This document shows positions 1 to 44,970 of a DNA stretch of 44,970 nucleotides, in pieces. A model generated the notes under the pieces. It made no database searches. It saw nothing but the letters and a program-made list of their open reading frames with translations, and was not told where the DNA came from. The first letter of the stretch is position 1, and the number at the start of each line of letters is the position of its first letter. This DNA is from Gemmatimonadota bacterium (GTDB lineage: Bacteria; Gemmatimonadota; Gemmatimonadetes; Longimicrobiales; RSA9). The stretch covers positions 1-44,970 of the forward strand of contig JADGQX010000007.1 in NCBI GenBank assembly GCA_017881445.1, in the 5' to 3' direction. The translations under genes and the position numbers were made by a program.

Positions 1-197
1 CCGGCGCCCGTGACGGGCGCGGCCCGGATCTCGGCCGTCCGCGCCGCCGTCCCGGGCGCGGCGGCACCGGGCCCGCCAGCGCCCGAGCCGGCACAGGCGG
101 ACACCGCCGAGATGGCCGGCAGCAGGACGGCGGCAAGGGCGCCGCCGATCCTGCGGGCGGCCGGGCGATGGAGGCTGGCGGACGCGGGGCGGCTCAA
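1..197 (-). CDS. Lipoprotein, N-terminal fragment (runs off window)
   Basis: The frame starts at a TTG (197-195) preceded by GGAGAGG about seven bases upstream, and stays open to the window edge (65 codons). The product begins with an Arg-rich stretch, then a hydrophobic segment (IGGALAAVLLPAISAV) ending in a lipobox-like VSAC, so a lipid-anchored Cys is predicted near residue 34. An Ala/Gly/Pro-rich linker follows, as is usual after lipoprotein signals. It is divergent from rsmD, and the 146-bp gap between them must hold both promoters. The mature domain lies outside the window, so no function can be given. The signal peptide and SD are seen directly; the non-ATG start is inferred. Confidence 0.5.
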   Translation of the reverse strand, partial: MSRPASASLHRPAARRIGGALAAVLLPAISAVSACAGSGAGGPGAAAPGTAARTAEIRAAPVTGA

Positions 198-343
198 GGG
201 CTGTCCTCTCCGTGGGGGTCCGGCGCCGAAAGTAGGCGCTGCCAGGCGTTGCCGCCACCGGCGGTGGCGCGGCCGGCCATGGCCCGCCACCTTGAGGGCG
301 TGCGAGCGAGCGGCAGGCAGGGGAGCCACGCGGGAGGCGGCGC

Positions 344-931
344 GTGAGGATCGTCGGCGGACGCTGGGCGGGGCGGGCCCTGACCTCCCCCGCGGACCGG
401 CATGTGCGCCCGACCTCGGAGGTCGTGCGCGTGGCGCTGCTGGAGCTGGTGCGGGCCGAGCTGACCGGCGCCCGGGTGCTGGACCTCTTCGCCGGCACGG
501 GCGCGCTCGGGCTCGAGGCGCTCTCCCGCGGCGCGGCCTCGGCCGACTTCGTGGAGACCCGCCCCGCCTCGCTGCACGCGCTCAAGGCCAACATCGCCCT
601 GCTGCACGTGCGGGAGCGGACGCGGGTGTTCAAGCGCGACGCCATCCCCTTCGCCGCCGCGCTGACGGCCGGCGCCTACGACCTGGCCTTCGCCGACCCG
701 CCCTACGGCTCGCGCATGGCCGACCGCGTGATCGAGAGCTGGCTGGCGGCGCCCTACGCCCGCGTGCTGGCGGTCGAGCACGAGGCGGGGCAGCCCCTGC
801 CGGGCGCAGGCCGCCTCCACGCCTTCGGCGACACGGCCCTCACGATCTACCGGGCAGCGCCCGGCGACGAAGCTCCCGGACCGCCGCCTCCAGCTGCTCG
901 TCGCGGCCCGCGAGGAGCGCCGCCCGCGTAA
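344..931 (+). CDS. rsmD: 16S rRNA (guanine(966)-N(2))-methyltransferase RsmD
   Basis: A 195-residue SAM-dependent methyltransferase expected to modify G966 of 16S rRNA in the small subunit. It opens with MRIVGGRWAGR, typical of the family. It has the SAM-binding motif VLDLFAGTGALGLEAL (about residues 45-60) and the catalytic motif DPPYGS (about residue 121), the signature of N2-guanine and N6-adenine methyltransferases. The start is a GTG inside a GGAGGCGGCGC context. The family core appears to end near TALTIYR. The last 25 or so residues (Pro/Arg/Ala-rich) are read from DNA that also encodes the end of the S41 protease on the opposite strand, so they look like read-on until a stop arises. 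The gene stands alone, divergent from a lipoprotein gene. Confidence 0.9.
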   Translation: MRIVGGRWAGRALTSPADRHVRPTSEVVRVALLELVRAELTGARVLDLFAGTGALGLEALSRGAASADFVETRPASLHALKANIALLHVRERTRVFKRDAIPFAAALTAGAYDLAFADPPYGSRMADRVIESWLAAPYARVLAVEHEAGQPLPGAGRLHAFGDTALTIYRAAPGDEAPGPPPPAARRGPRGAPPA

Positions 932-2231
932 GGTGCACCTCCACGTCCGGCTGTACGCCCGCCCCTTCGATCACCCGACCGCCGCGGGTGCGCGGCTGAC
1001 CGATCGGGACCATCATCACGGCGCCCGTGGGCAGGTCCACGACGCCCGCCTCCAGGTCGGCGCCCGCGCTGCGCTCGCCTACCACGATCACGCGACCCAG
1101 CTCCTGCAGTGGAGCCGTGAACTGCTCGCTGGCCGACGCGCTCAGGCCATCGACCAGCACGGCCACGGGGCCGTGATAGCCGATGGGCCCGGGCGTCGCC
1201 TGGTCCACGCGCACTCCCCGTCGCAAGCGCGTTTCCGTCAGCACCGTGGGCGCGCTCACCAGCAGCCCGGCCAGGTGATCCCCCAGCCGGTCGTAGCCGC
1301 CCGGGTTGCCCCGCAGGTCGATGACCAGTCCCGGCGCCCCACGCATGTCGGCGATCGCCGACCGCAGCGGGGGCTCCAGCGCGGGCACGAACGCGGTGAG
1401 GCGGAGATAGCCGAACCCGCCGTCCAGCCGCCGGATCTCCAGGATCGCGCGGGCCGGCGGCAGGTTGCCGATGCGGACCGATGTCCCGGGATAGCGCGCG
1501 GAGTGAAGCTCCAGCACGCGCGACCGGTCGGTGCCATCGCGGGCGACGACGCGGATCACGCTCCCCCGGTTGCCCGCCAGAGCGCCGTTCACCCCCGCCG
1601 TCGTCGCCCCCAGCCGCTCCCGCGCCACCAGCCACGGCCGGTCCCCCGCCGCCGCAATGGCGTCGGCGGACACGCCCGCAATGGAATCGACGACGTCGCC
1701 CGGCCGGAGACCCGCCTTCTCCGCCGGCGAGCCGTGGGACACCCGGCACACCACCCAACCCTCCGGCAGACGCCGGACCTCGGCGCCGGTCCAGCCGGGC
1801 TCCCGGGCGCGCTCCGCCGCCAGCCGCTCGGGGGACAGGATCACCGCGTGGGAGACGCGCAGCGAGGCGAGCATGCGGGACAGGACCTCGTGGAACTCGC
1901 GGCTCCGCTCCGCCGCCAGCGCCCGCGGCCGGTAGGCGGCGGCCACGGAGTCCCAGTTCAGTCCGCCGAAACTGGGGTCGTAGAAGCCCTCCCGGACCTG
2001 CGTCCGGGCCGCCTCGAAGGTGCGCTCGCGCAGGTCGAGGGGCAGCAGCGGCCCCGCGGCGACCGGTAGCGGGGCGCGGCTGAGGAGCGGGTCGGCTGGG
2101 CGGACGGGCAGGATCGCCCCGGCCGCGGGCGCGGGCGGGGGCGCGGCACCGGGCCGGGGCGAGGCGCAGCCGGCCGCCAGCGCCAGCAGCGCCGCGACCA
2201 GCCCCCGCGCCGCCATGGTCTTGCCAGTCAT
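840..2231 (-). CDS. S41-family peptidase lipoprotein with PDZ domain
   Basis: A 463-residue secreted protease of the C-terminal-processing/tricorn type. A signal peptide ([12 protein letters not shown]) ends in a lipobox with Cys22, so it is probably lipid-anchored on the periplasmic side. A PDZ domain follows (about residues 150-190: [20 protein letters not shown]), then the S41 core with [17 protein letters not shown] and the nucleophile region [12 protein letters not shown]. The Lys usually found in the VG-x-x-T-x-GK segment of CtpA-type enzymes is absent; here the segment reads [10 protein letters not shown], closer to the IRBP/tricorn-like branch. The start at 2231 is preceded by GGAGG four bases upstream; an upstream extension of the frame has no coding character. 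The 3' end overlaps the rsmD 3' end by 92 bp. The substrate is unknown. Confidence 0.85.
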
Positions 2232-2443
2232 CTCGCCTCCGTCGGAACCGCAAGCGCCGCCTGAGGATTCCGCTACCACCGGCCTTCCGGCCGGGCCGGC
2301 GGCCGTGTATGGCCCCCCCCCCGGCACACCGATGCTACCCGAAAGGGTGGGAATCGCGCCCTGGCCTTGTGGCGCCCGGTGTCGCACCGTACCGTGTCGG
2401 CGATTCAGCGGACTGCGAGCCTGGAACAAAGACGAGGACAGGA

Positions 2444-4645
2444 ATGAGCCGGACCACACGGTACGACACGCTGGCCGCCGCGCGGCGACGCCCGCCCCAG
2501 GTCGATGGCAACAACGCCGGCGCCGACCGGCGGCACCGCCATCAGACGATCGAGGAGCTGTTCGGCTCCGACACCTTCTCCGTTTCCGAGATGCGTGCCC
2601 GGCTGCCCAAGGCGGCCTACAAGGCACTCATGGAGACGATCCAGAACGGGACGCCCCTGGATGCATCGCTGGCGGACGTCGTCGCCATGGCCATGAAGGA
2701 GTGGGCCATCGAGAAAGGGGCGTCGCATTACACGCACTGGTTCCAGCCGCTGACCGGGCTGACCGCGGAGAAGCACGACTCGTTCGTCACGCCCAACGCC
2801 GGCGGCGGCGCGGTGGCGGAGTTCACGGGGGAGGCGCTGACGCAGGGCGAGCCGGACGCGTCCTCGTTCCCGTCGGGCGGGCTGCGCGCCACCTTCGAGG
2901 CCCGCGGCTACACGGCCTGGGACCCGACCTCGCCCGCGTTCATCGTGCGCAGCGGCGGCGGTGCGACCTACCTGGCGATCCCGACGGCGTTCGCGTCCTG
3001 GACGGGCGAGGCGCTGGACAACAAGATCCCGCTGCTGCGCTCCATGGCCGCACTGGACGCGCACACCCGTCGGGCCCTGGCGGCGTTCGGCGTGGAGGCC
3101 CGGCGCGTGACGGCCACCCTGGGGCCGGAGCAGGAGTACTTCCTCATCGACGAGGAGTTCTTCTACCGCCGCCCTGACCTCATGGTCACGGGCCGCACGC
3201 TGTTCGGCGCCAAGCCGCCCAAGGGGCAGGAGCTGGAGGACCACTACTTCGGCACCATTCCCGAGCGCGTCCTGGCCTACATGACCGACGTGGAGCGGGA
3301 GCTCTACCGGCTGGGCGTGCCCGTGAAGACGCGGCACAACGAGGTGGCGCCCGGCCAGTTCGAGATGGCCCCCATCTACGAGAACGCCAACCTGGCCGCG
3401 GACCATCAGCAGCTGACCATGCTGATGATGCGCAACATCGCCCGCAAGTACGGCCTGCTGGCGCTGTTGCACGAGAAGCCCTTCGCGGGCGTGAACGGCA
3501 GCGGCAAGCACCTGAACTGGTCCTTCGCCTGGGAGGGCGGCAACCTGCTCGAGCCCGGCGACACGCCCCACGACAACCTGCAGTTCCTCTTCTTCTGCAC
3601 GGCCGTGCTGCGGGCCGTGGAGCGGCACCAGGACCTGATCAGGGCGTCGGTGGCCTACGCGGGCAATGACCACCGGCTGGGCGCCAACGAGGCGCCGCCG
3701 GCCATCATCAGCGTGTTCCTGGGCGAGCAGCTGCTGGACGTCTTCGAGCAGATCGAGCGGGTCGGCAGCGCCTCGTCGAGCAAGCAGGGCGGGCTGCTGG
3801 GGCTGGACATCGCCGTGCTGCCGCCGCTGTCCAAGCACGCCGGCGACCGCAACCGGACCTCGCCTTTCGCCTTCACGGGCAACAAGTTCGAGTTCCGGGC
3901 CCTGGGCTCGTCCCAGAGCATTTCCTTCCCCGCCACCGTGCTCAACGCCATCGTCGCCGAGGCCATCGACGAGATGGCCACCGAGCTGGAGGCCGACCTG
4001 CGCAAGGGCATGGCGCTGGAAGACGCCGTGCGCGCCATCCTGGCCCGGGAGATCCCGCGCCTCAAGCGCATCGTCTTCAACGGCGATGGCTACAGCGATG
4101 CCTGGCACAAGGAGGCGGAGCGCCGGGGCCTGCTCAACCTGCGCAACACGCTGGACGCGCTGCCGCACCTGGGCAGCGAGAAGAACCTCGCCCTCTTCGA
4201 GAAGTACGGCATCCTGTCGCCCCGCGAGATGGAATCGCGCCAGGAGATCGTCTACGAGCAGTACTTCAAGACCGTCAACATCGAGGGCGAGACCGCGGCC
4301 GAGGTCGCGCGCACCATGATCCTGCCGGCGGCGCTGCGCTACGTGGACGAGCTGGGCCAGATCGTGAAGCGCAACCAGCAGCTCGGCATCGAGTCCGATG
4401 GCGCCCTCAGCATCCTGCGCGAGACCAACGGGCTGGTGAACCAGCTCACGGGCACGACGGCCGAGCTGGTGCGCCAGAACGCCGAGCTGGGTGGCGACGA
4501 CGTGCACTCCAAGGCGCACCATATGCGCGAGAACATCGTTCCAGCCATGGCCGCCGTCCGGGACGTGGTCGATCGCCTCGAGCGCCTGGTACCCGACGAC
4601 CTCTGGCCGCTGCCGCGCTACCGGGACATGCTGTTCGTGAAGTAG
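2444..4645 (+). CDS. glnN: Glutamine synthetase type III (GlnN)
   Basis: Makes glutamine from glutamate, ammonia and ATP in the cytoplasm. The 733 residues match the type III size (about 700-730), far longer than GSI (about 450-470) or GSII. Recognisable parts are an N-terminal GSIII region ([16 protein letters not shown]), the Glu-rich metal/ATP site [11 protein letters not shown], the substrate loop [11 protein letters not shown], and [21 protein letters not shown]. The C-terminus is a helical GSIII-specific tail. ATG 2444 is chosen over the in-frame ATG at 2309 because the upstream part has no family similarity and 2444 follows a GAGGACAGG motif. Type III enzymes are best known in Bacteroidota, cyanobacteria and related groups. 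The gene is monocistronic and followed by a strong terminator. No glnK or amt lies nearby. Confidence 0.95.
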
Positions 4646-4663
4646 GCGACGTCCTCCGTCGCT

Positions 4664-4700
4664 GCGCCGGGGTCCCGCCGGGATCCCGGCGCTTTTTCTT
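4664..4700 (+). terminator. Intrinsic terminator of glnN
   Basis: A 13-bp stem (GCGCCGGGGTCCC pairing with GGGATCCCGGCGC, one G-T wobble) with a three-base loop, followed by TTTTTCTT. It starts 19 bp after the glnN stop, a textbook rho-independent terminator. Confidence 0.9.
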
Positions 4701-4849
4701 AAGCGAAAGCCACAGTTCGGCTTAGGGCTCAGAGCCTGCCCCCGGGGCCGCGCGCGCGCCCACCACGCCCGTTCGCCAGTGTTCCATGCGCGCCCGCTCG
4801 GTCGCATATTCGCCGCAGACCGCCCCCCAAGAGCCCAGGCGATGCCGTC

Positions 4850-5872
4850 ATGACAGAGCGCGTCCCGGTCTTCGACCAGTGCTTCTTCTGCTCCGCCGAT
4901 CTGCCCCCTCTGGATCCCGCCGCGCTCCCCGCCCAGGAGCGCCTGGCCTTCGACCCCGGGCTCGGCCGTCTCTGGCGCGTCTGCCCGCAGTGCGCGCGCT
5001 GGAATCCGGTCCCGCTGGAGGACCGCTGGGAGGTGCTGGAAGCGTGCGAGCGGCGCGCGCGCGACGATGGGGACCTGCTGCTGGCCGGTGACCACCTCGC
5101 CCTCTACCAGGTGGAGCGCGGCCAGCTGGTCCGGGTGGGGGACCCGCCCCGGGTGGACTTCGCCGACTGGCGCTACAGCGAGCGGCTGGACGAGTTCCCC
5201 GTGCGCCGTCCGGGCTGGATCGAGCGCCTGCTGCGGCTGCCCGAGCTCCCGGTCGGCCGCCAGGACCTGGACGCCGGCTGGGTCGATCCGGGCCGGCTGC
5301 AGGTCGGGGGCATACCCAGCGCCTGGGTCGGCCGGCCATTCATCGAGCACGGCTCGCTCCTGACCGCGCTCTTCGCGGAGGTGCCGCTGGCGGAAAGCTG
5401 CCCCTCCTGTCACGGCCCCCTGCTGGTGGACCCGCCCGCCTTCGCGGACACGCGCCTGCTGCTCGAGGCCCGGGGCCCCGCCCTGGTGGCGGTCTGCGGC
5501 CTGTGCGCCGTCGAGAGCCCGGTGCCGCTGGAGCAGGCGCGGCCGGCGCTGCGCGCGGCGCTGGGCATCGTGGAGCGCGCCGACCGCGGCATGGGGCTGG
5601 TGCGCACGGCGGCCCGCCCCGTGGAGCGCGCCGGCGGCCCCGCCCCCTTCATCCATCAGCTCGCCCACCGCGAGCTGGACATCGGCTCCATGGCTTCCCG
5701 CGACCGGCTCGCCTTCTGGATCTGCCTGGACGAGCAGGCGGAGGCCGAGGCGCTCGAGGCCGAGTGGCGCCGCGCCGAAGAGCTGTCGTCGATCTTCGAC
5801 CGCGACCTCACCAACGTGCCCGGCTTCGAGGAGTTCCGCGCCCGCATGCTGGGCGGCGGGCTGCCGCAGTGA
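4850..5872 (+). CDS. Four-CxxC zinc-ribbon-like protein of unknown function
   Basis: A 340-residue cytoplasmic protein that I do not recognise. Four CxxC knuckles are visible: C11/C14, C44/C47, C183/C186 and C215/C218. They probably form two zinc ribbons, each from a pair of knuckles, one at the N-terminus and one in the middle. There is no signal peptide and no membrane segment. The C-terminal third is charged and helical (DEQAEAEALEAEWRRAEE). Its TGA overlaps the GTG start of ybaK (GTGA), and rlmL follows, so it belongs to a translationally coupled operon whose other members act on tRNA or rRNA. That suggests, but does not prove, a role in translation quality or RNA binding. The start ATG has only a weak SD. 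Confidence 0.75.
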   Translation: MTERVPVFDQCFFCSADLPPLDPAALPAQERLAFDPGLGRLWRVCPQCARWNPVPLEDRWEVLEACERRARDDGDLLLAGDHLALYQVERGQLVRVGDPPRVDFADWRYSERLDEFPVRRPGWIERLLRLPELPVGRQDLDAGWVDPGRLQVGGIPSAWVGRPFIEHGSLLTALFAEVPLAESCPSCHGPLLVDPPAFADTRLLLEARGPALVAVCGLCAVESPVPLEQARPALRAALGIVERADRGMGLVRTAARPVERAGGPAPFIHQLAHRELDIGSMASRDRLAFWICLDEQAEAEALEAEWRRAEELSSIFDRDLTNVPGFEEFRARMLGGGLPQ

Positions 5873-6339
5873 CACCCGCGATCAATGCCGCGAAGAAGGC
5901 CGGCGTCCACTTCACGGTACACGAGTACGAGCACGACCCGGGCACCACCGCCTTTGGCGAGGAAGTGGTGGAGAAGCTGGGCCAGGACCCGGGGCGCGTG
6001 CTGAAGACGCTGGTCGCAGCGGTGGAAGGCCGCGGGCTGGCCGTGGGCATCGTGCCCGTGGACACGTCGCTGGACCTGAAGGCGCTGGCGGCCGCGCTGG
6101 GCGGCAAGCGCGCCACCATGGCGGACGTGGCCGAGGCGGAGCGGGCCACGGGTTACGTGGCGGGCGGGATCAGTCCCCTGGGCCAGAGGAAGCGCCTGCC
6201 GGCGGTGGTGGACGAGACGGCGCTGGCCTGGGAGACCGTGTACGTCAGCGCGGGCAGGCGCGGGCTGCAGCTGGAGCTGGCGCCCGGGGACCTGGTACGG
6301 CTGGCGGGCGCGCGCGTCGCCGCCATCGCGAGGGCCTGA
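5869..6339 (+). CDS. ybaK: Cys-tRNA(Pro)/aminoacyl-tRNA deacylase, YbaK/EbsC family
   Basis: A 156-residue editing enzyme expected to hydrolyse Cys-tRNA(Pro) made by mistake by ProRS. Family features are the N-terminal INAAKKAGVHFTVHEYEHDP, the conserved RVLKTLVA segment that carries the catalytic Lys in this family, and the Gly-rich loop GYVAGGISPLGQRKRLPAVV. The start is a GTG that overlaps the preceding stop (GTGA); this gives the usual family length and no other start fits. Two bases separate its stop from the GTG start of rlmL, so all three genes are translated from one message. Confidence 0.88.
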   Translation: MTPAINAAKKAGVHFTVHEYEHDPGTTAFGEEVVEKLGQDPGRVLKTLVAAVEGRGLAVGIVPVDTSLDLKALAAALGGKRATMADVAEAERATGYVAGGISPLGQRKRLPAVVDETALAWETVYVSAGRRGLQLELAPGDLVRLAGARVAAIARA

Positions 6340-6341
6340 CC

Positions 6342-7547
6342 GTGCCGGGCGACGCCGATCCCCTGGTGCTGCACGCGCCCTACTTCGCCATCGCGGCGCC
6401 CGGCCTCGAGCCGGTGCTCACCACCGAGCTGACCGCGCTGGGCCTGCGGGCGCAGGCGACGCCGGGCGGCGCCGGCTTTCACGGCGACCTGCGCGAGCTG
6501 TACGAAGCCAACCTGCGCTCCCGCGTGGCCAGCCGGGTGCTGGTGCGGGTGGCGGCGTTCCGCGCCACGGCCTTCTACGAGCTGGAGAAGCGGGCGCGGC
6601 GCGTGCCCTGGGAGCGGTTCCTGCCCGCGGGCGGAGCGGTGGCGTTCCGGATCACCGCCCGCGCCTCCAGGCTCTATCACGAGGGGGCCATCGAGGAGCG
6701 CCTCCTGGAGGCGGTCGCTCGCGTGGGTGGGGCCCCCGCGCCCGCCACCCTGGACGAGGAGGAGGGCGAGCGCGCCCAGGTCTTCGTCGTGCGCGTGGTG
6801 CGCGACCACTTCGTCATCAGCGCCGACGCCTCCGGGGCCCTGCTGCACCGCCGCGGCTACCGCCAGGCGGTGGCCAAAGCGCCGCTGCGCGAGACCATGG
6901 CCGCCGCGATGCTCATGGCCAGCGGCTGGGACCTGCACTCGCCGCTGGTGGACCCGTTCTGCGGCTCCGGCACCATACCCATCGAGGCTGCCCTCATGGC
7001 CCGCCGCATTCCCCCGGGCCTGGCCAGCCCCGGCCTGGAGCCGCGCCGCTTCGCCTTCCAGCACTGGGCGGACTTCGACCCCGTGCTCTGGGCCAGCGTG
7101 GTGGAGCGCGCGCAGGAGGGCGTGCAGGCCGCCGCGCCCGGGCCCATCCTGGCGCTCGACCGCGATGCGGGCGCCATCGCCGCCACGCGCTCCAACGCCC
7201 GTCGCGCCGACGTGCTCGTGGACCTGGACACGGGCATGCGCCCGCTCTCCACGCTGGAGGCCCCCGCCGGACCGGGATGGCTGGTCACCAACCCGCCCTA
7301 CGGCAAGCGCGTGGGCGAGGCCAGCCCGCTGCGCGACCTGTACGCCACCCTCGGGCGCGTCGCCCGCGAGCGACTGCCCGGCTGGAAGCTGGCCTTCCTC
7401 TCCGCCGACCGGCGCCTGGAGGCCCAGGTCTGGCTCAAGCTGCGCGAGATCCTGCGCACCACCAACGGCGGGCTCCCCGTCCGCCTCATGGTCGCGCGCG
7501 TGCCGCTCGAGCCAGTGGACGCTCGGACGGACGGCGGCAGCAGCTGA
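6342..7547 (+). CDS. rlmL: THUMP-domain class I RNA methyltransferase (RlmL N-half / YpsC type)
   Basis: A 401-residue SAM-dependent enzyme of the family that makes m2G2445 in 23S rRNA. The N-terminus is an RNA-binding THUMP region (about residues 10-165, including GFHGDLRELYEANLRSRVAS and LLHRRGYR). A Rossmann methyltransferase domain follows, with DPFCGSGTIPIEAALMA (about 204-220) and the catalytic NPPYGKR (about 323). It corresponds to the N-terminal half of E. coli RlmL; the RlmK half is absent, as in most bacteria outside the gammaproteobacteria. GTG start 6342 is two bases after the ybaK stop. The exact rRNA position is inferred from the family. Confidence 0.85.
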   Translation: MPGDADPLVLHAPYFAIAAPGLEPVLTTELTALGLRAQATPGGAGFHGDLRELYEANLRSRVASRVLVRVAAFRATAFYELEKRARRVPWERFLPAGGAVAFRITARASRLYHEGAIEERLLEAVARVGGAPAPATLDEEEGERAQVFVVRVVRDHFVISADASGALLHRRGYRQAVAKAPLRETMAAAMLMASGWDLHSPLVDPFCGSGTIPIEAALMARRIPPGLASPGLEPRRFAFQHWADFDPVLWASVVERAQEGVQAAAPGPILALDRDAGAIAATRSNARRADVLVDLDTGMRPLSTLEAPAGPGWLVTNPPYGKRVGEASPLRDLYATLGRVARERLPGWKLAFLSADRRLEAQVWLKLREILRTTNGGLPVRLMVARVPLEPVDARTDGGSS

Positions 7548-7608
7548 ACGGACGCAGCCTGGGAGGCGACGGCGTCGCCCGCCGGGCTCCGGTCATCCCC
7601 CGCGCCTG

Positions 7609-9204
7609 CTACTTCAGCCGCACCGCATCGCCCACCACGATCACGCCCGCGGGTCCCTTGCGCGAGAGCAGCACCCGGTTCCAGCCCGCGGGGAAGCTCC
7701 ACTGGCCCAGGCGCTGCCAGCCGCCTCCGTTGCTGCGCTGGTCCACGGTCGCGCTGCCCAGGGTGTCGCCCGCTGCATTCATGGCGATGTAGCGTGCCTG
7801 GGGCGACCGGTTCGTCCCCGCCGTCCACCAGCCCTCCACCGTCTTCGTCGCCGCCTGGTCCAGGTGGAAGGAGAACACCACGGGGTCGTCGCCGGCGGGG
7901 TCGCTTGCGATCGAGCGGTAGCTGAAGCCGTAGAACGGCGGGTAGGTTCCGCCTTCCCGCGACGCGGCCAGCGTCCACCCCGACGGGACCTGGACCTTCA
8001 CGTACGCCGTGTCGTTGCGCGCGTTGTCGTCGTCCACCACCAGCTCGCCGCAGTCGCGCTGGATCATGCCCATGTAGCTGGTCCAGGGCCACTTCGAGCC
8101 CGGGTCCGTCCGGTTGGACGGCTGCAGCTGCCCGTGGCCCAAGATGTGGCGCCAGTCCCGGGGGATGTCCCAGCGCTTCGTGATGTCGCACATCAGCTTG
8201 GCCGACGCCGCGTAGAAGGCCGGCGTCCACTGGGTCACGTCCGCGTAGCCGCCGTGCTCGACGCCGATCGAGTAGTGGTTGACCGACACGGTGTTGTACA
8301 GGCCCTGCGTGCACTCGAAGTCGTAATTCAAGGTGCAGTCGTAATTGGCGGCAATCTGCCAGGCCCGGTCCTTCTCCCGCACTGTCTGCGTCACCTCCGT
8401 GCCGTCCTCGTTCACCACGTAGTGCGCACTCACCTGCGACACCGGGGTCACCAGCCACGACCAGCAGCCGGCGTAGTTCCCCTCGCAGGTGTGGACGATG
8501 ATCATGTGGATCGTGCCGGTCGGCGGAGCCGGCCGCGCCCCGAAGTTGGGCGACGGACGCCAGATCGCGCCCGGCTCGTCCGCGAGCACCGTCGGGGTCG
8601 GAGTCGTGTCGCACGATGCCGCGGCGTACGCCAGCGGCATCACGGGGCGGATCCCCGCGCCTGTCAGCACGAGTCCCGTATACTGCGCCCGCGCCTCGGG
8701 CACCTCGATCCCGCTGTAGCTCGCGGCGGCCACGGACCAGCTCGCAGGCGACGCGGGGTCCGCGCCGCTCTCGCGGCCGTATGCCGCGAGCAGCGCGGCG
8801 GCGGCCCGGATGTTGGAGGCGGCGTCGGAGCGCGCAGCCTCCGCGCTCACGCCCGCCAGCGCGGCGCCCCGCTCGAGCGCCGCACCCCGCAGCGCCATGA
8901 CGCCGAACGCCGGCGGCAGCCCCTCGAACTCCTGCTGGCCGCGCACCATCGTCCAGCGCGTCTCGGTCCAGCCGATCGACTCCAGCAGCGCGGCGGGCAC
9001 GTGGAACTCCGCCGCCGCGGACTGGAACAGCGCGTGATACGGCCCCGGCTGCAGCGGCGCCACGGCCGCGACCGAGGCGGACACGGCGGAGACGCTGCAC
9101 TGCGGCGGGACGACCTTCGTCGGGGACTTGTCGCCGCCGCAGGCGGCGAGCAGAACGGCGGCAGAGAACAGCAACGGCGCCAGGCGCCGGGCAGACGGCA
9201 TCAT
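7609..9204 (-). CDS. Multidomain cell-wall hydrolase lipoprotein: lysozyme-like + amidase_2 + golvesin-like
   Basis: A 531-residue exported lipoprotein with a signal peptide ending at LLAAC (Cys22). Residues about 50-190 look like a lysozyme/transglycosylase fold (ALLESIGWTETRW, Glu75 possibly catalytic). Residues about 228-380 are an N-acetylmuramoyl-L-alanine amidase (PGRP/T7-lysozyme type). Its zinc ligands are probably His238 (IIVHTCEGNY), His357 (ILGHGQL) and Asp367 (NRTDPG), with Glu316 in SIGVEHGG. The C-terminal 130 or so residues resemble the golvesin/xanthan-lyase carbohydrate-binding domain (VDQRSNGGGWQRLGQWSF ... VVGDAVRL). It should cut both glycan and peptide links of peptidoglycan. 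The start is supported by AGGTGA five bases upstream. It is convergent with rlmL. The lysozyme-like call is the least certain part. Confidence 0.8.
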   Translation of the reverse strand: MMPSARRLAPLLFSAAVLLAACGGDKSPTKVVPPQCSVSAVSASVAAVAPLQPGPYHALFQSAAAEFHVPAALLESIGWTETRWTMVRGQQEFEGLPPAFGVMALRGAALERGAALAGVSAEAARSDAASNIRAAAALLAAYGRESGADPASPASWSVAAASYSGIEVPEARAQYTGLVLTGAGIRPVMPLAYAAASCDTTPTPTVLADEPGAIWRPSPNFGARPAPPTGTIHMIIVHTCEGNYAGCWSWLVTPVSQVSAHYVVNEDGTEVTQTVREKDRAWQIAANYDCTLNYDFECTQGLYNTVSVNHYSIGVEHGGYADVTQWTPAFYAASAKLMCDITKRWDIPRDWRHILGHGQLQPSNRTDPGSKWPWTSYMGMIQRDCGELVVDDDNARNDTAYVKVQVPSGWTLAASREGGTYPPFYGFSYRSIASDPAGDDPVVFSFHLDQAATKTVEGWWTAGTNRSPQARYIAMNAAGDTLGSATVDQRSNGGGWQRLGQWSFPAGWNRVLLSRKGPAGVIVVGDAVRLK

Positions 9205-9266
9205 TGCTTCACCTGCAGATCACGGGTGCCGCGCCCCGGCCGACGTCGCCCGGGGCGCCCCGTAAT

Positions 9267-9818
9267 TTACATCGCCGGACGCGGCTGCGCGGTAGGGGGC
9301 AGCAAGCCGTTGAGGCGCATGTAGATGGCCATGGCGCCGTAGTGGTCGAACAGGTCGCCGGTCACCGCCAGCAGCAGCATGGCCCGTGACGCCTTGCGCT
9401 GGCCGAAGAACGGGACCTCATCCCCGAGCTTCGATTCGTCCACCTTGGCCAGCGCGTCGTGACAGTATTGGAACGACTTCTGGAGCGCCGCCACCAGCTC
9501 CTCCTTGGGCGCGGTGGCGGCCGGCGCCTTCTCGGTGGGCTCCGGCAAGCTGGCCACGTGGGCGCAGAACAGGTTGTTGGAATCGATCACGTGGGCGATG
9601 GTCTGCCCGAACGTCATCTGCGCAGGCGTCGGCTTGAACCCGTACTTGTCGGCCGGCATGGTCGTGGCGGCGGCCGTGATGTTCCTGCCATAGCGGTCCA
9701 CGAGTGACTGGGCCGCCGTGATGAGCGGGTGGGTGTCCGCGGCCGGCGCCGGCTGCTGCGCCGCGAGCGCCATCGGCAGGGCGAGAGCGCCGATGGTGAG
9801 ACGAAGAACGTGTTTCAT
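9267..9818 (-). CDS. Exported DinB-like four-helix protein
   Basis: A 183-residue protein with a cleavable signal peptide (LRLTIGALALPMALAAQ). The body matches DinB-like proteins: an N-terminal DRYGRNI helix, the TFGQTIAHVIDSNN helix, and a C-terminal LFDHYGAMAIYMRLNGLLPP segment where DinB proteins carry metal-binding His residues (His76 and His168 are candidates). DinB-like proteins form helical bundles; some are metal-dependent thiol transferases, and most, including exported ones like this, have no known substrate. ATG 9818 follows GGAGG at seven bases, which rules out the longer frame reading from 9986. It is divergent from the alcohol dehydrogenase. Confidence 0.8.
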   Translation of the reverse strand: MKHVLRLTIGALALPMALAAQQPAPAADTHPLITAAQSLVDRYGRNITAAATTMPADKYGFKPTPAQMTFGQTIAHVIDSNNLFCAHVASLPEPTEKAPAATAPKEELVAALQKSFQYCHDALAKVDESKLGDEVPFFGQRKASRAMLLLAVTGDLFDHYGAMAIYMRLNGLLPPTAQPRPAM

Positions 9819-10012
9819 CGATGACCTCCGGTGGGGGATCCGCGTGCCGTCGGCCGGGGCGCGCCGGGGCGGGGCCACAACATGCGAGACCCGCGCGACT
9901 GGCAGCAATGAGCCGGGGCCGCACGCCCCGGGGCAGGCTCGGCCAAACTGGAGACGCCTCTTCCATCCGGCGGCCCTGGTGCCCACTTATCGGACGCCTC
10001 GCGAAGGGAGTC

Positions 10013-11031
10013 ATGATGCTCGCTGCACGGTTACACGGTGCGCACGACATGCGCGTCCACGAGGAGCCGGTCCCGGTCCCGGGCGCCGGGGAGGTCCTGG
10101 TGCGAGTGACGGCCGTGGGCATCTGCGGCTCCGACCTGCACTGGATGTCGGAGGGAGGGATCGGTCGCGACCGGGTCACCAGCCCGTTCGTGCTGGGGCA
10201 CGAGTGCGCGGGCGTGATCGAGGGCGGAACCCGGCAGGGCCAGCACGTGGCCATCGACTCGGCCATTGCCTGCGGCCGCTGCGAGTATTGCGAGCGGGGC
10301 GAGGTCAACCTCTACAAGGTCATGCGCTTCGCGGGCCACTACCCCGTGGGCGGCGCCATGGCGCAATGGGTAGCCTGGCCCGAGCACTGCCTCATCCCGC
10401 TGCCCGAGCCCATGAGCGACATCGAGGGCGCGCTGCTGGAACCCCTCGGCGTGGCGCTCTACTCCGTCGAGCTGGGACAGGTCCGCCCCGGCATGTCCGT
10501 GGCCGTCTTCGGCCGCGGCCCCATCGGCCTCTGCGTGCTGCAGGTGGCGCGTGAGGCCGGCGCGCCACCCGGCTCCTGGCCACCGAGCTGCCGGAGCTGC
10601 CGCATCGCATGCGCATGGCCGAGGCGGCCGGCGCCACGGTATTCGCGGCCGCCGCCGGCGTGGAGGTGGACCAGATCCGGGACGCCACCGGCGGCCGGGG
10701 CGTGGATGTCGCCTTCGAGGCCGCGGGCGACCCGGAGGCCGTGGAGGCCGCGGTGGGCGCCGTGCGACCGGGGGGCCGCGTGATCCTGGTGGGCATTCCC
10801 TGCGATGACCGGATCTCCTTCACCACCTCGGTGGCCCGCGGCAAGGACCTGGTGATCCACGTCGTCCACCGGATGAAGCACACCTATCCGCGGGCGATCC
10901 GCCTGCTGCAGACCGGGCGGGTGGACATGCAGTCGCTGGTCAGCCACCGCTTTCCCCTGGGCCAGGTGAGCGAGGCCTTCGCGGTCGGCAACGCGCGCAC
11001 GGGGATGAAGGTGGTGCTGGAACCGACATGA
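10013..11031 (+). pseudogene. Zinc-dependent alcohol/polyol dehydrogenase, one-base frameshift
   Basis: A medium-chain dehydrogenase/reductase of the threonine/sorbitol dehydrogenase type, about 340 residues when both frames are joined. The first frame gives the catalytic zinc residues (GICGSD, GHECAG), the structural-zinc loop CGRCEYCERGEVNLY, and GRGPIGLCVLQVAREAGA. Near 10,562-10,566 the family reading moves to the next frame: RLLATELPELPHRMRMAEAAGA through ISFTTSVARGKDLVIHVV to the TGA at 11,029. One added base in GGCGCGCCACC (for example GGC GCG GCC ACC) restores the whole protein. Both halves keep normal codon use, so this is either a very recent mutation or a sequencing error in a GC run. 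The usual fourth Cys of the structural-zinc loop is Tyr. GGGAG precedes ATG 10013/10016. Confidence 0.75.
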
Positions 11032-11067
11032 GCGGCGCCGGGACCGATCGTCCCGGCGCCGCTCATG
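11027..11067. repeat. Perfect 18-bp inverted repeat at the end of the dehydrogenase gene
   Basis: CATGAGCGGCGCCGGGAC, five bases (CGATC), then the exact complement. It overlaps the TGA stop of the dehydrogenase gene and lies between it and the converging DUF3300 gene. No T-run follows on either strand, so it is not a standard intrinsic terminator. It may still block transcription from both sides or protect a 3' end. Confidence 0.8.
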
Positions 11068-11123
11068 GAACCACGTCGGCCCGCGGTCGGCGACGACAAG
11101 CCGCCGCCGGCCGGCCCGCCCTG

Positions 11124-12470
11124 CTAGTTGCGGCGGTCGTGACCCCGGGACTGGCCCGACGGGGCACTGCGCCCGCCCCCGCCCTGCTGCCCCCCGTTAC
11201 CGCGCGGACGCGCGCTCCGCTCCGGCGCCGAGCCCCGGTCCTGGCTCTGCGGACGATCCACCGTCGGGCGCGACTCCACCCGCTCCCTCTGCGGCCGGTC
11301 CACTGTCGGGCGGGCGTCCTCCACTACCGGCCGGGAGCGCTCGACCGCCGGGCGCATCTCCATGGGAGCCGGCCGCGGGCGCTCCACCGCCGGGCGCGCC
11401 TCCATGGGGACGCGCGCGGGCTGGTTCGCGGAACGCGTGTCCACCGGCAGCGCCCGGGGCATGTGGTCCGCGCCCGCCGCGCCGCGCGTGGCCTCCTGGC
11501 GTGGCACCGCGTGCCGCGCCGGATTCCCGCTGCTCGCCTCCGAGGGCGGTCCGCCCTGACCCCGCTGCACGGCGTGGCGATCCGGTCCCGAGCCCCCCCT
11601 GCGATCGCCGAAGCCCACGCCGGGGTGAATGGCGTCGTAGTGGCGCACTCGCCCGTAGTCCGGGCGCCGGCGCAGCACGTCGCGGCCGTACCAGACGCGC
11701 TGGTACCTCGGGTTGATGTACACGTTCGTGAAGCGCACGTACGGCCGGGAACGGCCGATCCAGCCGCCGCCGTGCCACCCCGTGTACACGATCCGCCACG
11801 AAGGCCAGTCCCAGTCGTAGATCAGCCAGGCGCCGATGGGGAAGGGCACGCCGAAGCTGAAGAAGCTGCGGAACCCGGAGCGGCCGAAGACCGGCCGGAC
11901 GAAGATGACCGCCGGATCGTAGTACGGCACGTAGATCACGCGCGGCTGCGCCGGCCAGATGCGGATGTAGTCGTCCTCCGCCACCACCTGCTGCTCGGGC
12001 GACGACACCAGGTTCCCCTGGGCCTGCGCCATGCGCCGCATGCGCTGCACGGCCTGCATGACGTCGGTGGACTGGGCGGCGTACGCCTGGCCCAGCGACG
12101 TCGTCCAGTCCATGCGCGTGTCCAGCGTGTTCAGCACGGTGGGATAGTGCGCCACCGCCTTCACGCTCACGTCCCACGCCTGGTCGTCGATGCCGTCGGT
12201 GCCGTTGGCCCGCACGTACGTCGCCGCGGCCGAGACCTGGTCGGGGAAGGTCGCGGCGAGCAGGACCTGCGCCAGCAGCGGGTCCGCGTAGAGCGCCACC
12301 GGTGCCACCAGATTGTCCAGCTGCTCCGCCGTGAAGCGCGGGAAGTCCTGCTGGGCGGCGGGTTCCTGCGGGTCCTGCAGCTCTGCGCTCGCGGAGCGGG
12401 CGACGCCCAGCTGGAGCGCCACCGTGCCCGCCAGCATCAGCGCCAGCGATGTCTTCTGTGTCCTGCGCAT
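11124..12470 (-). CDS. DUF3300 exported protein with Pro/Arg-rich C-terminal repeats
   Basis: A 448-residue protein with a signal peptide (LALMLAGTVALQLGVARSASA). The DUF3300 domain covers about residues 45-200 with FTAEQLDNLVAPVALYADPL, AWDVSVKAVAHYPTVL, QSTDVMQAVQRMRRMA and IYVPYYDPAVIFV. An aromatic/Gly-rich central part follows (RSFFSFGVPFPIGAW). The last 150 or so residues are disordered and repeat PAVERPRP, PAVERSRP and PTVDRPQ. DUF3300 has no assigned function; members are exported. The ATG at 12,470 is preferred over the one at 12,488 because GGGAGG lies eight bases before it. It is divergent from nhaD across a 247-bp gap. Confidence 0.82.
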   Translation of the reverse strand: MRRTQKTSLALMLAGTVALQLGVARSASAELQDPQEPAAQQDFPRFTAEQLDNLVAPVALYADPLLAQVLLAATFPDQVSAAATYVRANGTDGIDDQAWDVSVKAVAHYPTVLNTLDTRMDWTTSLGQAYAAQSTDVMQAVQRMRRMAQAQGNLVSSPEQQVVAEDDYIRIWPAQPRVIYVPYYDPAVIFVRPVFGRSGFRSFFSFGVPFPIGAWLIYDWDWPSWRIVYTGWHGGGWIGRSRPYVRFTNVYINPRYQRVWYGRDVLRRRPDYGRVRHYDAIHPGVGFGDRRGGSGPDRHAVQRGQGGPPSEASSGNPARHAVPRQEATRGAAGADHMPRALPVDTRSANQPARVPMEARPAVERPRPAPMEMRPAVERSRPVVEDARPTVDRPQRERVESRPTVDRPQSQDRGSAPERSARPRGNGGQQGGGGRSAPSGQSRGHDRRN

Positions 12471-12717
12471 GGCCACGCCTCCCGTCACTGGGATCCGTCA
12501 CCCTGCACTCCGACTGCGGCGGTGTGCCGGAGAATGGTACACGGCGCAACACGCGGAAGTTCGCGGGGCGGAAATCGCCCCGCCCCGACCGAGCCGAAGC
12601 GGAGCGACGGGGCCGCGAGAAGCGCGGCCGGGGCGCTCCACGTGTCTATGGACTTCGGAGCCGCCAGGGCGGAGATTCCCCCTATCTTTCGCTGACGTCC
12701 CCTCCGAAGGAGAGGCT

Positions 12718-14097
12718 ATGTCACTGCTGACGGTGATGGCGGCCGAGGCCCCGCGCCTCGACCTGACGCATTCGTGGGTCGGCTACGTGGGCGTCGCGAC
12801 GTTCCTGATCGCCTACCTGCTGGTCTCGATCGAGAGCCGGACCCACCTGCGCAAGGCGAAACCGGTGATCATCGCGGCGGGCGTCATCTGGCTGCTCGCC
12901 GCGCTGGCATATGCCCGGGCCGGCGACACCGTCACGGCCGGGCAGGTCCTGAGGCGCGACATCGGCACCTTCGGCGAGCTGTTCCTGTTCATCCTTTCGG
13001 CCATGACGTTCGTCAATACCATGGAGGAGCGGCAGATCTTCAGCGCCTTGCGGAGCTGGCTCATCCGCAAGCGTCTGTCGCTGCGCACGGTGTTCTGGGC
13101 GACCGGACTGCTGTCGTTCCTCATCTCGTCGCAGATCGACAACATGACGACGGCGCTGGTCATGGGCACCGTGGTCCTGACCGTGGGCCGCGGCAACATC
13201 AGGTTCCTGGTGCCCGCCTGCATCAACGTCGTGGTGGCGGCCAACGCGGGCGGGGCCTGGTGCGCCTACGGAGACATCACCAGCCTGATGGTGTGGCAGA
13301 CCGGGCTGCTGCCCTTCCTCGCCTTCTTCAAGCTGTTCGTGCCGGCGGCCGTGAACTGGCTGGTTCCCGCCCTGATCATGACGATTGCCGTTCCCCGCGC
13401 CCTCCCCGCGGCAGAGCAGGACGAGGACATCCGCGTGCGCCAGGGCGGCTGGCTCGTGGTGGGACTGCTCGCCCTCACCCTGGTGCTCGCCGTCGCGAGC
13501 GACCAGCTCCTCGGCCTGCCGCCCGCCCTCGGCATGATGACCGGGCTCGGGCTCCTGAACCTGTACGGCTTCTACCTGCGCCGCTTCGGCCACGAGGCCC
13601 GCGCCGCCGTGCAGCACGGGGTCATGCCGCTGGAGGGGATCGAGGTTTCGCCGCACCGCCCACGCTTCGACATCTTCCAGATCCTGCAGCGCGCCGAGTG
13701 GGACACCCTCATGTTCTTCTACGGCGTCATCGTGGCGATCGGCGGGCTCGAGTTCATGGGGCAGCTCGGGCTGCTGTCGAAGGCGATGTACACCGGCCTG
13801 GGCGCGACCATGGCCAATACCCTGGTCGGCGTGGTCAGCGCGTTCGTCGACAACATCCCCGTAATGTACTCGGTGATCGCCATGCACCCCCCCATGAGCC
13901 AGGCGCAGTGGCTGCTCGTGACCATGACCGCGGGCGTCGGTGGGTCGCTGCTCTCCATCGGCAGCGCCGCGGGCGTGGCGCTCATGAGCCAGTCCCGCGG
14001 CGTGTACACGTTCGCGAGCCATCTGCGCTGGACCTGGGCCATAGCCCTGGGCTACGCCGCCTCCATCTTCGTGCACCTGGCCATCAACGGCGGCTGA
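12718..14097 (+). CDS. nhaD: NhaD-type Na+/H+ antiporter
   Basis: A 459-residue inner-membrane transporter of the ion-transporter superfamily, expected to expel Na+ (or Li+) in exchange for H+. About 11-12 hydrophobic segments are visible. NhaD features are SSQIDNMTTALVMGTVVL, NAGGAWCAYGDITSLMVW, SAFVDNIPVMYSVIA and GVGGSLLSIGSAAGVALM, with Asp residues in the middle of membrane segments. The start follows AAGGAGAGG. A strong terminator follows. It converges on the rnf1 operon; if that Rnf moves Na+, NhaD would interconvert Na+ and H+ gradients. The family assignment is firm, the link to Rnf is inferred. Confidence 0.92.
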   Translation: MSLLTVMAAEAPRLDLTHSWVGYVGVATFLIAYLLVSIESRTHLRKAKPVIIAAGVIWLLAALAYARAGDTVTAGQVLRRDIGTFGELFLFILSAMTFVNTMEERQIFSALRSWLIRKRLSLRTVFWATGLLSFLISSQIDNMTTALVMGTVVLTVGRGNIRFLVPACINVVVAANAGGAWCAYGDITSLMVWQTGLLPFLAFFKLFVPAAVNWLVPALIMTIAVPRALPAAEQDEDIRVRQGGWLVVGLLALTLVLAVASDQLLGLPPALGMMTGLGLLNLYGFYLRRFGHEARAAVQHGVMPLEGIEVSPHRPRFDIFQILQRAEWDTLMFFYGVIVAIGGLEFMGQLGLLSKAMYTGLGATMANTLVGVVSAFVDNIPVMYSVIAMHPPMSQAQWLLVTMTAGVGGSLLSIGSAAGVALMSQSRGVYTFASHLRWTWAIALGYAASIFVHLAINGG

Positions 14098-14114
14098 TTC
14101 GGTTCTGCCCACGA

Positions 14115-14157
14115 AGAGACGCCCGGGCGGCCTCCGCTGCCCGGGCGTCTCTTTTTC
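14115..14157 (+). terminator. Intrinsic terminator of nhaD
   Basis: A 14-bp perfect stem (AGAGACGCCCGGGC with GCCCGGGCGTCTCT), a ten-base loop, then TTTTT. It lies 17 bp after the nhaD stop. Confidence 0.92.
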
Positions 14158-14160
14158 GAA

Positions 14161-14188
14161 GGCCGCCCGGCGCGGGCGCCGGGCGGCC
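14161..14188 (-). terminator. Hairpin after apbE1 (probable end of rnf1 operon)
   Basis: GGCCGCCCGGCGC and its exact complement are almost back to back, 20 bp beyond the apbE1 stop on the minus strand. The downstream minus-strand sequence is TTCGAAAAAG, so the U-tract is poor. It probably ends the rnf1 message, perhaps together with the neighbouring nhaD hairpin. Confidence 0.5.
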
Positions 14189-14208
14189 TCCAGCTCGGAT
14201 GCTGCGGA

Positions 14209-15207
14209 TCAGGCGTGATGGATCACGCGCGCTCCGGGCACCACGGCGGCGACGTGAGCGTTCGCGATCGCCGGGTCCAGGCCGAAACTGGCCGTTCCAC
14301 CCGCATCCGCGTCCATGCATGTGGGCGCCTCCACGGTCACGCTGTGCTCGCCTGTGACGCGGGGCTCGCCGGTGCGCGGGTCGATCAGGTGGCTGTAGCG
14401 CCGCCCGCGGTACTCGAAGAACCGGCGATAGTCCCCCGAGGTGGCCACGGCCCGGTCCGTCAGCTGGAAACGCGCGATGATGCCATTGGGGTCGGTGGGC
14501 GACTGCACGCCGATCTCCCACGCGTCGCCGCGCTCCGAGTGGCCCATGGCGTAGAGATCCCCGCCGGCCACCACCACCGCGTCCCGGATTCCACGCGCGC
14601 GCAAGGCGTCGATGGCACGGTCCACGGCGTAGCCTTTGGCGATGCCGCCCAGGTCCAGCGCGACCTCGTCCGAGTGGTAGAACAGCACGGTTTCGCCCGC
14701 CCGGCGGCCGACCTCGAGGTGACGGTAGAGCCCGGCGCCGGCGAAGCGCTTCATCTCGCCCGACGACGGCGGAGTCTGCCGGTGCTCGACGTCCCAGAGT
14801 GCGGTGACCTCGCCCAGACACGGATCGAACGCGCCCTGGGTTCGTTCGGCCCAGTGCAGCGCACGCTCGACCACGCAGGCGGTCGAGGCGCTGATCACCA
14901 CCGCCCGCTTCGCCGCCTGCTGGTTCGCCACTCCCACCTCGGAGTAGCGGCTGAATCGCGTCATGGTGCGGTCGACGCGGCGCAGCTCCTCGATGGCGGC
15001 GTCGATGGCGGCCTCGGCCACAGCGACGTCGCCGTGGACGACTTTGATCTCGGCAATGGTGCTCATGACGGGCACCGTGCGCGTCACCAGGCGCTGCCTG
15101 GCGGAGAGCGCCCGGGGCAGCGACGCCACCACCAGGCCGCCGATGCCCAGGCCCAGGAAGGTCCGCCGGTCGAGGGGCCCGTGCCCCGAAGGATCACGCA
15201 GGATCAT
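14209..15207 (-). CDS. apbE: FAD:protein FMN transferase ApbE (rnf1 operon)
   Basis: A 332-residue Tat-exported flavin transferase. It moves FMN from FAD onto a Thr of target proteins outside the membrane; the expected targets are RnfG1 and RnfD1 of the same operon. The N-terminus carries a twin-arginine signal (LDRRTFLGLGIGGLVVASL, Arg14-15). Family motifs are VMSTIAEI, TMTRFSRYSEV, ALDLGGIAKGYAVDRA, VVAGGDLYAMG, and the C-terminal SHLIDPRTGEP with HSVTVEAPTCMDAD, which binds Mg and FAD in the family. The ATG is preceded by GGAG seven bases upstream. It is the last gene of the operon, 13 bp after rnfA1. It has a clear paralogue, apbE2, in the rnf2 operon. Confidence 0.92.
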   Translation of the reverse strand: MILRDPSGHGPLDRRTFLGLGIGGLVVASLPRALSARQRLVTRTVPVMSTIAEIKVVHGDVAVAEAAIDAAIEELRRVDRTMTRFSRYSEVGVANQQAAKRAVVISASTACVVERALHWAERTQGAFDPCLGEVTALWDVEHRQTPPSSGEMKRFAGAGLYRHLEVGRRAGETVLFYHSDEVALDLGGIAKGYAVDRAIDALRARGIRDAVVVAGGDLYAMGHSERGDAWEIGVQSPTDPNGIIARFQLTDRAVATSGDYRRFFEYRGRRYSHLIDPRTGEPRVTGEHSVTVEAPTCMDADAGGTASFGLDPAIANAHVAAVVPGARVIHHA

Positions 15208-15220
15208 GGTTCGACTCCGG

Positions 15221-15796
15221 TCACGAGCTGAACAGCCCGGCAAAGCCCATGAAGGCCAGCGACAGGCTTCCGGCAACGATGAGTATGATGCCCATGCCCT
15301 TGGCGAGGGCGGGAATGTCGGCGAGCTCGAGCTGCTCGCGGATGGACGCCATCAGGATCAGCGCCAGCGTCAGGCCCAGCCCCGCGCCCAGGGCGAAGAC
15401 CAGCCCCTCCACCAGGTTGTAGGCCCGGTTGGTCTGGAAGATCGCCAGCGCCAGGATCGCGCAGTTCGTGGTGATCAGCGGCAGGTAGATGCCCATCTCC
15501 CGGAAGAGCGTGGGGCTCGTTTTCTTGATGAGCATCTCCACGATCTGCACCAGCGCCGCGATGGTCACGATGAAGGAGATGAGCTGCAGGTACGGCGCCG
15601 AGCCCAGGATGAACCGGTTGAGGATCCAGACCACGAACGAGGTCATGATCAGCACGAAGGTATCGGCCGCCCCCATCCGGATCGCGGTGCCGATCTTGTT
15701 CGAGATGCCGAAGAACGCGCACAGCCCCAGGAACAGGGTGAGCGTGAAGTTGTTCACCAGCATCGAGGAGATGAAGATCCAGAACAGCTGCTTCAT
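15221..15796 (-). CDS. rnfA: Rnf complex subunit RnfA (copy 1)
   Basis: A 191-residue inner-membrane protein with six hydrophobic segments. RnfA and RnfE form an inverted-topology pair that holds an iron-sulfur centre in the membrane; the usual Cys are Cys26 (LFLGLCAFFG) and Cys112 (LITTNCAIL). Other family segments are VNNFTLTLFLG, RMGAADTFVL and SPTLFREMGIYLPL. Its ATG overlaps the rnfE1 stop (ATGA), and GGAGGTGACC gives a strong SD. It is closely similar to rnfA2. Confidence 0.95.
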   Translation of the reverse strand: MKQLFWIFISSMLVNNFTLTLFLGLCAFFGISNKIGTAIRMGAADTFVLIMTSFVVWILNRFILGSAPYLQLISFIVTIAALVQIVEMLIKKTSPTLFREMGIYLPLITTNCAILALAIFQTNRAYNLVEGLVFALGAGLGLTLALILMASIREQLELADIPALAKGMGIILIVAGSLSLAFMGFAGLFSS

Positions 15797-16473
15797 ACGG
15801 TCACCTCCTCGCGCGTGCTGCGCTCCACCTTCAGCGTGGCCCGGTTCGGCCAGACCCGCGGCTTGGTCCCCGCCGCCTTGCGCGAGCGATACCAGCCGAA
15901 GATCAGCAGCCACATGCCCAGCGTGAAGAAGCCGCCGGGAGGCAGGATCATGAAGACCCACGGCTCCCAGTGCATGCCCAGCACGTGATAGCCCAGCAGC
16001 GTGCCGTTCCCCAGCAGCTCCCGGAACCCGCTCATCATGAGCATCACGATGATGAAGCCGAAGCCGGAGCCCACGCCATCGAGTGCGGCGCGCCAGACCG
16101 TGTTCTTGGCCGCGAACGCCTCCGCCCGTCCCAGGATGATGCAGTTGACCACGATCAGCGCGATGAAGGCCCCCAACGCCTTGTGGATCCCGGGCACCGT
16201 CGCCGCCAGCACGTAGTCCACGATGGTCACGAACGTGGCGATGATGATGATGTAGGCCGAAATGCGGACCTCGTTCGGGATGAAGCGCCGGAACGCCGAT
16301 ATCAACGTGCTCGAGCCCACCAGCACGAAGAACGTGGCCAGCCCCATGGCGATCCCGTTGGCCAGCGTGTTCGTCACCGCCAGCGTCGGGCACAGCCCCA
16401 GCAGCTGGACGAACACAGGATTGTTCTTCCAGATCGGGTTGATCAGGTCCTCGCGGGCCATGGTCGGTTTCAT
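15793..16473 (-). CDS. rnfE: Rnf complex subunit RnfE (copy 1)
   Basis: A 226-residue inner-membrane protein, partner of RnfA. The family N-terminus is NPIWKNNPVFVQLLGLCPTL with Cys28; the second cluster Cys is Cys111 (ALIVVNCIIL). Also seen are IPNEVRISAYIIIIA, KALGAFIAL and FMILPPGGFF. The C-terminus is a basic cytoplasmic tail. ATG 16473 overlaps the rnfG1 stop and has GGGAGG seven bases upstream. Together with RnfA it should carry electrons across the membrane core of the ferredoxin:NAD+ oxidoreductase. Confidence 0.95.
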   Translation of the reverse strand: MKPTMAREDLINPIWKNNPVFVQLLGLCPTLAVTNTLANGIAMGLATFFVLVGSSTLISAFRRFIPNEVRISAYIIIIATFVTIVDYVLAATVPGIHKALGAFIALIVVNCIILGRAEAFAAKNTVWRAALDGVGSGFGFIIVMLMMSGFRELLGNGTLLGYHVLGMHWEPWVFMILPPGGFFTLGMWLLIFGWYRSRKAAGTKPRVWPNRATLKVERSTREEVTV

Positions 16474-17162
16474 GGACGGCCTCCCTGGCGATAGCCCTTC
16501 AGCAGCGGCCCGATCTTCTCCAGCCGGTGGTTGATCGTGTTGATCACGGCCCGCGAGGAGATGGTCGCGCCCGTGATCATGTCCACCTGCGCCTTGTCAC
16601 TGTGCGCCGTGCCCCGCTTCACGCCCTTGATGGGCGACAGCGCGCCCGCGAAGCCGTTCAGGAAGGCCGAGTCCTTCTCGATCTTGTCGCCCAGACCGGG
16701 AGTCTCCTTCTCCTCCAGCACCTTCATGCCCGTGATCCGGCCGGTGGCCGGCACGTAGCCGAAGATCAGGCTGATGATGTCGTTGAACCCCGGCTCACCT
16801 GCGGTCACCGCGAACCCCTTGGCGTTGCCGCTCTCGTCCAGCCCGAGATAGACCCGGTCCAGCCCGGTGGAATCCACCCCCGCAGGCAGCGAGTCCACCA
16901 GCTGGCCGCGGTAGACGAAGATGGTCCGCACCGTCGCCGGCGCAGCCAGCACCTCCGTGATGGCCGCACCAATCGTCTCCGCCCGGTGCTGGTCGATCTT
17001 CGGCTTGGTGCTCGTGTACGCCATCACGATGAGCGCGCCCGCGACGGCGGCGAAGATCGTGAGCGAGGCGATCAGGTTGAGCGGCTTCACTTCCGGCGGC
17101 GTGCCCGGAAGCGGCGTGACCGAGGCCGAGGACTCGGGCGGAGTCGTGTGATCGTGGCTCAT
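16470..17162 (-). CDS. rnfG: Rnf complex flavoprotein subunit RnfG (copy 1)
   Basis: A 230-residue protein with one N-terminal membrane anchor (about residues 29-50) and a periplasmic FMN domain. The ApbE target motif D194-MITGAT-IS is intact, and Thr200 is the predicted FMN attachment site. The segment GFAVTAGEPGFNDIISLIFG and the GLGDKIEKD loop are typical. ATG 17162 has GGAGG seven bases upstream; the longer frame reading from 18104 overlaps rnfD1 and is not coding. It overlaps rnfD1 and rnfE1 by four bases each. The N-terminal 25 or so residues are Pro/Ser-rich and variable. Confidence 0.95.
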   Translation of the reverse strand: MSHDHTTPPESSASVTPLPGTPPEVKPLNLIASLTIFAAVAGALIVMAYTSTKPKIDQHRAETIGAAITEVLAAPATVRTIFVYRGQLVDSLPAGVDSTGLDRVYLGLDESGNAKGFAVTAGEPGFNDIISLIFGYVPATGRITGMKVLEEKETPGLGDKIEKDSAFLNGFAGALSPIKGVKRGTAHSDKAQVDMITGATISSRAVINTINHRLEKIGPLLKGYRQGGRP

Positions 17163-18181
17163 GGCGTCGCCTCCTTCCCGCCCCGCACCCGCTTCTTCCG
17201 CGTCGTGCCGAACACGCGCGGCTGGGTGCCCCGGTTGATGAAGGGAACGAAGGCGTTCATGATCAGGATCGCGTACATCACGCCCTCCGGCAGCCCGCCC
17301 CAGATCCGGATCAGCACCACCAGCACGCCCACGCCGGCCCCGAAGATCCAGGCGCCGCGGGGGGTCACCGGCGAGGTCACCATGTCGGTGGCCATGTAGA
17401 CCGCGCCCAGGATCAGCCCGCCCGAGAACACCATGAAGACCGCGTCCGGGTAGCGCGGCGACGCCAGGTGCAGCGCGGTGGCGAAGAGCGCGGCCGTCCC
17501 GAGCACCGCCACCGGGATTCGCCAGTTGAGGTAGCCCTTCCACGCCAGGTAGGCGCCGCAGAGCAGGATCACCAGGCCCGCCGTCTCGCCCAGCGAGCCC
17601 CCGGTGCTGCCCACCATGAGCGGCCAGGCCGCGGTCCCGGTGTGCTCGAACTTCATCATGCCCAGCGGCGTCGCGGCCGTGATGGTGTCGGTCGGGTGCA
17701 TGAAGGGCCAGGCGAAATTGGAGGCGTAGACCGTCGTCCACCCCTGGGCCACCTTCGGCCAGGTCGTGATGGCCGTGGGGAAGGCCGCCTGCAGGAAGGC
17801 TCGCCCCAGCAGCGCGGGGTTGAAAACGTTCTGCCCCAGGCCGCCGAAGATCAGCTTGCCGAAGCCAATGGCGAAGGCGCCGCCAATGAACGCCATCCAC
17901 AGCGGGAACCCCGCGGGCAGCGTGAGCCCCAGCAGCACGCCGGTGATGGCGGCGGAGCCGTCGCGTACCGAGCGCGCCTTGCCCAGCCAGCCCTCCAGGG
18001 CGAGGGCCCCGGCCGTGCTTGCCGCGATCACCAGCAGCGCGCCCAGGCCGAAGAAGTAGAGTGCCGCCAGCACCACCGGCACCAGCGTCGCCAGCACCGT
18101 CCACATGATCCGGGGCGTGGTGTCCGGCGACTTCAGGTGCGGCGAGGCCGCCAGCTCGAGACGGATTGTCTGCGTGCTCAT
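17159..18181 (-). CDS. rnfD: Rnf complex flavoprotein subunit RnfD (copy 1)
   Basis: A 340-residue inner-membrane protein (about nine to ten hydrophobic segments) carrying covalent FMN. Family segments are SPHLKSPDTTPRIMW, DGSAAITGVLLGLTLP, GGLGQNVFNPALLGRAFL and WGGLPEGVMYAILIMNAFVP. The FMN site is ITAATPLG with Thr171. The start ATG overlaps the rnfC1 stop. The frame is open far upstream through the whole of rnfC1 into rnfB1, because rnfB1 lacks its stop; the RnfD start is fixed by homology and by the overlap with rnfC1. Confidence 0.94.
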   Translation of the reverse strand: MSTQTIRLELAASPHLKSPDTTPRIMWTVLATLVPVVLAALYFFGLGALLVIAASTAGALALEGWLGKARSVRDGSAAITGVLLGLTLPAGFPLWMAFIGGAFAIGFGKLIFGGLGQNVFNPALLGRAFLQAAFPTAITTWPKVAQGWTTVYASNFAWPFMHPTDTITAATPLGMMKFEHTGTAAWPLMVGSTGGSLGETAGLVILLCGAYLAWKGYLNWRIPVAVLGTAALFATALHLASPRYPDAVFMVFSGGLILGAVYMATDMVTSPVTPRGAWIFGAGVGVLVVLIRIWGGLPEGVMYAILIMNAFVPFINRGTQPRVFGTTRKKRVRGGKEATP

Positions 18182-19503
18182 GCGACCACCTTGCTGCGCG
18201 CCTTCTTCAGCGCCGTCTTGCTCAGGGCGAACATCTGCGAGAGCGGGATCGCCGACGGACAGACGTACGAGCACGCCCCGCAGAGCATGCAGTCGGCCAG
18301 GTGCATCGACTCCATTTCCTCGTAGCGACCCGCCTGCGCGTGCAGGCCGAGCATGGACGGGTTCAAGAAGACCGGGCACGCTTCCAGGCAGCTCCCGCAG
18401 CGAATGCACGGCAGCGTCTCGAAGCGGGGCGTGTCCCTGCGCGTCAGCACGATCACGCCCGTCGTCCCCTTCGTCACCGGCACGTCCAGGTTCGGCTGCG
18501 CCGTGCCCATCATCGGGCCACCCAGCACCACCTCCGTCGCGTCCGCCGACACCCCGCCGCAGAACTCCAGGATGTCGCGCACCTTCGTGCCCACGGGGAT
18601 GATCAGGTTGGACGGGCGACGCACGCCGGGGCCGGAAACGGTGACGATCCGCTCCACCAACGGCAGCCCGGTCTCGAACACTTCGGCGATGGTGGCGATG
18701 GAGCCCACGTTCTGCACCACCACCCCCACGTTCATCGGCAGCTTCCCCGACGGCACCTCGCGACCCGTCACGGCGTGGATCAGCATCTTCTCCGCGCCCT
18801 GGGGATACTTGACCGTGAGCGGCAGGATGATGACGTCCAGGTCCGGCGGGAGAGTCGCGCGCAGCCGCTCGATGGCGTCCGGCTTGTTGCGCTCCACCCC
18901 GATCACCGCCCGCTTCACGCCCAGCGCCCTCATCATGATCCGCACGCCGAAGTGCACGCGCTCCGGGTACTCGACCATGGTGCGGTGGTCGGTGGTGAGG
19001 TAGGGCTCGCACTCGGCGCCGTTGACGATCAGCGACTCGAGATGGATGTCCTTGGGAGGCGCCAGCTTGACGTGCGTCGGGAAGGCCGCGCCGCCCAGCC
19101 CCACCACGCCCGCGTCCTGCACCGCCTTCACCACCTCCGGCGGCGTCAGGCCGTTCCAGTCCGGGACCATCCGGGGGCGGGGGATCTGCGGGTTGAACGG
19201 GTCGACCGCGATGCGGATCGCGTCGGAGAGCGTGCCATCGGGATGCGGCCACAGGCCGATCGCTTTGACGACGCCGGCAGCCGACGCATGCACGGGCGAC
19301 GAGACGAACCCGTCCGCTTCGGCGAGGACGTCGCCTCGCTGCACACGGTCGCCCACACGGACAACCGGACGCGCCGGCTTGCCCGCATGCTGCCGCAGCG
19401 GCAGCACCACCTCGGCCGCGTAAGGCATCCGGCGCAGCGGCACCGCGGCCGTCAGCGCCTTCGAATCCGGTGGATGCACACCGTGGCGAAACGTCGATCT
19501 CAT
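18178..19503 (-). CDS. rnfC: Rnf complex NADH-binding subunit RnfC (copy 1)
   Basis: A 441-residue peripheral subunit that exchanges electrons with NAD(H). It shows the N-terminal RnfC barrel sandwich domain (GVHPPDSKALT), the FMN/NADH region VVGLGGAAFPTHVKL and IVNGAECEPYLTTDHRTM, a SLBB-like domain, and two [4Fe-4S] motifs: C366/C369/C372/C376 and C405/C408/C411/C415. The Cys-poor C-terminal repeats of E. coli RsxC are absent. The start is taken as ATG 19503, with GGAG five bases upstream; the in-frame GTG just before it is too close to the SD. Cluster spacing is identical in rnfC2. Confidence 0.95.
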   Translation of the reverse strand: MRSTFRHGVHPPDSKALTAAVPLRRMPYAAEVVLPLRQHAGKPARPVVRVGDRVQRGDVLAEADGFVSSPVHASAAGVVKAIGLWPHPDGTLSDAIRIAVDPFNPQIPRPRMVPDWNGLTPPEVVKAVQDAGVVGLGGAAFPTHVKLAPPKDIHLESLIVNGAECEPYLTTDHRTMVEYPERVHFGVRIMMRALGVKRAVIGVERNKPDAIERLRATLPPDLDVIILPLTVKYPQGAEKMLIHAVTGREVPSGKLPMNVGVVVQNVGSIATIAEVFETGLPLVERIVTVSGPGVRRPSNLIIPVGTKVRDILEFCGGVSADATEVVLGGPMMGTAQPNLDVPVTKGTTGVIVLTRRDTPRFETLPCIRCGSCLEACPVFLNPSMLGLHAQAGRYEEMESMHLADCMLCGACSYVCPSAIPLSQMFALSKTALKKARSKVVA

Positions 19504-19518
19504 CACGTCTCCAGGCTT

Positions 19519-20386
19519 CTAGCCCCCAGAACGTTCCCGCGGGGACGAGCGGCCGCGCGGCAACGGGCGCGTCCCCGAACTGCGCCCCCTCCACCCAGGC
19601 GATCGCCCCCGTGGGGCACCGCTCGATCGCCTTCCGACTCTCCAGCTCGATCTTCTCGAAGTCGATTACCGCGAGACCCCGCTCCATCCGGACGAGCCCC
19701 GGCGCATCCGCCGCGCACCGGCCGCAGGCGTTGCACGCCACACTGCACACGTCCGTCGCCGCTTCACCCTCCAGCAGGTTGCGGCACTGCACCAGCAGGT
19801 GCGCGTCCAGCGGCAGGATCGTGAACAGCTCCAGCGGACAGGCGTCCACGCAGTCGCCGCAGGCAATGCACTTCTCCACCACCACCACGGGCAGGCCGGT
19901 CTCGCTCATCAAGATGGCGTCGAAGTCGCAGGCGACGGCGCAGTCCGCGTAGCCCAGGCACCCCCACGCGCACGCCTTGCCGCCTCCGCTCACCGCCACG
20001 GCCGCGGCGCAGCTTTGGACCCCGTAGTAGTCCGCACGCCGCGCCGCCACGTCCGACCCGCCCGCGCACAGCAGCCGCGCCACCTTCCGGTCCGCCTCGC
20101 CCGCGGCCACGCCCAGGTAGTCCGCCACGTCCTGCCGCTGGTCCTCCGTCATCACGTTGCAGCCCGCCGGCTGCGCCGCCCCACCGACCACCGCTTCCGC
20201 GAAATTGCGGCAGCCGGGAAAGCCGCACGCCCCGCAGTTGTTGTTGGGCAGCAGCCCCGCCACCCCGTCCACCCGCGGGTCCTCCCATACGCGCAGCTTG
20301 CTGTTCGCCAGCGCCACCAGCGTCCCGAACGTCAGGCCCAGACCGCCCAGGATCGCGACCGAGCCGAGGATCACCCCCGCAGTCAT
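19519..20386 (-). CDS. rnfB: Rnf complex iron-sulfur subunit RnfB (copy 1), stop codon out of frame
   Basis: Accepts electrons from ferredoxin. An N-terminal membrane helix (residues about 4-26) is followed by the [4Fe-4S] domain C51/C54/C59/C76 (CGACGFPGC) and two ferredoxin-type motifs (CIACGDCVDACP and CNACGRC with partner Cys). Homology ends near CPTGAIAWVEGAQF. The expected stop is missing: the frame runs on through all of rnfC1 in another phase and joins the rnfD1 frame. A TAG sits at 19,521-19,519, just past a run of five G (19,527-19,523). With four G the frame would end ...PAGTFWG-stop, 15 bp before rnfC1, giving about 288 residues, as in copy 2 (283). The end given here is that TAG, one base out of frame. 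ATG 20386 has a GGAGGGAGC SD. Gene callers could lose this gene. Confidence 0.85.
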
Positions 20387-20479
20387 GCTCCCTCCCCCGG
20401 ACATGGCCCCTGGCTACGACGCCTGCGCGCCTCATCCCGCCTGGCCGCGCCACGCCGTCTGCCGATGCAGAGAGCGGCC

Positions 20480-20499
20480 GGCGTGAGATCTCTCACGCC
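20480..20499. repeat. Perfect inverted repeat in the rnfB1 leader
   Basis: GGCGTGAGA, two bases, TCTCACGCC, about 95 bp before the rnfB1 start. It could be an operator or a leader hairpin of the rnf1 message. The rest of the interval 20,500-20,810 has no gene with coding support and no riboswitch that I can identify. Confidence 0.5.
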
Positions 20500-20814
20500 A
20501 GCCGCCCGCACGCTGCTCCGGACTCCCTCCGCAATCTTCACGGACTGGAGCCCCATTCCACTCCCCGCCACCGGGCCGCTTTCGCCGCAACCGGCGCGGT
20601 GGAGGACCTTTGGCACGAACTCGCCGTCCCCGCCGCAGTACTTCGGTGCGATCGGGTCCGCCTGGAGTCTCGCCATGAGATCACCCGCTTCGCCGGATCT
20701 GCTACGCGGCCCGTGGCCGCAACCGAAAGAGTCTTTGGAGTCTCAGTCTAGAGGGTCCGCACCCCCCCGGGCGTAGGGTGAAACATGATTTCCGGAGGGG
20801 ATTCCTCCCATCCC

Positions 20815-20863
20815 CAATCGCAGCCCCGCGTGGTGAATATGGAGGCCATATGCTGCGATTGTA
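20815..20863 (-). promoter_or_regulatory. Nested palindromes with a -10-like box upstream of the rnf1 operon
   Basis: CAATCGCAG (20,815-20,823) and its exact complement CTGCGATTG (20,853-20,861) flank a second palindrome ATATGG-AGG-CCATAT (20,838-20,852). On the minus strand TACAAT at 20,863-20,858 resembles a -10 box, in a local AT-rich patch directly after the terminator of the upstream operon. No good -35 is seen. This is the best candidate for the rnf1 promoter/operator, about 470 bp before rnfB1. Confidence 0.4.
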
Positions 20864-20880
20864 GATGCATTGAACACCAG

Positions 20881-20916
20881 AAAATGGCGCCCGCTTCCTG
20901 CGGGAAGCGGGTGCGC
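20881..20916 (-). terminator. Intrinsic terminator of the kor-nifJ-rnf2 operon
   Basis: On the minus strand CCCGCTTCC, four bases, GGAAGCGGG, extended by GCG/CGC pairs, then CATTTTCT. It lies 12 bp after the stop of the last gene of the operon, and separates it from the rnf1 operon. Confidence 0.75.
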
Positions 20917-20927
20917 GCCTGCCAGGC

Positions 20928-21155
20928 TCAGTTGCGGCTCGGCCCCGGGGGCAGCCCGCCGCGGTGGCGCTCGGCCGCCGCCTTCATTTCGGCGCTGGGG
21001 ACGTCGAAGAGCGGGCAGAGCTCGCCGGTGCACCTGGCGCCGTGGTCGAGGCAGACCGGGGCGCCGCCGGGAGCGTCGAGGGGGGCGCCGTCGTCGCCGA
21101 CCAGGACCTGGATCTCGCGATCGCAGGCGGAGCAGTAGTACTTGCGGGTCCGCAT
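20928..21155 (-). CDS. Small CxxC metal-binding protein (CLxxGxRCTGxxCPxF family), last gene of the operon
   Basis: A 75-residue soluble protein with Cys at 8, 11, 35, 42 and 47. The C8-SA-C11 knuckle plus C35/C42/C47 could bind zinc or a small iron-sulfur centre. The core CLDHGARCTGELCPLF is shared with the 125-residue protein at 37,067-37,444 (CLELGERCTGDMCPIF), and both begin MRT-[RK]-[KR]. I do not recognise the family. ATG 21155 begins one base after the apbE2 stop, with GGAG inside the apbE2 end as SD, so it is translated with the Rnf maturation genes. A role in cofactor maturation or regulation of the complex is inferred only from context. Confidence 0.78.
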   Translation of the reverse strand: MRTRKYYCSACDREIQVLVGDDGAPLDAPGGAPVCLDHGARCTGELCPLFDVPSAEMKAAAERHRGGLPPGPSRN

Positions 21156-21156
21156 G

Positions 21157-22161
21157 TCAGGTCTCCAGGTCCAGGAGCTTGGCGCTGGCGCACAGGCGGG
21201 CCAGCACGGGCGAGACATCGGCTCTGGCCAGGCCGTAAACGGTGCCGCATGCGACGTCCGCATGCATGCAGGTCGGGGCCGCGATGGTGAGGCTGTGGAC
21301 GGGCGTCAGGCGCGGGGCGCCGGTGACGGGGTCCATGATGTGGTGGTAGCGCCGGCCGTGGTACTCGAAGTACTGGATGTAATCGCCCGAGGTGGCGACG
21401 GCGCCGTCGCTCAGGGGGAAGGTGCGGGCGATGCGGCCGGGATTGCGCGGGTCCTGGATGCCGACCTCCCAGTCGTCGCCGCGCTCGGAGTGGCCCATGG
21501 CGTAGAGGTCGCCGCCGGCGTTGACGATGGCGTCCTTGAAGCCGCGGACGCGGATGGCGTCGATGGCGCGGTCGACGGCGTAGCCCTTGGCGATCCCGCC
21601 CAGGTCGAGATGGACGTCGCTCGAGTGGAAGTAGAGGATTGGCTTGCCGGCGCGGCGCTCGAGCTCGACGGCGCGGTACAGGCTGCGCCCGGCCAGGCGT
21701 TCGACCTCGTGCTGCGGCGGCGGCGTGGTGCGGTGCTTGACGTCCCAGAGCGCGCAGACCTTGCCGACGGCGGGGTCCCAGCGGCCGGCCACCCCTTCGG
21801 ACCAGCGCAGCGCCTCGGCTACCACGCGGGCGGTCTCGCCGCCGATCTCCACGGGACGGCCGTGCGCTTCCAGGTTGGCGCGGCCGATGTCCGAGAGACC
21901 GGTGAAGCGGCTCATCGTCCGGTTGACCGTGTACAGCTCCTCGAGGGCGGCGTCGATGGCCGCCTGGGCGCGGGCCTCGTCGGAGGAGACGATGCCGATC
22001 TCGGCGATGGTGCCCATGACCGGGACCGTGCGCCGGATCAGGCGGGGCCTGGCGAACAGGCCACGCGGCAGGACGCTGCCGACGACGAAGGCGCCGACGC
22101 CGAGGGTGATGAACCTGCGCCGGGTGGTGTTGAGCTCCCGGCCTTCCTCAGAGCTGTTCAT
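21157..22161 (-). CDS. apbE: FAD:protein FMN transferase ApbE (rnf2 operon)
   Basis: A 334-residue flavin transferase, paralogue of the copy at 14,209. The Tat-type signal TTRRRFITLGVGAFVVGSVL is followed by PVMGTIAEIGIV, TMSRFTGLSDIG, HLDLGGIAKGYAVDRAID, VNAGGDLYAMGHSERGD and HHIMDPVTGAPR. The expected substrates are Thr203 of RnfG2 and Thr190 of RnfD2. It overlaps the end of the 54-codon NqrM-like gene by 14 bases. Having a second apbE beside each Rnf suggests that each complex is matured by its own transferase, though one could serve both. Confidence 0.92.
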   Translation of the reverse strand: MNSSEEGRELNTTRRRFITLGVGAFVVGSVLPRGLFARPRLIRRTVPVMGTIAEIGIVSSDEARAQAAIDAALEELYTVNRTMSRFTGLSDIGRANLEAHGRPVEIGGETARVVAEALRWSEGVAGRWDPAVGKVCALWDVKHRTTPPPQHEVERLAGRSLYRAVELERRAGKPILYFHSSDVHLDLGGIAKGYAVDRAIDAIRVRGFKDAIVNAGGDLYAMGHSERGDDWEVGIQDPRNPGRIARTFPLSDGAVATSGDYIQYFEYHGRRYHHIMDPVTGAPRLTPVHSLTIAAPTCMHADVACGTVYGLARADVSPVLARLCASAKLLDLET

Positions 22162-22312
22162 GGTGCGACTCCGTCAGGCTGCAGTTTCCATCCTTGGGAC
22201 ATGCGCCGCAGTTGCCGGTCCCCGAGCAACCGCCCGACCTGGGGCGGACGAAGAGGACGAAGCCGACGATCAGGGCGATGCAGAGCCCGATGCCGAAGAG
22301 GGTGTGGATCAT
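22148..22312 (-). CDS. 54-residue NqrM-like single-pass Cys-rich membrane protein
   Basis: Its ATG overlaps the rnfA2 stop (ATGA), and its TGA lies inside the start of apbE2, so it is clearly part of the operon. One membrane helix (residues about 4-22, LFGIGLCIALIVGFVLFV) is followed by Arg and then a Cys cluster GGCSGTGNCGACPKDGNC (C29, C35, C38, C44). Layout and size resemble NqrM, which is needed to mature Na+-NQR by supplying iron for the Cys-ligated centre in NqrD/NqrE. RnfE and RnfA are the homologues of those two subunits, and rnfE2-rnfA2 lie directly upstream. The Cys spacing differs from classical NqrM and also recalls FeoB-associated Cys-rich proteins. The rnf1 operon has no counterpart. 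Confidence 0.75.
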   Translation of the reverse strand: MIHTLFGIGLCIALIVGFVLFVRPRSGGCSGTGNCGACPKDGNCSLTESHHEQL

Positions 22313-22887
22313 GAGCTGAAGAGCCCTCCGAAGCCCATGAAGGCCAGCGAGATACAGCCGGCGATGATCAGGACGATGCCCATGCTGCGGGCGAAGATGG
22401 GCGAGTCGGACAGCTCGACGCGCTCGCGGATGGAGCCCATGAGCGTCAGCGCCAGCGTGAGGCCGAGCCCCGCGCCCAGCGCGAAGGCCACGCCCTGGAT
22501 GAAGTTGTAGCCGCGGTTCGTCTGGAAGAGTGCGAGCCCCAGGATGGCGCAGTTGGTGGTGATCAGCGGGAGGTAGATCCCGAGCTCCCGGAAGAGCGTG
22601 GGGCTGACCTTCTTGACGAACATCTCGACGATCTGCACCAGCGCCGCGATCACCACGATGAAGGCGATGATGCGCAGGTAGGGCGCGTAGCCGAGGACGA
22701 AGCGGTTGAGGAACCAGGCCGCGACGGAGGTAAGCACCAGGACGAAGGTGTCGGCGGCGCCCATGCGCAGCGCCGTGGACACCTTGCCCGTGACGCCCAG
22801 GAAGGAGCAGAGTCCCAGGAAGAGCGTCAGGGTGAAGTTGTTCACCAGGGCCGCCGAGACGAGAATCCAGCTCAGGTCCTTGAGCAT
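22309..22887 (-). CDS. rnfA: Rnf complex subunit RnfA (copy 2)
   Basis: 192 residues, six hydrophobic segments. Cluster-ligand candidates are Cys27 (LFLGLCSFLG) and Cys113 (ITTNCAIL). VNNFTLTLFLGL, RMGAADTFVLVL and SPTLFRELGIYLPL are nearly the same as in copy 1. The start shares one base with the rnfE2 stop (TGATG). Its stop overlaps the start of the NqrM-like gene, which links maturation factor and subunit by translational coupling. Confidence 0.95.
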   Translation of the reverse strand: MLKDLSWILVSAALVNNFTLTLFLGLCSFLGVTGKVSTALRMGAADTFVLVLTSVAAWFLNRFVLGYAPYLRIIAFIVVIAALVQIVEMFVKKVSPTLFRELGIYLPLITTNCAILGLALFQTNRGYNFIQGVAFALGAGLGLTLALTLMGSIRERVELSDSPIFARSMGIVLIIAGCISLAFMGFGGLFSS

Positions 22888-23546
22888 CAGGCGGCCACCT
22901 TTCGGCGGGTGACCACGACGGGCCACAGGCGGACGCGGCGGTGCCCCTTCTTGCGGGCCTTCAGGTAGCTCAGGAAGAGCAGCCAGAAGCCGAGGGCCAG
23001 GAAGCCTCCGGGCGGCAGCATGAAGATGAGCATGGGCTGGAAGTGGGGCCCGAACAGGTGGATGCCGGCGAAGGTGCCGTTGCCCAGGATCTCGCGCACC
23101 GCGGAGACGCACGATAGGCCGAGGGTGAAGCCGATCCCGGTACCGAGCGAATCGAGCACGGAGCGGCCGACGGGCCGCTTCTGGGCGAATGCCTCCATGC
23201 GCCCGAGCAGCACGCAGTTGGCCACGATGAGCGCGATGAAGGCGCCCAATGCCTTGTAGATCGTCGGCGCCAGCGCAGCCACGAACATGTCGGCCAGCGA
23301 GGTGAACGCCGCGATCACCAGGATCGAAGTCGTGATACGGACCTCGTTCGGCACCGATTTCCGGAAGAGCGAGACGAAGAAGGCGGAGCCGACCAGCACG
23401 AACGTGGTGGTGACGCCCATGGAGAAGCCGTTGATGACCGTGTTGGTGACGGCCATGGTGGGGCACATCCCGAGCATCTGGACGAAGGTCGGGTTGTTCC
23501 GCCAGATCGGGTCGACGAAGTCTTCGATCGCGCGCGTGGCCGTCAC
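22887..23546 (-). CDS. rnfE: Rnf complex subunit RnfE (copy 2)
   Basis: 219 residues from a GTG start that overlaps the rnfG2 stop (GTGA), with GGGAGGTGC upstream. The family N-terminus is DPIWRNNPTFVQMLGMCPTM with Cys28; the second Cys is Cys111 (LIVANCVLL). VPNEVRITTSILVIAA and FMLPPGGFLALGFW are typical. The longer frame reaching back to 24,140 reads through rnfG2 in another phase and is not coding. The C-terminus is strongly basic (KARKKGHRRVRLW). Confidence 0.95.
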   Translation of the reverse strand: MTATRAIEDFVDPIWRNNPTFVQMLGMCPTMAVTNTVINGFSMGVTTTFVLVGSAFFVSLFRKSVPNEVRITTSILVIAAFTSLADMFVAALAPTIYKALGAFIALIVANCVLLGRMEAFAQKRPVGRSVLDSLGTGIGFTLGLSCVSAVREILGNGTFAGIHLFGPHFQPMLIFMLPPGGFLALGFWLLFLSYLKARKKGHRRVRLWPVVVTRRKVAA

Positions 23547-24250
23547 CGCGCACCTCCCTGCTGCTGCGTGTAATTCTGGAGCGCGGGGGCCAGCGCCTGG
23601 ACCCGCTTGTTGATGATGGCGATGACCGCCCGCGAGGAGATGGTCGCGCCGGTGATCATGTCCACGGCGTGGGCATTGCCCTGGCCGCGGCCGGCTTTGA
23701 CCCCCTCGATCGGTGTCCTGGGACCCGCGAACTCCTGCACGAAGGCAAGGTCCTTCTCGATCCTGTCGCCGATGCCCGGCGTCTCGCGCTGGTCCACCAG
23801 CTTCATGCCGATGAGCTGCTCCGTGGCCGGGTCGTAGCCGAAAATCAGCTTCAGGTTGTCCTGGAACCCCGGCCCGCTCGCCGGAATGGCGAAGCCGATC
23901 GCCTTGCCCGACTGGTCGTAGCCGACGAAGACCCGGTCGAGCTTGGCCGGATCCGCGCCGGCCGGCGCCGTGGCCGTCAGCGTGCCACCGCTCACGTAGA
24001 GGGGCGTGAAGTGGTCGGGGCCGCGGAGCACCTCGCGCACGGCCGCCTCGGTGAGCATGGCCTGGTGCGCGTCGATGCGCGGCTGCGTCCACTCGAAGGC
24101 CAGCGCGAGCGCGAGCCCGCAGGCCGCGCCGAAGGAGCAAAGGATGAGGATCAGCCTGGAGGGCCGGACATCGGGAGGCGGAGGCGCGTCGGCCGCCATC
24201 TCCGTACTGAGCGAGGCCGATTTCGGGGCGTGGCCGCCGGACACGCTCAT
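23543..24250 (-). CDS. rnfG: Rnf complex flavoprotein subunit RnfG (copy 2)
   Basis: 235 residues: a Ser/Pro-rich N-terminus, a membrane anchor at about 32-52, and the FMN-binding domain. The ApbE motif D197-MITGAT-IS is intact, with Thr203 the predicted FMN site. GFQDNLKLIFGYDPATEQ and ETPGIGDRIEKD match copy 1. ATG 24250 has AGGAGGTGG upstream and overlaps the rnfD2 stop by four bases. Confidence 0.95.
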   Translation of the reverse strand: MSVSGGHAPKSASLSTEMAADAPPPPDVRPSRLILILCSFGAACGLALALAFEWTQPRIDAHQAMLTEAAVREVLRGPDHFTPLYVSGGTLTATAPAGADPAKLDRVFVGYDQSGKAIGFAIPASGPGFQDNLKLIFGYDPATEQLIGMKLVDQRETPGIGDRIEKDLAFVQEFAGPRTPIEGVKAGRGQGNAHAVDMITGATISSRAVIAIINKRVQALAPALQNYTQQQGGAR

Positions 24251-25320
24251 GGCGCCACCTCCTGCCGCCGGCCGCGAGCCGCCGTGCCGAAGACGCGCGG
24301 CTGCGTGGCGCGGTTGATGAACGGCACCATGCAGTTGCCCAGCAGGATCGCGTACATCACGCCCTCGGGCAGGCCGCCCCAGAAGCGGATCAGCACGACC
24401 AGCGCGCCGATGCCGGCGCCGAAGATCCAGCGCCCGGGGTTGGTGACCGGCGCGGTGACCGGGTCGGTGGCCATGTAGAAGGCGCCCAGCATGATGCCAC
24501 CGGAAAAGACCGTGAAGAGCGCACCCGGGTAGCGCGCCGGGACCGCGCCGTGGGCCAGGGCGGCGAACAGCGCCGCGGCGCCCAGCATGGCTGCAGGAAT
24601 GCGCCAGTTCACGTAGCCCTTCCAGATGAGGAACAGCCCGCAGGCGAGGATGACCAGCCCCGCGGTCTCCCCCAGCGAGCCGCCGGTGCTGCCCAGCATG
24701 AGGTTCAGCAGGGGCGTGCCCGCGTGGTCGAACTTCATGAGCCCGAGCGGCGTGGCGCTGGTGATGGCGTCCACCTTCGGCACCTGCATGAAGGGCCACG
24801 CCAGGGTGCTGCGGTGGATCGTCCAGAAATGGCCGCCGGGCGCGGTGAAGCTGGTGATGGCCGTGGGCATGGAGCCCTGCAGGAAGGCGCGGCCGAGCAG
24901 CGCCGGGTTGAACGGGTTCTGGCCCAGACCGCCGAAGAGCGTCTTGCCGATGGCAATGCCGAAGGCGCCGCCCAGCGCCGCCATCCAGAGCGGGAACGCG
25001 GGCGGCAGGCACAGCCCCAGCAGGATGCCCGTGATCACGGCCGAGCCATCGCGCAGGGCGCCGGGCTTGCCGAACGCCTTCTCCACTGCGATGCAGCCCA
25101 TCGTGGCGGCCACGACGACGAGCAGCGCACTGATGCCGAAGAAATAGGCGGACGCGGCCACGATCGGGACCATGGAGGCGATCACGGTCCACATGATCGT
25201 CGTGGTCGTTTCCCGCGACTTGATGTGCGGAGCCGCCGCGATCACCAGGCGATCTTCCGCCTCGGCCTCGGTGGTGTCGCCCGCATCCTCGGGCAGGGGG
25301 CGGTCGAAGATCGTGCTCAT
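24247..25320 (-). CDS. rnfD: Rnf complex flavoprotein subunit RnfD (copy 2)
   Basis: 357 residues, about 17 longer than copy 1 because of an acidic N-terminal extension (PEDAGDTTEAEAEDR). The family core starts at APHIKSRETTTTIMW. DGSAVITGILLGLCLP, GGLGQNPFNPALLGRAFLQ and FWGGLPEGVMYAILLGN are conserved. The FMN site is AITSATPLG with Thr190. It overlaps rnfC2 and rnfG2 by four bases at each end. Confidence 0.95.
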   Translation of the reverse strand: MSTIFDRPLPEDAGDTTEAEAEDRLVIAAAPHIKSRETTTTIMWTVIASMVPIVAASAYFFGISALLVVVAATMGCIAVEKAFGKPGALRDGSAVITGILLGLCLPPAFPLWMAALGGAFGIAIGKTLFGGLGQNPFNPALLGRAFLQGSMPTAITSFTAPGGHFWTIHRSTLAWPFMQVPKVDAITSATPLGLMKFDHAGTPLLNLMLGSTGGSLGETAGLVILACGLFLIWKGYVNWRIPAAMLGAAALFAALAHGAVPARYPGALFTVFSGGIMLGAFYMATDPVTAPVTNPGRWIFGAGIGALVVLIRFWGGLPEGVMYAILLGNCMVPFINRATQPRVFGTAARGRRQEVAP

Positions 25321-26639
25321 GCCGCCGCCTCTTTCCGCCGCCGAACCGCGCCCTTGCTCAGCGAGAACATCTGCGAGAGCGGCAGGCCGGAGGGACAGAC
25401 GTAGGAGCAGGAGCCGCAGAGCATGCAGTCCGCCAGGTGCGCCGCGACCATCTCGTCGTGGCGGCCGAGCTGCGCCAGCGCGGCCAGCTTCTCCGGGTTG
25501 AGGAAGACCGGACACGCCTCCAGGCAGCGGCCGCAGTGGATGCACGGCAGCGCCGGCTTCCTCACGATCTCATCGAGCGTCAGGGCGATGATCCCGGTCG
25601 TCCCCTTCACCACGGGCGCATCCAGGTTCGGCTGGACCACGCCCATCATGGGGCCGCCGAACACCACCTCGCGGGCCGCCGGCGTGAGGCCGCCGCAGTA
25701 CTCGAGCACGTCCCGGATGCGCGCGCCCACCGGCACGATCAGGTTGGCCGGCTTCGCCACCCCCAGGCCGCTGACGGTCACGATGCGCTCGACCAGCGGC
25801 AGGCCGGTCTCGAAGACCTCGGCGATGCAGGCCGCGGAACCGACGTTCTGCACCAGCACCCCCAGGTGCACCGGCAGCTTGCCCGAGGGTACCTCCTGCC
25901 CCGTCACCGATCGGATCAGCATCTTCTCCGCGCCCTGCGGATACTTCACGGTCAGGGGCAGGACCGTGATGTCGAGGCCCGCGGGCACGGCGCGCCGGAG
26001 CGCCTCGATAGCGTCGGGCTTGTTCTTCTCGACGCCGATCACCGCCTTCGGCACGTCCAGCGACGCCATCATGATCTGCACGCCGAAGATCACCCGCTCC
26101 GGGAACTCCACCATGGTCCGGTGGTCGCTGGTCAGGTACGGCTCGCACTCGGCGCCGTTGATGACCAGCGTGTGGACGGTGGTGCCCTCGGGGGGGACCA
26201 GCTTCACGTGGGTGGGGAAGGCCGCGCCGCCCAGGCCGACCACGCCGGCCCGGCGCACCGCTTCCACCACCTCCTCGCGGGAAAGCCCCTGCCATTCCGG
26301 GACCATCCGGGGTCGGGGTATCTGCGGAGAGTAGCGGTCCACCGCGAGGAGCACCGCCTCCTGCATGTTGCCGTCGGGATGCGGGTAAAGGCCGACCGCC
26401 TTGATCACCCCGGCCGCCGAGGCGTGGATGGGTGAGGACACCCACCCATCCGCCTCCGCGATCACGTCACCACGCTGCACCTGCTGGCCCAGCCGGACCC
26501 GCAGCTTCGCGGGCTTCCCCGCATGCTGCTTCAGCGGCAGCACCAGCTCCTCCGGATACGGCATCCGCCTGAGCGGAACCTGCGCGGTCAACTCCTTGGC
26601 GTCCGGCGGGTGGACGCCGTGTTGGAACCCGAATCTCAT
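25317..26639 (-). CDS. rnfC: Rnf complex NADH-binding subunit RnfC (copy 2)
   Basis: 440 residues with the same layout as copy 1: GVHPPDAKELTA, VVGLGGAAFPTHVKL, INGAECEPYLTSDHRTM, and two [4Fe-4S] motifs at C366/C369/C372/C376 and C405/C408/C411/C415. The start at 26,639 is 37 bp after the nifJ stop. Here nifJ is inserted between rnfB2 and rnfC2, whereas in the rnf1 operon the two genes are adjacent. Confidence 0.95.
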   Translation of the reverse strand: MRFGFQHGVHPPDAKELTAQVPLRRMPYPEELVLPLKQHAGKPAKLRVRLGQQVQRGDVIAEADGWVSSPIHASAAGVIKAVGLYPHPDGNMQEAVLLAVDRYSPQIPRPRMVPEWQGLSREEVVEAVRRAGVVGLGGAAFPTHVKLVPPEGTTVHTLVINGAECEPYLTSDHRTMVEFPERVIFGVQIMMASLDVPKAVIGVEKNKPDAIEALRRAVPAGLDITVLPLTVKYPQGAEKMLIRSVTGQEVPSGKLPVHLGVLVQNVGSAACIAEVFETGLPLVERIVTVSGLGVAKPANLIVPVGARIRDVLEYCGGLTPAAREVVFGGPMMGVVQPNLDAPVVKGTTGIIALTLDEIVRKPALPCIHCGRCLEACPVFLNPEKLAALAQLGRHDEMVAAHLADCMLCGSCSYVCPSGLPLSQMFSLSKGAVRRRKEAAA

Positions 26640-26676
26640 CGGTGTTGCTCGCCTCCAGCCGCTGCCCGCTTCTGCT

Positions 26677-29600
26677 TCAATTGAACGGCTTCGCCCGCTC
26701 GGTCCACTTGGCCAGGTCCTTCTCCTTGGGGTTGATCGGCGTCCCGGGGTGGATGATCCCCGCCGGGCAACGCTCCGCCGCCTGGACCATCTGGGCGAAC
26801 GTCCCCGCCTTGATGTCCTTGATGACGGCCTGCTTGGCCGGGTTGTACGTGAACAGCTTCTTGTTCAGGTTCGTGCACTCGTTGCAGGTCGTGCAGCGCT
26901 CCGACTCGATGTAGGCCTCCATGCCCATCTCGTCGGCCACGGCCGTTGCGGTCGACGCCGCTGCCGCGGGCGCCGGCGCAACCGCGGGCGCGGCAGCAGC
27001 CACGGGCGCGGCGGCCGGCGCTGGCGGGGCGCTGGGGCTCGCGGGCCCCGCGGCCGCGGGCGGTGTCCCATCGGCTCCAGGCGTCTGCACGCCCGGCACG
27101 GCCACCGACTCCTCCACCTTCTTCAGCAGCTCCGCCACCGTCTGGGTCCCGCCCGTGGTGGCGCGCAGCAGCCCTTCGGCAATGCTGCGAGCGATGATCT
27201 GCGGGTACTCGGCCTTGAGCTGGATCAGCTTGGCCTCGTACTCGACCCTCAGGTCGTCGGCGCGGGTGTCGAACTCGCCCTGGAGCTCGTCGGCGATCGC
27301 GTCCCGGACCGTCTGCGCCGGCTTGACGCCCGCCAGCTCGAGCAGCTGCGACCAGAAGCTCAGCCGGTCCTCGGCCAGCAGGACCATCTCCCGCGAGACC
27401 GACATGCGGCCGAGGTGCTTCTCCGCGTCCAGCACCTGAATGAAGGGGAACTTGCCCTCACGCTCGTCCGCCGGCAGCGCCATGTAGTCGTGGAACACCA
27501 CCATGTCCTCGTTCCACTCCTCGGGCTTGACCTTCTTGAAGTGCTTCTTGAAGCGCACCTCGGTGGCGGCCCAGTCGGCGATCGTCATGGGCAGCTCGAT
27601 CGTCTGCTTCTCGCCGGCGTCGTCCACGTACTCCAGGTCGTAGGTCGGCCAGATCTCGTCCAGTGACGGGTTGCCGTCCAGCGACAGGCACTCGGCCACG
27701 CTGGTGCCCGCGTCCGGATCGTAGCGCAGGATCGGGAAGGCCCGGCTCTCCATGGCCATGCGCGCGGCCCGGGGCGCGAAGTCGTCCGCCAGGCCGTGCT
27801 CGACCGGGCAGGGCGTGTAGATGTTGAAGATCGCTGGCCGCCGCACCTGCAGCCCACGCAGCACGCCCGAGAGCAGGTGGGCGGGCGTGGCCTGCGACGT
27901 CTGCAGCACGTAGGTGCCGCGGTGCGCCAGCGCGATGAGCGCGATCTCCTTGCGCACTTCCTGCTTGCCGTGCTGCGCCGTGCCGTAGCCCGACATGTCG
28001 GCCACCTGGCCCGTGAAGCCGCTGGTGCAGGCCTGGCCACCCGTGTTCGAGTAGACCTGCGTGTCCAGGATCATGGCCCGGATCGGCTTCCCCGACGCCA
28101 TCATGCGCGAGAGGTTCTGGAACCCGATGTCGAACATGGCGCCGTCACCGCCGATCGCCATGATCGGCGGGCAGAGGCCGAACTCCACGTCGTCGAACTG
28201 GCGCCAGTCGAAGGTCTTGAAGAACGGCTCGTGCTCGGTCGCGTCGTAGCCGTCCTCGGCCAGGAGCTTGGCGCGGCGGATGGCGACGAAGGCGTCGGCC
28301 ATCTTGCGCATCTGCCCCTCGAACAAGCCGACCGCCACCGAGGGCGAGTCCTGGAACAGGTGGTTGGCCCAGGGGAACGGATACGGGTTGAAGGGGAACG
28401 TGCTCGCCCACACCGAGGAGCAGCCCGTGCTGTTGGCGATGCCCAGCGGGGCGCGACCGCGACCGCTGGGTCCCTCCACGTAGCGCCAGCGCAGGTCCTT
28501 CAGCTGGTGCAGCGCCCGGTTCAGCAGGCCGAGCTGCTCGTGGGCGGCCTCGTCCACCGGCACCTGCACCGCCGACACGGCCGTGGCGGCGGCGTCGAGG
28601 TCCGCTCCGGCGGCGAGGAGCGAGCGCGCCTTGCCATCGAGAACGCCGATCAGCTCGTCCAGGTGAGCGACTAGCTTCGCCACCCGGGGCTGCATCAGCG
28701 CTTCGACGGCGGATACGACCAGGTGGACCGAGGTCTTCTCGCCGCAGCCCATGCACGCGCCGTCCCCGCCCGCCATCGAGCGGTAGGTGTCCTTCTTGAG
28801 GAGCAGCATCGGCAGCACGCCGATCCCTTCCTCGATGTTCGAGACCGAGATGAAGCGGGTGTCGGTGTCCGGCAGCTCCTGCCAGAACTCCCAGTTCCTG
28901 CGCAGCTTCTCGACCGTCTTCTCTTCCTGCTTCACCGTCACCAGCGCCTGCTCGGGGCAGACCGCCACGCAGACGTTGCAGCCCTTGCACGCTTCCGGAT
29001 TGATGGTGATCGACAGCAGCCCGCCCGAGCCCGCCACCTTGGACTCCGGGCCGTCGAAGAAGGGCGCCGTGCGCGTGAACGGGAATTCAGCGACCTGCTC
29101 GATGGCCAGCTTGAACTCCTCGTCCAGCGACTTCCGCTTCTGTGCGTCATAGCCCAGCTTGTCCGCCACGCCCGTGTAGGCCGCCTGCAGCACGGGGCCG
29201 AAGCTGCTGAAGCGCCCGGCCTTGACCTGCTTCGTGACCTCCTTGGCCACGTGCTTCGAGACCTGCTTGGCCAGGTTCAGCGGGCGGCCCGCCTTGACGC
29301 CCGCCACGCGCACCGCCGTCTCGACCACCTGCTCGGGCGTGTTGACCAGCCCGGGAATGGCCGCATCGGGGCACTGCGTCCAGCACTGGTTGCAGCCCGT
29401 GCACTTCTCCGCCACGAACTCCGGCACCTCCATGCGGATCCCGGTCATGTCCCGGAAGGCGCTGCTGACGGCCGGCATCACGGACACGGCCGCGAACGGG
29501 TCGGCGATCGGGTCCATGCCCGTGGCGTAGGAGGTGCAGACCTGCTCCCAGAAGCGACCCGGGTTGCCGAAGCCCTGCTCGGCATCCGGCAGGTCCATGA

Positions 29601-31851
29601 GCGCCGGGATGTTGGCCGTGCGCAGCTGGGCCTGCACGTCGTCGCCCACCTTGCCCGGCGTCACCGTCTTGACCTCGTCATAGCCGCGGCGGATGACGCG
29701 CAGGTTGTCCCCCACCACGCGCTCGCCCAGCTTGCCGAACTTCTTGCGCAGCTGCGCCTCGATGCCGCCGAAAACCCTGGCTTCGTCCAGCCCCTCGCGC
29801 TCCGCCAGCGGCGCGGTGCGGAAGAAGGCGCCCATGAAGGCCGCGCCCTGCATGCGATAGCGCAGCTCGACGTCGGAGGCCTCGTCGCCGGCAATGGCGA
29901 AGCCGTCCAGGCCGTAGACCTTGATCTCGCGGTCGATGATGTCCTGCTGCGCCGAGGGCGGCAGCGAGGCCCAAAGCTCCGCGGGCGTCTGGTCGCTCTG
30001 GATCACGAACACGCCGCCCTTTGCCAGCCCGGCCAGCGGATCGGAGTGGCGGAACACGTTCGGGTCGGGCGAGAGCACCACGTTCACGTGCTTCAGCTCG
30101 CCGTTCAGCTTCAGGGGGTGGTGCGAGAACGTGGCGTAGAAGGTGGTGGGCTGCCCCTTCTTCTCCGAGCCGTACTTCGGGTTGGCCTTGATGTTCAGCC
30201 CGGCCAGCTCGTACGCCGTCATCGCCACGTTCTTGCCCATGGTGATCGCGCCCCAGCCGCCCACGGAGTGGATCCGCAGCGCCGTGACGTCTTCGGGCAG
30301 GATGTTCAGGTTGCCGGCGGACTCCAACGCCAGGTCGGCCAGGTGCGGATACGCCTCCAGCAGCTGCTCCTGCCAGATCTGCAGCTTGGGAATGCGCGTG
30401 CCCTTCCGGATGAACTCGATGCCCAGGTAGAACTGCCGCTGCCTCTTGCCGCCCGGCAGCATGTTCTCCACCGCGGCCACCAGGTCGCCCGGCTGCAGGT
30501 CGCGGCTGCCGAAGCCGAAGCCGCCCGAGTAGAAGTCGGGCATTTCCTCAGGCTTGATGCAGGCGAGCCCGGGGAACGGCACCTTGCCGTTGCCGTTCTC
30601 GGCCTTGGCCGAGCCGTTGCCTCGACCCAGGATGCCGAGGCCTCGGGATTCGTTGCGTCCTCGCGTCGCCGCGTCGCCGTTGGCGGCGCGACCGTTCTCC
30701 GTGGCCTGCGCCAGGGCGGCCCGGATCTCGCGCATGAGCGGCGGATCGACGGCCAGCGGCTGGTCGGTGCGCTCCAGCACGACCACGCCCTTCTTGCCCT
30801 GCAGCAGCCTGGTCACCAGGTCCGCCGGGAAGGGGCGGAACATGGTCATGTTCAGCACGCCGACCCTGAGGTCCTTCTTCTCCCGCAGGTAGTCCGCCGT
30901 GGCCTCGGCGTTCGCGACCACGGAGCCCTGCCCCGCGATCACGTAGTCGGCGTCGTCCAGCCGGTAGCCGGTGGCGCGGGCGTACTCACGGCCCGTCAGC
31001 GCGGCGAACTCCGCCATGGCCCGGTCGGCCAGCGGCGCGACGTGGTCGAAGTAGAACGGCCGCTGCGCCGCCACGCCCTGGGCGTACGAGTCCTGGTTCT
31101 GGACCGTGCCGATCATGGCGGGATAGTCGAAGTCGTACAGCTCGGGGATCCGCCGCCGGGTCGGACCGAAGACCATCTTCTGCGCCGGCGTCGGGCACTC
31201 GATCGTGTCCGCCGGGTCGCCCAGGTACTCCTTGATCAGCTCGCGCTCCGGCAGCAGGATCGACTCGATGACGTGGCTGGTGAGGAAGCCGTCCTGCGCG
31301 ATCAGCCCCGGGTTCAGCGCCAGCTCGGCGATGCGGTGCGCGATCAGGTTCAGGTCCGCGCTCTCCTGCACGTCCTTGGCGAAGAGCTGGAAGAACCCGG
31401 TGTCGTCCACGGCGTGGTAGTCGTCGTGGCCGGCATGCACGTTCAGCGAGTGCTTGGTCATGGCGCGCGCGGCTACGTTCAGCACGTACGTCAGGCGCTT
31501 GCCCACGGCCGCGTACAGCGACTCGTGCATGTAGGCGATGCCCTGCCCGCTGGAGAAGTTGGTCGCGCGCAGACCGGTCATGCTCATGCCGGCGGTCACG
31601 GCCGCGGCGGCATGCTCGCCCTCGGGCTCGAAGAACAGCAGCGGCCGGCCGTTCACGTTGGTCTTGCCGGCCGATACCGCCAGCGCCCAGCCCTCGCCCA
31701 TCTGGGTGGAGGGCGTGATGGGATACGCGCCAGCCGCCTCGCTGGCCGCGGTCTCCATCGCGACGATGGCGTCCGAGCCGTCCATCGCTTCCGACGTTCC
31801 CGGATACTGCGGCGGCCGCGGAGCGGCCTCGTCGTTCTTGCGCGTACGCAT
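26677..31851 (-). CDS. nifJ: NifJ-type pyruvate:ferredoxin (2-oxoacid) oxidoreductase, extended form
   Basis: Oxidises pyruvate or a related 2-oxoacid with CoA to an acyl-CoA, CO2 and reduced ferredoxin. 1,724 residues, against about 1,170-1,200 for usual NifJ. In order: alpha/pyrimidine domain (ETAASEAAGAYPITPSTQMG), domain II, a Gly/Asn-rich linker (about 382-422), gamma domain (about 530-720, VGGWGAITMGKNVAMTAYEL), two [4Fe-4S] motifs (CTGCNQCWTQCPD about 817; CKGCNVCVAVCPEQ about 954), and the TPP domain (CMGCGEKTS about 1034; IGGDGAMFDIG about 1237; YSNTGGQ). After that come about 230 extra residues, an Ala/Pro-rich linker (about 1584-1638), and a C-terminal region with CTTCNEC and CPAGIIHPG that looks like a built-in ferredoxin-type domain. 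ATG 31851 is five bases after the rnfB2 stop. The substrate is not proven. Confidence 0.92.
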   Translation of the reverse strand: MRTRKNDEAAPRPPQYPGTSEAMDGSDAIVAMETAASEAAGAYPITPSTQMGEGWALAVSAGKTNVNGRPLLFFEPEGEHAAAAVTAGMSMTGLRATNFSSGQGIAYMHESLYAAVGKRLTYVLNVAARAMTKHSLNVHAGHDDYHAVDDTGFFQLFAKDVQESADLNLIAHRIAELALNPGLIAQDGFLTSHVIESILLPERELIKEYLGDPADTIECPTPAQKMVFGPTRRRIPELYDFDYPAMIGTVQNQDSYAQGVAAQRPFYFDHVAPLADRAMAEFAALTGREYARATGYRLDDADYVIAGQGSVVANAEATADYLREKKDLRVGVLNMTMFRPFPADLVTRLLQGKKGVVVLERTDQPLAVDPPLMREIRAALAQATENGRAANGDAATRGRNESRGLGILGRGNGSAKAENGNGKVPFPGLACIKPEEMPDFYSGGFGFGSRDLQPGDLVAAVENMLPGGKRQRQFYLGIEFIRKGTRIPKLQIWQEQLLEAYPHLADLALESAGNLNILPEDVTALRIHSVGGWGAITMGKNVAMTAYELAGLNIKANPKYGSEKKGQPTTFYATFSHHPLKLNGELKHVNVVLSPDPNVFRHSDPLAGLAKGGVFVIQSDQTPAELWASLPPSAQQDIIDREIKVYGLDGFAIAGDEASDVELRYRMQGAAFMGAFFRTAPLAEREGLDEARVFGGIEAQLRKKFGKLGERVVGDNLRVIRRGYDEVKTVTPGKVGDDVQAQLRTANIPALMDLPDAEQGFGNPGRFWEQVCTSYATGMDPIADPFAAVSVMPAVSSAFRDMTGIRMEVPEFVAEKCTGCNQCWTQCPDAAIPGLVNTPEQVVETAVRVAGVKAGRPLNLAKQVSKHVAKEVTKQVKAGRFSSFGPVLQAAYTGVADKLGYDAQKRKSLDEEFKLAIEQVAEFPFTRTAPFFDGPESKVAGSGGLLSITINPEACKGCNVCVAVCPEQALVTVKQEEKTVEKLRRNWEFWQELPDTDTRFISVSNIEEGIGVLPMLLLKKDTYRSMAGGDGACMGCGEKTSVHLVVSAVEALMQPRVAKLVAHLDELIGVLDGKARSLLAAGADLDAAATAVSAVQVPVDEAAHEQLGLLNRALHQLKDLRWRYVEGPSGRGRAPLGIANSTGCSSVWASTFPFNPYPFPWANHLFQDSPSVAVGLFEGQMRKMADAFVAIRRAKLLAEDGYDATEHEPFFKTFDWRQFDDVEFGLCPPIMAIGGDGAMFDIGFQNLSRMMASGKPIRAMILDTQVYSNTGGQACTSGFTGQVADMSGYGTAQHGKQEVRKEIALIALAHRGTYVLQTSQATPAHLLSGVLRGLQVRRPAIFNIYTPCPVEHGLADDFAPRAARMAMESRAFPILRYDPDAGTSVAECLSLDGNPSLDEIWPTYDLEYVDDAGEKQTIELPMTIADWAATEVRFKKHFKKVKPEEWNEDMVVFHDYMALPADEREGKFPFIQVLDAEKHLGRMSVSREMVLLAEDRLSFWSQLLELAGVKPAQTVRDAIADELQGEFDTRADDLRVEYEAKLIQLKAEYPQIIARSIAEGLLRATTGGTQTVAELLKKVEESVAVPGVQTPGADGTPPAAAGPASPSAPPAPAAAPVAAAAPAVAPAPAAAASTATAVADEMGMEAYIESERCTTCNECTNLNKKLFTYNPAKQAVIKDIKAGTFAQMVQAAERCPAGIIHPGTPINPKEKDLAKWTERAKPFN

Positions 31852-31856
31852 GTCGT

Positions 31857-32708
31857 TCAGCTCCCCAGCCGGGCGGACGGTTCGTCCATTCCGGCGAATT
31901 GCGCTCCCTCGACCCAGGCGATGGCGCCCGTCGGACAGCGCTTGATGGCTTCGATGCTCTCGAGATGAACCAGGTCGTAGTCGATCACCGGCAGCCGCCC
32001 GCCCATCTGCATGGTGATGAGCCCCGGCTCCGCGTCCGCGGCGCAGCGCCCGCAGGCGTTGCAGGCCACCGCGCAGGCGGCCGTCGCGACCACCCCTTCC
32101 AGCAGGCTCTTGCACTGCACCAGCAGGTGCGCTTCCAGCGGCAGGATGGTGAAGAGCCCCTGCGGGCAGGCGCTGACGCAGTCGCCGCAGGCCGTGCACA
32201 TGTCGGGGTCGACGAGCGGCAACCCCGTTCTGCTCATGTAGATGGCGTCAAAGCTGCAGGCCACGGCGCAATCGGCCATGCCCACGCAGCCCCAGGAGCA
32301 GGCCTTGCCCCCGCCGCTCACCGCCAGGGCGGCGGCGCAGCTCTCGACGCCCCGGTACTCCACCCGGCGCTGGGCCACGTCGGTCCCGCCCGCGCACAGC
32401 AGCCGGGCGACCCGCTTCTGCGCCTCACCCGCATCGATGCCCAGGAATGCCGCTATGGACTCGCGCCCATCTTCCGAAGACACCGTGCACGAGGCCGGCT
32501 TGGCCCGCCGCAGCACGATCTGCTCGGCCAGTCCACGACAGCCCGGAAAACCGCACGCCCCGCAGTTGGCGCCGGGCAGCATGGCCACGATCTCGTCGAT
32601 ACGCGGATCCTCCCAGACCCGCAACTTGATACTGCACAGCGATATAACGATGGCCAGGACAGCGGAAATGCCTGACAGAATCCCGACCCCGATCAGGATC
32701 GTTTGCAC
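31857..32708 (-). CDS. rnfB: Rnf complex iron-sulfur subunit RnfB (copy 2)
   Basis: 283 residues: membrane helix (about 4-25), [4Fe-4S] domain C49/C52/C57/C74 (CGACGFPGC), and two ferredoxin motifs (CTACGDCVSACPQG and CNACGRC). A shared RnfB segment, CGGTDVAQRR-like with GGGKACSWGCVGMADCAVAC, adds more Cys. It ends WVEGAQFAGMDEPSARLGS and has its own stop, unlike copy 1. It is placed directly before nifJ, with a five-base gap, so the ferredoxin-accepting Rnf subunit is made next to the enzyme that reduces ferredoxin. Confidence 0.95.
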   Translation of the reverse strand: MQTILIGVGILSGISAVLAIVISLCSIKLRVWEDPRIDEIVAMLPGANCGACGFPGCRGLAEQIVLRRAKPASCTVSSEDGRESIAAFLGIDAGEAQKRVARLLCAGGTDVAQRRVEYRGVESCAAALAVSGGGKACSWGCVGMADCAVACSFDAIYMSRTGLPLVDPDMCTACGDCVSACPQGLFTILPLEAHLLVQCKSLLEGVVATAACAVACNACGRCAADAEPGLITMQMGGRLPVIDYDLVHLESIEAIKRCPTGAIAWVEGAQFAGMDEPSARLGS

Positions 32709-32720
32709 GGCTTCAGCTCC

Positions 32721-33722
32721 TCACATCCCCGGTACGGCGGCCTGCTGTAGCAGCCAGGCCGCGAGCTTGTCCGCCAGCGTCGGTCCCACGGGGGCCGGCC
32801 CGCCATCCAGCGCCAGGAGCGCCGGGGCGTTCACACGGGCGAGCGAAGCGAGCTGGCGCAGCTCCTCGACCTGCTGCGCCGCGGTGTAACGGCCGAGCGC
32901 CTGCTTGGGCTCCTCGGCCGGCAGCGTGCCCACCGACAGCCGCGCCGGCAGCGTCGAGCCGGCGGCGGGGTCGTGGACGAACTGGACGGCGCCCTGGGCG
33001 ATGACGGCGCCGACCGCCGCGCCGGCGACCGTGGACAGCCCCTTGAGGCCGCCCGCGTCCGACGCCTGGATCACGAACACTCCGGGCGTGATCAGCCGGA
33101 CCAGCGCCGCCGGCGGGGCCGGCGTGCGCACGACCAGCACGATCTTCTGGCTGCCCAGCAGCAGCTCCGCCAGGCCGCCCACCTGCAGGTCGGCCCCCGC
33201 CATGGCCAGCACCAGCGGCGGCGCGAGCTCGCGCTCCGCCCGCGTCCAGAGCGCCGGCGGGAAGCTCTCAAGGTAAGCGGCGTGATCCGTCTCGCGGAAG
33301 CGCCCCCCCCGCACCAGCTCCACCACGCGGGCGGCGCCGAAGGCGCGGCCGGCGCGGGCCAGCGCCGCGTTGGCGGCATTGCGCAGGTCGGCCCCCGCGG
33401 GCACGTCCGCCTGGAAGTACCGGTCGTCCGCGCCGGCGGCCTCGCCCAGCACGGCCTGGGCGCGACCGAGCCATTCCAGGGCGCTGGCGTCCAGCGGCTC
33501 GGCGCCGCCGAAAAGCGCGCCGAAGCGGGAGGTATCGATGCGCCCGGTGGCGAAGGGGCCCAGCTCGCGGGCGGCGCGCTCGGCGGCGCCGTCGGCCGGC
33601 GCGCGATGCGCCGCCACGAAGCCGCGCACCTCCTCCGCCGCCGCGGCCACGGCCGCGCGGAACGTCTCGCGCGCGCCGGCCAGCGCCTCCAGCGCCTGCG
33701 GGACCCGGTCGTCAGACGGCAT
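32721..33722 (-). CDS. Unknown protein, possibly a degenerate oxidoreductase TPP-domain paralogue
   Basis: A 333-residue soluble, Ala-rich protein without Cys or signal peptide; no named family recognised. Part of it can be laid by eye on the NifJ TPP domain of the same operon: PLVLAMAGADLQVGGLAELL against PIMAIGGDGAMFDIGFQNLS, and PGVFVIQASDAGGLKGLSTV against RGTYVLQTSQATPAHLLSGV. In this protein the GDG...N/YSNTGG thiamine-diphosphate residues are missing, so it would not be catalytic; a scaffold or assembly role is a guess. It overlaps korB by 11 bases and ends 12 bases before rnfB2, between the two oxidoreductase-related blocks. That the gene is real is well supported by coupling and codon phase. 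The similarity is weak and needs a profile search. Confidence 0.65.
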   Translation of the reverse strand: MPSDDRVPQALEALAGARETFRAAVAAAAEEVRGFVAAHRAPADGAAERAARELGPFATGRIDTSRFGALFGGAEPLDASALEWLGRAQAVLGEAAGADDRYFQADVPAGADLRNAANAALARAGRAFGAARVVELVRGGRFRETDHAAYLESFPPALWTRAERELAPPLVLAMAGADLQVGGLAELLLGSQKIVLVVRTPAPPAALVRLITPGVFVIQASDAGGLKGLSTVAGAAVGAVIAQGAVQFVHDPAAGSTLPARLSVGTLPAEEPKQALGRYTAAQQVEELRQLASLARVNAPALLALDGGPAPVGPTLADKLAAWLLQQAAVPGM

Positions 33723-34665
33723 AGCGGTCGAGCTCCTCGTTCATGAGCCGGATCTTCTCCTCCACCGTGCGCTGCGGCAGCGCCCGGATCAGGTCGTAGC
33801 GCGGCCGCGATTCATCCTGGAAGAAGATCCCCAGCCGGATCACGTCCGAGGCCTCCGCCAGTCGCCGCGCCTCGTCCAGGTCGCGCGGGTCGTGACGCCG
33901 CTGATTCGTGTAGAGCCTGTCCAGCTCCGGCACCGTGAGGCCGTTCTCGTGCACCAGCAGCTCAACGATGGACGGCTTGCGCACGGCCTCCTTGTAGATC
34001 GAGTCCGTGTACTGCGGGCAGCGCTGGAGGATGCGGACGAAGGAGAAGCCCTTGTGGTGGTAGGCCGCGCGCAGGGTGGCGTAGAGGTGTGCGGGCACCC
34101 ACTCGGCGGTCTGCGCCACGAAGGAGGCATTGGTGACCCCCAGCGTCGCCTGGATCGGGTCCAGCGCCGGCAGCCAGCTCCCCCGGGGCGCGGTGTTGCT
34201 GGCGAAGCCCTGCGGCGTGGTCGGCGAGCTCTGCTTCTTGGTCAGACCGTAGATGTTGTTGTCCATCAACAGCGCCGTCACGTCGATGTTGTAGCGGATC
34301 ATGTGCAGCCAGTGCGCGGCACCGATGCTGGTGCAGTCGCCGTCGCCCATGGCGACGAAGACCGTCAGCTCCGGCCGGCTCAGCTTCACGCCCGTCGCCA
34401 CCGGCAGCGCGCGGCCATGGATGCCGTGGAAGCCGTAGGCCTTCATGTAGTGCGGGAAGCGGCTGGAGCAGCCGATCCCCGAGACGAAGACCGTCGTCTC
34501 GGGGACGAACTGCTCCGCCACCGCCAGCCGTTGCATGGCGGTCAGCACGGAGAGGTCGCCGCAGCCCGGGCACCAGCGCGGCTCCGCGCCCTCCCAGTCG
34601 TGCAGATCGAAGACGCGGTCGTCCTCTTCCGCGCCCGTCCAGAGCAGCGAGCAGCCCGCACTCAC
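33712..34665 (-). CDS. korB: 2-oxoglutarate (2-oxoacid):ferredoxin oxidoreductase beta subunit
   Basis: A 317-residue TPP-binding subunit. Motifs are RWCPGCGDLSVL (C32/C35), SGIGCSSRFPHYM with the third cluster Cys, the TPP/Mg site MGDGDCTSIGAAH, and LLMDNNIYGLTKKQSSPTT. The beta subunit carries one [4Fe-4S] and passes electrons to ferredoxin. The GTG start overlaps the korA stop (GTGA), with GGGAGG upstream. The substrate is taken as 2-oxoglutarate from similarity to KorAB of aerobic and microaerobic bacteria; a branched 2-oxoacid or pyruvate is possible. Confidence 0.9.
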   Translation of the reverse strand: MSAGCSLLWTGAEEDDRVFDLHDWEGAEPRWCPGCGDLSVLTAMQRLAVAEQFVPETTVFVSGIGCSSRFPHYMKAYGFHGIHGRALPVATGVKLSRPELTVFVAMGDGDCTSIGAAHWLHMIRYNIDVTALLMDNNIYGLTKKQSSPTTPQGFASNTAPRGSWLPALDPIQATLGVTNASFVAQTAEWVPAHLYATLRAAYHHKGFSFVRILQRCPQYTDSIYKEAVRKPSIVELLVHENGLTVPELDRLYTNQRRHDPRDLDEARRLAEASDVIRLGIFFQDESRPRYDLIRALPQRTVEEKIRLMNEELDRYAV

Positions 34666-36584
34666 CTGGCACCTCCCTGGGGAACGTTGGCGCGGATCAC
34701 ATCGACCAGCGTGGCGGGCCTGAGCGGCTCGCCCAGCACCCGGGTCCAGCAGTCCACGTCCACCAGCGTGCTGGCGCGCAGCAGGAAGGAGAGCTGGCCC
34801 CGTCGCCGATTCTCCTCGGTGATGTACGGCGCCGTCGGGTCGTCGCTGTAGTTGATCTCGACCGTCATGACCTTCTTGAACTTCGAGAAGATCTGCTTCA
34901 GACCCGGCTGCAGGGGCGAGAGGAAGCTCAGGTGGGTCGAGGAGACCGACAGCCCCTCTCCTCGCGCCTGCTCCACCGCCTCCTCGATCGCGCCGCGCGT
35001 GCTGCCCCAGCCCACCAGCAGCAGGTCGCCGCCGTCCGCGTCGCCCGTCACCACGGGCGGCTGCAGCATCTCCTGCAGCACCGCCAGCTTGCGGGAGCGC
35101 ATCGCCGAGCTGTGCTGGTACATCTTCTGGTCATACGTCAGCTTGCCGTTCTCGTCGTGGTGCAGCCCCGTCACGATGTGCATCCCCCCGGGCTGCCCCG
35201 GAATGAAGCGCTGCGACAGCCCCGTGCGCGCATCCCAATCGAACGGCCGCAGCCCTTCCGGCACGGGCGACTGGTCCGGCGGCGGCGAGAACCACTCGGG
35301 CCGCGGCTCCGGGCGCGGGAACGGCTGGACCCCCGTGGCCAGGTTCGCGTCCGAGAGCACCAGCACCGGCACGCGGAACGCATCCGCGATCCGCCGCGCC
35401 GTGATCATGACGTGGAAGCACTCCTCGATCGTCGCCGGCGCCAGCACCACCTTGGGCGTGTCCCCCGGCTGGCCGAACACAGCCGCCAGCAGGTCCGACT
35501 GCTCCACCTTCGTCGGCAGTCCCGTGCTCGGGCCGCCCCGCTGCACGTCCACGATCACCAGCGGCACCTCGATCATCGTCGCCAGCCCGATGAACTCCGT
35601 TTTCAGCGCCAGCCCCGGACCCGAGGTGATGGTGAAGGCGCACTTGCCGGCGTACGACGCACCGATGGCGACGCCAATGGCCGCGATCTCGTCCTCCGCC
35701 TGGTGCACCACCCCGCCGTAGCTCTCGAACACGTCGCTCAGGTGGTGCGACACCGACGTCGCCGGCGTGATCGGGTACATCGCCGCCAGCTCCATCCCCG
35801 AGGCGATCCCGCCCAGCGCCAGCGCCTGGTTGCCGTTCATCACCACCATCGCCTGGCCTACCGGCGCCGCCGGAACCTGGATGCGGAAGTCCAGGTGCTC
35901 CGACGCCCACTTCACCCCCAGATCCAGCAGCGCGATGTTCGCCTCGTAGACCTCCGCCGACTTCTTGCGGAAGGTGTACGCGATCTGCTCACGCACCAGC
36001 TCCAGGTCCCGGTCGTAGATCCAGGCCAGCAGACCCAGCGCGAACATGTTCTTGCCCTTCCGCGCGTTCTCCACCACGGTCAGGCACTGCTCCTCCATCG
36101 GGACTTCGATCACCCGGTAGTGCGCCGTGGCCAGCTGCGCCATCGCCGAAGCCCACGCCTTCCGGATGTCCTCATCCTCGTGCGTCGCCCACATGTTCTC
36201 GACCAGGATCACCGCGTCGTCCGCGAACGCCCCGATCTCGTGCCGCGACAGCAGAACCTGCTCGTTGAACGCCACCACCAGGTTCGTCCGGTCACCCCAG
36301 TTCGTCACCTGCGCCGAGGAGATCCGGATCCGGTTCCCGCTCGCGCCCGCCGGCGTCCGCGCCGGCGGCTGGATCTCCGCCGGGATGATCTCCACCGTCC
36401 AGGCGCCGTTCCCCATCTTCGCCGACACCGTCCCGAACGCCTGACCGCACTTCTGCGCGCCCTCGCCCGAGTCCGAGAGGATCTCGACCGTGTGCTCGCT
36501 GCAGCGGTGCACGACCGGCTCCGCGCCGCTCGTATCCGCCTCCGCAGCCGCCACCCCGGCCTCCGCCTTGATCGTCGTCACCAT
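34662..36584 (-). CDS. korA: 2-oxoglutarate:ferredoxin oxidoreductase, fused gamma-alpha subunit
   Basis: 640 residues. The N-terminal gamma domain (about 85-230, ISSAQVTNWGDRTNLVVAFN ... MFALGLLAWIYDRD) is fused to the alpha domain (about 245-600) with NGNQALALGGIASGMEL, MYPITPATSVSHHL, GVVHQAEDEIAAIGVAIGA, TSGPGLALKTEFIGLA and VDVQRGGPSTGLPTKVEQ. Gamma-alpha fusions are typical of KorAB-type enzymes. The first 70 or so residues (with HRC and GAQKCGQAF) are unlike standard gamma subunits and their role is unknown. ATG 36584 follows GAGAGGTGG; a GTG 12 bases upstream is an alternative start. It is the first gene of the long operon, with a divergent CxxC gene upstream. Confidence 0.9.
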   Translation of the reverse strand: MVTTIKAEAGVAAAEADTSGAEPVVHRCSEHTVEILSDSGEGAQKCGQAFGTVSAKMGNGAWTVEIIPAEIQPPARTPAGASGNRIRISSAQVTNWGDRTNLVVAFNEQVLLSRHEIGAFADDAVILVENMWATHEDEDIRKAWASAMAQLATAHYRVIEVPMEEQCLTVVENARKGKNMFALGLLAWIYDRDLELVREQIAYTFRKKSAEVYEANIALLDLGVKWASEHLDFRIQVPAAPVGQAMVVMNGNQALALGGIASGMELAAMYPITPATSVSHHLSDVFESYGGVVHQAEDEIAAIGVAIGASYAGKCAFTITSGPGLALKTEFIGLATMIEVPLVIVDVQRGGPSTGLPTKVEQSDLLAAVFGQPGDTPKVVLAPATIEECFHVMITARRIADAFRVPVLVLSDANLATGVQPFPRPEPRPEWFSPPPDQSPVPEGLRPFDWDARTGLSQRFIPGQPGGMHIVTGLHHDENGKLTYDQKMYQHSSAMRSRKLAVLQEMLQPPVVTGDADGGDLLLVGWGSTRGAIEEAVEQARGEGLSVSSTHLSFLSPLQPGLKQIFSKFKKVMTVEINYSDDPTAPYITEENRRRGQLSFLLRASTLVDVDCWTRVLGEPLRPATLVDVIRANVPQGGAR

Positions 36585-36596
36585 TCCACCTCTCAC

Positions 36597-37066
36597 CTCG
36601 ATGGATCACGGGCCGCCGGCGCTGCCCCGACACTCCACCCCGACTTTAGCGCAACCTACCGGACCGCCCTCCCGGCTACCGTAGGGGGAAGGTTGAAGCA
36701 GCGAGGGAATTCGCCCCATACCGTGGGTAGATTTCCTGACACCCCAATTGGGGGAGCACGAGAACGGGACACGTGCGGGAGCAGGTGGACGTGCAGGAGG
36801 AGGGGGGGTCGGAGGAGGAGCATGAGTAGGAGGACGAGGACGGCGACGGGTACGGATCCGAATCCGGGTAGGAGGGGGCAAGCAGGAGCAGGAGGGGGGA
36901 GGCGGAATCGGTACAGGCGTTGCACAGGAGGGCGCAGGCGCTCGCAGGGCGCCGCCGCAAATTCGCGTGAAATCGCGCTTTTCTTCCGCAATCGCGCGCG
37001 ACCCCGGGGCAAGGTGTCCCGGCTGGGGCCAGGACCTGGGGCGAATCGCCCAAGAGGGAGATCGTT
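36597..37066. other. 470-bp divergent spacer with purine-rich tract
   Basis: No credible gene in either direction. From about 36,788 to 36,905 the plus strand is very rich in G and A (runs of GGAGGAG and G6-G7), unlike the balanced GC of neighbouring genes. Short hydrophobic or Ser-rich frames on the minus strand here have no SD and no family look. The promoters of korA (minus) and of the CxxC gene (plus) must lie in this interval. Confidence 0.6.
36742..36753. promoter_or_regulatory. Palindrome CCCCAATTGGGG upstream of korA
   Basis: A perfect 12-bp palindrome about 158 bp before the korA start and 314 bp before the divergent CxxC gene, in a locally AT-containing stretch (GTAGATTTCCTGAC...). 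It may be an operator for either or both genes. No regulator gene is adjacent. Confidence 0.3.
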
Positions 37067-37444
37067 ATGAGGACCAAGCGAGCCTTCTGCTCCGCGCGCG
37101 ACCAGGATATCACGGTGGCGTGGCCGGACGCTCCGCTGCACCCGGGACAGGCGATGGCTGCGGAGGCGCCGGAGCCGCTATGCCTGGAGCTGGGGGAGCG
37201 GTGCACGGGGGACATGTGCCCGATCTTCCGGATTCCGCGGGTGGAGCTGGCGGTGCGGCTGGCGCAGGCGGGGCTGGACGGACCGGACTCCTTGCGCACG
37301 CGCGAGGGGGATTGCCTGGGCTGCGGCCGACACGTGGAGCTGAAGATCGTGGACCCGGGGTACGGCTGGTGTCCGGACTGCCACACGGTGCAGCCGTTGA
37401 GCGTGCCGCCGGAGGAAGAGGACAAGGCGCTGGCTGGCGCGTAG
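37067..37444 (+). CDS. CxxC metal-binding protein with added zinc ribbon, paralogue of the 20,928 gene
   Basis: 125 residues in two parts. Residues 1-60 match the small protein at 20,928-21,155: both start MRT with CSA at 8-10 and share CLELGERCTGDMCPIF (C39, C46, C51). The second Cys of the first knuckle is replaced by Arg11. Residues about 80-110 add a clean zinc ribbon, C83-LG-C86 and C102-PD-C105, absent from the shorter protein. No signal peptide. ATG 37067 has GGGAG six bases upstream. It is divergent from korA, so the operon and this gene may share control. The function is unknown; a metal- or redox-sensing role is one possibility. Confidence 0.75.
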   Translation: MRTKRAFCSARDQDITVAWPDAPLHPGQAMAAEAPEPLCLELGERCTGDMCPIFRIPRVELAVRLAQAGLDGPDSLRTREGDCLGCGRHVELKIVDPGYGWCPDCHTVQPLSVPPEEEDKALAGA

Positions 37445-37468
37445 CCGCCGGGCCGCCGCCGAGCACCG

Positions 37469-37505
37469 AGGGCCGCCGGGGATCACTCCGGCGGCCCTCT
37501 TCGTT
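37469..37505 (+). terminator. Hairpin terminator after the CxxC gene
   Basis: AGGGCCGCCGG, an eight-base loop, CCGGCGGCCCT, followed by CTTCGTT. The 11-bp stem is perfect but the T-tract is short. It starts 24 bp after the stop. Confidence 0.65.
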
Positions 37506-37606
37506 ATGGTGCCATCCTCGGGCGACCAGGGCGGCCCGACGCTCATCTCACACTAAGCCGCGAACACGTCGAAGCCAGCCATTCCGGGCAACCGCACACC
37601 GTTTTC

Positions 37607-37850
37607 ACGCGAAGACGCGAAGACGCGAAGCGGCGACACCTCAGGCGGGCCCGGCGTCCGAGACGACGATTGTCTGTTTCTAAACAACAACAACAGCATG
37701 CGGCGACCGGGGGTCTCCGGCTCTGCCGGGCGCGCCCAGTACCCGGGAAAGAAACCAAAAGAAAGAAATGTCTGCATGGCCGGGATGCGGCGCTCAGGCG
37801 GGCGGCATTTCTTCGCGTCTTCGCGTCTTCGCGTCTTCGCGTCTTAGCGA
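37607..37850. repeat. Two inverted blocks of an 8-bp tandem repeat (ACGCGAAG)n
   Basis: ACGCGAAG is repeated three times exactly at 37,607-37,630. Its complement CTTCGCGT is repeated four times exactly at 37,811-37,842, with one degenerate copy to 37,850. The blocks can pair as a stem around a 180-bp loop. The loop and the surrounding gene-free stretch (about 37,510-38,048) have A-rich patches (AACAACAACAACAGC, AAGAAACCAAAAGAAAGAAA) unusual for this genome. No protein-coding signal is seen; short frames reading KTRRREDAKTRR come from the repeat itself. Confidence 0.85.
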
Positions 37851-38048
37851 GAGATGATGTTGCTGGCCGAGCCGGGACGCCGCGGAGTGCCGACGTCGCC
37901 GGACTTTGGCAGTCGTCGTGCCTTGGTGCGAGATGAGCGCAGGGACGCCCGAGTCGCCGGCCGAACGCGATGGCTTGCGGCAGGTGGGGCGCGGTGCGGA
38001 GATTGGCGCGGCGAGCGACGGTACCCCCGAACAGCACGGAAGGGCGCC

Positions 38049-39707
38049 ATGAGCGAACGGGAGGAGCAGGGGCTGAGCCGGCGGACGTTCCTGCAGTATG
38101 GCGCGGCGGGCGCGCTGGGGCTGGCACTGGATGGGCCGGCGGTCCGGCTGGGTCCGGTGCCCGCGGCAGGGCAAGGGCCCGTGGCGGTGTCGTCGCCAGG
38201 AGGACAGCAGCTGGAGGAGGCCACGGTCGCGGAGCTGCAGGAGGGGATGCGGACGGGGCGACTCACGTCGCGCAGCGTGACGGAGTACTACCTGGGGCGC
38301 ATCCACCAGCTCGATCCGAAGCTGCGCGCGGTGCTGGAGACGAACCCGGAGGCGGTGTCGATCGCCGAGGCGCTGGACGCGGAGCGGAAGGCGGGCAAGG
38401 TGCGGGGCCCGCTGCACGGCATCCCGGTGCTGATCAAGGACAACATCGATACGGCCGACCGGATGGCCACGACGGCGGGTTCGCTGGCGCTGGTGGGCGC
38501 GCGGCCGAAGCAGGACTCGCACGTGGCGGAGCGACTGCGGGCGGCGGGCGCCGTCATCCTGGGCAAGACCAACCTGAGCGAGTGGGCCAACTTCCGCTCC
38601 TCGCACTCCTCGAGCGGCTGGAGCGGCCGGGGAGGGCAGTGTGCCAATCCGTACGCGCTGGACCGCTCGCCCTGCGGCTCGTCCTCGGGGAGCGGCGCCG
38701 CCGTGGCGGCGGGCTTCGCCGCGCTGGCGGTGGGCACGGAGACGGACGGGTCGATCGTGTGCCCGTCGTCGGCGAATTCGGTGGTGGGGATCAAGCCGAC
38801 GGTGGGGCTGGTGAGCCGGTCGGGGATCGTGCCCATCGCGCACTCGCAGGACACGGCGGGCCCCATGGCGCGGACCGTGGCGGACGCGGCCGCGCTTCTG
38901 GGCGCGCTAGCCGGGCCGGACCCACGGGACGTCGCGACGGCGGAGGCGCGCGCACACATCGAGGCCGACTACACGAAGTACCTGGATGCGGGCGGTCTGA
39001 AGGGCGCGCGCATCGGGGTGGCGCGCAAGAAGCTCTTCGGCAGCAGCACGCACGGGGACCGGCTGGCGGAAGAGGCGATCGCCGCCATGAAGGCGGCGGG
39101 GGCCGTCATCGTGGACCCGGCGGACATCCCGCACCTGGGCGAATACGACGACAGCGAGTTCGACGTCCTGCTCTACGAGTTCAAGGCGGACCTGAACGCG
39201 TACCTGGCGTCCCGGGCGGAGTCGCCCATCCGTTCGCTGGCGGACGCGATCCGCTTCAACGACGAGCATGCCGCGCAGGAGATGCCGTACTTCGGGCAGG
39301 AGATCTTCCTGCAGGCGCAGAAGAAGGGCCCGCTCACCGAGCCGAAGTACCGGGCGGCGCTGGCGAAGGGCCACCGGCTGTCGCGGACGCAGGGCATCGA
39401 CGCGGTCATGACGCGCCACCGGCTGGACGCGCTGGTGGCGCCGACGGGCGGCCCGGCCTGGGTGATCGACCTTGTGGACAGCGATCACTTCGTGGGCGGC
39501 TCCACCTCGACGCCGGCCGCCGTGGCCGGCTACCCGCACATCACCGTGCCGGCGGGCTACGCCTTCGGGGTACCGGTCGGCATGTCGTTCATTGGCCGGG
39601 CCTGGAGCGAACCCACACTCATCCGGCTGGCCTACGCCTACGAGCAGGCGACGAAGCTACGCCGGCCGCCGCGCTTCCTGGAGACGGCCGAGCTGGGCCG
39701 GCGCTGA
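38049..39707 (+). CDS. Tat-exported amidase (amidase signature family)
   Basis: 552 residues. The twin-arginine signal LSRRTFLQYGAAGALGLAL shows export in folded form. The amidase signature is complete: Lys130 (PVLIKDNIDT), the cis-Ser region at 209-216 (CGSSSGSG), and nucleophile Ser235 (GTETDGSIVCPSS). LHGIPVLIKD, GAVILGKTNLSEWA and GLVSRSGIVPIAHSQDTAGP are typical. It hydrolyses an amide bond; the substrate (peptide amide, glutamyl amide or xenobiotic) cannot be told from sequence. It is a stand-alone gene after a long spacer. The ATG is chosen at the Tat signal; the frame upstream is not coding. Confidence 0.9.
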   Translation: MSEREEQGLSRRTFLQYGAAGALGLALDGPAVRLGPVPAAGQGPVAVSSPGGQQLEEATVAELQEGMRTGRLTSRSVTEYYLGRIHQLDPKLRAVLETNPEAVSIAEALDAERKAGKVRGPLHGIPVLIKDNIDTADRMATTAGSLALVGARPKQDSHVAERLRAAGAVILGKTNLSEWANFRSSHSSSGWSGRGGQCANPYALDRSPCGSSSGSGAAVAAGFAALAVGTETDGSIVCPSSANSVVGIKPTVGLVSRSGIVPIAHSQDTAGPMARTVADAAALLGALAGPDPRDVATAEARAHIEADYTKYLDAGGLKGARIGVARKKLFGSSTHGDRLAEEAIAAMKAAGAVIVDPADIPHLGEYDDSEFDVLLYEFKADLNAYLASRAESPIRSLADAIRFNDEHAAQEMPYFGQEIFLQAQKKGPLTEPKYRAALAKGHRLSRTQGIDAVMTRHRLDALVAPTGGPAWVIDLVDSDHFVGGSTSTPAAVAGYPHITVPAGYAFGVPVGMSFIGRAWSEPTLIRLAYAYEQATKLRRPPRFLETAELGRR

Positions 39708-39792
39708 CGGCCGGGTGGAAGATCGACCTTGACTTCGGGGCCCTCCGACCCCCCGATTAGAGGCGCTCCCCATAGCGCGAAGGAAAGAGGCG

Positions 39793-40167
39793 ATGGCCGC
39801 CCTGGAACGTACCCGTGTGATCCAGCACGCGGGCAAGCCGGTCGTGCTGTTCGACTACACTGGCCTGACGGACGAGGCCGAGGCCCTGGGCGAGATCGAG
39901 AAGTCGCGCCGATTCATCGCCGGCCAGCGGCCCGAGGGCTCGCTGCTCCTGGTCACTGACGGCAGCGGTGGGCGCTTCACCACGCCCATCCTGGAATCGC
40001 TCAAGCAGCTCGCCGCCCACAACAAGCCGTACGTCAAGGCCTCCGCCGCCGTCTCGGATTCCGGGCTGCACCGGGTTGTCATCTCCTCGATCGCGGTCTT
40101 CACCGGGAGGCGGCTGCCCATCTTCGCCACCCGGCAGCAAGCCCTGGAATGGGTTGTCAACCAGTGA
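39793..40167 (+). CDS. STAS-like small protein, tandem paralogue 1
   Basis: 124 residues, soluble, no signal. Pattern: VVLFDYTGL, KSRRFIAGQRPEGSLLLVTD, LKQLAAHNKPYVKASAAV, VVISSIAVFTGRRLPIF, then ATRQQALEWV. The alternation of strands and helices and the placing of a SLL-x-x-TD strand recall the STAS/SpoIIAA or SEC14-like fold, but the family is not firmly recognised. It is the first of three consecutive paralogues. AAGGA lies eight bases before the ATG. STAS-type proteins often act as partner-binding or anti-sigma-antagonist modules; nothing here proves that role. Confidence 0.75.
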   Translation: MAALERTRVIQHAGKPVVLFDYTGLTDEAEALGEIEKSRRFIAGQRPEGSLLLVTDGSGGRFTTPILESLKQLAAHNKPYVKASAAVSDSGLHRVVISSIAVFTGRRLPIFATRQQALEWVVNQ

Positions 40168-40178
40168 GGACGACGGCC

Positions 40179-40544
40179 ATGGAACGGACTCGATTCGTCG
40201 AGCACGGCGGCCAGCGGATCGTGCTGCTCGACTACACTGATCTCACCGTTGAAGCCGAGACGCTCCGCGCGATCGAGCAGTCGCGGCGCTTCATCGCCGG
40301 CCAGCGGGCGGACGCGTCGCTGCTCACGTGCACGGATGCCAGCGGAGCCCACTACACCGCCCGGGTCATGGAGGCGGTCAAGGCGCTGGCCGCGCACAAC
40401 AAGCCCTACGTCAAGGCTGGCGCCACCGTCTCGAACAGCCGGATGACCCGGGTCGTGATCGCGGCCGTGGCGGTGTTCACCGGCCGTACGCTCCCGGTCT
40501 TCGCCACCCGGCAGGAAGCGCTGGACTGGCTCGTGGCCCGGTAG
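40179..40544 (+). CDS. STAS-like small protein, tandem paralogue 2
   Basis: 121 residues beginning MERTRFVEHGGQRIVLLDYT. It shares QSRRFIAGQRADASLLTCTD, VKALAAHNKPYVKAG, AVFTGRTLPVFATRQEALDW with its neighbours. It begins 11 bp after the first copy, with GAGGACGACGGCC before the ATG, so the two are one transcript. An in-frame ATG at 40,149 lies inside the first copy and is not likely used. Confidence 0.75.
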   Translation: MERTRFVEHGGQRIVLLDYTDLTVEAETLRAIEQSRRFIAGQRADASLLTCTDASGAHYTARVMEAVKALAAHNKPYVKAGATVSNSRMTRVVIAAVAVFTGRTLPVFATRQEALDWLVAR

Positions 40545-40619
40545 CGGCGGCCTGCACCGCTTTGGGCCGGGTGTCCCGGCGAGCGGATCACTCGACGGGA
40601 ATGGAAGTGATGTAAGCCC

Positions 40620-40985
40620 ATGGAACGGACACGCTTCATCGAGCACAACGGCCGCCGCATCGTGCTGGTGGACCTTTCGGGCCTCGGCAAGGAAGAGGAA
40701 AGCCTGGCGGAGATCGAGAAGGCGCGCCGGTTCTTCGCCACGCAGCAGCCGAACGGCTCCCTCCTCACCGTCACGGATGGCACCGGCGCCCACTACACAA
40801 CCCGCATCATGGACGCGCTCAAGAAGCTCGCGGCGCACAACAAGCCCTACGTGAAAGCCGCCTGCGCCGTCACCGACACCCGGCTGCACCGCGTCGTCAT
40901 CACGGCGGTCGCCATCTTCACGGGCCGCCACCTCCCGGTGTTCGCCTCCCGCGAGGAAGCGCTGCGTTGGCTCGACGGGCAATGA
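40620..40985 (+). CDS. STAS-like small protein, tandem paralogue 3
   Basis: 121 residues beginning MERTRFIEHNGRRIVLVDLS. Conserved parts are KARRFFATQQPNGSLLTVTD, LKKLAAHNKPYVKAACAV and AIFTGRHLPVFASREEALRW. It is separated from copy 2 by 75 bp with its own GGAAGTGATG SD-like region. The three copies differ mainly in the segment after VLxDxxxL and at the central TD-x-S/T-G-A/G motif, which could tune partner choice. Confidence 0.75.
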   Translation: MERTRFIEHNGRRIVLVDLSGLGKEEESLAEIEKARRFFATQQPNGSLLTVTDGTGAHYTTRIMDALKKLAAHNKPYVKAACAVTDTRLHRVVITAVAIFTGRHLPVFASREEALRWLDGQ

Positions 40986-41022
40986 GCTGCAGCCGCGGCG
41001 CGCGGCGACTCCGTCCGACGGG

Positions 41023-41067
41023 AAAACGCCGAGGGGCCCCCGGGAGCATGCTCCCCGGGGGCCCCTC
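41023..41067 (-). terminator. Intrinsic terminator of the 28-codon gene
   Basis: On the minus strand GAGGGGCCCCCGGG and its complement CCCGGGGGCCCCTC, with a nine-base centre, then GGCGTTTTCCC. It lies 8 bp after the stop. The same hairpin could stop plus-strand transcripts from the STAS-like genes but has no T-run on that side. Confidence 0.75.
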
Positions 41068-41075
41068 TCGGTCCG

Positions 41076-41162
41076 CTAGTGGTGCCCGCGGATCTTGTTC
41101 CGCATGTGGCGCTTCTTGCTCCCCATCTTCCTGCGGCCGCGATGCTTCCTCGGATAGCTCAT
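41076..41162 (-). CDS. 28-residue highly basic ribosomal-type protein (AURKAIP1/COX24-like)
   Basis: The sequence begins MSYPRKHRGRRKMGSKKR and ends RNKIRGHH; more than half of the residues are Lys, Arg or His. Small proteins of this composition with a K-M-x-x-K-K-R pattern are annotated as AURKAIP1/COX24-domain or extra small-subunit ribosomal proteins in several phyla. GGAGG stands seven bases before the ATG, and a strong terminator follows the TAG, so it has all marks of a real, well expressed gene. The exact family is inferred from composition and pattern. Confidence 0.75.
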   Translation of the reverse strand: MSYPRKHRGRRKMGSKKRHMRNKIRGHH

Positions 41163-41273
41163 GGCGCGCCTCCGTTCGGGATCGGAGCCGATGCTGGCAG
41201 GGACTTTCGCGGCAGGCGCCGTGCCGCATCGCGCGCGTGGCGCGCGAGGCGAGGCGGCGGCGGCCCGAGCGGC

Positions 41274-43436
41274 TCAGAATGGCTGTCCCAGCGAGAACTG
41301 CAGCTGGATCCGCCGTCGGAGCCGGGTGAAGGCGCCGCCGCCCCCGCCGCCATACGGGTCGTATAGGGCCTCACCGATGTTCAGGAACGTCCCATCGGAC
41401 CGCGACGCCAGCAGCGGGTAGGCCACGGTGCGGGTCGGGTCGTAGCCCAGGTCGAAGCGCACCGGACCGAGCGGCGAAAGGAAGCGGATGCCGATGCCCG
41501 GGGCGAGCATCGACTCGGCGGGTGCGACGTCCGAAGGCGCCCCGGCCAGGGCGCCGCCGTGCACGTAGCCGTAGTCGAGGAAGGCCGCGAGCTGCAGGGA
41601 GCCGGAGACCCAGGCCCGCGCCTCGAGGCCGGTCTCCAGCAGCCGGTCGCCGCCCGTGGCGCGCACCAGGACCTGGTCCGGGTGAACGGTGACGCCGGGG
41701 CAGCCACCGGTCCGGGACGCGCAGCCGAGAGCGGCGAGCTGGGAGGAGTCCGCCAGCAGGAAGCGGGGCCCGAGCAGGTTCTGCTGCGCTCCGCGCACGC
41801 CATCGGGGCCGCCGCCGAAGAGCCGGAGCTGCGGCGGGAGCGTGTCGCCGAAGTCGGCGAGGGCGCCGGCGCGCACGCGGGCGGCGATCTCGATGCGGCG
41901 GCCCAGCAGCCGGGTCACGGCTGCCGTCGCCTCGACACGGGCGAAGCGGGCGTCCGAGAGCGTGGCGGGCGCGGCGCCGGAGAGGGCGGCGCCGGCGGTA
42001 TAGAGCCAGCGCGGGGGCGCGGCCGCCAGCGCGGCCAGGGCCGCGTTGCGCGGTCCCTGCAGGCGGCGGGCGTGGGCGGGCGGGGCCCAGGTCAGCTGGA
42101 GTCCCAGCGGCGCGAGCGTGGTCGTGGACTGGAGCGCGTCCAGCCGGGGGCCGGCGCACACGCCGAAGAGGGCGCAGAAGAAGGGAGCGCCGGCGGTGCT
42201 GGCGGTGCGGGAGGGGGTATAGGAGAGCACGGCCTCGAGCCCGGGGCGAAGGCTCCGGTCCAGAGAGATGCGCGCGTCCACGCCGCGCTGGATGTAGGCG
42301 CCGGGGGCCGACTGGCGGGCATATCCGGCCGAGAGCAGCAGCCAGCTGTCGGCGCCGACGGGCTCGCGCCAGTCGGCGCGGGCGAAGTAGTCGGGATCGG
42401 CGAAGGGCCCCTGCGCGGCCGAGGTGCAGGGGAAGCCGCCCAGGCGTGACACGAGCAGGTTGGACGCCCCCGCCGCCAGCGTCACGACGCGCGGCTTACC
42501 GGCGAGATAACGGTCGGACCACCACGCCTGACCCGACAGGCAGGCGCTGGCCGAGATGCCGCCCGCGCCCTGCAGCGCGGCAATGCGCCCGGCGCTGACG
42601 GTCACGGCCACGTCCACGACGCTGTCCCCCTGCGCCCGCGGAGCCGGCAGCACCAGGGCCGTGTCGACGACCGGCACCCGGGCGAGCCGCTCGCGCGTCC
42701 GGTCCAGGGCGCCCGGATCGAAGCGGGCGCCTTCCCGCCACGCGACCCGCCGGCGGACCACGTTCTCCGAGAGCGGGGCCCGGGCCACGACCGTGGTCCG
42801 CCCGAACACGGCCACCGGACCGGGCTCGACCCGGAGCACCACGTCCGCCGCGTGCGCGGCGGCGGCCACGTCGCCCGAGGCTTCCACCTGTGCGAACGGC
42901 CGGCCGGCCCGGGAAAGGAGGGCCAGGATCACCCGCTGGGACTCGTCCAGCAGCACCGCACCGTAGGGGTGGCCCGGCCGCAATGGCAGCGGCGGCACCG
43001 TCACGCCCGTGCCCTCCAGCCCCTGCACGCGCAGCGACCGGACCAGGAGTGGGGCCCCCTCGGTGACGCGGAACACCACCCGGGCGCTCCGCGCGCTCCG
43101 GGGCACGATCTCGAAGTCGGCCCGGGCGTCCGGGTATCCCCAGTCGGCGTACAGCCGGCGCAGCGTGGTCGTGTCCCGGGCCACCGCCGCGGGGTCCAGC
43201 GGCGCCGGACGCCTGGCCCAGCCCGCGCCCAGCGCGCAGAACGGAGCCAGGACGAACGACCTGCATGGCCTGCCCCGCGTCTCCAGCACGGCCAGGACCA
43301 GGGCGTGGGGCAGCGCCCGCACACCCTCCAGCCGGATTTCCGCCACCTGGCGCCGCGCCGGCTCCTGTGCCGCCAGCGGCGTGCGAAGAGCGGCCAGGCA
43401 GCAGGCGGCAAGGAAGAGACGGGCGGAGCGTCGCAT
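41274..43436 (-). CDS. Omp85/TamA-like outer-membrane protein
   Basis: 720 residues with a signal peptide (LFLAACCLAALRTPLAAQ). The N-terminal 310 or so residues look like POTRA repeats (VAEIRLEGVRALPHALVLAV; VVFRVTEGAPLLVRSLRVQG; VFGRTTVVARAPLSENVVRR). The C-terminal 400 or so residues form a predicted 16-strand barrel, with the Omp85 signature region FGGGPDGVRGAQQNLLGPRF, GPVRFDLGYDP near the end, and a terminal Phe. Omp85 proteins insert or export outer-membrane proteins; the TamA/BamA split is not clear here and no tamB is adjacent. ATG 43436 is set by the signal peptide. Two Cys pairs in the barrel loops (FFCALFGVC, LGCASRTGGC) are unusual and may form disulfides. Confidence 0.85.
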   Translation of the reverse strand: MRRSARLFLAACCLAALRTPLAAQEPARRQVAEIRLEGVRALPHALVLAVLETRGRPCRSFVLAPFCALGAGWARRPAPLDPAAVARDTTTLRRLYADWGYPDARADFEIVPRSARSARVVFRVTEGAPLLVRSLRVQGLEGTGVTVPPLPLRPGHPYGAVLLDESQRVILALLSRAGRPFAQVEASGDVAAAAHAADVVLRVEPGPVAVFGRTTVVARAPLSENVVRRRVAWREGARFDPGALDRTRERLARVPVVDTALVLPAPRAQGDSVVDVAVTVSAGRIAALQGAGGISASACLSGQAWWSDRYLAGKPRVVTLAAGASNLLVSRLGGFPCTSAAQGPFADPDYFARADWREPVGADSWLLLSAGYARQSAPGAYIQRGVDARISLDRSLRPGLEAVLSYTPSRTASTAGAPFFCALFGVCAGPRLDALQSTTTLAPLGLQLTWAPPAHARRLQGPRNAALAALAAAPPRWLYTAGAALSGAAPATLSDARFARVEATAAVTRLLGRRIEIAARVRAGALADFGDTLPPQLRLFGGGPDGVRGAQQNLLGPRFLLADSSQLAALGCASRTGGCPGVTVHPDQVLVRATGGDRLLETGLEARAWVSGSLQLAAFLDYGYVHGGALAGAPSDVAPAESMLAPGIGIRFLSPLGPVRFDLGYDPTRTVAYPLLASRSDGTFLNIGEALYDPYGGGGGGAFTRLRRRIQLQFSLGQPF

Positions 43437-43794
43437 GCGCGGTTCGGGTTCGAGTGGCGGCGCTCCCCGGGGGGTTCCCCTGCCAGCGTCACGTTCCGTT
43501 TCGCCGGGCCGCAAATATTTCCCGCGATCGGCCCGTGCACGCGGGTGGGCGCAGAGGGTCCCTCCGGTGTAACGTCTGGCCCTGTCACGAGATTCACGCA
43601 CCTGCCCTGGCGGCTCGGATCCTGCCTCCTGGCGGGGTGCGCCCGTCAGCCGAAAGGGGGAGGAAGCCGGGCGCTCTCGCAGGGCCTGACAGCTGCCCTG
43701 CACTTCCGCGACGCCGTCCGGGCGGTGCCCGCCAGTCCGCGTGAAAGCCGCGGATCGAGCTACCGCCGCCCGAACGGCGCGCGCTTTTGTCGCG
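43437..43794. other. Gene-free spacer between the Omp85-like and DJ-1 genes
   Basis: 358 bp. A local AT-rich patch (GCAAATATTTCCC, about 43,511-43,523) is the likeliest promoter area for the Omp85-like gene on the minus strand, but no clear -35/-10 pair is seen. Frames on the plus strand lack SD sites and family resemblance. Confidence 0.45.
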
Positions 43795-44391
43795 CTAGGC
43801 GTTGACCAGCGCCGGGTGCGTGATCTCGATGCCGAGCACCTCGATGAAGCGCGCCAGCCACTCGGGGTGCCCGGGCCAGGCAGGCGAGGTCACCAGCTTC
43901 CCGTGGACGTGGGCCCGGTCGGCCGGGAGATCGATGAAGGTGGCGCCCGCGGCCGTCACCTCCGGACCGCACGCCGGGTAGCCCGTCGCCTCCTTCCCCC
44001 GCAGCACGCCCGCCGCCGCGAGCAGCTGCACGCCGTGGCAGATGGCGGCGATGGGCTTCCCCGCATCGTTGAAGTGGCGCACGATCTCCAGCACGCGCGG
44101 GTTCAGGCGGATGTACTCGGGGGCCCGCCCGCCGGGGACGACCAGGGCATCGTAGGCTTCGGGCTCGACGTCGTCGAAGCTGGCGTTCAGGGCGAAATTG
44201 TGACCCGGCTTCTCGCTGTACGTCTGGTCGCCCTCGAAATCGTGCACGGCCGTGCGTACGCTCTGGCCGCGCTTCTTTCCCGGACACACGGCGTGCACCT
44301 CCAGGCCGACCGCCTGCAGCGCCTGGAAGGGCACCATGACCTCGTAGTCTTCGACGAAGTCGCCAACCAGCATCAGGATCTTCGCGGGCAT
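43795..44391 (-). CDS. DJ-1/PfpI family protein
   Basis: 198 residues. It has the DJ-1/PfpI elements: [20 protein letters not shown] with the acidic residue near 14-17, [15 protein letters not shown], and the nucleophile elbow [11 protein letters not shown] with Cys118-His119. Family members act as glyoxalase/deglycase-like stress proteins or, less often, peptidases; which applies is not told by sequence. GGAGG is five bases before the ATG. It is a lone gene; the longer frame upstream to 44,554 is non-coding. Confidence 0.88.
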
Positions 44392-44565
44392 GTGAGCCTC
44401 CGGGTTGAGTTTGCGGGCGCGCCGGCCGAAGCGGCGCCAGGCCGGCGCGGGAGCGGGAGCGACCGTCCGCCAGCTTACGGGAGCCTACCCCCGGACGCAA
44501 TGGCCCGCCGACGCCGCCGACCACTCGCGCCGGGGGGAGCGAGCCCGTCCTCACCGCTCACGACG

Positions 44566-44597
44566 GAGCCCCGGACGCCGCAGGGCGCCCGGGGCTC
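44566..44597 (-). terminator. Hairpin after the truncated gene at the right edge
   Basis: GAGCCCCGGACGCC and GGCGCCCGGGGCTC pair with one mismatch around a four-base loop, 24 bp after the stop on the minus strand. No T-run follows, so it is only a probable terminator. Confidence 0.45.
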
Positions 44598-44621
44598 TCT
44601 CACGTCAGGCGACGCCGGCGC

Positions 44622-44970
44622 CTACCGGTCGTCCTCCTCCTCCTGCTCGGTGGCGATCGCGGGCGCGGTGGGGCCGCGCTCGACGCGCAGGGTGGTGGTC
44701 ACGGTCTTTCCGCCCACGATCAGCGCGACGGTGTAGTCGCCGGCCGGGGCGAGGGGTGGCCCCTGCCGGCCGCCGCCGCCGCCGAAGCCGCCCAGGCTGC
44801 TGCCGGGCGGGAGCACCGGGCGGATCAGCTCGGCGATCTGGCGGGCGGCTTCCCCGCCCTGCTGCGTCCCTTCCTGCGCCTCGCCGCCCTCGCCCCGGCC
44901 CTCGGCCTGGGTGGGCGCGCCGGGCGCACCCGGCGCCGCGGGCGCGGCCCCCGGCCCGCGCCGCCCGGTG
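44622..44970 (-). CDS. C-terminus of a large secreted protein (sortilin/VPS10-like glycosyl-hydrolase type?)
   Basis: The frame is open from the window edge to the TAG at 44,622 (116 codons). An Ala/Gly/Gln-rich linker leads to IAELIRPVLPPGSSLGG, then a short beta-type tail APAGDYTVALIVGGKTVTTT and a run of Glu/Asp. The motif APAGDYTV-x-L-x-V-x-G-K is typical of the C-terminal tail of secreted sortilin/BNR-repeat proteins common in Gemmatimonadota and related groups. The catalytic or repeat part is outside the window, so the family call is tentative. Confidence 0.5.
   Translation of the reverse strand, partial: TGRRGPGAAPAAPGAPGAPTQAEGRGEGGEAQEGTQQGGEAARQIAELIRPVLPPGSSLGGFGGGGGRQGPPLAPAGDYTVALIVGGKTVTTTLRVERGPTAPAIATEQEEEDDR

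Follow-up and report, generated by a model that had tools for sequence, protein, structure and literature searches.

A divergent PFOR with a tethered ferredoxin domain is encoded within an rnf operon in Gemmatimonadota and other phyla

Introduction

Rnf and PFOR are usually thought to communicate via free ferredoxin. The locus described here raises the question of whether a PFOR and an Rnf complex encoded together could exchange electrons directly. In the window (the 44,970-nucleotide stretch of Gemmatimonadota DNA that was analysed), nifJ lies between rnfB and rnfC, and the genes for a second 2-oxoacid:ferredoxin oxidoreductase, KorAB, lie upstream together with a gene annotated as unknown (gene X). 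The initial annotation proposed that NifJ and KorAB both feed a dedicated route into Rnf.

The arrangement of nifJ within an rnf operon has been noted once before. Dmytrenko et al. (2014, PMC4287430) described an rnf2 operon in the Solemya velum symbiont with a PFOR gene between rnfB2 and rnfC2, and proposed pyruvate as the donor of electrons to this Rnf. The passages of that paper on rnf2 say nothing of a ferredoxin on a tether, of linkage across a clade, or of kor genes and gene X.

Results

Operon layout and the Rnf subunits

Thirteen genes on one strand span the locus in the order korA-korB-X-rnfB-nifJ-rnfCDGEA-small Cys protein-apbE-CxxC (Table 1), and neighbours overlap or are separated by at most 37 bp, as had been annotated (the successive distances are -4, -11, 12, 5, 37, -4, -4, -4, -1, -4, -14 and 1 bp). 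All 13 reading frames are intact, with a start, a stop and no internal stops. From the gene spacing we infer a single operon. A sigma-70 promoter scan returned no sites, which carries little weight because the GC content is 70%, and an Rfam search of the window returned no RNA families. A terminator had been placed at 20,881; a hairpin that lies there is a possible terminator, although its U-run is short.

Table 1. Features of the nifJ-rnf locus (positions in the window).
Feature	Position	Strand	Evidence or remark
korA, 640 aa, gamma-alpha fused 2-oxoacid:ferredoxin oxidoreductase subunit	34662..36584	-	POR_N, POR; TIGR03710
korB, 317 aa, TPP/4Fe-4S subunit	33712..34665	-	TPP_enzyme_C, PFO_beta_C
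gene X, 333 aa, overlaps korB	32721..33722	-	conserved in Gemmatimonadota-type loci
gene X residues 121-171, similar to NifJ residues 1181-1231	33210..33362	-	hhalign
rnfB2, 283 aa	31857..32708	-	FeS and Fer4 domains
nifJ, 1,724 aa, divergent long PFOR with C-terminal ferredoxin domain	26677..31851	-	Pfam, alignments
NifJ linker, residues about 1563-1646, Ala/Pro-rich, hypervariable, predicted disordered	26914..27165	-	alignment, AF2
NifJ ferredoxin-I-type 4Fe-4S domain, residues about 1647-1724	26680..26913	-	Pfam, PDB match
rnfC2, 440 aa	25317..26639	-	RnfC_N, Complex1_51K, SLBB, Fer4
rnfD2, 357 aa	24247..25320	-	NQR2_RnfD_RnfE
rnfG2, 235 aa	23543..24250	-	FMN_bind
rnfE2, 219 aa	22887..23546	-	Rnf-Nqr
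rnfA2, 192 aa	22309..22887	-	Rnf-Nqr
small one-helix Cys-rich protein, 54 aa	22148..22312	-	position conserved; Pfam NqrM match absent
apbE2, 334 aa, flavin transferase	21157..22161	-	ApbE
CxxC protein, 75 aa	20928..21155	-	downstream position conserved in several relatives
hairpin 3' of last gene, possible terminator	20,865-20,930	-	-30.5 kcal/mol, z -2.4; short U-run

The identities of KorA, KorB, RnfB, NifJ, RnfC, RnfD, RnfG, RnfA, RnfE and ApbE are based on Pfam, and those of the flanking genes bear out the annotated position of nifJ between rnfB and rnfC. The set of Rnf subunits is complete, and RnfA, B, C, D, G and E each have the expected domains. Candidate flavin-attachment motifs were picked out by eye, not by alignment to a solved Rnf, in RnfD2 (ITSATPL) and RnfG2 (ITGATIS), and at least two Cys each were counted by eye in RnfA2 and RnfE2. 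The label 'NqrM-like' given to the small protein is not supported by Pfam, as neither the window protein nor seven relatives match NqrM, but in most relatives the gene after rnfA likewise encodes a small protein that has several Cys and a single membrane segment. Like the Rnf systems of Rhodobacter, Acetobacterium, Clostridium and Azotobacter, the locus encodes a complete RnfABCDGE and ApbE, but unlike them it has a PFOR gene within the operon and korAB-X upstream.

Immediately downstream is another Rnf operon (14,209-20,404). The possibility that rnf2 is a recent copy of rnf1 was rejected, as RnfC1 and RnfC2 cluster with different relatives in the tree.

NifJ is a divergent PFOR

NifJ carries POR_N, PFOR_II, POR, two Fer4 and TPP_enzyme_C domains in a single chain. 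It aligns with the solved homodimeric PFORs of Moorella and Desulfovibrio africanus (6cin, 7plm and 1b0p), sharing their order of domains, their TPP site and the ligands of their three 4Fe-4S clusters. The 12 cluster-ligating Cys and the TPP-binding residues D1236/N1269 are invariant across 77 NifJ sequences and, because these are all conserved, the protein is probably an active PFOR. Residues T46, E77 and R129 are also conserved, which is compatible with a PFOR and is not proof that pyruvate is the substrate. The score against the NCBIfam PFOR equivalog TIGR02176 (392.7 bits) is far below the cut-off of 911.35, and NifJ therefore belongs to a divergent clade outside this equivalog. The solved PFORs are about 1,170-1,230 aa long; the 1,724 aa of this NifJ include additional regions and, attached by a flexible linker, a C-terminal ferredoxin.

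A ferredoxin domain is tethered to NifJ

The C-terminal domain, which the initial annotation had overlooked, matches Fer4_15/Fer4_13, has ferredoxin I as a relative in a PDB search (1dax, E 4.9e-5) and contains Cys 1653, 1656, 1659 and 1695 in a CxxCxxC...C pattern. It is found at the C-terminus of 69 of 70 complete NifJ copies. The linker that precedes it varies from 30 to 104 aa among homologues, whose identity is 24% in the linker, 64% in the body and 58% in the ferredoxin domain; the AF2 pLDDT is about 45 in the linker and about 97 in the domain. In the Solemya symbiont (L089), the ferredoxin domain is out of frame with NifJ.

The domain is absent from the long NifJ proteins of genomes without this Rnf (L107-L110) and from an orphan clade-1 NifJ (L111). 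In the latter, one deletion may have removed both the domain and the rnf genes, and this control therefore counts as a single event.

The pyruvate:NADP+ oxidoreductase of Euglena and Cryptosporidium is a PFOR fused to a flavin reductase. It, too, bears its own electron acceptor at the C-terminus; in NifJ the acceptor would be a ferredoxin-I domain paired with a membrane ion pump, versus an NADPH-forming reductase domain in Euglena and Cryptosporidium.

nifJ and rnf are linked across several phyla

Using RnfB, RnfC and NifJ fragments as queries, the operon order was found in Gemmatirosa, in long loci of three other Gemmatimonadota genomes and, as fragments, in three more. The gene order is thus conserved in relatives, and the outcome that would have refuted the initial proposal, its absence from all of them, did not occur. 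Among 298 Gemmatimonadota genomes, rnfC of this type occurs in 59 and this NifJ in 59, with 57 in common; in 42 of the genomes with both, nifJ and rnfC are same-strand neighbours. Two cases scored as far apart are splits within nifJ, and two scored as rnf only are contig ends at which the 3' end of nifJ is still visible. When these contig-end remnants are counted, all 59 rnfC carriers have this type of nifJ, which lies immediately upstream of rnfC in every assembly that allows this to be seen. Additionally, loci were chosen by NifJ sequence alone (the best 80 of 397 database matches); rnfC adjoins nifJ at 59 of the 60 testable loci, which come from several phyla.

Ordinary short nifJ genes show no rnf linkage in the controls: nine plasmid-collection records carry a short nifJ-type gene as well as an rnfC relative, always more than 100 kb apart. 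In the order of Allomuricauda (248 genomes), RnfC occurs in seven genomes, including that of Allomuricauda, and this NifJ only in the latter; Rnf in general therefore does not require this NifJ. Tree distances of NifJ and RnfC are correlated (r = 0.905), which may reflect shared descent alone. The linkage counts reject chance adjacency, and an assembly artefact was rejected because independent contigs and complete replicons give the same order. These results indicate that, at the genomic level, this NifJ type is an almost obligatory partner of a single Rnf lineage.

KorAB and gene X

KorA scores 522.6 against TIGR03710 (cut-off 482.75) and KorB scores 226.8 against TIGR02177, below the cut-off of 261.9; the nearest solved chains are 6n2n_A and 5b46_B. 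In a profile comparison, part of gene X, annotated as unknown, is similar to the TPP domain (domain VI) of NifJ: a stretch of 51 residues has an hhalign score of 53 (probability 78%), against at most 21 for other operon proteins and reversed controls. A second, weak segment is collinear with the first. The cofactor motifs of the NifJ TPP domain are absent from X, a Foldseek search with X gave no significant matches in the PDB, and a first genome scan with X alone as query found nothing. Gene X is probably an adaptor protein.

The order korA-korB-X-rnfB is invariant in all testable Gemmatimonadota-type loci. Outside Gemmatimonadota, korAB-X is missing from most nifJ-rnf loci, but two Algoriphagus genomes (L045 and L062) also have korA-korB next to rnfB. 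Judged by this distribution, KorAB is mainly a Gemmatimonadota addition to the nifJ-rnf unit.

Discussion

The recurrent pairing of PFOR and Rnf over several phyla suggests direct electron hand-over with no freely diffusing carrier. We consider it fairly probable that NifJ and Rnf form a dedicated unit in which the tethered ferredoxin carries electrons to or from RnfB. The domain would swing between the exit cluster of the PFOR and RnfB, so that pyruvate, CoA and NAD+ would be converted to acetyl-CoA, CO2 and NADH with ion pumping, and the unit would need no free ferredoxin pool; run in reverse, it would be an ion-gradient-driven pyruvate synthase. In Gemmatimonadota, KorAB would be a second 2-oxoacid input, with X, resembling a PFOR TPP domain without cofactor, as the probable adaptor. 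For pyruvate, in either direction, the proposed route is well supported by the conserved linkage and by the tethering of the ferredoxin domain. A channel shared with KorAB, the 2-oxoglutarate branch, is weaker because KorAB has no tethered ferredoxin and is tightly linked only in Gemmatimonadota-type loci. The full model, in which a PFOR docked on Rnf acts through a swinging-arm ferredoxin as a pyruvate:NAD+ ion pump or ion-driven pyruvate synthase and X docks KorAB to give a 2-oxoacid-Rnf supercomplex, is rather unlikely.

The genes could also be merely co-regulated, with NifJ, KorAB and Rnf working separately from a common pool of free ferredoxin and the C-terminal domain serving as a fourth relay cluster that passes electrons on to soluble ferredoxin or flavodoxin. 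In fermenters, PFOR and Rnf cooperate via diffusible ferredoxin and their genes are unlinked, as are nifJ and rnfC in the plasmid-collection controls, and the untethered KorAB of the same operon fits this reading too. However, ordinary PFORs do without such a domain, long NifJ proteins lack it where the genome has no such Rnf, and across several phyla this NifJ type is linked to rnf almost without exception; we regard co-regulation alone as improbable. Somewhat more likely, though still doubtful, is the reading that Kor-X is a module of its own which, in Gemmatimonadota, has no more than a promoter in common with nifJ-rnf, leaving NifJ-Rnf as the only functional unit. The many loci without korAB-X and the missing tether would agree with this, while the invariant order with overlapping genes, the two Algoriphagus loci and the similarity of X to part of NifJ argue for a closer association.

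As to the direction of electron flow, the unit may work mainly in reverse, with the ion gradient and NADH driving the reduction of the tethered ferredoxin by Rnf, and NifJ (with KorAB) carboxylating reductively to pyruvate (and 2-oxoglutarate), for example during the use of acetate or stored polymers. Many carriers are, by their record titles, members of aerobic or sulfur-oxidising lineages, which have strong proton gradients, and this counts for the reverse mode. The window genome also favours this mode, as it encodes 2-oxoglutarate dehydrogenase, E1 components and haem-copper oxidases, which could serve the oxidative steps; the NifJ-Rnf unit is therefore not the sole route. The Rnf of Azotobacter runs in reverse (PMC12174285), and heterotrophic carboxylation by PFOR has been proposed for Kentron symbionts, although a link to this NifJ type is not shown in that study (PMC6593406). 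Direction cannot be set by gene content alone, and the oxidative PFOR-Rnf reaction is energetically downhill. A mainly reverse mode is a tentative but serious possibility, and we lean modestly towards the oxidative direction.

If the dedicated unit is real, a widespread PFOR that brings its own ferredoxin and is found almost only in rnf operons would supply an ion pump through a private electron line. The carriers are largely aerobic or facultative, and free low-potential ferredoxin would easily be lost to oxygen in such cells. Cultured strains, among them Gemmatirosa kalamazoonensis, Algoriphagus and Sedimenticola, offer a means of testing direct electron channelling into Rnf, and the tethered unit could explain the roles of Rnf and PFOR in aerobes.

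Organization of the nifJ-rnf locus

The thirteen genes were described in the initial annotation as one closely spaced, single-strand arrangement, and this is borne out: all of the reading frames are intact and the intergenic gaps range from -14 to +37 bp. KorA (a gamma-alpha fusion), KorB, RnfB, NifJ, RnfC, RnfD, RnfG, RnfA, RnfE, and ApbE were confirmed with Pfam. A strong hairpin lies 3' of the last gene, and a sigma-70 scan of the window was uninformative at the 70% GC of the genome. The thirteen genes are predicted to form an operon. The window is one entire contig of a genome of 4.75 Mb in 420 contigs.

The small protein encoded 3' of rnfA had been labeled NqrM-like, a label that Pfam does not support, giving no NqrM match. 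It is a one-helix membrane protein with clustered cysteines (often NCGC...C) that also follows rnfA in most of the compared loci L023-L101, and some Gemmatimonadota-type loci give a weak FeoB-associated match.

A second Rnf operon (rnfB1C1D1G1E1A1-apbE1) lies directly downstream. A recent tandem copy was ruled out, as RnfC1 and RnfC2 (the RnfC of the 13-gene locus) group with different relatives. rnfB1 runs into rnfC1 with no in-frame stop, giving an open frame of 1,081 aa that ends with rnfD1; a miscounted G-run near 19,520 could be the cause, as could a past deletion between rnfB1 and rnfC1.

Coordinates of features in the window and in compared loci
Feature	Location	Coordinates	Strand
13-gene nifJ-rnf locus	window	20,928-36,584	minus
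Gene X (333 aa)	window	32721-33722	minus
Small Cys protein	window	22148-22312	minus
Second Rnf operon	window	14209-20404	minus
Open frame, rnfB1 to rnfD1	window	17159-20404	minus
korA-korB adjoining rnfB, Algoriphagus	L045	21265-24066	
korA-korB adjoining rnfB, Algoriphagus	L062	21274-24075	
Ferredoxin domain out of NifJ frame, Solemya velum symbiont	L089	14090-14876	

Conservation of the nifJ-rnf linkage

A search for the same gene order in other genomes, proposed in the initial annotation, found it on a Gemmatirosa plasmid (korA-korB-X-rnfB-nifJ-rnfC-rnfD-rnfG-apbE-rnfE-rnfA, with protein identities of 44-71%) and, as kor-X-rnfB-nifJ-rnf, in six relatives, including three in which the locus sits on a short contig. 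A genome collection was also scanned with the NifJ alignment alone as query and the neighbors of the best 80 matches were inspected. Among these, rnfC lies directly 3' of nifJ in 59 of the 60 loci with enough flank, the last having a 7.6 kb insertion between the two genes, and 46 of 68 loci have rnfB just upstream of nifJ. Fourteen loci, most of them from Bacteroidota, instead have rnfB 3' of rnfA. The record titles name Gemmatimonadota, Bacteroidota, Gamma- and Betaproteobacteria, Acidobacteria, Planctomycetes, Myxococcota, Hydrogenedentota, and Calditrichales as carriers, although many of these are metagenome bins whose taxon names may be wrong. Isolates include Algoriphagus kandeliae, Allomuricauda profundi, Sedimenticola hydrogenitrophicus, Ectothiorhodospira magna, and Cecembia rubra. 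The cluster resides on megaplasmids of ~1.1 Mb in Gemmatirosa and in Persicobacter (L002, L016). Two Algoriphagus genomes have korA-korB adjoining rnfB, and here Kor seems to have become associated with nifJ-rnf separately.

Across 298 Gemmatimonadota genomes, rnfC of this type occurs in 59, NifJ of this type in 59, and both in 57. The genes are adjacent on the same strand in 42 of these 57 and on different contigs of draft assemblies in 13, while two seemingly distant cases are breaks inside nifJ itself. Split cases carry korA-korB-X-rnfB and the 5' part of nifJ on one side and the 3' part followed by rnfC on the other, with one break at a run of N. Both genomes scored as rnf only show the 3' end of nifJ at a contig edge; the two scored as nifJ only are G074, with an orphan NifJ, and G226, with a contig-end fragment. 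The f11 family of Gemmatimonadota has a different Rnf (~43% identity); several genomes of the family also have the ordinary short NifJ, encoded on contigs other than that of Rnf. In the 9 plasmid-collection records that combine an rnfC relative with a nifJ-type gene of the short kind, these two genes are >100 kb apart.

NifJ and its ferredoxin domain

NifJ has 1,724 aa, compared with ~1,200 aa in solved PFORs, and scores well under the NCBIfam PFOR cut-off. It is probably an active enzyme, since 77 relatives share, without exception, the TPP residues and all 12 cysteines of the three clusters. The final ~75 residues form a ferredoxin-I-type domain with four conserved cysteines, present in 69 of 70 complete homologues. 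This domain is predicted to be well folded and is joined to the body by a linker of 30-104 aa that is predicted to be disordered and is hypervariable (24% identity versus 64% for the body).

Two controls tie the ferredoxin domain to Rnf. A second clade of long NifJ (L107-L110; ~1,600 aa, 33-34% identity), from four Gemmatimonadota genomes without this Rnf, has neither the domain nor rnf genes nearby. The orphan NifJ of G074 (L111) belongs to the same clade as the NifJ studied here and has lost rnf, kor, X, and the ferredoxin domain, with the downstream CxxC gene kept; one deletion could account for the loss of both rnf and the domain.

For the Solemya velum symbiont, Dmytrenko et al. (2014, PMC4287430) described a PFOR gene flanked by rnfB2 and rnfC2 and proposed pyruvate as the donor. 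In this symbiont the ferredoxin domain is out of the NifJ reading frame, either through a frameshift or because the ferredoxin is free-standing. In the open-access literature searched, no description was found of the tethered ferredoxin, the clade-wide nifJ-rnf linkage, or gene X.

Gene X

Among the best 80 NifJ matches, gene X is confined to loci of the Gemmatimonadota type, where korB and rnfB always flank it. Its protein has no significant relative in Pfam, NCBIfam, or the PDB. Profile comparison aligned residues 121-171 with NifJ 1181-1231 (score 53, controls ≤21), and a second, weak matching segment is collinear with the first. The protein has no conserved cysteines and, judged by eye, no TPP motif. 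The AF2 model is confident (pLDDT 84.7), but Foldseek gave no significant match for it in the PDB. We therefore only hypothesize that gene X encodes a cofactor-less adaptor derived from a PFOR domain.

Proposed function of the PFOR-Rnf unit

Judged from sequence, PFOR and Rnf most likely operate as a single functional unit: the ferredoxin on its tether would shuttle from the exit cluster of PFOR to RnfB and back. We infer the docking, direction, and substrate of this unit, the linkage and the domain structure being observed. The same genome has genes for OGDH, E1 dehydrogenases, and oxygen reductases as well, and the PFOR-Rnf unit would therefore be an addition, perhaps one that serves low-oxygen conditions or reductive carboxylation.

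Follow-up and report, generated by a model that had tools for sequence, protein, structure and literature searches.

The intramembrane [2Fe-2S] centre of NQR apparently requires NqrM, according to those sections of an RNF/NQR review that deal with this protein (PMC12174285), and NqrM has been predicted to deliver iron to NqrD/NqrE (PMC6209661). The same sections describe ApbE as flavinylating subunits of both Rnf and NQR, and they name no factor for the RnfA/RnfE cluster (PMC12174285). RseC of E. coli is a two-helix membrane protein; its cytoplasmic C-x5-C-x2-C-x5-C motif can bind an Fe-S cluster that is oxygen-sensitive, and the protein is needed together with Rsx/Rnf and ApbE (PMC11729352). 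R. capsulatus RnfF is described as part RseC-like and part ApbE-like (PMC11729352), and a Z. mobilis gene tentatively designated rnfF/rseC shows cofitness with rnf and is needed for anaerobic growth (PMC10746277). In V. cholerae and A. woodii, however, assembly of Rnf in the absence of RseC has been reported (PMC11729352), which leaves it unproven that Rnf generally needs a factor of this type. We found no paper on an Rnf-linked small Cys gene of the kind described here.

A small gene between rnfA and apbE

The DNA analysed, referred to here as the window, is a stretch of 44,970 nucleotides from a Gemmatimonadota genome of 4.7 Mb that contains two rnf operons. Operon 2 has the order rnfB-PFOR-C-D-G-E-A-[small gene]-apbE2-[zinc-ribbon gene]. 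Its small gene, of 54 codons, occupies positions 22148–22312 on the minus strand, and its ATG overlaps the stop codon of rnfA2 as ATGA, with 4 nt shared. The upstream neighbour, to which it is thereby translationally coupled, is rnfA2 (22309–22887, minus strand; PF02508 Rnf-Nqr, 8.5e-56), whose product retains, on reading of its sequence, the cluster Cys motifs GLCSF and TNCAIL. The 3′ end of the small gene reaches 14 nt into apbE2 (21157–22161, minus strand; PF02424 ApbE, 6.3e-66), so that this flavin transferase gene starts inside it. GC content at codon positions 1, 2 and 3 of the small gene is 0.55, 0.51 and 0.85, which is coding-like in a GC-rich genome.

A preliminary description of this DNA had proposed an overlooked 54-codon gene inside the Rnf operon, coupled to rnfA2, overlapping apbE2 and encoding a membrane helix followed by C29, C35, C38 and C44. 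All of these features were borne out, and conservation in relatives, presented below, excludes a chance origin. We regard it as virtually certain that 22148–22312 is a real gene.

Conservation in the Gemmatimonadota

A single-sequence search of 61 relatives with the window's protein gave noise and nothing convincing, because only the helix and cysteines are conserved; a search from a single member found 16 loci, all of them in Gemmatimonadota. Relatives were recognised by synteny, by reading the DNA downstream of rnfA in RNF-bearing Gemmatimonadota genomes. Apart from six genomes of one family (f11), considered below, 61 genomes of the phylum carry an RNF-type RnfA, and in one of these (G243) the contig stops 81 nt past rnfA. 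The other 60, which are the Rnf genomes of this class that could be checked, all carry the small gene. The relatives' frames encode one transmembrane helix and then nearly always four cysteines, and they lie almost always between rnfA and apbE.

We then scored 64 related loci with a script that accepts a frame encoding a transmembrane helix and at least three cysteines, with its start −25 to +110 nt from the rnfA stop codon. Such a frame was present at 58 of the 64 loci; dinucleotide shuffling produced it in 2 of 1280 cases, and none of 64 antisense sequences contained it. Four of the six misses are second rnf copies (operon 1 of the window and those of genomes G133, G147 and G242); the fifth (L037) is a copy with a truncated start, and in the sixth, Gemmatirosa, the gene sits elsewhere in the operon. 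The rearranged operon of Gemmatirosa kalamazoonensis (plasmid NZ_CP007129.1) reads rnfC-D-G-[small gene]-apbE-rnfE-rnfA, and the small gene still adjoins apbE. A frame located after rnfA in this organism (L093, −4 to 134) was discarded because it is a different gene read out of frame; the genuine copy is that preceding apbE. Finally, pS exceeded pN in all 91 pairs of members compared, which indicates purifying selection on the gene. The preliminary description had named a survey of small frames after rnfA as a check, and absence of the frame or of its four cysteines from related rnf operons as evidence against the proposal; both proved to be conserved.

A membrane helix followed by a four-cysteine tail

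The product of the small gene is MIHTLFGIGLCIALIVGFVLFVRPRSGGCSGTGNCGACPKDGNCSLTESHHEQL, in which Cys 11 lies within the helix and Cys 29, 35, 38 and 44 follow it. The helix (residues 4–22, codons at 22247–22303, minus strand) is predicted from hydropathy and positive-inside bias to be oriented N-out/C-in. Among 48 members, one Persicobacter candidate included, there is one strong helix, the count of K/R is 0.10 before it and 1.67 after it, and the Cys tail is therefore predicted to be cytoplasmic. The cytoplasm-facing motif so predicted in the window member is C-x5-C-x2-C-x5-C (22181–22228, minus strand). Exactly four cysteines follow the helix in 44 of the 48 members, and two members have only three in the tail. 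Spacings vary: 3-2-3 (15 members), 2-8-2 (six) and 3-2-5 (four) occur along with others, the window member having 5-2-5. Such varied spacing could also suit zinc or mononuclear iron. The AlphaFold2 model contains a helix at residues 2–22 (pLDDT about 90), an unstructured tail (pLDDT 52–58) and no metal; a disordered tail is as would be expected for a metal site modelled in its apo state.

Comparison with NqrM and a proposed role in Rnf assembly

The small protein resembles NqrM in having a single N-terminal helix (predicted here), basic residues after it and four tail cysteines, and in being encoded with apbE beside a homologous pump, whose homologous [2Fe-2S] centre would be its target. It differs in that NqrM belongs to nqr operons and the small protein to rnf operons. 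In the NQR operons of Gemmatimonadota, which run nqrE-nqrF-apbE-NqrM, the motif GSCGG...C-x-C...C is invariant in seven NqrM proteins; it is absent from the rnf-linked family. The preliminary description was right to distinguish the Cys spacing from that of classical NqrM. The NqrM (DUF539) profile search that had been put forward as a check gave no match: PF04400 detected none of 46 members at E ≤ 1, and none in the window's own genome. On these sequence criteria the small protein is not an NqrM member. In profile–profile alignment (hhalign) the family scored 32 against NqrM, compared with 13.9 ± 3.3 for shuffles, and it also scored 32 against the FeoB-associated family; the alignment covers mainly the helix. 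Because the two scores are equal and derive mostly from the helix, we file the protein under neither family, and the name RnfM-like is suggested for its probable work and not its descent.

Rnf operons with the small gene and nqr operons with NqrM thus each combine apbE with a small Cys membrane protein of their own, one per pump type. We consider the small protein very probably to be an Rnf accessory protein. That it delivers iron or a cluster to RnfA/RnfE, as the counterpart of NqrM and standing in for RseC, is the reading we favour, with moderate confidence. The protein would be produced along with RnfA and ApbE to act during assembly, its N-terminal helix anchoring it in the membrane with the tail in the cytoplasm, where the four tail cysteines may bind iron, either as an ion or within an Fe-S cluster or precursor. 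While ApbE attaches FMN to RnfG and RnfD, the small protein, positioned beside nascent RnfA/RnfE, would pass iron or Fe-S to their common intramembrane [2Fe-2S] site, and so might fill the place held by the Fe-S protein RseC in other Rnf bacteria. Of the original proposal of an NqrM-like Rnf maturation factor, the conserved, Rnf-dedicated small Cys membrane protein thus stands strongly and the NqrM-like role stands as the best inference, whereas membership of the NqrM family does not stand.

Distribution relative to RseC

RseC (PF04246) was found in six of 298 Gemmatimonadota genomes, the very six of family f11 that have Rnf but lack the small gene. Within the window's class, none of the 60 Rnf genomes, the window's own included, was found to have it. 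The distributions of the small gene and RseC are complementary, and this, which the preliminary description did not bring up, is the most informative lead that we obtained. The contrast within the phylum is confined to one clade, so that it possibly reflects one evolutionary event. In this RseC-bearing clade (loci L097–L100), a DUF1844-like small protein, named by eye, is encoded after rnfA.

Beyond the Gemmatimonadota, the comparison covered E. coli and records from a plasmid collection. No small gene was seen in the rnf stretches of E. coli, Bacteroides, Acetoanaerobium and Fusobacterium; RseC is present in the Bacteroides, Acetoanaerobium and Fusobacterium records, and E. coli also matches among the control genomes. 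On a plasmid of Persicobacter psychrovividus (Bacteroidota), a frame of 62 residues (L172, 7654–7842, plus strand) encodes a transmembrane helix and C-x2-C-x-C-x3-C, lies 78 nt past rnfA and is flanked by short palindromic repeats; no RseC was found on this plasmid, the only part of the genome covered. The frame is a possible cross-phylum member, as a single case with weak context.

Like RseC, the small protein is a membrane protein with cytoplasmic cysteines, as predicted here, and is tied to Rnf and ApbE. The two differ in that RseC has its Cys domain first and two helices, whereas the small protein has its helix first, a single helix and only 54 residues, and no member matched PF04246. It might nevertheless replace RseC in a way other than cluster insertion: as an Fe-S protein with a docking, redox or regulatory function, it would hand electrons from Rnf on to a partner or monitor oxygen or redox state for the complex. 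We think this less probable, though it is the likeliest of the alternatives. The mutually exclusive distribution would be accounted for, the small gene directly precedes apbE much as R. capsulatus RnfF is reported to join an RseC-like part to ApbE, and the window member shares C-x5-C-x2-C-x5-C with E. coli RseC. The shared spacing is, however, peculiar to the window member, in which Cys 35, 38 and 44 form C-x2-C-x5-C; most relatives have C-x2-C-x3-C, and 3-2-3 is the commonest spacing of the family. The lack of a PF04246 match and the different number and order of helices also argue against it, and presence at only one of two rnf copies is more readily explained by a catalytic helper than by a redox partner of each complex.

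RseC has long been classed as a SoxR-reducing factor. A more general scheme can be entertained, tentatively, in which pumps of the RNF/NQR type generally use ApbE plus one membrane Cys protein to put the intramembrane [2Fe-2S] centre in place: NqrM in NQR, RseC or the N-terminal part of RnfF in most RNFs, and the small family in the RNFs of Gemmatimonadota and perhaps marine Bacteroidota. RseC would then be an assembly factor, and the three versions would be unrelated or highly diverged. With a cultured carrier, Gemmatirosa kalamazoonensis, and an either-or relationship with RseC, the small gene makes it testable whether Rnf needs a Cys helper and whether NqrM, RseC and the small protein are interchangeable. 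Rnf supplies power to many anaerobes as well as to acetogenesis and nitrogen fixation, and making it in a foreign host requires the right helpers.

A small gene at one of two rnf operons

The tandem rnf operons of the window lie at 14209–26639 (minus strand), each with its own apbE, and the small gene is present at only one of them. Operon 1 has the order rnfB-C-D-G-E-A-apbE1 and lacks it. Counting the window's own genome, the small gene accompanies just one locus in each of four genomes with two rnf loci (G000, G133, G147 and G242). We therefore favour a trans-acting helper over a subunit. A structural or electron-transferring Rnf subunit might be expected from the coupling to rnfA at most loci and from the near-universal presence of the gene in the class, and four cysteines might form a redox centre; but the operons without the gene, the varying Cys spacing and the absence of such a subunit from the Rnf structures summarised in the corresponding sections of a review (PMC12174285) make this unlikely.

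Comparison with FeoB-associated proteins

The preliminary description had also suggested a check against FeoB-associated Cys-rich proteins. Their iron-linked family, PF12669, gave the nearest profile; it matched 20 of 46 members weakly (best 4.4e-5) and the window member not at all. In the genome search the rnf-linked matches scored about 19–23 bits, below the curated cut-off of 27 bits, save for the Gemmatirosa copy (G122:C3:578977, located where its rnf operon lies), which alone just reached it with 27.1 bits. NCBIfam profile scans of one member and of all members returned nothing. FeoB-associated proteins are likewise tiny, with one helix and then a Cys-rich GC.x.C.x.C tail; the true members in this phylum, however, follow feoB and have a tail of the C-x3-C-x-C type. 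As to ancestry, sequence comparison points only slightly more towards the FeoB-associated family than towards NqrM.

If the protein is a branch of this family, it could serve in the membrane as an all-purpose carrier of iron or zinc, or else assist ApbE, and not be a factor for the RnfA/RnfE cluster. The sub-threshold matches, the similar TM-then-GC.x.C pattern of the phylum's true PF12669 members and the pairing of the small gene with apbE even in the rearranged Gemmatirosa operon are compatible with such a role. We nevertheless judge it improbable: every member used comes from an rnf operon and none adjoins feoB, and since apbE1 of operon 1 has no small gene and the apbE of NQR operons is accompanied by NqrM, apbE alone does not require the small gene.

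The remaining explanation, a chance frame in GC-rich DNA, which is rich in open frames, would fit the failure of single-sequence searches to find a clear relative, and is refuted to the point of negligible probability by the excess over shuffled DNA, the uniform pS > pN and the retention of cysteines while the remaining sequence diverges.

Other genes of the locus

A second overlooked small gene (20928–21155, minus strand) starts just past the apbE2 stop codon and encodes a soluble, zinc-ribbon-like protein of 75 residues with the motif CSACDR...CLDHG..CTGELCP. No Pfam family matched the product, and its motif was seen in about 25 Gemmatimonadota rnf loci; the gene is possibly a further member of the Rnf accessory module. 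A longer relative of this protein, with the motif CSARDQ...CLELGERCTGDMCP, is encoded at 37067–37444 (plus strand).

In operon 2, a gene like that of pyruvate:ferredoxin oxidoreductase (PFOR), named by eye, lies between rnfB2 and rnfC2 (26677–31860, minus strand), and a ferredoxin producer (PFOR-like) and a ferredoxin user (Rnf) may thus be co-transcribed. Gemmatirosa (L148) likewise has a PFOR-like gene ahead of rnfC, and so does Persicobacter (L172), where Pfam detects TPP and Fer4 domains.
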